Program-made: the position numbers and the translations under genes
Notes under the pieces: generated by a model
Told to the model about the DNA's origin: nothing
Seen by the model: the letters and a program-made list of their open reading frames with translations, nothing else
Database searches by the model: none
Shown here: positions 1 to 64,000 of the stretch, one piece after another
Layout: each line of letters starts with the position of its first letter
Numbering within the stretch: position 1 is the first letter of the stretch
NCBI GenBank assembly: GCA_949130485.1
Contig: OX422191.1
Location: 9,357,446-9,421,445, forward strand
Source: Agelas oroides
Taxonomy: Eukaryota; Porifera; Demospongiae; Agelasida; Agelasidae
Length of the DNA stretch: 64,000 nucleotides
Direction: 5' to 3'

Positions 1-115
1 CTCTGTGTAATTGTGTCGCATGAAATGGCATCCAATAGTTCAAATGTCTGCATGACTTGTGTGCATATGCTTGAAAAAGATTGCAAAATATATATACATT
101 TTTTCCCCATTCCAG

Positions 116-725
116 ATAAATTGGACCGTAATCAAGCACAGAATTTCAATGTGGATGACACTCCATTAGGCAAGTCCACATGATGTATTGATCACAGTTT
201 TACTGCTGGAGCCAGCACAGAAATTATATGTGCCAATTATGTTCTAGTTGTAAAGGAACAGTAGTTAAAGTTCCATTTACCAAGTAAAATTGTAACCAAT
301 AAACAATACATAATGCACAAAATTGTATAGCTAAGTAGTTCAGTTAAGGTAAAGCTAGGGTAACTATATAATCTTAGTGGGGTAATTTATATTGAATGTG
401 TATTGTGTGCATTACAATTTCTATTGTCTCCAACCTTTCAGATGAACTTTCCCTGAGGACTATTTTGGACACTATTTCCACCCTAGCAGCAGAGTGGTTC
501 AACCTTGGCGTGGCACTTGGACTGTCTTCTGGCACACTGAAGGCTATAGAGTCTAACCACTCAAAAGATGCACGCAGGTGTCTGACAGAAATGGTGATAG
601 CATGGCTGCAAATGAAAGACAATTCACAGCCCAGTTGGCAGTCATTAGCTTCTGCTCTTAGCTCACCATTGGTGGACAGAATTGAAATAGCCACTATGAT
701 TGCTACAGAACACCTGCCACATTAG
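116..725 (+). CDS. Death-domain protein, C-terminal exons only (5' end outside window)
   Basis: Two exons are visible: 116-169 and 442-725 (stop 723-725). The second starts after a TTTCAG acceptor and encodes about 94 residues with the six-helix pattern of a Death domain (motifs EWFNLGVALGL, CLTEMVIAWLQ, PSWQSLASAL). Death domains mediate homotypic assembly of apoptosis and innate-immune complexes. Both exons begin in phase 1, as in the other Death genes of this window. The junction after 169 reads TTAG|GCAAGT, a GC-AG donor, so the first exon is less certain. Position and phase resemble the terminal exons of the ROCO gene near 20 kb, so this may be the tail of a related multidomain gene. Partner domains lie upstream of the window. 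Confidence 0.72.
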
Positions 726-2024
726 TTGATGATTTGAATTGTAACATAGCTGTACACACATGGTTCTTCATTGCATTGTATATATTAATGTTTTGTTCAA
801 AACAATTTGATATTTGCAAAATAGTCACTCTGTCAAACAATCGTCAGCTACCTGGTGTTGCATGCAAGGCATAAATTTTACCTGCTAATTTAACCCCAAC
901 CCTGCAAAAACAAAGTGACTGGTTACCTGGTAGCAGTCAACCTGAAGAGACCATGGTTATGTGAGGTTAATTTGCTATTAGAGACTAATTGCATCAGGCA
1001 ACAAGAAAGACAACTGCCCTGATCATAATCAACCTGGCCCAGTTCATCTTACAGTAGTACAATACACATACAACCCTCAGAACATCTGTGAGGGAGTCAT
1101 TATAAATGCACACTTCAAAGTTGTACTAAGGAACTTTCATATGCTCATATTACAACCATCATCCTGCCACTAACATCTGAGTGTGAGGGATTCACCTGTA
1201 CAACCATCATCCTGCCACTAACATCTGAGTGTGAGGGATTCACCTGTACAACCATCATCCTGCCACTAACATCTGAGTGTGAGGGATTCACCTGCTTGCA
1301 TAATCAACGCAGCTGCCGCATCTCCATTTAGTTGCCTTATGTAATTAGTCTCTAATACCAACGTAAACCTTCATAACCACTGTCTTTCAGCTTGACTGCA
1401 ACTCGGGTAACCTCTCTGAGGTTAAAACAACCAATTTGTTTTACCAGTGAACCATTGTTTGTAAATTACAGGATTTGGTGCTCCTGTAACGCCAAATAAG
1501 TCCTGGACAACAACTGAGTTGCAACTGAAGCAATCTAGGTAACGTCTGCTGGAGGATATGATGAGAAGCCATGTTGTCTTCCAGTGCATCACACTGTTGT
1601 AACACTGAATGGTATGATATATTCCTGACTCCTGTATGCATCTTTCCCAAACCCCAAGTCCGAGAGTTCTTGGTCTCTCTGTTTACTTGTTTCCCCCCCC
1701 CCCCCCCCCCCCCAACTTCATCCAGGTCTCTCGTTCAAATGTAGTCTGAAATCCCTCTTTCCTCAATTTGTCCATTTTACTGCTCGGTAACTGCTGTTTG
1801 ACGCTGAATTGTACCCATACTTTATTACTTCCAAAAAAGAAATACTCACTTGAACAGTGGATCCATATTGGCTAGTCGTGAGCGTCGGGGACTTTAATTA
1901 CTAGATAGTCCTTTCAACACGAGCTCGCAGCAGTCTGCAGTTTTATTATTGTATTCCCTCAGCAGCTTTATACACTGCGCCATAAATTATACGATCTGGA
2001 TCTAACGGGGCGGGGCTAAATATC
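726..2024. other. Intergenic stretch, no gene recognised
   Basis: About 1.3 kb between the Death-domain stop and the MALSU1 start. It holds a three-copy 48-bp tandem repeat (1151-1294) and a poly-C run (about 1693-1713). No conserved protein was seen on either strand. Confidence 0.6.
1151..1294. repeat. 48-bp tandem repeat, three copies
   Basis: Three almost identical 48-bp units start at 1151, 1199 and 1247; each contains CATCATCCTGCCACTAAC. Non-coding. Confidence 0.95.
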
Positions 2025-3929
2025 ATGGCTGCCAGTGTCGTGAGATGCCGTTTCCTTGCATCATCTTGTGTGGCGTTCACGACGGCCAAGTCCAGTAAGG
2101 TATGGCTACCCAGCAAGCTCAGCTCTCCACGGTCTGTTACACTAGTGCAGATCATGAGGCCATTCTTCTCTGGGATGGTGACTGACTACTGCTCTAGAGA
2201 GATGAGTCTGAATCAGAAGCGTCAGAGAAAGGTGTGCATGGTGGAGAGGGTAAAACTGCTGATGAAAAGACTTTGAATCCCAAAGAATGGCAGGAGATTG
2301 TCAGAAGCTACGGTCATCCCATGACCCCTCCCATCTCCTCTTCCATGATAACCGAGACACTTTCATCAGCTACCAGTTCACCATCGCAACCAGAAGAAAT
2401 CATACATGGAGACGGTAAAACTGCAATGCAACCAGAGGAAGAGGATTACAGATTGGAGAAACTGCTCAGAAATGTGCAAAAAGCAAGACTCAAAGAAGGC
2501 AGAGAACAAGATGAGACTGTCACCATGAAGAGTGAGAGGATTCAAAGGTCAACTCCAATGACTATCAGTGAGCTGGTTGAGTTTCTCCGAGAGGAGAATG
2601 CTAGGGAGATCTGTGTCATCAGAGTCCCCCCAGAACGGGAGTATGTGAACTACCTGGTCACTTGTGTTGGAACTGGGACACGGCACATTGGCAGGATGGC
2701 TGATAGTCTGGCCTGGGAGGTGGGTTAACCTCATTCCCAGACTCCTTCCCTCCTCCCATGTGGCCTGGGAATGAGCCTGTGTGGTGTCTTATTTCCTAAT
2801 ATGAGCATGCTCCTTTAAGGCAATGGTCACCTTCAGAGGAGAGAGGACATGACGTCACGTGCAAGACATGAACATTTCACTCAACAGATTCCTTTGAAAA
2901 ACCTTGTTATGACTTAAACTGGTGAAAATGGTCTCTTGCTGTTATGAAACATAAACGTATGATACATACAGTTCATAGTTTCCTGTAGCCAGACCCAACC
3001 CAACCTTGTATGGGGCTAGCCTTGTTTCTAGCCCCACCCAGATTTCTGTTGCTTCCTCTCACTTGTGTATTAGTATCAGAACCAGACCCTCCACATGTGA
3101 GAGGGTCTGGTTCTGATACCAGTCGTTCATCTTGGTGTGTAAGAGAGTGTTTGTGGTCAACTTTCACAGTTGAGGGGAGTGCGTGAGACCACCAGGAGGA
3201 AGGTGGTGGTGGAGGGGAGGGACTGCGGTGACTGGATGGCCGTTGACCTAGGTATGGTCTGGTACACTCAACACAACTGAATTAGTCTCATTCTCAGACC
3301 ACCTCCAGCATTTTGTCAGTCATTGCATGCAGGGCCATGATACCAAGTCTACTACGTATTACATTGCACAGTTGTAAATTACCTACAGAGACTTGACATG
3401 CAGTAGACATGCTATTGATCCAGGAACGAGGCTGGTAGACACGTGTATAGCTGTTTCACTCTACGTGTGTATGCAGCTGTCAATAATAACCTTTGACTTG
3501 ACTTGATGTATACAGCCATGTACACTTGGGGTCAAAAGTATGCTTGGTTAGTTTTCTCACTTCAGGAAACCTTTGAGAGCACTATATACTGTAGTTACTT
3601 ACCGTGATACTGAAAAGCTGGTAGATTGGTTAGGGCTTTGTCATGTACCGTAAGACACATGCAGTGTGTCGTACATCATTCAGGAAAATCCTCTTGATTT
3701 CACCACTTCCTACCCAGGCACAATGGTGGTTCACTTCCTGACGGAGGAGGCGAGGGAGAAGTATGAGCTAGAGAAACTGTGGACTCTGGGTCGTCACCAT
3801 GACGACCAGTACCAGTCCATGCTTTCCGTCGCTTGTTTTTCTGTACTGCAAGCGACAGAAAGCTGGGTGGGGCCTGGGAACGAGGCTAAACATTACCAGA
3901 ATCACAGTGTTGGAAAGGTGGGTGGGTGA
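2025..3929 (+). CDS. MALSU1: MALSU1/RsfS-family mitochondrial ribosome assembly (silencing) factor
   Basis: Four exons, 2025-2099, 2198-2719, 3170-3251 and 3718-3929, close to 297 codons (296 aa). Residues 1-25 are basic and Ser/Ala-rich without acids, as expected of a mitochondrial presequence. The RsfS fold starts near residue 165: ELVEFLREENAREICVIRVP, then VGTGTRHIGRMADSLAWE, GRDCGDWMAVDLGTMVVHF and REKYELEKLWTLG, all diagnostic of MALSU1/C7orf30. Family role: binds uL14m on the large mitoribosomal subunit and blocks premature joining. The middle (residues 26-160) is acidic and poorly conserved. The last 35 or so residues lie in a foldback repeat (3821-3889), so the native C-terminus may be replaced, or a further exon may follow the GTGGGT after 3917. 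It converges with the TAZ gene downstream. Confidence 0.88.
3821..3889. repeat. Foldback repeat (CCAGGC...GCCTGGGAACGAGGCTA family) inside the MALSU1 terminal exon
   Basis: TTCCGTCGCTTG pairs with CAAGCGACAGAA, followed by the GGGCCTGGGAACGAGGCTAA end. The same arms recur near 14518-14602, 23806-23924, 39708-39945 and 57525-57619, marking a dispersed short MITE family. Confidence 0.8.
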
Positions 3930-4214
3930 ACCAGGAGTCTAGTCTTAAGGTGTTATCCACTCCCTCTTTGTCATGGCTAAGAACACCAGTCCTGTATATA
4001 ACAGCACATTAGAGCTGCATTCTTGCTTCCAATGTTGCAGCTATCTTCAACTACATAGTACAATCTGAGCACATGTAACAAGTCAAATCAACTTTAGATG
4101 AGGACATAAAAACATTTATTGTACATTTGAATTTGTACCTTCTGTGTAGGTTCAGGCTATAAACTGATTGGTCAAAACAGACACACATACATTTTGTATC
4201 ACACACAACAAGTG
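3930..4214. other. Convergent 3' region of MALSU1 and the double-TAZ gene
   Basis: On the minus strand AATAAA (complement of 4115-4120) lies about 95 bases past the TAZ gene stop and could be its polyadenylation signal. No other feature seen. Confidence 0.5.
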
Positions 4215-9222
<5,008 letters not shown>

Positions 9223-9387
9223 TGCTGACAACAAGCTTCACACTGCCACTCTTCTGTACACGCGGGGAACTTCCCTGGGACTTCCCCATGATGGCACGAG
9301 TCACGAGATTATATTACCACGTAAGCTAAGCTAAGGGCAGTTGAGGATAAACATTCAAGTGGTGTGTAAAACTTGAACCTGTCAACA
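9223..9387. promoter_or_regulatory. Divergent promoter with two adjacent NF-kB-type sites
   Basis: 165 bases separate the start codons of the double-TAZ gene (-) and the TAZ1-CXXC-ROCO-Death gene (+). GGGAACTTCC at 9265-9274 and GGGACTTCCC at 9277-9286 both fit the kB consensus GGGRNNYYCC, and the second is a canonical match. Two sites three bases apart between two start codons suggest joint NF-kB control. Transcription starts were not determined. Confidence 0.6.
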
Positions 9388-12300
9388 ATGGACCATCATG
9401 AGCTGGGGCCTGGGGGAAGTAGTCCACCCACAAAGAGAGCTAAGCTGGATTCAGCCACCAGCGAAACTGCGGGCAAACCAGGTGGGTTGGATGATTTACA
9501 AATTATAGGTGAAAGAAGGGGGCTGACTGGTGGGGAGATGGTTATGCGAGATGGAAGGGGTAGTCACTTATATGTCCCATGTAGAAGCGTTTGTGACCGG
9601 GATACAAATTGAATCAAGCGATCGAAGCCCTTTTTGAGAGCTGATCAAGAGATCAAGTAGTCTCGCAAGCCAGACCCAACCAACCCCAGCGTAGATCACT
9701 TTTAGTATCACGCACGGGGAAGGAAGGGTCTGGTGACTCTCAGTAGGTTTCTGTGCGCACGTGGAATGCATTAAATGCAGAAAGTCACAAGGATAAAGCC
9801 ATCAATTAAGTAGGTGCTATGAGTGCTAGCGTGGGTAACGAACTTCACTGTGACGGTCTTCTGATCCACTGGTTTCACACGTCGAGATTAGCTCAAGTCA
9901 TGTGACCGTAGCCAATCAGATTGTCTACGCGGCAATCGTGACGTAGCATATGGAAACCTACCGAAAGTCACCAGACCCTTCCTTCCCTGTGCGTGATACT
10001 GAAAGTGATCCACACTGGGGTTGGTCGGGTCTGGCTTGCAAGACTAGAGATCAAGGTAACCTCCGAACTGCAAATATCAACAGATCAAGAACGTGCAGCT
10101 TCAATTTGACCTTGAGCTACTGGTAATCAAGTGATCAAGACCTTTGGAAGGGAATGATAAAGTGATTAAGCACACTTTTACCTATCAAAAATCTTGATCC
10201 CGGTCACAAACGCTTCAACAGGCGACATATATCTGACTACTGCTTGATCATGTAAACATTGATGGCGGGTAGTCACTTATATGTCGCCTGTTGAAATGTT
10301 GCAACTGGGATCAAGATTTTTGATTGGCGAAAAGTGCCCCAGTCTTAGTCAATCAAGCTGGACTGTCCCCCTCACCCTTCTTGGTCCCAGTCTTTGAAAG
10401 TGCCCCAGTCTTAGCCTGTCCCTCCCCCTTCTTGGTCCCAGTCTTTGAAAGTGCCGTCCCTTACCCTTCTTGGTCCCAGTCTTTGAAAGTGCCCCAGTCT
10501 TAGCCCGTCCCTCCCCCTTCTTGGTCCCAGCCTTTGAAAGTGCCCCAGTCTTAGCCCGTCCCTCCCCCTTCTTGGTCCCAGCCTTTGAAAGTGCCCCAGT
10601 CTTAGCCCGTCCCTCACCCTTCTTGGTCCCAGTCTTTGAAAGTGCCCCAGTCTTAGCCCGTCCCTCCCCCTTCTTGGTCCCCGTCTTTGAAAGTGCCCCA
10701 GTCTTAGCCCGTCCCTCCCCCTTCTTGGTCCCCGTCTTTGAAAGTGTCCCAGTCTTAGCCCGTCCCTCCCCCTTCTTGGTCCCCGTCTTTGAAAGTGCCC
10801 CAGTCCTAGCCCGTCCCTCCCCCTTCTTGGTCCCCGTCTTTGAAAGTGCCCCAGTCGTAGCCCGTCTAAAGCCATGACAAAAAAAAAGTGAAAATGTAGC
10901 TATGTGTTTATGTGATGACAAACTTCAACAGAGTAGGGTGTCTCCAGTTGAGTATGAGCCTAAAACAATGAATGGCACAAAAATATTATGTTCAGCGTAC
11001 TGTTCTTTATGTGGATTTATGAGAAGTTGGATTGTCTACCAGTTCATGTGTCCAACCTGTGGAGGTCAAGTGCTAACCATGGAGGTCAGTAGTGATACTA
11101 TCTATGGTAGTGATTTTATGTGAGTGTGTGAGGGGTAAGTCAGTGGCATTTCTTCACATACTCACAGTGACCATGTGACATTCCTTGACCTCCAATATGA
11201 CATGTTACCATGGGAACCAGATGCTCTATACAAACGTTCGCTATGTACATGTGGCAGTCCTGGGTAGAAATCGAACATTATTCCGTTGCGTAATTCGACC
11301 ACGTTACTGCGTTCGAAGCACTGTAGCGCAAAACTTCCATTAAGGGTGGGGCTCATATGCACAGTGAAGATGCATGAATACCTGATAAGTCTACATAGCG
11401 GATATGAGCCCCGCCCTTACTGGAAGTACTACGCTACAGCATTTCGAATGCAGTAACGCGGTTGAAATACGCAACGGAACAATGTTTGATTTCTACCAGG
11501 GACTGCCACACACGACTTTAATGAATCACTAGCGCCTATCACTTGAGCTTTACCTGAGGACAGGGCAGTGGGTACGTTGTACAGTGATTGACCAGACAGG
11601 AAGCGATAAGTTGGAAGGATTTCTCACCAAACATCTCATGAATTTTTAAGTGTATGCTCACTGACTGCGATTATGTGAACATTCCTTGACCTCCAGTGTG
11701 ACATACAGCACTCAAGATCTTCCAGGCAAGGTTTTTCACCTTGCCCAACCAGAAAAGTCTGGGGTCCAGACTATACCCTAGCTGTGTGTTAACGCAACTC
11801 CAGATTCCAGTGCCATGTATTCCAACTGATCCTACTCTCTACCCTCTAATCAGAGACAGTATTTGTTGACCAAGGGATATAGAGCCGTTGGTCCTGGGGG
11901 ATCTGGTACAAGAGGCATACCTTCATATTAGCAGCCATCTTGTCCTGGAAAGGTCGTGCTAGTTTTCACATAGCAGGATATTGTGAATGAGATGGTGAAC
12001 GTCAACATGTCCATAACTAACACTAACATGAACTTAAAATCCCACTTACACCCTCTACTGTAAATTAATATCTTTGTTGAGATCTTGAAATTTCAAAATC
12101 TAGTACACTTTTTGCGAACTCGATTGGGATAGCACTCAGTACTTGAAAAATGCATTAGTCCCACAAGCCACACCTGTTCCATTGGCATCATCAAATGTTG
12201 CTGTGCCCAATGAGACCTGTAGATTACATCCATAGGAGCAATTACATTATGTGTTTAGTGGATGTCAGTATCTTATTACCTAACCGTGCTGTTCAACAAT

Positions 12301-15300
12301 TACACTCCTTGGCGACAACTTGTCAGTAGTAACATGACCAGTGGTACAACTTATGAGACTAAGAGTGCATGTGGTGGTCCAACTGTTGAGTAGATTAACA
12401 GTTTGTAAGTACATCACACAAGTGTTCTAAAATGGGATAAAACCTGCTCTTGATCTCCCAAAATGTTTGTCCTAGAGAAGTTATGTATACTGTAAATGTG
12501 TATGTGACAATTTTGTATGTCACCATATTGAAGTTCAGTTTGTCTACCACAGTACCCCAGCAAGAGTCTCCGCTGTATCCTACCTCCTCCAAACAGGGCA
12601 TGAGCCCACAACAAGCTTCACCTCCTTCACAGCAGCCACTGCAGACACACACTCCTCCTCTGCCCCAGATGAGTCAAACACCACTCCAAACTTACCCAAC
12701 CCTCTCGTCCATGAACCGAGCACAATCCTCCTCTTCACTGCAACCTGCCACCACCTCCTCTGCTCCTCAGAATCAAACCCAACAACCTCGAGGGCAAGAG
12801 ACACCACACAGCTCATGTGCCAATCTCACACCTCCCTCCAACGTACAGCTCCAGGGGGGAGGAACACAACTGGAGGGGCTGGTAAGTGGGTCACTTGTTT
12901 ATGTTACATTTCCATAATTGTGTTTTCTAAAACTTGACACGCACACACGCACGCACGCACGCACACACACACGATCAACAGCAGCAACAACAGCTCCCTC
13001 CAAACCCCCCTGGTCCTGGGGGCCAAACATCAGATCTAGAGAAACGGAAGCTGATTCAGCAGCAGCTGGTCTTGTTACTGCACGCACAAAAGTGCCAGAG
13101 GAGGGAGAGAGAGCAGGCTGTGAGTGGGGAGTACCGACCATGCACCCTCCCCCACTGCCGCACTATGAAGAATGTCCTGAACCACATGACAGACTGTCAG
13201 GCTGGGAGAGAATGCACATGTGAGTACAGGGAGAGTGGATGGGAGTGATAAGTAGAGAGAAGTAGAGACTGTCTTAGCCAGAGACAGTTTGGCATCTGTG
13301 GGCATGACGCCTTTATGTACATATACAAACATATCCTGAACCACATGATGGAGTGTCAGGCTGGATGATCATGTACATGTGAGTGCAGGGAGAGTGGATG
13401 GTACCTTGTGTTCAGCCTCTAATTTGGAAGTAGAATTGCCACAGACAGTTTTGCCATCTTTTGGGATGACACCTTTATGTCTTGGGGACTATTGGATAGT
13501 ATGACAAACATAGTTTTTGGAAACCATAGACTCTCTCTGTCCCTTCTCTCCTCTCTAACTTCTCTCTACTGTCTTCCCCTCCTCCCAGATCCCCACTGTG
13601 CTTCTTCTCATCAGATCATATCACACTGGAAGCACTGTCAGAGATCTGACTGTCCTGTATGCCAGCTACTAAGGCACCCTTCTGTGGACCAGCCATCTCA
13701 GCAAAGAGGTCAGGTTTTGTAGAACCTTGTGAGTTGTGATGTGGTATTTGACAATGCTTGGGGGAAATAATGACATTAGTAACCATCACAAAGTCAGCCT
13801 TCCAAAGATTGGACCACTGCAATTGAATACTACATGATGCTCTCTGTACAGAACAAGATCAAAGGCAAAGCCAATCACAAGATGAGCCTAAGCAGCAAAG
13901 GAGGAAAAGGCGACCATATTGCCAGAAGTGTACTGGTTGTCTAGAGAAAGAAGATTGCGGAAGCTGTTCTGTCTGCAAGTAAGGGCAATCATAGTGTGGC
14001 AGTGAATGTTGTGAAATAGAAATCCAAGTGAAACATTATGCTTGAAACCGTAATGGGTTTGCATTCACAACATTCACATTATGATCTTTTGCTTCCTGTA
14101 AACAATCAAACTGGAATGGTCTGGGAACAAGGCTAGCTGAAGTTCACAATATGTGCTTCTGTTGCTTTATACGTAGAAAGACTTTATTACCAAGTGGAGC
14201 ACAGCATTCGGTTTGCCTGTACTTACTTGAAGTTTGAGCAGTTTCATATGAATTGAAATTCTCTCCTGGACACCTCTATAATGTTCACATTGTTATTTGT
14301 TACTCATGTACATGTGCATTGTTAACAGGTCATACATGAGTTGGCTCCATCTATTCTTGTAATAACATAAACTGATTCTATCGTTCTGTTCTTGTGAAGG
14401 GATAAACCCAAGTTCGGAGGGCCTGGCAAGAAACGTGCACGGTGCATGTAAGTATGTTATAGATTATATTTGACTACATTATGGTTACTACAGTTTGCAG
14501 CATGATTGACAGATAGCCATGTTCCCAGGCCGCACCCAGCTTTCCGTTGCTTGCACTACTGCAAATGGTAGAAAGCTGGGCAGGACCTGGGAACAAGGCT
14601 AATTGACAGTGGCAGAAGATACTGGAAATTTGGAGGTGCTAATGATGGTGCATGCATGTGCTCGAGGGGTCTGGGGGCATGCTCCCCCAGGAAAAATTTT
14701 CAAATTAGGGTGCTCTGAGATTGCTTCTGAGGGCTAACTAGTCTGACTAGAGTACCTGGCGGGAGTAATACTGCTGCCATTCACCATGATACACGTCAGT
14801 TGTCATGAGGCGTCGACCTTGTACATGTCGGGCCTGAGGAGGTGGGCGTCTTATAGGCAATTGACAACCTGGAGCCTAGTACAAGTGCTATTTTGTACTT
14901 CACTTTTGAAACTAGTTCAGTGATCACTCACTGCAAAAGAGGTCACAAAGGTCACCACGCCTAACAGCTTGAATGGGGAGCACTATATGCGGCAAAATAT
15001 CTTCAAGGGGGACACGTATCATGTTTGCTAATTTTTAGCAGTTCTTGTTCCTGTTGTACAGCTACTGGTAAAAGATATAAGTCAGAAACAAAGCTCATGA
15101 TGCATGATGTGACTGACATCAGAGGTACTACTGGTAGCCTCTGATGTAGTATGACAATTGTGGTATGACGCTTTGTTCCACGTATATGTTAGAATAATCA
15201 GTACAGAACCTTTTTTTTCTGAATGTGCAGAAAACGACAATGCCAGGAGCTGAAGTCTGGACCAAAGGAGCAAAGCAATAAAAACGGCAAGTTTGTATAT

Positions 15301-18300
15301 ATGTGTTAATATTATATTTATGTAGCAAACTAGGCGCAGACACAGGGGTGGCTCTAAGTGAGTGGGTGCATTAACTATGTGAGTGGGTGTTGTCTAGCAA
15401 CCAACCAGTATAGTACTTGATTAGTAAACTGATTTTACAGTGTATTGAAAATCTAACTCATTTCCAGCCTAATTTAATAAACACATGCTTGAGGGTATGA
15501 GGCAGATATTGTCTGGTGGTCATAGCTCAGTGGCAGCTCAAGCTAGGGGCCTTGGGTTTCATTCCCAACAACTTTCAGGCAGGTCCGGCTTTTCACTTTC
15601 CTCTGTTTCACCTCACCTCATCGAAAGTGTGTTTAGAGATGATTAGAGCACATATTGACACACGCGCGCGCACGCACATGCATTAAAACTAGAGATTCTG
15701 CGAGTTTACAACCGTTTAAGGTTGTACTGCATGGGGTTCCTCCATCTCTTCTCCCTCTCCCTCCTTTCCTCTCTCCCTCCCTCCCTCTCTCCCTCCCTCC
15801 CTCTTCCTCCTCGTATCACCCCCTTCCTCCCTCCCCCTTCCTCTCCTTCCCTACACAAACATACACATAGGTGCATCAGTGGAAACAGGGGACATGTCCC
15901 AACCCCCCAAGGACAGACAGCCAGCCAGAGAAGTGGTAGACCACGCCCAACTGAACGACACGTCAAAGGATCAAGACAAAGAGAAGCTTTCGTCCCCTCC
16001 AGGTATGTAAATTATCTGGTACATTACAAGACTATGTCTTCCTCTTCTTAGTAGATCCTATTTTACATTTAAGTTAAGTTAATAACCATTTAACACCTCA
16101 ATTTTGCTTTTAACGCACCATATCTTCATTTCTGTCTGAGCTCTGACTCCAAAACTGAACCCAAGTTCACTTTCAGACTTAATAAGCAGACTCGTGACCT
16201 TAACCACGCCCACTCATTAACGAGCATGCAATAGTCAGCACTCCCGGTTGGCAAACACCCGCTTAGAGCTCAAGAAGCCTTCCCTGCCAGAAATTAACCT
16301 CTAAAAGGTGAGAGTAGCGTTCTCTAAGCATGTTCAGCCGAGAATTGGCCAACCTGGTCCGAACCATGGCCCTTTTACAGTCAAGATATTGGGATAGTCA
16401 GTCTTGGCTATCTTGAAATACCATATACACGGGTTAATAAGCGCAACTGGCTAAGAAGCGCATATTGCTTATTAAGCGCATGTTTCTTTCCTGGATTTGC
16501 ACCTGGATAATAAGCACAATTCTAATTAAAGGACAGTAGTGTAAATTTTCTCAGTTAACTTTGGGCAGGCTAGTTTCTACGAACAGGTCAGGCATAGCAA
16601 GTTATGGACTATAAAATAGCGGTTCCAAGATGTCAACTTTTCACCCAGCGGCTTCATCGCTAGCGAATTTCAACGATACAATATCGACAATCTCTACGAC
16701 TTGACTCTTCATCTACATCAGCTGTTCTCATCAAGACAAGAAACGTTTGTCATGGCATCACAGCTCACACTCTTTGGAGATTCCACGGTGAACACCAAGT
16801 CAACACGGAGAAGCTACACCAGAGAGTTTAAACCCAGTGTAGTCGCACACTATCATGAAAACCGGCGTCACGGTTGTGGGGGTGTGGTCAGTTTTTGCCT
16901 TTCATTATTAAGCGCATATTGGGTATTAAGCGCATATTTCCTTGCAGTTTTGGAAATAAGCGTATGCGTTTATTAACCTGTGTATACGGTATTGCCCCAG
17001 CTCTACATGTAGTTCACTATGTGCACAACAAGTCTACTTGTGTCTTTCAGATGGTGATGAGCCAGTTGAAATCGAAAACACTCACAGCAGTCCTAAGCAA
17101 CAACCTATCAAGACAGAATGTAAGCAATTGATAAATTCTCAGTAACGCAACATCGTTGTTTTACCATCCTGTAACCTTGATGAATGTTTAGTACACCAAA
17201 CCTTTGTTATTTTACCACAAATTTTGTTTTTTGCCACTTACAGCCATGCTGTTGTTTGAGCAAGCCATGAAGGAGGGGTACATTGAGGTCTCCATCATCA
17301 AGTGTCTTCTTCTTGGTACGGCTGGTGTCGGCAAAACATGTCTCCTCCACCTCCTTCTTGGTATGCTTCCCCCACACCTACGACAAAGCACTGCCTGCAT
17401 CGAACAAGCAATCAGAGCAATATGCGTGAAGTATGGTATTGACTATCAGGGTGAATGGCAGAAGGTTGATTCAGACGGACTTCGTGATCGCCTCGCAGGA
17501 TCGGTTTCATGTCATCAAAAGGAAGAGGATGCTGATGTTTCCCCTGTCCCTGCCAGTGACCAGGAAGGAGAGGCTACTGCTTTTACTGGACCAGCGAGCT
17601 ACACAATGGAAGATATTGTCAAACGAATGGAAGAAGAAGAAGAAGGACAGCTGGGAAAGCTACAAGATATGACCTGGGTCTACCTAGTAGACAGTGGGGG
17701 ACAACCCCAGTTCCATGAGCTTTTGACCGCTTTCTTTCGGAATGCTTTGATCGGGATCTTTGTCCACAAGCTTTCAGAGAGGCTTGATGATCATCCACAT
17801 GTCCAATACTTTGACAAAGAAGGTAAGGAGTGTGGCACAGGATATCGTTCACCTCTTAACAACCGAGATCTCTTTCAACACTGCATTCAAACAGTGCAGT
17901 CGCTTCCATACACCACAAAACAAAGTACCTGTCCCAGACTGGGAGTAGTGGGTACCTTTAGAGATGAGGAACACCTGTGCAAAGGTGAGAGGAGGAATGA
18001 AAAGAATAAGCAGCTTTGCGAGATTCTTTGGCCAATTTCAGACAGTGTGCTCTACCTTACGGGGATGCAGGAAGTGATCTTTCCTGTCAATGCTATATCC
18101 CCTAATGATGAAGACAAAGAGATTGCCAGAAAGTTGAGACACAAAATTGAAAGTTTGAAGCCACCACCAGAAAAGCTTCCCTTGAAGTGGTATGGGCTTG
18201 AGCTAGAGCTTGAAAAGGAAGCTGCTCAGAGAAACAGGTGGGTGTTCACCAAGGAGGAATGTCTTCAAGTAGCCAAACGGTTGCACTTCCCAAGTGACGA

Positions 18301-20648
18301 GGCACTCGATGCAGCTCTTGTGCATCTAGACAGGCTAAACATCTTCCTTTACTATCCCTCAGTTCTCCCTGAGCTTGTGTTCTGCAGCCCTTGTGTGCTG
18401 CTAGATAAGATTAGCGAACTTGTAGAAGAAAGCTATAGGCTGAAGCATGGCCCTGACCCATATGCCCTAGTAGAAGGAAAGTTTTCAGGTTTTTGTAACA
18501 AAGGCCTGATTACAGCTCAGCTTCTAGAGGGTTACCCAAAGCACTACACAGAGTTTTTCACACAGGCTCACCTTCTGAAACTGTTTGAAAGTCTGTTAAT
18601 TGTTGCACCAATTGATCATGATACTTCATGCCTTCTCTCTTGGATGTGCTAAAACGAAGCGATTTTCAGAGGCCTTCTTGTGGTTGTCAACTAGTCATTT
18701 CCTTCAAGGACAGGTATGCTCCACTTGGCTTGTTCTCGTCACTAGTTGCTTTTCTGTTGTCTGATAAGACCGAGCCTAATCCCTGGGTGGTTTTTGGTGA
18801 CACCTCAAAGCTCTACAGAAATCATATCACTTTCTATCTTGACAGCTACCCAGGTTCTGTAGTTTTGATTGATTCTGCCGCTTTCTTTGAGGTGTATCTT
18901 ATTCTCGATTGTACTGACCTTCCCGAGCTTTACAAGGACACCTGCAAGTATGTAAGTCACACCATAGAAATGGGTCTCAATGAGGCCATCAAAGCTCGCA
19001 ACTTCCAGAATGTTCGTTATCATAAAGCGATATCCTGCCCATGTGAAGAAGGCCGTCATACCCTCCATCCAGCATTGGTACATACATGTTATGACACTCA
19101 GTTCTGGAAGTGTACCCAGAGGCAAGGTACATGCGGAAAGTTGGACGAACATCACCATGTATGGGTGAAGAATTACACTGACAACTCTGGAGCAGGTAAG
19201 CCACTTTGAGTATTGTGGTAAACCATGCAATATTGAATTTGGAACTTGACAAGTGCAGTTGAATTGTTATCAACAAATTGTGCCTTCATTCTTCAGGTAC
19301 AGAATCCTCCTGTCATGCTGTTGCGAAACATAAAAAGAAATTTTCAGTCACAGGAGAAGGGTCCAAAGGTCAAGCTGAGACTTCAACAAATGGTATGTCT
19401 AGCTCTCTCCTCCACATTCACTCATGAAAGCATGAGCCCTGTGTGTGAGGTATTCTGTGGGTCAAGAGTTTTATAATCTGAAAACAACCCTGGAGGGAGC
19501 AGTTTAAAAGTATTTTTAGCCTGTATGCATTGCATATAGCAACAGTAAACATCCGTAGTACAATATCTCATTTTTAATAGGATTTTTTAAATTTATTTAT
19601 TCTCATTTTTCAGTGGCCCAATACAACTTTTGGTGTCCATCAGCCCCAGTATTTGTTATGCTGGTAACAAATACTGGGGCAGATTGCTTCTGGGTCAACC
19701 CACTAATAATAGTAGCAAGAGCGCATAAGAACGGGCGGCTAGAGTAAGAGCGTGTAACTACGTAAAATTCGAAACCGGGCAGAATTTACCACCAGTACTA
19801 AAAATAGTAACACGCACTGCGCACGCTGCATTGACATAAGCCCTTATGCATTGTTGCTAAGCGTACACGTGACCGGATGTTCTATTTTTAGTACGGTTCA
19901 ATAATTTTGCCCGGACTACGGGCTTCTATTGGAGTTACACGCTCTTACTCTAGCCGCCCGTTCTTATGCGCTCTTGTAGTAGGGAAAGACCTAACCTAAC
20001 CACACCCTGACGTTTTGCTATATTGTGACACCAACTGGCTTCTACCGTGTATAATCGGTTAGGCCATGCAGAACTAGATTTAATGTTTCGCATCAGCGAC
20101 TTACTCGATTTGCATGTGGGCTGGTGGTCATTATTCATTATTCTGTATTAGCTCAGCAAATCCACAGCGCTACGGCCACTAAAAGTGGGCATGTCATTGC
20201 TTGGAAGGCGTTTGTGACAGTTGAGGTGGCAGGTCTCAGAGGAAGCGGGCGCTGATGCGAAACAATAAATCTAGTTTGCCTGGACATTATTAAATATTGT
20301 AGATAGACATTATTCAGTTAATGATGGCACAGTAAGTGTTACATGTCTGTTATACCTACAGTCCAGAAGCCAATCGATCTGAAGAATGTGTACGAAGACC
20401 TGATTGACATCTCCCACCACTGGTATGACCTTGGACTGCAACTAGAACTGGAGGAAGGAACACTGAAAACCATCAAATCAGACAATCCAGAGAATTCAAG
20501 GCATTGCCTAAGAGAGATGCTAAGCACATGGCTGAAGATTGATCCAAGGCCGACGTGGCAGACCTTGTGTGCTGCTTTGCGCAGTAGAACTGTTGGCGCA
20601 GAGAAATTAGCTAGTGACCTGGAAGTGAAGTACAAACGAAGGATTTGA
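9388..20648 (+). CDS. TAZ1-CXXC-ROCO GTPase-Death domain protein (one-base frame break)
   Basis: Twelve exons: 9388-9481, 12553-12881, 12982-13219, 13589-13708, 13852-13978, 14400-14447, 15231-15286, 15871-16002, 17051-17119, 17244-19195, 19297-19392, 20362-20648. Protein about 1182 aa. N-terminus [10 protein letters not shown]...PTKRAKL resembles CBP/p300. A Pro/Gln-rich stretch is followed by TAZ1 (about 160-247, all zinc ligands present), then an NLS-like RRKRRP and a CXXC zinc finger (about 284-323: [26 protein letters not shown]). A Roc-like GTPase follows, with P-loop GTAGVGKT (429-436), DSGGQPQF and a VGTFRDE G4-like motif. A COR-like region and a C-terminal Death domain (about 1088-1182) complete it. 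The frame breaks near 18622-18632: coding homology continues in another frame (MPSLLDVL...), and the exon sum is one base short of a codon multiple. That could be an assembly error or a real lesion. CXXC fingers bind unmethylated CpG and ROCO-Death proteins signal, so a nuclear signalling role is inferred. Confidence 0.82.
9559..10240. repeat. Foldback MITE (GGTAGTCACTTATATG family) with a nested insertion
   Basis: Ends GGTAGTCACTTATATGTC and GGCGACATATATCTGACTAC are inverted repeats, with inner arms containing CGTTTGTGACCGGGAT. A second element interrupts it at 9658-10047. The family recurs at 26485-26771, 44704-44985 and 61988-62305. It lies in intron 1 of the ROCO gene. Confidence 0.85.
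9658..10047. repeat. Nested MITE with 25-bp-class inverted ends
   Basis: TAGTCTCGCAAGCCAGACCC at the left pairs with GGGTCTGGCTTGCAAGACTA at the right. Inner arms around GTATCACGCACGGGGAAGG also pair. Confidence 0.88.
10370..10866. repeat. 51-bp minisatellite, about nine to ten units
   Basis: Units read CTTGGTCCCAGTCTTTGAAA followed by GTGCCCCAGTCTTAGCCCGT and a C-rich tail. The unit is a multiple of three, so long reading frames stay open on both strands; I regard them as by-products. Intron 1 of the ROCO gene. Confidence 0.95.
11253..11507. repeat. Long foldback repeat
   Basis: CAGTCCTGGGTAGAAATCGA pairs with the mirror sequence ending near 11507, and inner arms GGTGGGGCTCATATG / CATATGAGCCCCGCC also pair (imperfectly). 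It lies in intron 1 of the ROCO gene. Confidence 0.8.
14518..14602. repeat. Short foldback repeat of the CCCAGGC...GCCTGGGAAC family
   Basis: TAGCCATGTTCCCAGG pairs with CCTGGGAACAAGGCTA across about 85 bases. Located in the intron between CXXC exons 2 and 3 of the ROCO gene. Confidence 0.8.
15508..15680 (+). repeat. tRNA-derived SINE-like element
   Basis: TAGCTCAGTGG matches a Pol III A box and GGTTTCATTCC a B box, correctly spaced, followed by a non-tRNA body and an alternating CA/CG tail near 15655-15680. It lies in a ROCO gene intron. Confidence 0.6.
16418..16992 (+). mobile_element. Non-autonomous DNA transposon with transposase N-terminal remnant
   Basis: Terminal inverted repeats ATACCATATACACGGGTTAA and TTAACCTGTGTATACGGTAT flank about 570 bases with internal TTATTAAGCGCATA repeats. 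A reading frame from 16753 contains [19 protein letters not shown], like the helix-turn-helix start of Tc1/pogo-type transposases; it stops after about 45 residues. Inserted in the intron before the last linker exon of the ROCO gene. Confidence 0.7.
19711..19977. repeat. Foldback MITE
   Basis: AGAGCGCATAAGAACGGGCG pairs with the mirror arm CGCCCGTTCTTATGCGCTCT, continuing through GGCTAGAGTAAGAGCGTGTA. Inserted in the last intron of the ROCO gene. Confidence 0.9.
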
Positions 20649-21279
20649 ACACAGCTGTCAGGTTGAACAATAGCATCAAGCCATCAGCACATCTGTGAAA
20701 AGTGACTGCACAGTCATGCTATAGTCAAGCTCTTAAAAGAATCACTAGTCAGTGTATGCCCACGGTAGATCTTGTGTACCAAGGAGGAATTTGTTATCCT
20801 GCAAGGAACAGAACTGCATGTGAACTGATCACTAATTTAATTTTGGTGTGAGTGTACTACCATACATGTTTTCACTTATAATTTAAGGTTTGTCCATATT
20901 GAACAGCACTTGTTTTAGCTCTGGTTGGCCTCGAACCCTCGGTTTGAGGCTAGCTCCAGCTGGTGACCTTCTCCAGGCAGTTGTAAAAAGCATTCAATTC
21001 GACATACATGATATTGCAAGTGCTATCTGTATAAATAAGTACATGTATGGCACATATAGTGCTAGCGGTATGATTTGTCAGAAATACAAGACTATAGATA
21101 TAGTGTATCATCTGACTTGCCTTTTCAATTATATTCCAGTAAATTCATTTCTTCTTAAAGTGCAAGAGTCCTCAAGTGCAGTTTCAAAGATTATTCATTA
21201 TAATTTAGCACAAGTATGTGCAGGCGCAGTGAGAATTTTTTCACAAGACAGCAACACAAAGTAACAGTGATGTCATGTA
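20649..21279. other. Convergent intergenic region
   Basis: About 630 bases between the ROCO gene stop and the DNAJC9 stop. An open frame runs from 20890 but has no recognisable domain or composition bias; no gene called. Confidence 0.5.
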
Positions 21280-23322
21280 CTACGTCTTTTTCCCCTTCCT
21301 TGTTCCCTTGCCACCTGATGCCTTGTTCTTGCTCCCTCCTGCCTTGGATGAGCTCTTCTGTTTCTTAGCGTACTTCTGTTCTAGTGAGTCAAAGAAATTG
21401 TCCATCTGTGATCCTCTTGACTGCTGTCTGGCATGAATGAGAGCCTTGAGGCTGTCCTCACTTCCGTCTGAGAGTGATGGAGAGAGGGAAGGTGTGTGTG
21501 ATGGCCTCCATACAAGACCTTTTCCCCTCTCCCACACCCCCTCAACTCCTGTTTCAAAAGGTTGTGTAAATGTTTTCTAACCAAGGAACTAGTTGGAGAA
21601 AAGCACCCCCCACCCCCCCCCCCCCCCCGAAGATATTGTAGTAAATATTCTGTTTCTTCCACATCTTGCCCTCTATTCCCATAACAGACAATCCTTCTCC
21701 CCTCCTCAAACTCCTTAATTCACTCTCAGTCCACACTCACTTGTGTCAGCCCCCATCTCCCTGAGAGCTTCCTCGGCCTCCTTTGCCTCCTCCTTGTACC
21801 TCCTCTTCCGGCTCTGTCTCTTCTTCTCACTCTCACCCACAAACGCTGGGAACTCAGGCACTGACCCCTCCGCTATCCACTGACCAATCAGATCCCTGAA
21901 TCGAGGCTCATCTTCAACAGTCGCACACAACACCTTTAGGGATGTGATTTCTAAAATCATCAAAACACGACTGTGCTATGAAAACCAATCTTGAAAAGCC
22001 TGCTACACCCTTGCTGCCTGCCTGGTTCACAAACACACACACACACACACACCTCTTCCAATATTTTCTCCATGTCTCCCTCGCAGTCAACATAAGCAGA
22101 CCTCAGTGTCTCAGCCTCCTCCTCCGACCCCTTGTAGCTCTTCTCAAATGATGTGATGTCATCCACCGTCACCTTCTTGAACAACAGTCGCCAGTAGTTT
22201 GTCCAATCACGATCCTGCATGACCAGGCAGCAAAGGAAATGTGCATCTTGTATATCCGACAACAAAATCTAACAAATTTCATAAACCACAATGTGTGGCT
22301 ATGACTCTTCCCCTACACTATTTTCTGGTGGACAATAACCTACACTCAAACTGTACACACACACACCCGTCAATCTTCTCACTAGGGTTGACAGGCCAAA
22401 GGAGAATTCACAACCATGCCCCTCATATTACACATAATGATTGTCAATGGAATTTAGTTAACTTCATTCTAGGCCCAGTCAGGTTTAAAGTTGAAATTCT
22501 TCAAGGTTCAATTTGTTGGTTTTGAGGGAGACCCAACATTGTTGGTTTGGGGTAGCATATTGAGGACCCCAAAGGGCACAATTTTTATTTTTCGTTGGGG
22601 CGAGGGGAGAGCCTGGGAACGAGGCTAGTGCTTTTCGGTATAAGCGTGATGCAAACACTGACACCTATGTTCACACTCAAACTACACACACACACCTGGT
22701 TGAAGATGGATAAGTCCTCCTCGTCTACAGTGCCATCTTCGTCATAAGCAGCTCTCTTCTCCTTGTCACTTAGGATGCTGTACAGCTTACCCAACACCTG
22801 TGTGTGTGTGTGTGTGTGGTGTGTGGTATATGCGTGTAGTGTGTATGGTGCGTGTAATGTGTATGTGTATGAATACAAAAGAACTGCTTAGGTTGGCAAA
22901 GCAGAATAGAACGTAACAGGATGGGAAGTGAAGTGAAACTAGCCAAGAAGTAAGTGAGTAGCTGCATTAGAGCACAACGTATGAGGAAGATGTGAGCTAC
23001 CTTCTCACATAGCCTCACTCCCAGATTGTCTAGGAAAAAGAGAGGGTCTGCTCACATGGGTTCAATCTGTGGGACTAACATCCATATCTCAATGTGACAA
23101 CTATGCAGTCCCATTTTGCAGCTCATCCAGTAGTCCGAGGGGTTCGTCATGGTACATCTTGGCATATAAGATTTCATGCCGATTTTATGTGTGAATTTCT
23201 AAATCTCAGATGGAATTTAATTGGATTTCAGCTGATGGCATACAGGATTTTCCTTGTGACAAACCCTTTGCAGTAGGCCTACATAACCAACCCTCTCACC
23301 CTGTGGATAAGATTTTGAAACC

Positions 23323-23354
<32 letters not shown>

Positions 23355-23590
23355 ACACACACACCACCACCACCATCCCACCTCGTGATTTTAAAAAACT
23401 AAAGCACCTGAAACTTCTGTGTGGCCTCCTCCACCTCTCCTGGCGCCACTCTGTCGGGGTGCACCTGCAGTGAGAGGCGGTGGTAAGCACGCTTCAGTTC
23501 TGAGTCCTTCGCCTCCTTTCCCACTCCCAGCGCCGCATAGAGATCACGACTGCCGAAACACCGCTCCACGTCGTCCAGAAAAGTAGACAT
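21280..23590 (-). CDS. DNAJC9: DnaJ homolog subfamily C member 9 (histone H3-H4 co-chaperone)
   Basis: Five minus-strand exons, 23590-23408, 22797-22696, 22214-22053, 21933-21741 and 21467-21280, sum to 276 codons (275 aa; the human protein is about 260). The J domain (about 15-85) has DLYAALGV, the HPD motif in LQVHPDR, and [14 protein letters not shown]. The middle contains [11 protein letters not shown] and [13 protein letters not shown], typical of DNAJC9. The C-terminus is charged and ends in a basic GTRKGKKT tail. Family role: recruits HSP70 to histone H3-H4 through the J domain and a histone-binding region. Several splice sites sit directly in CA/TG repeats. The KANSL2 stop lies 384 bases upstream on the same strand. 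Confidence 0.94.
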
Positions 23591-23805
23591 CTTTCAGATT
23601 TTGGGCTTTGGCAGACAGTCCTACACCTCGAAGATGGGCCATAGATATGGATGGGCCTACATACCTAGTGTGCTTTATATAGAATCCAACTTTGCATATT
23701 CCCGCCAAACGCCACGGCCATGCGCACTAAACCGCTTAGCGAATTGCGAATTCGATCGAGTTACTGAGCTAGCTCCACCCACACAATAGGAGTTCGTTCT
23801 AGTTT

Positions 23806-23924
23806 TAGCCTCATCCCCAGGCCATTCCCACCTCCAGTTTTCGATCGCTTCCAAGATACAAAACGTTTTGCATACTGCAAGTGATCAAAAACTGGAGGCG
23901 GAAAATGCCTGGGAACGAGGCTAA
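23806..23924. repeat. Foldback MITE between DNAJC9 and KANSL2
   Basis: TAGCCTCATCCCCAGGCCAT and the mirror arm ending GCCTGGGAACGAGGCTA; inner CTCCAGTTTTCGATC pairs with GATCAAAAACTGGAG. Confidence 0.85.
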
Positions 23925-23974
23925 GTTGGTACCACATGTCATACACAAAACAGATGTCAACTCGTGTACAAACT

Positions 23975-26900
23975 TCATCTACAAGCATCTTGGGTCTCTG
24001 TCTTATCAGTTGCTTCCGTCCCTCCTTCGGCAGACAACAAGCTATCTTCGTCCTTGCCTCTGTCAGACGGTCTCTCCCTAGCTCCTCTTTCCCCCTCAGC
24101 TGTACTACCATCATCATCAGTACTAGAGAAGTCTGGAGGGGACACGTTGTCACAATGTCCGCCACACAGCGTCGGCTCCCAGTAGTGGGGGACAGGGTTG
24201 GAACACTGGGTTCCTGATTGGTAGACGTAGGAGCACCTGACGTACAGCAACTGTTTTGGGCCGTCACAAATGTCTGGTTGAGAGTCAAGGAGGAGGAGGA
24301 GGGAATGTGTGTGGAAGTTATGAACATTACTCTACTGTGCGTTTTGATCCAGTATTGTGTTGAAAACACTCTATCATTAAACCTGTGTGTCGAACGACCA
24401 ATCTCTCGGCCAAAGATTGTGGAGGTACGTTATACGAGGGTATTCGCAAACAATCTTTGAGTGCACATTTCATAACTCACAACTTAGTCATGAAGTTATG
24501 TGCACTGAAAGATTGTTCGAATACCCATACCCTCGTAATGAATGTAGATGTGTCAATACATATCTACACAGTGTATAATCTCCACCTTTAATTGAAGTTC
24601 AGTGATATAGTGCTTCGTACACAGAAATTATTACACAGATACAGTCTTTTGTTTGTTTGTTTGTTTTGTTTTATGCAAACTACCATGTGTGATGAATGTG
24701 TGTGTATAGTAATTGGAGAGGGCAACAGAATGTTTAGGAGTTAATGCCAGTGTGTATGGTGGTGGCGGTGGAGGGGGGGTGGGGGCAAGGAAAATGCTTT
24801 ATAATTGGTGTGTATGTTAGCCTCATACAGGGCTATGTGTATGTGTGCTCCTAGTCTATCAAGCCAGCCCATCTCTCACCCTCCAGAAAAGTGAGAGAGG
24901 GTCCAGCAGATGTTATTAGTATTCATAGTTCACAGCTTGTTTAATCTGCAGCCCTAAACTGCACCAGTAGCCAAGGTGTTGCTACTGTCTCAAAATGGAA
25001 CAGTGGATCTGATTGGTCAGCATCTCATGCATACTAATAACACTTTTCTGGAGGGTGAGAGATGGCTTGATAGACTATATAGTGTGCTCCCTACTGAGCG
25101 ACTCATAACCAGCCTACATTCCATGTCAACTCAAAGGATACGTCTGGGACATCGGCTGGCAAAGGGTAAGCACTTGTTTTCACAGCCATTGTTGACACAC
25201 AGCGGCAGCAGCATGGTGCTATACTGTTGGTGAAGATTGAGGAGATGCTGGTAGTGGGCCTTGTGGGACTCGCGTGACTCCCTCCTGGAAAATAGCTCGA
25301 TGCTCGCTTCAATTCTTCGTTGTTTTAGCTTTCTTTCTAGAAGTCCCTCTTCTCCCGATCTCTTTCGGTAGCAGCAATAGGCAGCGTCCTCTAGTGAACC
25401 TCCTCGGGAGCTCTGAGGGTCTGAGGGGGAGGAGTGGGGAGGAGGGAGTGAGGAGAAGGGAAGGAGGGAGAGAAAGTGAAGAGGAGTGGGGAGGAGGGAG
25501 TGAGGAGAGGGGAAGGAGGGAGAGGAAGTGAAGAGGAGTGGGGAGGAGGGAGTGAGGAGAAGGGAAGGAGGGAGAGGAAGTGAAGAGGAGTGGGGAGGAG
25601 GGAGTGAGGAGAGGGGAAGGAGGGAGTGGGGAGGAGGGAGTGGGGAGGAGGGAGTGAGGAGAGGGGAAGGAGGGAGTGGGGAGGAGGGAGTGAGGAGAGG
25701 GGAAGGAGGGAGAGGAAGTGAAGAGGAGTGGGGGAGGAGGGAGTGAGGAGGGAGAGGAAGTTAGGGGGAGTGGGGGAGTGAAGGGTGAGAACTGTGTCCA
25801 ATTTCACTTTGGGGAGGAGGGAGAGAGGGAAGGAAGACAAGAGAAATGAAAGAGAAGGAAGAGGTGAGATGAGAAACAAAAATAAAGGGGAGAGGAACAG
25901 AAGACAGAGGAGCGGTGGAGGGAGAGAGAGGAGGTGGGAAGAGAGGAGGGAGCACTGGCGTTGTACTCAGGGCATCTATGTAGCTTTGTCCAATCAGTAG
26001 ACATATAACATACAATGTACTTGCACCATATGTACGCACCCTGTCCCTTCCTGCCTCCCTCGGTCTGCCACTGAAGCAGAAATTGCCTTCTCTTCTCCTG
26101 TAACATGTGACGAAGGTGGGAGAGCTGTCCCACATAGAGGTCCCTCAGTCGCACCAACTTCCTGCGGTATACACAATAGGCCTCATCTTCTGTCCATGTC
26201 CCAGCATCACTGGGGAGGGACCAGGACACCAGTGAACAGTGATAAGAGGAGGTTGGAAGCTATGCGTGCGGGATAGCAATTAGTGCTACGTGATGATGTA
26301 ATTATACGGGCTGCCATTGAGGCCCATAGTGAAATGTGAAATTGATTTACACAATGGCACCCTTGCCTGTATGATTACATCATTCACGTAGCAATAGTTG
26401 TTATCCTGTGTGCATCACTAATTACTAGCTTCCAACCTCCTCTGAAGATTGATATTGATTGGTTGAACATCCTCAACAGCAAGAGGTAGTCACTTATATG
26501 CCATCTAATGAAGTGTCTACAACCAGAGATCAAGATTTGTGATTGGCATAAATTGTGCGTGATCGCTCAATCGTTCCAACTCTTGGTCACCTAATTTGCA
26601 GTTGGTTCAAAGGACAAAATGGCAGCCATGCCTCCTCAGTTGATCCATTGATTTGGGCAGTTTGGAGGTCACCTTGATCCCTTGGTCACTTTTTAAAAAG
26701 GACGTTGATCACTTGATTCCATTCTGATCCTGGTTGCAAACGCTTCAACAGGTGACATAAAAGTGACTACCAAATTGCCAACCACGTTGGACTTTCCGAA
26801 ACATGAGTTTACAGTTTTCTCCATGGACAGCTTGCAGGGACATCAAATCAACCCCACAAGTGGGACACTCTAAGGTCTCACAACATGTCTCATACTCACG

Positions 26901-27027
26901 CCAGCGGGTCGGTGTCGTAGTTTTCAACCAGTTCTGGGTCACTCTCGTTCTCTCCCTTCCACACAGAGCATACCTCCACCTCCCCAGGTGCGATTGTAGA
27001 TGAGCCAGACACTCGCAACTCCGCCAT
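23975..27027 (-). CDS. KANSL2: KAT8 regulatory NSL complex subunit 2-like
   Basis: Four minus-strand exons: 27027-26900, 26209-26040, 25399-25142 and 24273-23975, in frame to 285 codons (284 aa). Residues 1-43 are acidic (ENESDPELVENYDTDPLA). A conserved helical block follows, AGTWTEDEAYCVYRRKLVRL then LYVGQLSHLRHMLQEKRRQF, then a Lys/Arg-rich block (ERKLKQRRIE). A cysteine-rich element with CVNNGCENKCLPFASRC, HICDGP and CSYVYQSGTQCSNPVP...CGGHCD matches the C-terminal zinc-binding region of KANSL2. Family role: structural subunit of the NSL histone acetyltransferase complex. The first cysteine-rich region of vertebrate KANSL2 (about 490 aa) is absent, so the protein is short or an upstream exon was missed. 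The last donor is a weak GTATCC but gives the exact family sequence across the junction. Confidence 0.85.
24432..24538. repeat. Foldback repeat in the last KANSL2 intron
   Basis: TACGAGGGTATTCGCAAACA and inner TGAGTGCACATTTCATAA pair with the reverse complement on the right, ending at TACCCTCGTA. Confidence 0.85.
25412..25790. repeat. GAGGA-rich purine minisatellite
   Basis: Repeated GAGTGGGGAGGAGGGAGTGA and GAAGGGAAGGAGGGAGAG blocks, almost pure purine on the plus strand. In KANSL2 transcription orientation it is a long pyrimidine tract directly before the exon 3 acceptor. Confidence 0.95.
26485..26771. repeat. Foldback MITE (GGTAGTCACTTATATG family)
   Basis: GGTAGTCACTTATATGCC at the left and GGTGACATAAAAGTGACTAC at the right; inner AACCAGAGATCAAGAT pairs with the right arm. 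Lies in KANSL2 intron 1. Confidence 0.85.
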
Positions 27028-27229
27028 ATTAAACGCTGTTCAATTTTACTTTCCATTAATTAGGACGATGTGGGGCTGTGACTGGTGAATCGTAAACAGT
27101 CACTCGTGTTTTCTGTCAACCATGTACCAGTAACTGAGCACAAAGCAGGTCTAACCTCGAGCGATTGCAATTTGGATCCCAGACCCTTCTGGCTAGTGAG
27201 CCACGCCCCTTTTTGGAAACCAGCCGATG
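27028..27229. promoter_or_regulatory. Divergent promoter of KANSL2 and CPK1
   Basis: 202 bases separate the KANSL2 start (-) from the proposed CPK1 start (+). Blocks shared with the regions upstream of CPK2 and CPK3 include GTTCAATTTTACTTTCC, TAATTAGGACGAT, CCTCGAGCGATTGCAA and a GCCACGCC box. They keep order and spacing, showing that this promoter was duplicated with the genes. GATTGCAAT is C/EBP-like. Confidence 0.6.
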
Positions 27230-30200
27230 ATGGAAGGTAAACTCTACTATCTATGACACAACTGCTTGATTGAGCCAGTCGAGTCGGGGTTGCTGCAGAG
27301 AAGGGCCATCACAGTACATGTACATACATGTACATGGCAGGTTTTTAAATGGCATGCGTATAGAGGTTCTGCATGTGATGTCATCAAAAGGGTTAAATTT
27401 ATTAATTTTAATTTAATAGTCTTGCCAATTTTTCTAGGCAATAAGCAAGGTCTAAATAGCTTAAATCTCAAGTGAAAATTCTAAATTAATGATAGTTGAT
27501 TTTATATAAATTGTCAAAGTTTGATCTTTTAGCATTAACTTGTATGGTGAGTGGCAAATTTTGCCACTCGCTGTACAAATCCTATGCAAAATGTTTGACT
27601 TTAAGAATTTATATAAAATCAATGGAAAGGAGTTAGGCCTTCATATTTTAGATTTAAGTTAGCTGGACCATCAGTATTACCTGCAAATGTTTGGAATGGC
27701 TAATTATGAATTTTAAATTGGTGATGACGTCACTGCAGAACCTCTATACAACTTGTTCATTTAATAGGGCTCGCAATGGAAGTGCAGCAATTTCAAATCT
27801 AGAACTAAATATATATCGGAGATACAGACCGTAATAGTTGGTGCACAGAGCTACAAACTTGGATTTCAGCACACTTGATTCAAGGTTTAATATTCCATCT
27901 TTGATTTTTGCAATGAGGAGTGGTCGTGTAGCTATACTTTAGCCAGTACTCTAAAGTATCCACTTTGGTTTTTTATTGACCGATTACTATGAATGTTGGA
28001 GACCAAGATGGCCCAACACTGATTGACTTTGAGACTACTCTCTGTCGTACAGGTCAAGGTACAAAGCGAACTCAACCACAAGACGGTGCCAATGATCCTA
28101 AGAAGCCAAGGATGGCAAGGCGACCATATTGTGAAAAGTGTGCTGGCTGTCTAGAGAAAAACGATTGTGGAATCTGTGACAACTGCAAGTAAGGAATATG
28201 TGGGGAATGTCTGAAATGATAAATTTCTGGTTATTTGTCCCCGTAACTGTACATGAAGTAAGTTATTCATAGTTCGACTCTATCTGTTGATGTATCCAAT
28301 ACTTCAATAATTGTGCAATAATTTGACTCTCTTCTTGCAAAGGAAAAAAAAAAGGTTCGGAGGGGATGGCAAGCAAAAAGGAAGATGCATGTAAGTATGA
28401 GTTTCCCACTGCAAAAATGTGCTTGCAACTTGCTATATACATGATGATTACTATGGTCGTATGACTGAGCATAATAGGAGTCAAGACCACACAATCTGCA
28501 TTCCATACCCATATTACACGGACCATTAGATCAGTGCATAGAGTGGATCTGGAATGTAATATTTTGTTCTTGCATTATGAATACCCAGTATCAAGAGCAC
28601 ATGCATGATGATGTCATTTTCATCCATCCACAATAAAAATGACATTCTTGTTGGGATAAGATATCACCCAATTAGCATAGAAACTTTTTCTGCAGAAAAC
28701 GACAATGCCAGGAGCTGAAGTCTGTACCAAAAGAGAAAACCAGGAAGAAAAGCAAGTTTACATGGCTGAATATCATATACTCGTAATTATACTGTGTAGC
28801 TACATGCTTGTTAAATGGACTTTAAAAAAAGTACAAGGTTGATTTAACCCAAGGTGGGTCACCTCATGCAGTTCCGCCATTGCAAGCATGCAAGAATTTC
28901 GTTTGTTACCTATATTCACGGTTTACTGGAACTTTGAGTAGACAAGGGATATAACCCTAAACCATGGCAACAGGTGAGAGATAAGCCTGAGGCTACTGAG
29001 ATGACCTGTCTTTGGATAAATCAACCTCTAATTATTTTAATATTTGACGCATGGGCAGCTAGATACAAACTACCATAGAAACTGGTTGATAGGCACATAA
29101 TCATATACAGCTATAGTTTAGCGCATAATTTCAAATGGGTGCATAAATTCTTCCTGTCATTAGGAACTATTCAAATGGCACAACCACTTGTTACACATGT
29201 CATAACCCTGATGCATTTGTTCATATAAACTGCTAATAAGCACAGTAGGAAGTCACTTATCCAAACTTCAGTTATCCGAATCTTCACTTATCCAACCCCC
29301 TATAATAACGATATTCATCAATATTTTGATGTGCAATGTGTGCATTAAATGGAAAGTACTCTGCTTTGTATACAAATAGTATTGTTTCACTTCTCCAAAC
29401 ATTTCAGTTATCCGAACACCCTTCCATCCCAACGTGCTTGGATAAGCGACTTCCTACACAGCAAAAGCATTTGGGTTACTTCAACCGTTGTCTGAGTTGC
29501 ATCAGTGTGACCGAGGAATGCTACCAAATAGGTTTTCTTGAAAGTTCATCGAGGAGCTTTTTCAGTTCCATTAGTTAACCTCATCTTTTTTGTTGTTTCT
29601 TTCTTTGATCGTACACAGCTGCCCCTGGATAGTTGGTTGCATGGTTGTGGTAGTAATGCCAGGAATGTAGCCAAATAAGTCTTCTGAAAGATGAGGCTAA
29701 CTAATGGAACTGAAAAAGCTCCTCGATGAACTTTCAAGAAAACCTATTTGGTAGCATTCCTTGGTCACACTGATGCAACTCAGACAACCTAAAATGTGGT
29801 TGAAGTAACCCAAATGCTTTTGCTGTGTACTTGCTGCTGCATACAACAGGCGTAGGCACCAGTTTCTACTGTACTCAAGCTAGCTACTCTAGTACTGTTT
29901 CTGGCTACAATGTGATTCATGAATATGTCATGCATGCACATGTACACACACCAATGTATGTCCAACCAGATGATCAACCACCACCACCACAACAACAGCA
30001 AATAGGTGAACTTACAGTTCAACTGAACCAAAACCTCGGAGATGGTTCATTTGGTACTGTGTACAAGGCAAGCTACCAAGGTACACCAGCGGCAGCCAAG
30101 TATCTCTACCACCCAGTGCAAGACTATGAGAGTTTCAAACACAAGCTGGAAACCCTTCAACAATTAACCCATCCCAATCTAGTTGCCTACTACACAGAAA

Positions 30201-33200
30201 TCATGTGTCCCGGTCCACAAAGCAGACGTCCAATTCTAGTCATGGAGCTAATGGAGAAAACCCTGACACAGTTTCTTGAAGAAGCAGAGCACGACATCCT
30301 GATCCACTTGCAAGTCAATCTTTGTCTTGATATCACGTTTGCACTAGCGTACCTTCACTCACAGCAGATAGTGCATGGTCACCTGACCAGTAACAATGTT
30401 CTCCTTGTTGGCACAACTGCAAAGGTGGCTGACTTCGGAATGTCCAAGCTCCTCGATACCCAGTCTTCTGTTACGCAGCCTGCTTCATACTTGCCTCCAG
30501 AGGCAAGGCTGTCTCATCCAGAGTTTTCTGAGAAATGTGATGTCTTTAGCCTTGGTGTGCTGTTAGTTCAGATCATTACTAAGGAAGCGCCCACACCTGA
30601 TACTAGGGAAACGCTCACACCTAGTATTAGGGAACAGCAGCTTGATGTCATCAGTCTTGGTGGGCGGGTAGTTCAAATAGTAACAACCATTCCTCAACAA
30701 CAGCTTGCCCCTCTCTCTGAGGTAGACAGGAGGCAGCAACACATCCAGAAGATTGTGTCTACACACCCCTTACGAGATATCGCACTTCAGTGTCTCAAAG
30801 ATACTGCAATGGAGCGTCCAACAGTAAAGAAAGTTGTAACCAAACTCAATGCAGTTAGGTATCATCCACAGTATGAAGATAGCTTGAAACAGGAAAGAGA
30901 AAAGGCTCAACGGGAGGTTGCACAGCTGAAAGAAAAGCTGAAATCAAAAGAGGAACTTGCCCTGAAAGAGATACAGGAGAGTGAAAAACAAATGCGGCTA
31001 GCTCGACGGGAGATTGTGCAGCTACAAGCAGAGTTGAAATCAAAAGTGGAGTTTACCCAAAAGCAGAAACAGGAGAATGAGAAACAGAAGGAAGTACTAC
31101 TGCAGCAAGTGAAAGAGAGAGATCAGGAAATTGCATCTATTCGACTCACTTTTGGAAAACAGCATCAAACATTGCTGGCTTTGAAAAAAGAGGTAGAAGT
31201 CAAATCAATACAAGTACAAGACAGGAACAAACAAATCCTGAAACAGAGCCAGGAAAGTCAGAAGCAGATGGGATTAGCTCAACGGGAGATTGCGCAGCTG
31301 AAAGGAGAGCTGAAATCAAAGGAGGAACTTGCCCTGAAAGAGAAACAGGAGAGTGAGAAACAGATGGAAAAATTACAGCAGCAACTGAGAGAAAAAGAGT
31401 TGAGAATCACAACCGTTCAAACTGCTTATGGAACACAACATCAAGCACTACTGGTTATGACAAGCAAGCTACACGAGTCAGAAGGAGCGCTGGCTTTGAG
31501 AAAAGAGCTAGAAGAAAAAGTTCAGGACAAAGATGAACAAATCCAAGCATGTGAAATGGAAGTCAAGAAACTTTTACAGCAAAGTCAGAAAAAAGATGTC
31601 AAGATTTCAGAGTTGGAGGCGTGGAAGAAGACCATTAAGGACAAAACCACATCTCTAGTCTCAGGAGCAGAGCCAACATCAAAGGAGGAAGAAAAAGAGA
31701 AGTTTTTGTACTCTTCAGGTACATCTATAATCTACATGCAAGTGACTATTTAATACAAAGGGCACATTGACTTCAGCGGCTTGATAAGCCCTTGGTACAA
31801 TCCATAAATTTAAGTATCCATGGTTTGGAAATAGGACCACACTTAGAAATTTACCAAAAGTGGTCTTTTTTTATAGGAAAGTCAAAATATTTGGCAACTG
31901 CATGCACAATCATATTTATATATGTTTCTTGTATGTTGTAGTTTTGTTACAGAAACTATACAGTCAGATAAAGCAACTCACCTACATTGCATACAGTGTG
32001 TGAATTAAAATGTAATCTTTCAATCTAGCTACAGCACACATGCAGGGAACTGAAGTTATTGCACAAAGAACCTTTACTATCACACAGGAAGCTGTTGACC
32101 TTGACTTTGAAGGCTATGGATTCAAGCTACATGTTCCAGATGGCAGTCTACCAGCAGAAGTATCAGAAACACAGTTAGATGTGCGAGTTAGCTTGTCTGG
32201 CCGGTTTCAGATGCCTTCCGCTTCCAAACTCGTCAGTGCAGTCTATTGGGTCTCCAGTCCCCACAAGTTCACGAAACCCGTCACTGTCGAGATACAGCAC
32301 TGTGCTTTACTTGCTAATGATAAACAGCGTTCACAGCTTACATTTGTCCATACCATGCATACCCAGAAGAACCTTCCTTACTTATTCATGGAGCACGACG
32401 GAGGAGTCTTCACTCCCCACAGCTCATATGGTAGCTTATCACTATCCCACTTCTCTGGCATTGGTATAGTAGTTAGACGAATCCTTCGAGTGTTATTCGG
32501 ACTTCAGTCAATTGACTCAAAGCTAGGACAACAACAACAACAGCATATTCAGCAAGTGCAGCCAGCAATAGGGCAGGACATTGACTCAAAGCTAGGACAA
32601 CAAGAACAACAACAGTTGCCTGAATCATTGGTTTGCACTGAAGCAGCTCGTCAGACTGGGCAGGAAGAAGGGGGAGAGGTAGTTGAGCAATACTGTGCTC
32701 AACTCTACACAAGCAAGTTGGTCAATGAATGGAAGGTGGACTTTGTTGTCACAAAGGATCTTGATAGTTGTTTAACTGTAAGTATAAAACTACTAAATTA
32801 TTGTACGCATGTTCTTAGATGTACATACTCCACACAGGTTGTAAAAAAGGAGTACTACACTCATTGTATACGACAGTTCTCATTCGTGTTCGCTTTTAAG
32901 GAAGACCTCATTTCCCTCAAAATTCCTGAGAAGGACCAAGAGCTTGATGGGTGGAAAGTCACTCCTTTCTATATCCCTAAAGTAAGCTGCTTTTTGCATG
33001 ATATAGTAATGAATGACTGTCATTGTTAGCCTTATTTAGTTAGTCATTGTCTTCTCTGTTATTGAAGATCACAAGGCAGCAGGTTAATCACTTCAGTTCT
33101 GGGAAAAACATTCCCAGATGTGAGCTGCTTCTGCGGTGGTGTAAAGATTCACCACCAGTTTGCTTGCAGTGTGAAATTGGTCTGCTTGGTGCATGTGATC

Positions 33201-34292
33201 ACAGCTACTTCGTACTGCATCTTGATCCAGGTACATACTATCATTACAATAACTACATTTAGAGCATATTAGAGCTTATGTAGCTATATGTTCATATACA
33301 GTTGCGGAGATATCCACTCAAGAAATAGGTGAGCTGACTACTCTGACCTTCTTGGAGTATGCATGGTTGAATATACAATATTGTTTAATATGCATGGTTG
33401 AATATGCATGGTGTTGAATATACAGTATTGTTGCATCAAGGTGAAAATTGCTAGGGCGTCAATGTTTAAGCTACTTCTCTACATGATTGGGTAAACATGA
33501 GCAAGCTGCTTCAAGTATGAGCAAAATCGAGGGCCTCTCATCTGCAGATGAAGCACATAGCTACGTATTCATACATTTTTTGGCTGTGTAGCTATTAGCT
33601 AACAGCCCTTCACTCTCCATTTTGGTGACTGTAAATTGCGATACATATACATATGCAGGGCCGTATCATATGCAGGCAGCGGTTTTGGCCAATGCACTTT
33701 TTTCAACGTGAACCTTGAGCTTAAATTAATGCTTAAAGGCTGCTGCGTGTCGGCTAAGTTACGTGCAATCTGCGATCACTAGCTACCCCAGTGTGGACGT
33801 GTAGCTAGTAACTTCTGAAATCCTGCTTGCCATGAAATACAGAAAATACGATATTTTTGTCCCAAAATTGGCTTCAGAAACAATCTCTGAGCATGTAATT
33901 TAAAATAATTTCCTGGGGAGGGTACAATATAATTAAATCCATGGGTAAGAGCAAACATCGTACAAATGTGATGATGCAGTTTTACGTGCTTGTTACCTGC
34001 AGTCCCGGAGAAACAAATCAAGCTGAAGGATGTGTATGAAGACCTAATTGACATCTCCCACCACTGGCATGACCTTGGGCTGCAACTAGAACTGGAGGAA
34101 GGAACACTGGAAAATATCAAATCGGACAATCCTGAGAGTGCACAGCATTGCCTGAGAGAAATGCTAAGCACATGGCTGAAAAATGAGAGAAGGCCAACGT
34201 GGCAGACCTTGTGTGCTGTCTTGCGCAGTAGAACTGTTGGTGCAGAGAAATTAGCTAGTGACCTGGAAGCAAAGTACAAGAAAATGAACTGA
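27230..34292 (+). CDS. CPK1: CXXC zinc finger-pseudokinase-coiled coil-ZU5-Death protein
   Basis: Exons 27230-27236 (ATGGAAG start exon), 28053-28188, 28343-28390, 28696-28751, 29970-31718, 32029-32777, 32838-32981, 33068-33230, 33302-33328, 34003-34292: 1123 codons. An alternative start at 27989 reads into the CXXC exon and is also in frame. CXXC finger at about 29-68 (CEKCAGCLEKNDCGICDNC, then RFGG). The TKL-like kinase domain has the glycine loop GDGSFG (106-111), AAAK lysine (126), DFG and PPEA. HRD is replaced by HGH (IVHGHLTSNN), so it is probably an ATP-binding pseudokinase. A coiled coil of over 300 residues follows, then ZU5 (about 678-780, FKLHVPDGSLP), a UPA-like stretch, and a Death domain nearly identical to the one in the ROCO gene. 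The acidic linker exon of CPK2-5 was not found. Nuclear DNA reading coupled to death-fold signalling is inferred. Confidence 0.78.
29247..29459. repeat. MITE with AGTAGGAAGTCACTTATCCAA ends
   Basis: TAGGAAGTCACTTATCCAA at the left and TTGGATAAGCGACTTCCTA at the right are inverted repeats about 210 bases apart. Intron of CPK1. Confidence 0.85.
29457..29832. repeat. Large imperfect palindrome upstream of the CPK1 kinase exon
   Basis: Arms of about 130 bases (29457-29587 and 29688-29832) are inverted copies: AGCAAAAGCATTTGGGTTAC pairs with GTAACCCAAATGCTTTTGCT, and AGGTTTTCTTGAAAGTTCAT with its complement. A 100-base loop separates them. It would form a strong hairpin in the pre-mRNA. Confidence 0.92.
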
Positions 34293-34746
34293 ACATAGCG
34301 CCAGGTTCAACATAGTGAGCTGTCAGCCGATAGCTATCTAGCTAGGCCTAGCTGTGCAACAGTGATCGTAGCTACAGTTATATAATTACATGAAAATAGA
34401 TCATGTATATCGCTATGCAGAGTAGATCCAAGGTTTAATACTGTAACATGAAAATAGATCATGTATATCGCTATGCAGAGTAGATCCAAGGTTTAATACT
34501 GTAACATGCTATTCCTGATCCTGTGTGCAAGCTAGTGCTGTTTAATTTTACTTTCTAATAATTAGAAAGACAATCAGTATAAAATTAACGAGGGTGAGGC
34601 TGGCGGGTTGAAACTATCCTGAACACAGGCCACTTGTCTTTTCGGTCTCCGTGCAAGACCAGTCTGAGCGCCAAGCAGGTTAAACCTCGAGCGATTGCAA
34701 CAGCAGTATACTCTTTAAACCACGGCATTTTGCAAACCAGTCGGTG
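34293..34746. promoter_or_regulatory. CPK1-CPK2 intergenic region with duplicated promoter module
   Basis: A 58-base direct duplication (ACATGAAAATAGATCATGTA..., about 34387-34505) is followed from about 34538 by the promoter module shared with CPK1: TTTAATTTTACTTTC, GAGCGCCAAGCAGG, CCTCGAGCGATTGCAA and CCACGGC, ending at the ATGGAAG|GTAAA start exon. Confidence 0.6.
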
Positions 34747-36569
34747 ATGGAAGGTAAATGAACGCAACAGCGGGTGGTTTTGTGAGTATGCTAAAACTAT
34801 GATAGAAGACAGCACTAGTCAAAAGACCTGTACCAATCTTTTAATACGGAGCAATATTTGGGATATCTGTCAATGTTTTGAAGTGCTTTTTTGTTTGTAG
34901 GTAACTCGGCAAATTGGTATACAACTAGCTTACTTTTGTTTCTCACTCCTTGAGACTAAATGCATATCTCACACAACCCAGCAACCTATTTCATATGATG
35001 GGAGGAAGGTACTGGTCTACCCCCCACCCCCCAACAAGATGCAAAATGTGAATAGTAGATTGCACTCTACGTGCTAGGATGACTCAAAATAGATTTAGCT
35101 ATACCACTTACTCTCTCACTGTATACAGGTCAAGGTAGAAAGCAAGCCAGGCCACATCATGCTGCTAGAATGCCAAGGAGGAAAAAGCGAAAATATTGTG
35201 GAAAGTGTACTGGCTGTCTAGAGAAAGAGGATTGCAGAATTTGTCCAAACTGCAAGTAAGAATGTACACAACAGAAGTGTCACAAACCAGCATTTGGTGC
35301 ATGTAGCCTTGCTTCCAGGCTTCCCACTGTCTAGTGTGGTTCCGACTCAAGGATCTTCGCTGAAGAGAAGTGTCCTAGAAGCCATCTGGATAAAGCCATC
35401 TGCCTGCCTATATCAGTCTTGTATTGTGCATATTCTCCTCATTCAGCTGACAAAGGTCCACGGACCGAAACGTCCTGCACTGTTGTTGCCAATTTTTATG
35501 CTATGCTAAGCTAAAAAGATCTCTGAATCACTGTTCATAACATAGCAATGAACTTCTACGACATAGATTTTTTGTTTAGTGTTTGTAGCCAGGCTCAGTG
35601 ATAATCACTGTGTTGTACTATTTGACATTCACTACCCTCTGCACACAAGACAGACGGACCAACACCTTGTGTAGAGTAGTTGGTTTGTCTGTCCACTAGT
35701 CACTCAAACTTTCATATGAAGCAAAGTACTTTTCACTCAGACTGGCTTACAATTATGCTGCATGACCTGTGGACTTTGCTCTCCATTTTGTTCTTGTGAA
35801 GGGATCAACGAAGATATGGAGGGCCTAACAAAAGACACGCACGGTGCCTGTAAGTATGATATAGGTATTTATTATACTTCTACAATTCTCCTATTCCCAT
35901 GCCGTGCAATATCACATGTGCAGTAACTCGCGATATTGCACGCTAACTCGTGTAATATATATGTATAAGACAGATGTAGGTATGATATATACATGCTTGG
36001 AGTTATTGAGTCCTTACAATCAATGATGTAAAGAAAGCAAGCAAGGTATACATACTTTTGAGAAAATTATACAATCGGTGACAACATGTGCATTATGTAC
36101 AGAAATTTCTTCTAGAAAACGACAATGCCAGAAACTGAAGCACGTACCAAACAAGCAAACTAACAAAAAAGGCAAGTTTATATAATAATATCACAGTCAC
36201 ACTTTATTCATATACATGCTTGTTATGATTTGTGTATGTGCTTGTTAGGATAGTTGGAAAGCGTGTGTCAGCTACCAAATCTGGAATTGCTGGTGGAAGT
36301 GAAGCTACTGGGAATCTAATTGGTGGAGATCAGTCAGTAGCACAAATTGGAGGAGAGAAGACAGCTAACCTTGTGAGTGCCTCTGTGACTGGCGACAATG
36401 AAGATTCTTATTCCAGTGAATGGAGTTCTACTGATGTTTCAGAGGATGAAGATCAAGATACAGGTGAGTATTGATGAAACTCCTCCATATAGTGTTAATA
36501 TACCAGAATTATGATTAATTGATTGATGTTCCAACTAGATGTTACTGGTGATCAACAGCAGCAGCAGAG

Positions 36570-36637
<68 letters not shown>

Positions 36638-37854
36638 GACAACAACAACAATTGCATATAGGCGACCTTACAATAAAACTGAACCAAAACCTTGGAGATG
36701 GTTCATTTGGAACTGTGTACAAGGCAAGCTACCAAGGTATACCAGCAGCAGCCAAGTGTCTCTACGATCCAGCGCGCGATGAGGGGAGCTTTAAATATGA
36801 ACTGGAAACCCTTCAAGGACTCATCCATCCCAATCTGGTTGCCTATCAAACAAACACCACGCGTCCTGGTCCACAAAGCAGACGTCGTCCAATCCTTGTA
36901 ATGGAGCTGATGGAGAGAAACCTGACGCAGTTTCTTGAAGAAGCAGAGCACGACATCCCGATCCATTTGCAAGTCAGTCTTTGCTTGGATATAACTTTCG
37001 CACTAGCGTACCTTCACTCACAGCAGATAGTGCATGGTCACCTGACCAGTAACAATGTTCTCCTTGTTGGCACAACCGCAAAGGTGGCTGACTTTGGAAT
37101 ATCCAAGCTACTTGATACCCAGTCTTCTGTTACGCAGCCTACTTTGTACACGCCACCAGAGGCAAGAGTGTCTCATCCAGAATTTTCTGAGAAATCTGAT
37201 GTCTTTAGCCTTGGTGTGCTGTTAGTTCAGATCATTACTAGGGAAGCGCCCGCCCCAACTCCTCAACAACAGCTTGCCTCTCTCTCTGAGGTAGACAGGA
37301 GGCAGCAACACATCCAGAAAATTGTGTCTACACACCCCTTACGAGAGATCACACTCCTGTGTCTCAAAGATACTGCAACGGAGCGTCCAACAGCAAAAAA
37401 TGTTGTAACTAAACTCAATGCTGTTAAGTATCGTCCGCAGTATGAAGATAGTTTGAAACAGGAAAGAGAAATGGCTCAACAGGAGATTGCACAACTAACT
37501 AAAAAGCTGAAATCAGAGGAGGAATTTGTCCTAAAACAGAAACAGGAGAGTGAGGAATTACACCAACAGCTGAAAGAAAAAGACCAGAAGATTGCAGATG
37601 CTGAAATACAACATCAAGCACTACTAGAAAACAAGTCAGAAAGAGTACGGGACTTGAAAAAGGAACTAAAAGAAACAGAAACAAAGCTAAAAAATGAGTC
37701 AAAAAAAGTTCAGGACAGAGACAGACAAATCCGAGCAAGTAAGATGGAACTGAAGAAACTTGAACATCAATGTAAGGAAAAAGATGTGATGATTTCAGAG
37801 TTGAAGAGTACTATGGATAAAATTGTGTCACTAGCTTCTGCAGCAAGGCAATAA
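34747..37854 (+). CDS. CPK2: CXXC zinc finger-polyQ-pseudokinase-coiled coil protein
   Basis: Exons 34747-34753 (ATGGAAG), 35129-35255, 35802-35849, 36116-36171, 36254-36463, 36539-37854: 588 codons (587 aa). All eight CXXC cysteines are kept ([19 protein letters not shown]), but the KFGG motif is RYGG and a family glycine is Arg, so CpG binding may be altered. An acidic Ser/Glu/Asp linker (SSEWSSTDVSEDEDQD) precedes about 35 glutamines encoded by mixed CAA/CAG. The kinase domain (about 195-430) has GDGSFG, AAAK, HGHLTSNN in place of HRD, DFG and PPEA. The coiled coil (about 440-587) is shorter than in CPK1 and CPK3, and there is no ZU5 or Death domain. The third CXXC exon uses a GC donor (36172). 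AATAAA at 37959-37964 may be the polyadenylation signal. Confidence 0.8.
36550..36657 (+). repeat. Coding CAA/CAG repeat (CPK2 polyglutamine)
   Basis: About 35 Gln codons with two Arg interruptions at the start of the kinase exon. Equivalent tracts are at 47710-47811 (CPK4), 53488-53635 (CPK5), a short one at 41608-41655 (CPK3) and a residual one at 29985-30003 (CPK1). Confidence 0.95.
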
Positions 37855-38443
37855 GCTAAAGGCCATCTACTCTAGAAGTCAATTAGCTGTGTAGTGTGTG
37901 TTGTAGAATACTAGGTAGCTAAACATATACTCTTGCATGTTTAATTTTTGATGTAGATAATAAATAGTGCTCACAAAAAGTGTAGCTATGGGCCCTCTGT
38001 GATATGCTAGGATCCAAAATGTCACCCCTAGGAATACACTTCACCATTGTTTCTATAGTAACAGGTGGGTATTATTTTCCATCTACTGACAGGTACGGCC
38101 CTTTTTTGTAGCTAGATTCTGTTTCATATACCACAGGAAGTTGTAAAATAGTATTTTCACTTTGTTTCTTGTCGGAAAGCTGAAATCAAAAGAGAACAAC
38201 AACAGAGTTAGGAGAGGGAGAAACAATAGCTAAACGGGAGATTGCACAGCGGAAAGAGCCTAGGGCCGGCTACCTAGCTAGCTAGCTATACGTGGTGTTC
38301 AATTTTACTTTCCACAAATAATTAGGAAGACGATCACTGAGGCACTTGATCGATTCGGTCTGCGTGCAAGACTTATGCTAAGAAATCTCAAGTGATTGCA
38401 GTAGCAGTGCTCTCGCGAGCTACGCCTTTTTTGCAATCCGACG
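37855..38443. other. CPK2-CPK3 intergenic region: 3' flank, coil remnant and promoter module
   Basis: The 3' flank (GTGATATGCTAGGATCCAAA and following) is shared with the region after CPK5. A decayed coiled-coil fragment lies at about 38165-38265. From about 38300 the promoter module recurs: GTTCAATTTTACTTTCCA, AATTAGGAAGACGATCACT, GTGATTGCAG and GCTACGCC, ending at ATGCAAG|GTAAAG. Confidence 0.6.
38165..38265 (+). pseudogene. Decayed coiled-coil fragment of the CPK family
   Basis: Matches the repeated coil coding unit (GAAAGCTGAAATCAAAAGAG; AAACGGGAGATTGCACAGC) but contains stops and frame changes. Same position relative to CPK2 as the intact orphan coil downstream of CPK5. Confidence 0.6.
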
Positions 38444-41400
38444 ATGCAAGGTAAAGGCACAACCGCAATTGTGAAGTCAGACCTCGCATAATTGCTGCAG
38501 ACTATTACAGGGTAGCTAGAAGTATTAAGACTAGTCGTGTAGTATGCTGCCCTGTTCTTCGTGTGTGTATACCTATGTCTATGATAACATGGTGTTCCCT
38601 TTTCTTCAATACATTGTACTCGATCCTATTAGCATATCATGCTTGTACCTCATGATCTGACTATAGTTAAGTAGCATTGATCGAACTTCAACCAACGCTA
38701 AATATCAGCCAAACAGCAACATGGTGTGCTAAACTTTAATGGAAGCCAATATATATAAACAGGGACAGCGCTGGTCAGTAGACCTGTATACCAATCTTAA
38801 ATGAGCAATGTTTGGTTGGGGTAGAAGAGGTTGACCACTTTTTAAAAGTGTTTCTTGGTTGTGACTAACTAAGCAGATGGTAATGACTTCTACAGTTAGC
38901 TTAGGTGCTCACTTTGCGAACTACATGCATATCTCTCCCAGAATCCAGCAGCAACTGGCCTTTCCATATGATGGTAGGATGGGCAGGGAGAATGATTGGA
39001 ATGAATCAACCATCTGTGGGGGATACTAGCCCGTCAGGAGTTCCTGCACCCACTGCTCCCCAGTACAACCTGGACACACCCACCACACCAGGCAGAGGAA
39101 ACAGTAAGTGAACTGTTACCTTTCCCCCTGAACTGTGAACTGTTACCTTTCCCCCTGAACTGTGAACTGTTACCTTGCACATCGTTCTCCCAGAATTCAG
39201 CAGCAACCAGCCATTTCATATGACAGGAAGAGGAGGAAGCCGGATAGGGGGAGTGAATCAACCATTTGTGATGGGTACTAGCCAGTCGGGAGTTCCCACA
39301 CCCTCTGCTCCCCAGTACAACCTGGACACACCCACCACCGTGCCAGGCAGAGGAAACAGTAAGTGAGCTGACACACACAAGAAGACATGTACCTGTAGTG
39401 TGTCACCATCTTTCCCTCTCAGCGTATCATTTTATTGTGATCAAGGCCAAATGCTATAGTATATGTAATAGTAGATTACACTCCACTACTCAAGACTCAA
39501 GAAAAAATTTAGCCATACCACTCACTCTCTCACCATATACAGGTCAAAGTAGAAAGCGAGCCAGGCCACAAGATGATGCCAACGATGCTAAAAAGCAAAA
39601 GAAGCAAACAAAAAAGCGACCATACTGTGGAAAGTGTATCGGGTGTCTAGAGAAAGAGGATTGTGGAATCTGTGCAAACTGCAAGTAAGAATGACACTGC
39701 AGTAGGTAGCCTCGTTCCCAGGCCCCGCCCAGCTTTCCGTCACTTATAGTACGATAAAGTGGGAGAGGGCCTGGTATCTTTTCTCACATGAGTGACGTCA
39801 GGATAGAAGGATGGTAGAAAGGGTTTAATTGAACGTGGGCGAGAGTGACTGCAGCATGGTAACGTGTCCATGCATATATGCCTATAGCGAACTGTAAGCG
39901 ACGGAAAGCTGGGCGGAGCCTGGGAACGAGGCTAGCAGTAGGCTCGTTCCCAGGCCCTTCTGTCAATGCAGTAAGCAGAATGCTCCAATGCTCAGCAGAG
40001 CCTGGAAACAAGGCTAATGCTGCAGTAAACTATCACTCAAACCAGGTTTTGATGATGAAATGTAGCGAACAAGAGGTGCCAAGCTTCATGCATATACATG
40101 CTGAAGTTAAACAAATTGGAATTATTAATCAGTCTTTAAATTTTAATTTTATCCACCAGTAGGGTATAGCAACTTCAGCGCACAATATCAATTAGGAGGT
40201 CTGTGGACATACTTCCCATTTGGAGCCTGATTTAACCACTAAGTCATTGTTTAGTGCCTGTAGCTGAGCTAGTACAGTGGCATTCACTATATTGTGCTAT
40301 CATTCACTACTCCAACATGCAGACAGACACCTTGTATATGTGTGCATACACAAGTGGGATAGAGCAATTGATCTGTCTATCCAGTAACCACTCAAACTTT
40401 CATATGGAGCAAAGCACCTTTTATTGCACATGAAAGAACCAGATAATACAGTCATTCATGATTTAACTCTACTATGGTCTTAACTTTGAAGGGATAAACC
40501 AAAGTCCGGAGGACCTGGCACGAAACATGCACGATGCATGTAAGTGTGATTATAATCATTAGCTAAACTGTACTACAATGTGGTTACTACAGTTGCAATA
40601 TGCTTGGAGTAACTAAGGCCTCACAATCAACAGTTTATAGTATGCATACCCCTGAGCCCTGATTAACCCTTTTTCTTCAATTTATCCTTCCATGATATTT
40701 TTCATGTTTTCGAAGTTTATTGTTTCGAATTTATAAATTTCCATGCATGATTTTTGGTGCAGACAAGAGGTAGGAAAGAGAGGTAACTATAAAGTGAGGC
40801 AAATTTTCATGAATATATTAAACAGAGTTCAACCTTATGGAATTTGAATACCAGCTAGCATGTACCATTTTTAAAAGGGATCTATAATTATATGGTTGGT
40901 GTCAACATCTGTTTTAGCACAGAAATTTTATCTAAATGTATAGAAAACGACAATGCCAGAAACTGAAGTATGGACCTAAAGAGCTAACCAGTAAGAATGG
41001 TAAGTGTGTATTGATCTCGCTTCCAGGCACTCTTGGGAACGAGAATTAGTTTGTATACCTTTAGGCCATAGTAACAAAAATGATAGCTTCTGGTCATTGC
41101 CCGCATCTAAAAAAGAGCCCCTCGCTTCCAGGTTTTTTAATAAAGCAGCCAGAAAATTAGTGAAGATACTGGCGTTAGTGAACATTGACATTGGTTTCTA
41201 CCTTATTAAATAATACCACCCGCTTGCATGGATTTTAAAAATCTGACCAGAAACTATGCATTTTGTTACTATAGCTTTTTGTGCATAAAATTAATGTTTG
41301 TTACAATAGTTGGAAAGTGTGTGGCAGCTACCAAGTCTGGAGCTGCTGGAAGAAGCCAAGCTACTGGGAATCCTAGGGGAGCTAGGAATTTGTCGTCATC

Positions 41401-43502
41401 AAAAACAAATGAAAATGGAGGAGGGAAGACAGCTAATCTTGTGAAGGCCGGAAACTTTTGTGACAGTAAAGATTCCTCCACCAATGGTTGGAGTTTTTCT
41501 GATGTTTTAGAGGATGATGAGCAAAAAGATCAAAGTGCAGGTAAGACGAAGCTTTTCTGTGTGCACATGTACGTACACCATCATTAATATTTCAACTCCA
41601 GGTGATCAACAACAACAGCAGCAGCAACAACAAAAACAACAACAATTGCAAATAGGCGACCTTACAGTACAACTGAACCAAAACCTTGGATATGGTTCAT
41701 TTGGTACTGTGTACAAGGCAAGCTACCAAGGTACACCAGTGGCAGCTAAGTACCTCTACCACCCAGTACGTAACTATAAGAGTTTCAAGCACGAGCTAGA
41801 AACCCTTCAAGGGTTCATCCATCCCAATCTGGTTGCCTATCGAGCAGCAGCCATGGGTCCTGTTCCACGAACCAGTCACCCAATTCTAGTCATGGAGCTA
41901 ATGGAGAAAAGCCTGACACAGTTTCTTGAGGAAGCAGAGAATGACATCCCGGTCCACTTGCAAGTCAATCTTTGCCTAGATATCACCTTTGCACTAGTTT
42001 ACCTTCACTCACATCAGATAGTGCATGGTAAATTGAGCAGTAACAATGTTCTACTCGTTGGCACAACAGCAAAGGTGGCTGATTTCGGAATGTCCAAGCT
42101 ACTCGATTCCCAATCTTCTGTTATGCAGCCTGCTTCGTATCTACCACCAGAGGCAAGAGTAACTCCTTCACAGAAGTCTGATGTCTTCAGCTTTGGGGTG
42201 CTGGTAGTTCAAATAGTAAGTAGGGAAGCCCTCACATCCCTGAATCCTCGACAACAGATTGCCCCTCTCTCTACGGTAGACAGAAGGCAGCAACATATTC
42301 AGAAAATTGCCTCTGCACACCCCTTACGAGATATCGCAATTCTGTGTCTCAGAGAGTCTGCAATGGAGCGCCCAACAGTAAAGAAAGTTGTAACTAAACT
42401 CAGCACAGTTAAGTATCATCCACAGTATGTGGCTAGCTTGAAGCAGGAAAGAGAAAAGGTACAACGGGAGATTGCGCAGCTGAAAGGAAAGCTGAAATCA
42501 AAGGAGGAATTTGCCCCGAAAGATAACCAGGAAGATCAGAAACAAATGGAAATAGCTAAACGGGAGGTTGCACAGCTGAAAGAAAAGCTGAAATCAAAGG
42601 AGGAACTTGCCCTGAAAGAGAAGCAGGGAAGTCAGAAGCAAATGGAAATAGCTAAACGGGAGGTTGCACAGCTGAAAGAAAAGCTGAAATCAAAGGAGGA
42701 ACTTGCCCTGAAAGAGAAGCAGGGAAGTCGGAAGCAAATGGAAATAGCTAAACGGGAGGTTGCTCAGCTAAAAGAAAAGCTGAAATCAAAGGAGGAACTT
42801 GCGCTGAAAGATACCCAGGAGAGTGGAAAACAAATGCGGCTAGCTCGACGGGAGATTGTGCAGCTACAAGCAGAGTTGAAATCAAAAGTGGAGTTTACCC
42901 AAAAGCAGAAACAGGAGAATGAGAAACAGAAGGAAGTACTACTGCAGCAAGTGAAAGAGAGAGATCAGGAAATTGCATCTATTCGACTCACTTTTGGATT
43001 ACAGCGTCAAACATTGCTGGCTTTGAAAAAAGAGGTAGAAGTCAAATCAATACAAGTACAAGACAGGAACAAACAAATCCTGAAACAGAGCCAGGAAAGT
43101 CAGAAGCAGATGGGATTAGCTCAACGGGAGATTGCGCAGCTGAAAGGAAAGCTGAAATCAAAAGAGGAACTTGCCCTGAAACAGAAACAGGAGAGTGAGA
43201 AACAGATGGAAAAATTACAGCAGCAACTGAGAGAAAAAGACCTGAGAATCACAACTGTTCAAACTGCTTATGGGACACAACATCAAGCACTACTGGTTAT
43301 GACAAGCAAGCTACAAAATGAGTCAGAAGGAGCACAGGCTTTGAGAAAGGAGCTAGAAGAAAAACTACAGGACAGAGACAAACAAATCCAAGCGTGTGAG
43401 ATGGAAGTCAAAAAAATTTTACAACAAAGTCAGAAAAAAGATATAAAGATTTCAGAGTTGGAGGCATGGAAGAAGAACACCAAGACAAAATCTCATCTCT
43501 AG
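38444..43502 (+). CDS. CPK3: CXXC zinc finger-pseudokinase-long coiled coil protein with duplicated N-terminal motif
   Basis: Exons 38444-38450 (ATGCAAG), 38942-39103, 39194-39358, 39543-39684, 40492-40539, 40944-40999, 41310-41540, 41602-43502: 904 codons (903 aa). Two consecutive exons encode variants of an unassigned 54-residue motif (PFHM, NQPxV, TSxSGVP, PQYNLDTPTT). CXXC finger at about 140-179 ([19 protein letters not shown]), with KSGG instead of KFGG. The polyQ is short. The pseudokinase has GYGSFG, VAAK, HGKLSSNN in place of HRD, DFG and PPEA. The coiled coil contains three tandem 32-residue units (42546-42833, AKREVAQLKEKLKSKEELAL). Compared with its paralogues the last codons are frame-shifted (ending KTKSHL), replacing the usual SLASAAEQ end. 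AATAAA at 43741-43746. Confidence 0.8.
42546..42833 (+). repeat. 96-bp coding tandem repeat, three copies
   Basis: Each unit encodes 32 coiled-coil residues starting MEIAKREVAQLKEKL. The first two units are almost identical, indicating recent expansion in CPK3. Confidence 0.9.
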
Positions 43503-44703
43503 CCTCCGCAGCAGAGCAATAAGTTACAAGCACTTGACCAACTACTCCAGGACTCAGTATAGTCTACACTTTATCTAGTATGCACTGTAGTATTCTAGGT
43601 CCTTGTTTGATTTTTTTATGTGAGATAAATAATTACTAGGTGCTCAGTACTCACAGGATGTGTAGGCTCTGTGTGATTGCCACAAAATTTTGCCCCATAA
43701 AAAATATATATATGATTATTGCATACTATACGCTGTGCATAATAAACATTGTGAGACTACTTGCCAATTCCAGGTCTATGTTGAACAATTACTCCACTCA
43801 ATTACATATTAGTTTGCTGTTTACTGGCTGTAAAAACAAATGGGTTGTTGCATGTGAAGTGGTTACCTGACTTAATTGCAGATAAGCTGAAGAGATAGTG
43901 TGGTTGAGGGGTGTATTTTGGTATCAACTAATCGCATAAGAAAACCAGGGAGAAACCCGTTTCAGGTTGATGCATACCTGCAGATCTTAATCACTGAATA
44001 TCTGGTGTGTGAGGGAGTTACCTGATACGCCAATTGTTCCATAATACTAGAAGCATTTAAAATGAGTAAGTTCCCAGAGATGTTCAGATTGTCAGTGTAT
44101 CACGATCGTTGTGTCTGATCTGCCTCTGTTGCTTTAGTCTTGACTCTCTCGCATCTTCAGTTGTCTGCAACCAGGGTAGCTAACCACTGTGCAGTTAAAA
44201 CAAGTTTTTTTTTGCAGTTTATAATAACCTTAGCCTAGTGCATGCACACTTATTTTGATGTAGTAAGAGTACATGGAATACAAGTTACTGCATACTTTAT
44301 ACAATGCACTATTGAGGTATGTACCATTGAGGTACCAAACATTAACAAATTTCAGTCATGGGCGGTTTCTTGTAGGGAAATACGAAGAATCTGTTGTAGT
44401 GAAATGTGGCACATTTCCCACTCTTCTGGGGCACTCATAAGTTCAGTGATTTCTCCTCTTACACAACTAGGGAATGAAACTAATGCTGTGTATATGTTAA
44501 GTTACCAGCTGTGTATTCGTGTAAGTTTGAATTTGACTCGTAATACATATATATCCCTTTTGAGCAATTGCTTGTTGTATGATGTTGCCTTGTATGTCTC
44601 AGACTCATTCATGTTCACAGGTGAGTCTCACAGGTTTTCAACCGGTTGTGGGTCGCTCTCTCATGTCCAGACATGCCAGAGCACGTTGACTCAATGAAGC
44701 AAG

Positions 44704-44985
44704 GGGTAGTCACTTATATGTCCCGTGCAGAAGCGTTTGCGACCGGGATCAAAATAGAATCAAGTGATCAAAGCCCAATTGGGGGGCTGATCAAGGGATC
44801 AAGGTGATCTCCGAACTGCTGAAAATCAACAATCAAGAACGCGCGGCTGCAATTTGACCTTTGACCCTTGGAAATTAAGCGATCAGAAGGGAACGATCAA
44901 GCAATCGAGCACACTTTTGCCAATCAAAAACCTGATCGCGGTCGCAAACGCTTCTACAGGCGACATATAAGTGACTACCCCTTGA
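44704..44985. repeat. Foldback MITE (GGTAGTCACTTATATG family)
   Basis: GGGTAGTCACTTATATGTCC and GGCGACATATAAGTGACTAC ends with long inner arms (GAAGCGTTTGCGACCGGGAT / ATCGCGGTCGCAAACGCTTC). Confidence 0.93.
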
Positions 44986-45400
44986 TGAAGGTCAAACCAC
45001 ACCACACCTCAATCCTCGAAGATTTGATGAGGGTGTGGCTGGTAAATAGTTTGAACCCTGACCCCTGTATTGTACCCACTTGATAGCTCGAAAATCGTTT
45101 GTACAAGAACAGAAGCTGAGCGCCAAGCAGCAGCGCTCCCTTTTAAGCCACGCCTTTTTGCAGACAATACAAGGTAAAAAACAACTAGCTACGATTATGA
45201 CCAAGCCGGCCGGATCTCTCTCTGTCTGGCCTCGCACCGTTGATTCAATGCTACCCCAGAGTAACAAGAGAGAAGTATTAAGATCGGCTGTGTAGCTACT
45301 CTTTGCCACTACTTTTGTTACCCTGTTTTTAATGTGTTTGTCTATGAGAACAAAAATACTATAGCATGTAGCCCATGATCTGCACGATTTGTGCCCACAA

Positions 45401-45449
45401 GATCAACTCCCATGAGATCAACGTGATCTCGTGGGAGTTGATCTTGTAG
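45401..45449. repeat. Near-perfect hairpin
   Basis: CAAGATCAACTCCCATGAGA pairs with TCTCGTGGGAGTTGATCTTG with one mismatch and a very short loop. Confidence 0.9.
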
Positions 45450-45677
45450 GAGGATATACTGATCTGTACTGGTATTGATTGAACTTGACCAAACATCAAC
45501 AACTGAACATTATGCTAAAGCTATGATGGATGCCTGGGAGAGTAGTGGTTGATAGTCCTGTGCTGATCTTTATATATTTACTGTGCAATGTTTGCTTTGA
45601 TTGTAGTGTTTAGCGGTTAGCTCACTTTGGTTTTAAATGCACCTTTCTCCCAGAATTCAGCAGCAACCAGCCATTTC

Positions 45678-47739
45678 ATGACAGGAAGAGGAGGAAGGAT
45701 AGGGGGAGTGAATCAACCATTTGTGATGGGTACAAGCCAGTCAGGAGTTACCACACCCACTGCTCCCCAGTACAACCTGGACACACCCACCACCGTGCCA
45801 GGCAGAGGAAACAGTAAGTGAACTGTCACACACCCCAGTAGTGTCTCACCATCCTTCCCCCTCAACATGCATACACGTATCATTTTGATGTGATCAAGGC
45901 CAAATGCTATACCATACGCAATAGTAGATTACATTCCACTGAAGTGCAAGATGACTCGAGAGGGATTTAGCTATACCACTCTCTCACTGTATACAGGTCA
46001 AGGTAGAAAGCGAGCCAGACCACAAGATGATGTTAATGATCCCAATGATCCTAAAAAGCCAAGGAGGAAAAGACGATCACGTTGTAAAAAGTGTATCGGT
46101 TGTCTAGAGAAGGAGGATTGTGGAATCTGTATAAACTGCAAGTAAGAGTAATGTTTGGTGTAACCTCAGTTGCTGTATGCAAAGACAAAGCAGTGGCTGG
46201 ACGGCCTGGGAGATTTTATCAGTCTGATAACAATATGCAAAGGACAAAAGCATCTGGGGGTGGAGGGGGGTCTATAGGATGTACTCCCCCAGAAAAATTT
46301 TTACAGCCTTATAAGTTCGTTATGATTATGGTCACTGGCAGGCAAGGAATTTGTTGTTTAATGGTTTGTCACTCCAATTTTCCTATGAAGCAAGGCACTT
46401 ATCATTTTGTATGTAACAGACTCAGGCTGGCATACGTAAACTACTTAACAATTGTCTCTGCTCTTAACAATTGTCTCTGCTCTTAACAATTGATTCTGCT
46501 CTTAACAATTGTCTCTGCTCTTAACAATTGTCTCTGCTCTTAACAATTGACTCTGCTCTCAACAATTGACTCTGCTCTTAACAATTGTCTCTGCTCTTAA
46601 CAATTGACTCTGCTCTTAACAATTGACTCTGCTCTTAACAATTGACTCTGCTCTTAACAATTGACTCTGCTCTTAACAATTGACTCTGCTCTTAACAATT
46701 GACTCTGCTCTCAACAATTGACTCTGCTCTTAACAATTGTCTCTGCTCTCAACAATTGATTCTGCTCTTAACAATTGACTCTGCTCTCAACAATTGACTC
46801 TGCTCTTAACAATTGACTCTGCTCTTAACAATTGACTCTGCTCTTAACAATTGACTCTGCTCTTAACAATTGACTCTGCTCTTAACAATTGACTCTGCTC
46901 TTAACAATTGACTCTGCTCTTAACAATTGACTCTGCTCTTAACAATTGACTCTGCTCTTAACAATTGACTCTGCTCTTAACAATTGACTCTGCTCTTAAC
47001 AATTGACTCTGCTCTTAACAATTGACTCTGCTCTTAACAATTGATTCTGCTCTCCATTCTGTTCTTGTGAAGGGATAAACCAAAGTTTGGAGGGCCTAAC
47101 AGAAGACATGCACCATGCGTGTAAGTATAATGTTTATGTTCTGGAAGATTTGGTTCACTATTCACTCTTGTCTGCATCATTGAGCAGGGGAGTCCATTTT
47201 AGATTCCAAACAGTAAAAACACTCTTTTACTTTGTACATGTGTACTGGATTACAACATTCAATTCACACAAACTTTCTTCTAAATGTATAGAAAACGACA
47301 ATGCCAGAAACTGAAGTATGGACCTAGAGAGGAAACCAGTAAAAATGGTAATTTGTACAATACATGTTATTATCATACGTCTAACTCACGCTAATGTTAG
47401 TTATACGTTTATTCATATATATGCTTGTTATGATAGTTGGAAGGCGTGTGTCAGCTACCAAATCTGGAATTGCTGGTGGAAGTGAAGCTACTGGGAATCT
47501 TGGTGGAGATCAGTCAGTAGCACAAATTGGAGGAGAGCAGACAGCTAACCTTGTGACCACCTGTGTGACTGGTGACAACGAAGATTCTTATTCCAGTGAA
47601 TGGAGTTCTACTGATGTTTCAGAGGATGAAGATCAAGATGCAGGTGAGTATTGATCTGAACAGTGTCATCAGAATTATGATTCTAATTGATGTTCCAACT
47701 AGATGTTACTGGTGGTCAGCAACATAAGCAGCAGCAGAG

Positions 47740-47781
<42 letters not shown>

Positions 47782-49198
47782 GCAACAACAACAACAACAA
47801 CAACTGCAAATAGGTGACCTTAGTGTACAACTGAACCACAGCCTAGGAGATGGTTCATTTGGTACTGTGTACAAGGCAAGCTACCAAGGTACACCAGCAG
47901 TAGCCAAGTATCTCTACCGCCAAGTGTGTGACTACGAGAGCTTCAAGCATACGCTGGAAACCCTTCAAGGTTTAACCCATCCCAATCTGGTTGCCTATCG
48001 AGCAGCAGCCATGTGTCCTGGTCCACAAAGCAGACGTCGTCCAATTCTAGTCATGGAGTTGATGGAGAGAAACCTGACGCAGTTTCTTGAAGAAGCAGAG
48101 CACGACATCCCTATCCACTTGCAAGTTAGTCTTTGTCTTGATATAACTTTCGCACTAGCATACCTTCACTCACAGCAGATAGTGCATGGTCACTTGACCA
48201 GTAACAATGTTCTCCTTGTTGGCACAACTGCAAAGGTGGCTGACTTTGGAATATCAAAGCTACTCGATACCCAGTCTTCTGTTACGCAGCCTGCTTTGTA
48301 CACACCACCAGAGGCAAGGCTGTCTCATCCAAAGTTTTCAGATAAGTTTGATGTCTTTAGCCTTGGTGTGCTCCTAGTTCAGATCATTACTAGGGAAGCA
48401 CCCGCCCCAATTCCTCAACAACAGCTTGCCCCTCTCTCTGAGATAGACAGGAGGCAGCAACACATCAAGAAGATCACCTCTACACACCCCTTACGAGATA
48501 TTGCACTTCAGTGTCTCAAAGATACTGCAATGGAGCGCCCCACAGCAAAAAAAGTTGTAACCAAACTCAGCGCTGTTAAGTATCATCCGCAGTATGAAGA
48601 TAGCTTGAAACAGGAAAGAGAAATGGCTCAACGGGAGATTGCACAGCTGAAAGAAAAGCTAAAATCCGAGGACATGAAACAGAAACAGGAGAGTGAGGAA
48701 TTACACCAACAACTGAAAGATAAAGACAAGAAAATTGCAGATGCTGAAATACAACATCAAGCACTAAAGCTGGTTCTAGAGAATGAGTCAGAGAGAGTCC
48801 GGGATTTGAAAAAGGAGCTAGAAGAAACAGACACAAAGCGGGAGACAATCATTGCACAGCTGAAGGAAAAGATAACAGCAAAGGAGGACTATAACCTCGT
48901 ACAGAAACATGAGAGTCAGGAACAGATGAAAAAACTACAGCAGCAACTGAAAGAAAAAGAGCAGGAAATCACATCTGTTCAAATTTTGTATGGGAAACAA
49001 CATCAAGCACTACAGGCTTTGAAAAAAGAACTCGTTGAAAAAGTTCAGGACAAAGACAAACAAATCCAAGCATGTGAGACGGAAGTCAAGAAACTTTTAC
49101 AGCAAAGTCAGAAAAAAAATGAAAAGATTTCAGAGTTGGAGGCGTGGAAGAAGACCATTAAGGACAAAATCACATCTCTAGCCTCTGCAGCAGAGTAA
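45678..49198 (+). CDS. CPK4: CXXC zinc finger-polyQ-pseudokinase-coiled coil protein with relocated start
   Basis: Exons 45678-45813, 45997-46141, 47073-47120, 47292-47347, 47437-47643, 47703-49198: 696 codons (695 aa) from ATG 45678. The ancestral start exon is mutated (ATA at 45167-45169), and two bases are missing from the N-terminal motif exon (CATATGACA became CATGACA), creating the in-frame ATG used here. CXXC finger at about 75-114 ([23 protein letters not shown] kept). The acidic linker is followed by about 25-30 Gln. The pseudokinase has GDGSFG, AVAK, HGHLTSNN, DFG and PPEA. The coil tail has VRDLKKELEETDT and KQHQALQALKKEL. The N-terminal half is nearly identical to CPK5, marking a recent duplication. 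Intron 2 carries the 19-bp minisatellite. Confidence 0.78.
46443..47052. repeat. 19-bp minisatellite, about 32 units
   Basis: Tandem CTTAACAATTGACTCTGCT units with few variants (GTCTCTG, GATTCTG), ending 20 bases before the acceptor of the second CXXC exon of CPK4. The equivalent intron of CPK5 has only about four units (52416-52492). Confidence 0.97.
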
Positions 49199-49814
49199 TA
49201 AGTTGAAGATACTGACCAACGTCTCTAGAAATTATTTAGCTACTAGTCTATTAGTATACTAGGCATTTTGATTTTAATTTTTGATCCTTGGGGACATGGA
49301 CGAATCCTTTTTTAGTATGATATTCAGTCTGGCTCTTGTCCTGAGCTGGGGGGTCCATGACTCTGTTCTATCCAAGTCAGATTCTAAAACACAATCTTTG
49401 ACCATAGCTTCTTCAACTACATGTAAGATCGGGACAGCAAACTGTTAAATTGGACTCACTCCAGAATTTTACACATGTGACTTGACATGTATGGCCACTC
49501 AAAGTGTGTGCATGCAGTTTTGTAGCTATGCACATTACACTTACAATTACTGCATTAGTCTAAAAGTACAAGGCTCAGTCAGCACTTTCGCGATTCAGAA
49601 TAATCACCAGACCCTTTCCTAAGCCTGGGCACGAGACTATAGTGCAGACTCATAACGCATGCCCTGCGCCGCCACAATGTGTGGGTGCGGCGCTCCGGGG
49701 TGATCCACCCTTTCTCACTAATTTCACATACACATTAGATCTGCATCCTGAATTAGTGAAATTCAGCCGCAAGTTCCGGGAACTTTAGCTATTTAGCAGA
49801 AATTGAAAGAAACT
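49199..49814. promoter_or_regulatory. CPK4-CPK5 intergenic region and CPK5 promoter
   Basis: The promoter module of CPK1-4 is absent. TTCCGGGAA at 49774-49782, inside the near-palindrome AAGTTCCGGGAACTT, fits a STAT-type TTCNNNGAA site about 35 bases upstream of the start codon. No other gene seen. Confidence 0.4.
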
Positions 49815-52800
49815 ATGGAGCTGAAGACGGCCGCAGTGGAGCCCATGGCAAGACCCTCTCTGCAGCAAATGCTGGCCACCATTCCACCGCAAAGTCAGCA
49901 GATGTTGGATCAAACGGTCAGTGACGCTCACTTGGCGAAGATCGCGAGGGCGTTGATCGACTGGAAGTCGGTTTGTACTAACCTGGGGATCAGCGAGGCT
50001 GAGGAGGTGGCGATTAAAGAAGAGAACCAAGGAACAGATGCGCGGAGGTATCAGAGCTACGTACTATAGAGCTTTCGTCCCCATCTGTCCAACTAACTCT
50101 GATATAGTGTAGCCTACTATCACTAAAGAGTAGCCTTGTTCTAGTTCCATCCGGGATGTAGGAAAATTGGTTCCATATCTGTTTTGACTTTGACATCATA
50201 GATAGTGTAGTGTACTGTAGGACTACAACTCTACTATCTATGCATAGGCCTATATTATAGTTTGTGCATGGAGAGTGAACAGAAACACAAGTTCTCCATG
50301 ATTGTACTTAAGTAACTGCTGTAATACTAACGTTGTTTAGACGGGCTGTATTGCGGAGATGGAGGTCGAGGTATGGTCCAAATGCCACGTACAGAAACCT
50401 TGCTAACTGTTTCTACCATGCTGACAAGCTAGATATGGTGGAGACAGTATGTCAAGCCCTAGGAACACCCAGCAGTTCCATCATCCAACAACAAGAAGGT
50501 ATGTTATGACTCTAAATCTAAGTTTCATTGCATTTGGCTTTCTCCAAGTCCTCTCTTCTCCCTCAGTGCATGTTAATTAGAGAACACACTGAGTATAAAG
50601 TTATTCATCTGCGGAATGCAAATTCTTTCCAGTTCTACGTACCTGTATCTTCTCTCTTAACCGCAGAAGGCAGCTCTGTATGTGTGAGTGTCATCAATAG
50701 CAGTAGCTGTCAGGAACTGCACTCAGTCCCGACACATGGATTCAGCAATACAAGCACCGCCAGTGGTTCAAACACAGAGGTGACAAGATTTAATGTCCTT
50801 GGCAGTCAACCTTCATTTCAACAGCTAAGTCCTAGTGAGCAAGAGGAGCTCCAGGAAACATTAGATGAAGATGTGAGGAGGATGAGACGTCTGTTTGGCA
50901 GCTTAGTCACACGAACACGTGACTCTGTCGAAGAGCGAATCACAGTACGAAACTTTGCAGGAAGTATTCTAGCACTGGGGGCATATGAGCCGGCTCCTGG
51001 AGAGCGAGATCGGTCACTTCTTGATGAACATAGAGAAGAAATTAATAGGGCTACAACAATTTCAGAAATTTTTAATATCTTGTGTGCCTACTGGAACTAT
51101 CTCAGTTATGAGGTCTTAGAGTATATCATAGAACACTATGGCACAAGTGACGATACTGAGAGACTGACAAGATATAATGAAGAGCTTTGCAGGTTCTGTG
51201 AGCGTAGAATTTTTGAACTTCCTTTGCCTGCGAGTGGCAATGGTGCTGGCAATGCATTGAGTCCAAGACAAGAGAAGTTTGTTGTAAAGCTCAACGTTCG
51301 TGAAGATATTACTTCTCAAGAGCTTCGCCAGATCAAAGGAAGAATTGCTAGAATTCTTAATGTGAAACCGGCTACATTGATCATCCACAGTGTGGACCTA
51401 GGATGTGTGCAGCTAACCTTTCTGATTCCCAAATTTGTAGCTCAAGAGATATTCCCACTTTCCGAGAAGCAAACATCAGCACTCTCCAGGGATGCATCTG
51501 TCGTTAGGCTGGTGTGCGGAGATTATTTGTTTAAGGTATTCAGCAGCAACCAGCCATTTCATATGACAGGAAGAGGAGGAAGGATAGGGGGAGTGAATCA
51601 ACCATTTGTGATGGGTACAAGCCAGTCAGGAGTTCCCACACCCACTGCTCCCCAGTACAACCTGGACACACCCACCACGCCAGTCATAGGAAACAGTAAG
51701 TGAACTGTCACACACATCAAGACATGTACAAGTAGTGTGTCACCATCTTTCCCCCTCAACATGCATACACGTATCATTTTAATGTGATCAAGGCCAAATG
51801 CTATACCATACGTAATAGTACCACTGAAGTGCCAAGATGACTCAAGAGGGATTTAGCTATACCACTCTCTCACTGTATACAGGTCAAGGTAGAAAGCGAG
51901 CCAGACCACAAGATGATGTTAATGATGCCAATGATCCTAAAAAGCCAAGGAGGAAAAGACGATCACGTTGTAAAAAGTGTATCGGTTGTCTAGAGAAGGA
52001 GGATTGTGGAATCTGTATAAACTGCAAGTAAGAGTGATGTTTGGTGTAACCTCAGTTGCTGTATGCAAAGACAAAGCAGGGGAAGGCCTGGGAGATTTTA
52101 TCAGTCTGATAACAAAGCACAAAAGCATCTGGGGGGAGGGGGGTCTATAGGGATGTACTCCCCCAGAAAATTTTTTACAGCCTTACAAGTCAGTTATGAT
52201 TATGGTCACTGGCAGGCAAGGGATTTGTTATTTAATGCTCGTAGACGAGTTAGTGAAGTGGCTATCATTGTGTTGTGCTATTTCACATTCACTAATCTCT
52301 GTACACAGATGACAGACACCTTTGTAGAGTAATTGGTTTGTCACTCCAATTTTCCTATGAAGCAAGGCACTTATCATTTTGTATGTAACAAACTCAGGCT
52401 GGCATACGTAAACTACTTAACAATTGACTCTGCTCTTAACAATTGATTCTGCTCTTAACAATTGATTCTGCTCTTAACAATTGATTATGTTCTCCATTCT
52501 GTTCTTGTGAAGGGATAAACCAAAGTTTGGAGGGCCTAACAGAAGACATGCACCATGCGTGTAAGTATTATGTTCTGGAAGATTTGGTTCACTATTCACT
52601 CTTGTCTGCATCATTGAGCAGGGGAGTCCATTTTAGATTCCAAGCAGTAAAAATGTTGTTCAGTCTTTAATTTGTACATGCATACTGATTACAACATTCA
52701 ATTCACACAAACTTTCTTCTAAATGTATAGAAAACGACAATGCCAGAAACTGAAGTATGGACCTAAAGAGCAAACCAGTAAGTTTGTACAATACGTGTTT

Positions 52801-53516
52801 TTATCATACGTCTAACTCACACTAATGTATGGGAGTCAATGGGGAAGCCTTGCAGCTGCACGCAGTTTATAAAAAGCCGTATTTTTTTACTACAAGTCAC
52901 GCGAGAATCCGTATCAGTACTGCAAGTCACGCGAGAATCCACATCAGGTACTACAAGTCACGTGCGCTGCGTCTGAACGTCCAATGAAATCGAAGGTTCG
53001 TACGATAAAATCATTATCACCATAGTACCAAGCTATACCGGAAAAAATATCACTCGTTTGTTGCCGTTGGCATTGTTACTCGTGCTGCGCACTCGTAACA
53101 ATACAGACGGCAACAAACTCGTGATATTTTCCGGTATAGCTTTGTACTATGGTGATAATTATATAATATCATAGTTATATGTTTATTCATGTACATGCTT
53201 GTTATAATAGTTGGAAGGCGTGTGTCAGCTACCAAATCTGGAATTGCTGGTGGAAGTGAAGCTACTGGGAATCTTGGTGGAGATCAGTCAGTAGCACAAA
53301 TTGGAGGAGAGCAGACAGCTAACCTAGTGACCACCTGTGTGACTGGCGACAGCGAAGATTCTCATTCTAGTGAATGGAGTTCTACTGATGTTTCAGAGGA
53401 TGAAGATCAAGATGCAGGTGAGTATTGATCCGAACAGTGTCATCAGAATTATGATTCTAATTGATGTTCCAACTAGATGTTACTGGTGGTCAGCAACACA
53501 AGCAGCAGCAGCAGAG

Positions 53517-53559
<43 letters not shown>

Positions 53560-53571
53560 AAGCAGCAGCAG

Positions 53572-53606
<35 letters not shown>

Positions 53607-54840
53607 GCAACAACAACAACAACAACAACAGCAAATAGGTGACCTTACAGTTCAACTGAACCAAAACCTCGGAGATGGTTCATTTGGTACTGTGTACAAG
53701 GCAAGCTACCAAGGTACACCAGCAGCAGCCAAGTACCTCTACCACCCAGTGTGTGACTACGAGAGTTTCAAGCATACGCTGGAAACCCTTCAAGGTTTAA
53801 CCCATCCCAATCTGGTTGCCTATCGAGCAGCAGCCATGTGTCCTGGTCCACAAAGCAGACGTCGTCCAATTCTAGTCATGGAGCTGATGGAGAGAAACCT
53901 GACGCAGTTTCTTGAAGAAGCAAAGCACGACATCCCGATCCATTTGCAAGTCAGTCTTTGCTTGGATATAACTTTCGCACTAGCGTACCTTCACTCACAG
54001 CAGATAGTGCATGGTCACCTGACCAGTAACAATGTTCTCCTTGTTGGCACAACTGCAAAGGTGGCTGACTTCGGAATGTCCAAGCTACTTGATACTCAGT
54101 CTTCTGTTACACAGCCTACTCTGTACTTGCCACCAGAGGCGAGAGTGTTTCATCCAGAGTTTTCTGAGAAATCTGACATCTTTAGCCTTGGTGTGCTGTT
54201 AGTTCAGATCATTACTAGGGAAGCGCCCGCCCCAACTCCTCAACAACAGCTTGCCCCTCTCTCTGAAGTAAACAGGAGGCAGCAACACATCCAGAAGATT
54301 GCCTCTACACACCCCTTACGAGAGATCACACTATTGTGTCTCAAAGATACTGCAATGGAGCGTCCAACAGCAAAAAAAGTTGTAACCAAACTCAATGCAG
54401 TTAAGTATCATCCGCAGTATGAAGACAGCTTCAAACGGGAAAGAGAAATGGCTCAACGGGAGATTGTACAGCTGAAAGAAAAGCTGAAATCAAAGGAGGA
54501 ATCTGTCCTAAAACAGAAACAGGAGAGTGAGGAATTACACCAACAACTGAAAGAAAAAGAGCAGAAGATTGCAGATGCTGAAATACAACATCAAGCACTA
54601 CAACGGGTTCTAGAAAACAAGTCAGAAAGCGTACGGGACTTGAAAAAGGATCTAGATAAAACGGAAACAATGTTAAAGAATGAGTCAAAAAAGGTTCAGG
54701 ACAGAGACAGAGAAATCCGAGCAAGTAAGATGGAAGCCAAGAAACTTGTGCAGCAATGTAAGGAAAAAGATGTAAAGATTTCAGAGTTGAAGAGTACTAT
54801 GGATAAAATTGCGTCACTAGCTTCTGCAGCAAGGCAATAA
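49815..54840 (+). CDS. CPK5: Death-module-CXXC zinc finger-polyQ-pseudokinase-coiled coil protein
   Basis: Exons 49815-50047, 50341-50498, 50667-51695, 51883-52027, 52513-52560, 52731-52777, 53211-53417, 53477-54840: 1077 codons (1076 aa). Residues about 30-118 form an N-terminal Death domain (DWKSVCTNLGIS, YRNLANCFYHADKLDMVETV). Residues about 180-420 contain a module (ILCAYWNYLSYEVLEYIIEHY, ELCRFCERR, ATLIIHSVDLGCVQLTFLIP) that I recognise as recurring in sponge and cnidarian Death/NLR-type proteins but cannot name. It runs without an intron into the NQPFHMTGRGGRIGG motif, which is a separate exon in CPK3 and CPK4. CXXC finger at about 503-542. The polyQ is the longest of the family. The pseudokinase has GDGSFG, AAAK, HGHLTSNN, DFG and PPEA. 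The coil ends DKIASLASAARQ, like CPK2. Confidence 0.8.
53016..53160. repeat. Foldback MITE in a CPK5 intron
   Basis: TTATCACCATAGTACCAAGC and inner CACTCGTTTGTTGCCG pair with the right arm ending GTACTATGGTGATAA. Absent from the homologous CPK4 intron, so it inserted after that duplication. Confidence 0.88.
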
Positions 54841-55034
54841 GCTAAAGGCCATCTACTCTAGTTTCTCTGTGATATGCTAGGATCCAAAATGCCACCCCCA
54901 GGAACATAGTTACTGTATGTAGTTATATTTTCCACTTCACCGTTGTTTCTATAGTAACAGGTACGTATTATTTTCCGTACCGTATACAGGAAGTTGTAAA
55001 ATTATGTTTCCACTTTGTTTACAGTGTTTACCAA

Positions 55035-55684
55035 TAAACTAAGAAAAGCTGAGATCAAAGGAGGAGTTTATCCTCATACAGAAATATGAGAGTCAGGAGA
55101 GGGAAAAACAGCTGGGAGTGGCTCAACAAGAGATCGCACAGCTGAAAGAAAAGCTGAAATCAGAGGACCTGAAACAGAAACAGGAGAGTCAGGAATTACG
55201 GCAACAACTGAAAGATAAAGACCAGAAAATTGCAGATGCTGAAATACAACATCAAGCACTAAAGCTGGTTCTAGAAAGCGAGTCAGAGAGAGTACGGGAC
55301 TTGAAAAAGGAGCTAGAAGAAACAGACACAAACCGGGAGACAATCATTGCACAGCTGAAGGAAAAGCTAGAATCAAAGGAGAAGTTTATCCTCGTACTGA
55401 AACACGAGAGTCAGGAACAGATGAAAAAACTACATCAGCAACTGAAAGAAAAAGAGCAGGAAATCACATCTGTTCGAATTTTGTATGGGAAACAACATCA
55501 AGCACTACAGGCTTTGAAAAAAGAACTAGTTGAAAAAGTTCAGGACAAAGACAAACAAATCCAAGCATGTGAGATGGAAGTCAAGAAACTTTTACAGCAA
55601 AGTCAGAAAAAGATTTCAGAGTTGGAGGCGTGGAAGAACATTAAGGACAAAATCTCATCTCTAGCCTCTGCAGCAGAGCAATAA
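55035..55684 (+). pseudogene. Orphan CPK-type coiled-coil segment downstream of CPK5
   Basis: Open to the stop at 55682-55684; ATG at 55118 would give 188 residues of coiled coil (LKQKQESQELRQQLKDKDQK; KQHQALQALKKELVEK). It ends with the family signature SSLASAAEQ. It is most similar to the CPK4 tail and lies in the 3' flank shared by CPK2 and CPK5, where CPK2 has only a decayed trace. It could be a leftover of an unequal crossover or an alternative last exon of CPK5; no CXXC or kinase exon precedes it. Confidence 0.55.
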
Positions 55685-56492
55685 GTTGAAGATACTGACC
55701 AATTTCTCTAGAACCCAATTAGCTGCTATAACAGTGTAGCGTGCATTGCAGTATCATAGGTAATTGTACACTTCTTGTGTATTTTTGAAGTATGGATCCG
55801 GTATATATTTTTATAGGTAGATTATTAACATGCATCTAATTTGTATATGCTGCAAATAATGTTTATTTTTCATAGGGGTGTACATTCTATATATACCAAG
55901 ACTAATCAGCTACCTGCATGCATGTGTGAATGTACGTAATCCTGAACACGTACACTTTAATATACCTAGGTGAGCCAAGAAAGCGTGTGGGAGGTAGATC
56001 ACAGCCTAGTTTACAGTTACATGCATGCACTCCTTGTGTGAACTACTTAGGGCATGAATACAACCATGCATGCACATGTACTACCCCGAGTGTAGTACAT
56101 GAATACCAGCATGTATTTATCCAGAACAGTCTAGCATGCATGCAGAGTTCTACTGCTTGACTGTGTCTGGCGATTACCAAACTATGCAACCTGTTTTACT
56201 GAGTGCAAAAGAGCCTTAAGTTTGGGGGGGAGTGCACAGGAGGTGGGTCACAGCCTGGACCAAGATGAGACCCACCTGGACCCGCAGTGACCTCCATTGG
56301 TATACATGCATGTTACATGTATGCATATTGTAAATTTAATTTAGGTAACATCTAATTTTTACACGCCACAAACATTTTTTTCACTAATCTATAACTTCAA
56401 TCATGACTAATTGGTAACCTGCATGAGTGAAAGCAATACTGAAATTTCCACCAGTACTAGGTGAGCAACTGAATAAAAAAATGCACTGCAGT
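55685..56492. other. Intergenic region, no gene recognised
   Basis: AT-rich sequence with CATGCATG-type repeats and no supported coding feature. Confidence 0.5.
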
Positions 56493-57380
56493 TCACTTGA
56501 ATGCTCCTGCTACTTTGGCAACCCAGGCCTTCAGATTGGTTGGATTTTCTCCAGTAAGCCGAGTGTATTCACCTACATCAGCCTCATTGGTCACTGATGA
56601 CCCACTGTCAATAAGCTTGTACAGCTCAAGAATTCCATCCACCTGCCATTCTGGGTAGCCAGCCTGGAGGAACGATTGCTTTGCAGCGTCATAGGGCACT
56701 TGGATGTACTTAACCTCTTTTCCAAGGGCTTCACTGAATGCAGCAGCAACATCATTGAAGCTATGGCGATCGCTGATGATTTTGTAGGTCTTATTGGCAT
56801 GTTGGGCAGGATTGACAAGAATAGCAGCAGCTGCCTTGCCTGCATCCTCCACGACAACAGGTGTGTAAGGTTTTGTGGGGTCTACGGGTGAGTAAATAGA
56901 AGACTGGCCTACGATTGGGTCTTTGAATGCCCAGCAGTTGTCTACAAAGAGTGGGAGGCGGAGGAAGGTGTAGGAAACACCCAACTTAGAGATTTTGTCT
57001 TCAACTTCCTTGAGCTGCTTGCCAAATGTGGTATCAGTGAGATCAGCCGTCAGCACACTTACAACGACGACGTACTTCACGCCAGCCTTTTTGGCTGCCT
57101 CTGCCGTTGCAATGGTAAGTTCTGCTCGGTTCTCCGCCCCGGGAGTGACAATGTAAAGAGCATTGACGCCAGCCAAGGTTTGCACAAGCTTGTCATTCGC
57201 TCCCATCTCCGCTTGAACGACCGAGACTCCAGCAATACCCTTTAGCTTATCGGCTTTGTCGGGATTGCGCACGCCAGCCCTGATCTCGACCTGGTCTCTG
57301 TACTTGGCCGAAAGTGCTTGCAGCGTCGCGCTGCCGATGTTGCCCGTCGCTCCGATGACGAATACCACTTGTTTTCCCAT
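56493..57380 (-). CDS. NmrA-like NAD(P)-binding atypical short-chain dehydrogenase
   Basis: Single exon, 295 aa, ATG at 57378-57380. The N-terminus VVFVIGATGNIGSATLQAL carries the GxxGxxG Rossmann motif. ALYIVTPG, KYVVVVSVLTAD, a YTFLRLPLFVDN region and VVVEDAGKAAAAIL follow the NmrA/TMR family pattern (NADPH sensor or quinone reductase-like). The length is typical of these proteins. It lacks introns although every neighbour has several, so it may be a retrocopy or an old acquisition from bacteria or fungi; sequence alone does not decide. Substrate unknown. Probably cytosolic, as there is no signal peptide or membrane segment. Confidence 0.88.
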   Translation of the reverse strand: MGKQVVFVIGATGNIGSATLQALSAKYRDQVEIRAGVRNPDKADKLKGIAGVSVVQAEMGANDKLVQTLAGVNALYIVTPGAENRAELTIATAEAAKKAGVKYVVVVSVLTADLTDTTFGKQLKEVEDKISKLGVSYTFLRLPLFVDNCWAFKDPIVGQSSIYSPVDPTKPYTPVVVEDAGKAAAAILVNPAQHANKTYKIISDRHSFNDVAAAFSEALGKEVKYIQVPYDAAKQSFLQAGYPEWQVDGILELYKLIDSGSSVTNEADVGEYTRLTGENPTNLKAWVAKVAGAFK

Positions 57381-57524
57381 TGTGCTGCTTGGAAGGTGCT
57401 ACCTTGAGCTGTTCGACTAGTTTTCTGCTTCGCTGATAATTTTCGAGTGCAAAAACGCTCTTTTTTATAGTTACACATTTTGTTCCAACCAAGGACGTAT
57501 ACAGCTCAGCACAGAAAGGTGACC

Positions 57525-57619
57525 GCATTCCCAGGCCTTCGGTCACCTTTCAGTTTTTGATGGCAAAAACGGAAGCGGTGAAAACTTGAAACAGTGGGAA
57601 GGCCTGGGAATGAGGCTAG
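57525..57619. repeat. Short foldback repeat upstream of the NmrA-like gene
   Basis: CATTCCCAGGCCTTC pairs with GAAGGCCTGGGAATG; inner TTCAGTTTTTGATGGC is partly mirrored. Confidence 0.85.
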
Positions 57620-58291
57620 ATAGGAAGTGGGCGTACAGTACAGCACAGCTAGTTTGGCTGAATCAGCTGACGTCACAGAACACGAATGAAATTACAGCCA
57701 GGAAACCACGCACAATGAAAGCGTCAGCAGTGCTGTCCATTTACACGTTGCAATTGATGTCGCCACTTTGTAGTGATGCAAAGAATTTACTACAATTTAC
57801 TAATGTATTGTGTACAAGTTGTATAATTGGATAACACAGGAATGCCACATGTATTTAGTCACAACTCAGCAATTCACCTTCTACATGTACAGGAGGCTCA
57901 TAGCCACAAGTGCCCAAGGGACATATTATTAAATATATTAAATATACAACACACCAATACAGATGCAGGGGTGAAAATAGACTAATTAGTACATGCACTT
58001 CCTGTCAGGGGTAATTACTACTGTAGCATAGTATAGACTCTGTAGCCGATCTAGGCTCTGCACTTGTGATGGTAATATGGATGTTGTAGGTTGCTATATA
58101 TGTAGTGTTCATAACTAAACCGAGCCATTGGGCAGCAGTGGCGTAGCGAAGGCCCGGCCAATACCAATGACCTGGCTACGCCACTGTTGGGCAGTAAAAT
58201 GTCATTCATTAACTTAGAAATTTAGAGCTAAGGGAGCTCTATTACAATACCATCTTCTCTCTCTCTCTCAGAATCCATTTGAGAACACCTA

Positions 58292-59061
58292 CAGTGGAAC
58301 CTCTCTTAAAGGACACTCGTGAAATAAGGACACCTGGTTAATCAGAACACTTGACCGAGTCCCAACTAATATAAATACATACTAGGAGTACGCATGCGTA
58401 TGATGCCTCGCGCCGCTTCAAGCGCCATGCGCGGATGGGGCGCGCGGCGCAGGTGTCAGGGGTTGCTCGTTTAGTATAGTGGGAGCCCAAAGAACAGTAC
58501 AAAACAACGGTATAACGTAAAGAGTGAGCCTAAATACCTGGCTTGTGAAGAATCTCCAGTACGTGCTTTCTACTGTTGAACTCTATCTTGTGCTCTTCTT
58601 GCTCTACTGTGGACTGACCTCTTTGTTTTTTTCTTTGTCAGAGTCGCTAGCCGTCGGCTGCGTTCAGTACTCGCTTCTGCACTTGACTCAGCCAAATACG
58701 TACGTTGCGAAGGCCCAGCCGCGCTGTCCTCCCGTCCTCGGTCGCCAAAAACGTCGTCCCAACGTCGTCGTGTAATGCACGTGGTATCTGATATCCTGCC
58801 TGGGCGTGACCTCAAATTGACATTCCTAAGCGGTACCGCAAATTGACATTCCTAAGCGTGACCGACACGTACGTACGTACGTACGTACGCACGTACGTAC
58901 GTACGCACGTACGTACGCACGTACATTGCGAGAATAGATCCCTCATTCAGAGCCTCGCGCTAATGCGCTCGGCAATTATTCTCCCCCTGAAATACACCAC
59001 ACCTCACTAATCAGGACAAATATTTGGTCCCAATGGTGTCCATATTAGAGAGGTTCCACTG
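58292..59061. mobile_element. Non-autonomous pogo/Tigger-like DNA transposon
   Basis: Starts CAGTGGAACCTCTCTTAAAG and ends with the inverse AGAGAGGTTCCACTG, flanked by TA on both sides as expected of a TA target duplication. The ends resemble CAGT..AACCTC termini of Tigger-like elements. The inside contains an (ACGT)n tract and a CG-rich block but no transposase. Confidence 0.82.
58868..58926. repeat. (ACGT)n microsatellite
   Basis: CGTACGTACGTACG repeats with a few GCAC interruptions; self-complementary. Lies inside the pogo-like element. Confidence 0.95.
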
Positions 59062-59211
59062 TAATACCTGCTGCACCTTTTAATGTCACATGTTGTGCGG
59101 TAGTAGCTGCAAAATATATATGCTATAAAGTTAGATGCTTTGTAAGGTTTCGATTTACGTACGTATATAAAAGTTGAAGTTACTAATTTTGACAAAGTTT
59201 TAAGCCACTAA

Positions 59212-60764
<1,553 letters not shown>

Positions 60765-60773
60765 TCTAAACAT

Positions 60774-62462
60774 GACTTTGAGGAGGAAAGAGAGAGGAAG
60801 AGGGAAAGAGAGAGGAAGAGGGAAAGAGAAGAAAAGGAGGAAGAAATAAAGGGAGTGCACGTTAAAACATATTTGCAAAAAGGGCTTCATGCTTATTTGG
60901 CCTTGTGCAGTCTCAACAATGTGGACATGGTGGATTCATGTTTAGTCTCATACCCAGATTATTTTAGGTGTGGTCTGGGAATGGGTTTAATCCACACTGG
61001 GGTTGCATTCATTGATATTCATATATCCTCCCAGTAGATGCAACAGTGTTTCCTGATGGTCACGTGATACCCGACTATTGATCACATGAATTGCTTCTGA
61101 ATACATGTGTAGTCTCGTCCCCAGACCCCACCCTCTCACGAGGAGAAACGGTCTGGTGAACCAAGTCGAATTTCTTGGGCTAGCGCACGCATTTGCGACA
61201 TTGTAACCTAGCAACGATCAAAACATTTTGCGGCCAACCCGCTCAAAAAAGGTACGGATACTCGAATAGGTATAAACAAATTTTACTGTTGTAAGGGAAG
61301 TGCTACGTAATAATTACCGATCTCGCGATCTCATTGGTCATTACCCGTTTTGGGTAATAAGCCCAAGAAATTCGACTTTGTTCACCAGACCGTTTCTCGC
61401 CGGGAGGCGCGCGCGGGCGGGGCACGAGACTAATACATGTGCAGCAGAAACTATGCAGATAGACAGACATACCATGAACTTTTCCAACCAGCATTCACGT
61501 ACATGCAGGCCAGACGCGACTGCACACGAAGCTATACACTCCTCCAAGCCGCCGCACCCTAGTCTGGCGAACTAGCCGCACCTCCTCGCCCTCCTGCGAT
61601 CGAAGTAGTCTCGGAACCAGACCCTCCTTTTCGATTTTTCGAGGGTCTGGATCCGAGACTACGATCGAAGAGGCGTGGCATACGTGGCGCAGGTCAAAGT
61701 TTGACCCGCACACGGAAGATGGTAGACAACGCTGAGCCTTAAGGTCGGTTGTTGCACACTGAATGTCACATTTTAGACTTAGTGATGACTCCATTAGGGG
61801 GCTTGGCTATCATTTGGACTCCGGAAGCCGTATAGAGGCCTGGGTTTTGACTTACTCAATAATTAACTCCACCCAAACTAGTAAATTATAAGTGGACGTA
61901 CACGATGTACATTCCAACTCAATACTACTATACCAAATTGCATCCATTTACTAGTTCCAGCCTTTTGCCACATGTACAGCATGCAAGGGTAGTCACTTGC
62001 ATGTCAGATGTTGGAGCGTTATTGCCAAAATGTGATTGGTGGAAATTGTTGTTTGATTGTTCACTTGATTGTTCAAAACCTGTTGATCACTTGATTTACA
62101 GTGGTTCAAAGATCCAATTGGTAGCTATGCATTCTTAATATCTTTGATCTGTTGATTTTTGCAGTTGGAGGTCACTTTGATTTCCTGATCATTGTGATCC
62201 CGATCATTGATTTCCTGATCATTGTTATCCTGATCATTGATTTCCTGATCATTGTTATCCCGATCGCAATCCCTTCAACAGCATATAATTGACTACCGCT
62301 TGGCAGGCATGTGACAGTATTTCACTAAAGGGAACTATACTCTGATGATCTCAAAATTACTGTTTATCAGCAGTTTTGAAATAGATTTTTTATTTCCAGT
62401 TTCAATCTCAATCTTCTGCTCTTTGCAACCTCCAGATGTGACTAAGTGCTCAGTTGATAAAC
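60774..62462. other. Intergenic region filled by MITEs
   Basis: A foldback at about 61104-61434 (TAGTCTCGTCCCCAGAC ... GGGCACGAGACTA, with GAAATTCGACTTTGTTCACC inner arm), a short one at 61604-61662 (GTCTCGGAACCAGACCCTC / GAGGGTCTGGATCCGAGAC) and a GGTAGTCACTT-family copy at 61988-62305. No gene recognised. Confidence 0.65.
61988..62305. repeat. Diverged foldback MITE (GGTAGTCACTT family) with internal tandem repeat
   Basis: Begins GGTAGTCACTTGCATGTC and ends near ATAATTGACTACC. Near 62180-62265 the unit GATTTCCTGATCATTGTTAT is repeated about three times. Confidence 0.75.
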
Positions 62463-64000
62463 ATGGCGGAACACAGTTGGTCCGATGTGGACTTAACCCC
62501 TCTGGGTAAGTAACTGAATGGAATTACTGAGTAATTACCATGAGTGAAAAGATTTTTTTTCACTACAACAGGTGAGGATGACCTTTGTGACACCATTAGA
62601 GAACTGACTGACGTTGCAGCTAGCTGGAGAAACATTGGCACCCAACTTGGGATTCGACATAACCGTCTGGAAGCTATCCAGGGAGACAAGCCACTGGACT
62701 GTCTGAGACAAATGTTAGCTATCTGGTTGCAGAAAAACTACAGTGTGAAGCGATTTGGAGAGCCAACATGGATGAAACTAGTGGATGTTGTTGATCATTC
62801 GGCAGGAGGGGGAAACCCCTCTCTTGCCATGGAGATTGCCAGGAGACATGGAGGTATGTGTAGCTATACTGGAGATGGAACATAGTGTTGAGTCTATATA
62901 CTTTCACCATGTTAACCAGCATTGTAAGCTCTGTGTAGGTAGGACTGAACTTGATGTAAGTTTTGAAAGAGAGAAAGAAGTCCAGAGAAAAGGTTAGGTT
63001 CCAGCTGAGAATTGGAAGGTCCCAGTTTACTAGATGAATCCCTGTGGACTTGTTCTCTTTCTTCAAAGATTACATCAACCAACACTGTAGTGATCTATGT
63101 ATCTTATGTTTGTCTCTCTTTGCAGTAACAGACCAACCGGACGGGGTTGAACTGACACAACATCGTGGAAGACCAGCTCAAAGCGCCAGAGATGACAGAG
63201 AGAGGCAGCCTAGGGAACGAGAATATGACAAACAAATTCAAGACCTCCAACAGCGGCTGCAAGTCAGTGATGGCCGAATTCAAGAGATGCAGCAACATAA
63301 ACAAGAACTTGAGCAAGCAACTCAGGAGAAAGACCACGTTATTGAGGTCAGGGAGAAGCAAATTCAAGAGCTGAACCAACAAATGGCAGCCAAAGAGCAG
63401 GTAGCTACACAGTTCCAGCAAAACCTCATGACTATGATCCACAAGTTGCAGGAAGACATTAGAGATTTACGACATGAGTTGCGAGAAAAAGACAAAGTTC
63501 TCCAACGGCTGATGGTGCCACTGAAAGATAAACTGACTCTAAGCTGGAAGAGATGTCATGCAGCACCAAGCAAGATGTACAGAGGTTCTTCCACTGTGTG
63601 TGGTAGCGTGGCATACTTCAGTTCGTTTGCTAGTGGACAAGTACATTCATACAACTCAGGGGCAGAGGAGTGGTCTACCCTCCCAGAGTGTCCTAGAACA
63701 GACTTCACTCTCACAGTTGTCAATGGCCTTGTGACTGCCGTGGGCGGGTGCCAGTTTCTTGACTACACCAATACACTCCTCAGTCTCATGGAGGATGGTG
63801 GGAGGAGGAAGTGGGCGGAGCACTTTCCACACATGCCAACCGAACGTGGACTCGCTGCTGTTGTGTGCAGTGGAAAGGCTCTGGTGGTGGCAGGAGGGGA
63901 AGGAGAGGGGTTTACAGTACTGACCACAGTAGAAGTGATGGACACTGACACTCTGCAGTGGTCAACAGCTAGCAGCCTACCTCGCCCTCTCTCTGCAGCT
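62463..64000 (+). CDS. Death-coiled coil-Kelch protein (3' end outside window)
   Basis: Exons 62463-62505, 62572-62853 and 63126 onward, still open at 64000; about 400 residues are visible. The start is MAEHSWSDVDLTPL. Residues about 15-108 form a Death domain (DVAASWRNIGTQLGI, CLRQMLAIWLQ, EPTWMKLVDVVDH). A coiled coil of about 130 residues follows (QIQDLQQRLQVSDGRIQEMQ). Kelch-type blades then begin (RGSSTVCGSVAYF, YNSGAEEWSTLPECP, AVVCSGKALVVAGGEGEG, VEVMDTDTLQWS). Death would recruit partners by homotypic contact and the Kelch propeller would bind a ligand or substrate; the partner is unknown. All visible junctions are phase 1, as in the other Death genes of this locus. Confidence 0.85.

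Follow-up and report, generated by a model that had tools for sequence, protein, structure and literature searches.

We found that five genes, CPK1 to CPK5 (units U1 to U5), lie in tandem on the plus strand at 27,989-54,840 of the window, a 64,000-nucleotide stretch of the Agelas oroides genome, and that each is predicted to join a CXXC zinc finger to a pseudokinase and a coiled coil in one chain. The predicted order is a short N-terminus, a basic NLS-like stretch with the CXXC finger, an acidic linker, a poly-Q tract, the pseudokinase and the coiled coil. The best reading of these genes, which we hold with roughly even confidence, is a lineage-specific family of nuclear pseudokinase scaffolds with a re-tooled CXXC finger.

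When spliced in silico, all five units gave open frames with phase-matched joins. The eight-cysteine CXXC finger was split over three exons (E1-E3) with phases 2-2-1 in every unit, and a single exon (E5) carried the glutamine tract, the kinase fold and the coiled coil, just as the first-pass annotation of this DNA had described. It had also placed an acidic linker in all units except CPK1, and the linker exon E4 (phase 1-1) was indeed found in CPK2-CPK5 and was looked for in CPK1 without success. A first exon with a start codon, E0, was found in addition to that annotation in CPK3-CPK5, and a search for the start exon of CPK2 did not find one. The features are as follows.

13852..15286 (+), U0, a sixth three-exon CXXC module (exons 13852-13978, 14400-14447 and 15231-15286)
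20.3 kb, Death domain exon
27989..28188 (+), CPK1 (U1) E1: ATG start, basic region, N-terminal half of CXXC; phase 2 donor CAA/gtaagg; common acceptor CAG just before ~28053
28343..28390 (+), CPK1 E2: middle of CXXC, RFGG, seventh Cys
28696..28751 (+), CPK1 E3: C-terminal part of CXXC, KRQC, eighth Cys; GC donor; ends in phase 1
29970..31718 (+), CPK1 E5: short Q/P tract, pseudokinase (HGH), coiled coil; lacks the stop seen in the other copies; donor CAG/gtacat
32029..33029 (+), ZU5 exon: its phase fits CPK1 E5, but it may be a separate gene
~33.98-34.3 kb, Death domain exon
35129..35255 (+), CPK2 (U2) E1
35802..35849 (+), CPK2 E2
36116..36171 (+), CPK2 E3: GC donor
36254..36463 (+), CPK2 E4: acidic linker, phase 1-1
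36539..37854 (+), CPK2 E5: poly-Q, pseudokinase, coil, stop; AATAAA 105 bases past the stop
38947-39108, CPK3 second E0 copy, diverged
39220..39358 (+), CPK3 (U3) E0: ATG, MTGRGG..., phase 1 donor
39543..39684 (+), CPK3 E1
40492..40539 (+), CPK3 E2: KSGG
40944..40999 (+), CPK3 E3
41310..41540 (+), CPK3 E4: linker
41602..43502 (+), CPK3 E5: Q tract, pseudokinase (HGK), long coil with 96-base repeats; final residues shifted relative to the other copies
45678..45813 (+), CPK4 (U4) E0
45997..46141 (+), CPK4 E1
47073..47120 (+), CPK4 E2
47292..47347 (+), CPK4 E3
47437..47643 (+), CPK4 E4: linker
47703..49198 (+), CPK4 E5: poly-Q, pseudokinase, coil, stop
49.8-50.5 kb, Death domain exon
50669-51562, domain preceding CPK5 E0
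51563..51695 (+), CPK5 (U5) E0: forms the end of a longer open frame (50522-51703)
51883..52027 (+), CPK5 E1
52513..52560 (+), CPK5 E2
52731..52777 (+), CPK5 E3: 9 bases shorter; shifted donor, phase 1 kept
53211..53417 (+), CPK5 E4: linker
53477..54840 (+), CPK5 E5: poly-Q, pseudokinase, coil, stop
55043-55684, second coil frame behind CPK5 E5

On a hand-set scale several splice sites scored low, among them the CPK2 E4 acceptor (0.2) and the GC donors of E3 in U0, CPK1 and CPK2. An AATAAA lay within 500 bases past the stop in three of the six gene ends tested. Homologous exon lengths differed by multiples of three only, with 139, 136 and 133 bases for E0, 127, 142 and 145 for E1 (five copies starting at the common acceptor), 56 and 47 for E3 and 210, 231 and 207 for E4. 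In 14 unit pairs, excluding CPK4/CPK5, 67-100% of bases aligned in the CXXC exons compared to 1-25% in introns and flanks. Since the lengths differ by multiples of three and the exons align while the introns barely do, the pattern exceeds what chance would give, and a chance origin was ruled out by these two features together with the open models and the periodicity of the coil.

Alternatively, the CXXC exons and the kinase-coil exon could belong to two adjacent genes that duplicated as a block, with the kinase translated from an ATG ahead of the Q tract, but we consider this improbable. The unspliced kinase frame does have an in-frame ATG before the tract, close by in CPK1, CPK2, CPK4 and CPK5 and farther upstream in CPK3, with candidate starts such as MFQLDVTG in CPK2, CPK4 and CPK5, and neighbours would stay side by side under tandem duplication alone. 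However, E3, E4 and E5 match in phase 1 at every junction in the array copies with E4; in all four copies of E4 a single one of the three frames is open, and the model uses that frame; and the shifted donor in CPK5 keeps the phase. The linkage also extends beyond the array. A search of the 259.3 Mb genome gave two further copies, U6 and U7, decayed or broken, 2.9 Mb away on the same contig, and a CXXC exon lay 1.4-2.1 kb upstream of the kinase in 7/7 close kinases at the two loci. No CXXC was detected within 5 kb of the 137 other scored relatives, among which single-exon kinase-coil genes without a nearby CXXC are the rule, and the chance expectation was about 0.6 CXXC-kinase pairs. This count is limited, because scores cover only 144 of the 523 kinase candidates at first look, and a finger that has diverged and is split over exons could escape detection. 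E4 matched at five places genome-wide, all of them CPK copies, and E0 at five places in four CPK copies plus one weak match. Within this genome the CPK genes make up a single close clade. The lineage-specific expansion that the first-pass annotation proposed is supported, in this one genome, by the gene models, selection tests and linkage.

The kinase-coil half is assigned by sequence to a large family of single-exon kinase-coil genes, some with Kelch. The 137 scored relatives share the kinase fold at 35-48% identity with the CPK kinases, and those that were read have coil-like sequence following the kinase in the same frame. Unlike the CPK genes, 22 of 23 sampled relatives retained HRD (the remaining one was not matched by the motif), and the CXXC pattern was absent from the stretches of all 23. 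Kelch was present in one of two relatives scanned and was not found in the CPK genes by a domain scan.

The Pfam kinase profile matched all five E5 exons, with best E-values of 1e-38 to 3e-36. The HRD aspartate was replaced by His (HGH) in four array copies and by Lys (HGK) in one, and the decayed copies read HGH in U6 and HGR in U7. In contrast, the Gly loop, beta-3 Lys, alpha-C Glu and DFG were retained in 5/5 CPK kinases. The domain is thus predicted to be a pseudokinase that has lost its catalytic Asp, in agreement with its first description. Pseudokinases without the catalytic Asp include HER3 and JAK JH2, which likewise combine an altered HRD with a kept beta-3 Lys and DFG, but the CPK architecture with CXXC and poly-Q sets it apart from them. 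The LRRK2 kinase domain was among the best PDB matches and has a similar Gly loop; however, EGFR, a Src/Abl ancestor, Fyn, ITK and BTK scored about equally, and no LRRK2-like Roc-COR was found in the CPK genes by the domain scan. A search of viral contigs gave no relative, and a search of genome contigs yielded 371 matches, the top 80 of which were bacterial kinases with at most 34% identity. The coil part showed a hydrophobic 3.5-residue periodicity above all 2000 shuffles in each of the five copies, the observed value coming from a finer grid of periods than that used for the shuffles. An AlphaFold model from the five-kinase alignment was uninformative (pLDDT 34).

The zf-CXXC profile (PF02008) matched all six spliced modules, U0 included, above the curated cut-off (E 2e-14 to 4e-11). 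The first-pass annotation proposed, in effect, a canonical reader of unmethylated CpG linked to a kinase scaffold. This is consistent with the best matches among solved structures, the CpG binders KMT2B and KMT2A (MLL), and with the eight zinc Cys in canonical spacing and the basic flanks of all six modules. The DKPKFGG stretch is shared with the KMT2 fingers, but its KFGG motif is mixed across the modules, with KFGG in U0, CPK4 and CPK5, RFGG in CPK1, RYGG in CPK2 and KSGG in CPK3. However, the (K/R)Q position that contacts CpG reads RA, KG, HA, HA, HA and HA in U0 to CPK5, where the KMT2 KKQCC becomes RHAPC, KRARC, QKGRC and the like. The Gln was also lost in both decayed copies, and every copy has Ala or Gly in its place. 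KQ or RQ was kept in 8/9 other CXXC fingers read in the same genome, four of which are near-identical repeats. This pair hydrogen-bonds CpG (PMC12361114), and both K1186A and Q1187A are reported to compromise DNA binding by KMT2A (PMC9249231). Loss of the Gln corresponding to Q1187 makes recognition of unmethylated CpG doubtful, so canonical recognition was rejected as the main reading and we now regard it as distinctly unlikely. The CPK finger also differs from KMT2A/KMT2B in being joined to a pseudokinase, and the other KMT2 domains were absent from the scans.

U0 lies outside the array, with TAZ-type exons upstream of it and, downstream, a Roc-type exon (17244) whose phase fits. Elsewhere in the window there was no further kinase exon similar to those of the CPK genes.

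A role in nucleic-acid sensing or cell-death signalling appears very unlikely. In this reading the finger would bind DNA that is foreign or damaged, and the signal would be relayed by the pseudokinase-coil, sometimes joined by ZU5 or Death domains. In its favour, CPK1 lacks the stop found in the other copies and can be spliced in phase to the ZU5 exon, Death exons lie nearby, and the open frame that runs into CPK5 E0 comes after a Death exon. In contrast, the copy most closely related to CPK1, U6, stops at the coil and has no ZU5 match behind it in the stretch examined, and at the sites scored a join from the ZU5 exon to the Death exon is out of phase. The ZU5-type exon had at least 112 matches genome-wide and the domain before CPK5 E0 at least 132, selves included, and with such abundance adjacency to the CPK genes is weak evidence. 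On these three grounds ZU5 and Death were rejected as general parts of the family.

Both the CXXC and the kinase exons show purifying selection. For E5, dN/dS was 0.31-0.44 in 10/10 pairs, with columns having Gln in both copies excluded. For the CXXC exons it was 0.24-0.77 in 14/15 pairs, and the fifteenth, CPK4/CPK5, had no synonymous and three non-synonymous changes. Over the 15 ways in which the six copies can be paired off, the CXXC exons showed an excess of synonymous changes (p 0.0003-0.048), although the constraint was moderate (pooled pN/pS 0.57). E4 was near neutral in pairs with CPK3 (0.79-1.05). Decay of the whole array as pseudogenes of a dead kinase lineage would fit the two broken copies among seven, the nearly neutral E4 and the missing CPK2 start, but is most unlikely given that all five array copies have open frames, conserved junctions and an E5 dN/dS below 0.5, and that the two broken copies display what decay looks like in this genome.

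In the CPK clade, the sequence shows a three-exon CXXC module upstream of the kinase-coil exon in compatible phase, loss of the catalytic Asp, and multiplication of the copies by tandem duplication with exchange. Under the favoured reading of a nuclear pseudokinase scaffold family, the finger would keep its zinc fold and basic surface without the Gln of the CpG pair, and may bind DNA weakly, or with another preference, or bind a partner. The pseudokinase, with its nucleotide-binding residues but not the catalytic base, could serve as an allosteric or docking domain and perhaps modulate the active kinase-coil relatives, and the coiled coil would form oligomers, making the product a chromatin- or DNA-associated nuclear scaffold. 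More speculatively, the sponge lineage may have turned an active kinase-coil family into dead, DNA-tethered regulators through a CXXC finger without the CpG contact, with a new DNA preference and a role in chromatin or nucleic-acid sensing; we think this unlikely.

If transcribed as modelled, the genes would be a family in which exon joining has put a zinc finger of the chromatin type on one chain with a scaffold of kinase fold. The family had been called undescribed, and no CXXC-kinase family was seen among the matches listed from open-licence PMC papers; the main text of a Dysidea avara NLR paper (PMC12909245) has no occurrence of 'cxxc'. The same genome holds intact, decayed, finger-free (active kinase-coil) and kinase-free (U0) states, which would open to study the behaviour of a CXXC finger that lacks the CpG-reading Gln, and the way in which losing catalysis goes along with gaining a targeting domain. 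An Rfam scan gave no match at gathering scores, and the G+C content of the window was 39-50% per 2 kb.

The five tandem units CPK1-CPK5 (U1-U5; 27989..54840, + strand) lie in the window C9:9357446-9421445, with 39-50% G+C per 2 kb, of a 259.3 Mb eukaryotic genome of 141 contigs. Each unit contained the CXXC exons E1, E2 and E3 and an exon, E5, with the glutamine tract, kinase and coil; the acidic linker exon E4 was present in U2-U5 only. With splice sites and phases taken directly from the sequence, all five units gave open spliced frames; E1 and E2 end in phase 2 and E3 and E4 in phase 1. Pfam recognized zf-CXXC in all six modules of the window, including U0, a module at 13852-15286, and a kinase in every E5. 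E3 of U0, U1 and U2 used a GC donor, and a few splice sites had low scores on a hand-set scale. An upstream start exon with an ATG, E0, was found in U3-U5, with a phase 1 end compatible with E1; CPK1 starts at an ATG extending E1, and a start exon was looked for in CPK2 but not found. The array of five units described in the first-pass annotation was confirmed and strengthened.

The pattern goes beyond chance. The lengths of homologous exons differed only by multiples of three, and in U5 the E3 donor was shifted with the phase preserved.

Lengths of homologous exons
E0: 139, 136 or 133
E1: 127, 142 or 145 (five copies beginning at a common acceptor; CPK1 E1 counted from the ATG)
E3: 56 or 47
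E4: 210, 231 or 207

In 14 unit pairs, with U4/U5 excluded as very similar copies, 67-100% of the bases in the CXXC exons could be aligned, compared to 1-25% in introns and flanks. For E5, dN/dS was 0.31-0.44 in all 10 pairs when columns with Gln in both copies were excluded. The CXXC exons gave 0.24-0.77 in 14 pairs, and the fifteenth, U4/U5, had no synonymous and three non-synonymous changes; over the 15 possible ways to divide the six copies into pairs, the synonymous excess had p values from 0.0003 to 0.048. The ratio was 0.31-1.05 for E4 (six pairs) and 0.23, 0.25 and 1.06 for E0 (three pairs, few changes).

When the genome was searched with the CPK5 kinase, 144 of 523 first-look candidates were scored (145 matches at 144 places, with the split CPK1 match taken as one place).

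Kinase places among those scored, by identity to the CPK5 kinase
Five array copies: 79-100%
Second locus, C9:6487883 and C9:6493424: 83% and 82%
137 other relatives: 35-48%

By position, an E1-type CXXC exon lay 1.4-2.1 kb upstream of all seven CPK kinases, and about 0.6 CXXC-kinase pairs were expected by chance. No CXXC was detected within 5 kb of the 137 other scored kinases, although the search could have missed a diverged finger interrupted by introns. The E1 exon matched all seven CPK copies, U0 and eight weaker places elsewhere, and E4 was found at five places in the genome, every one in a CPK copy. The general zf-CXXC profile gave 91 uninterrupted matches, the nearest 5.1 kb from any kinase. 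The proposed CXXC-kinase-coil family is, on these sequence comparisons, well supported.

The two copies at the second locus, U6 and U7, show what unconstrained decay looks like compared to the five open copies. U6 resembles CPK1 in that it is without E4, but its E2 is one base longer than in the other copies and its frame shifts close to the kinase end. U7 resembles CPK4, with stops in E1 and E2; the Gln tract, kinase N-lobe and coil were absent from the fetched stretch. Repeats related to a 19-base repeat of CPK4 (46444-47053, 32 copies in the E1-E2 intron; 3.7 copies in CPK5) were also seen in U7.

All five array kinases retain the Gly loop, beta-3 Lys, alpha-C Glu and DFG. At the HRD position, four array copies and U6 read HGH, CPK3 reads HGK and U7 reads HGR, whereas HRD was present in 22 of 23 relatives read, with one unmatched by the motif; the 23 were taken from the 137 as mainly high-scoring examples rather than by random draw. 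The CPK clade has therefore lost a catalytic Asp still present in the relatives sampled, and PMC2754085 states that kinase-like proteins without this Asp are regarded as non-kinases. The PDB matches left the kinase subfamily unsettled, with EGFR, a Src/Abl ancestor, LRRK2, Fyn, ITK and BTK scoring alike.

Each of the six window modules has its full set of zinc ligands, and the nearest solved fingers are those of KMT2B and KMT2A. The KQ pair after KFGG is described in PMC12361114 as making hydrogen bonds to CpG, and PMC9249231 gives KMT2A K1186A and Q1187A as compromising DNA binding. The residues aligned with this pair are RA in U0, KG in U1 and HA in U2-U5, so the Gln is gone in all six window modules, as it is in U6 and U7. 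For comparison, 10 of the other CXXC places among the 91 were fetched, and 8 of the 9 that were readable by eye carried KQ or RQ (four being near-identical repeats); the ninth, of another subtype, did not. The suggested recognition of unmethylated CpG was unsupported: these residues speak against the standard way of reading unmethylated CpG, though not against binding to DNA in general. Near-identical CXXC frames recurred on several contigs (L131 on C6, L134 and L137 on C3, L138 on C9), as if the finger travels in a repeat, and locus L130 combined an OTU-type protease domain and a CXXC finger in one open frame.

In the relatives read, the kinase is already followed in frame by coil-like sequence; the CXXC pattern was found in none of the 23 fetched stretches, and Pfam placed Kelch repeats behind the coil in one of two relatives scanned. 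In the simplest history, a CXXC module would have ended up 5' of a kinase-coil exon and joined it in phase 1, and the combined unit would then have duplicated with exchange, as suggested by the likeness of CPK1 and CPK3, which is 93% in the coil versus 83% in the kinase part. U0 has no kinase exon and sits in compatible phase between TAZ-type and Roc-type exons. The TAZ-type exon upstream and the Roc-type exon downstream (17244) both match it in phase, so U0 may be part of a TAZ-CXXC-Roc gene.

In such a protein, the finger would probably bring the pseudokinase to DNA or chromatin, and the basic stretch KRARPQDDVNDANDPKKPRRKRR looks by eye like a bipartite nuclear signal. The coil, for which the evidence is a 3.5-residue periodicity only, would probably form oligomers. 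The kinase fold, nucleotide-binding but catalytically dead, would probably serve as a docking platform under regulation, perhaps for the active kinase-coil relatives.

In CPK1 E5 the stop of the other copies is gone, and an in-phase splice to a ZU5 exon is possible. Because U6 terminates at the coil, with no ZU5 match in the stretch fetched around it, and the genome holds at least 112 ZU5-type matches, we regard the ZU5 exon as either a fusion particular to CPK1 or an adjacent gene. No break separates E0 of CPK5 from a 393-aa frame (50522-51703) behind a Death-domain exon; the domain of this frame has at least 132 matches genome-wide and no Pfam match at E 0.1. E0 is most probably part of the CPK gene, since its matches, bar one weak one on another contig, all fell in CPK copies (five places, four copies, two of the places before CPK3).

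Other elements in the window
4870-6013 and 12937-13700: inverted duplication of TAZ-type zinc finger exons
17192-20655: Roc-COR-like frame, with Roc and COR-A matches below Pfam cut-offs and a Death exon at ~20335 that is 85% identical to the Death exon at 33978-34299
29487-29788: fold-back element (arms of 102 bases, 98% complementary) in the intron of CPK1 at the place of the missing linker
56493-57398, minus strand: NmrA-like gene
59212-59643, minus strand: GGACT/AIG2-like gene
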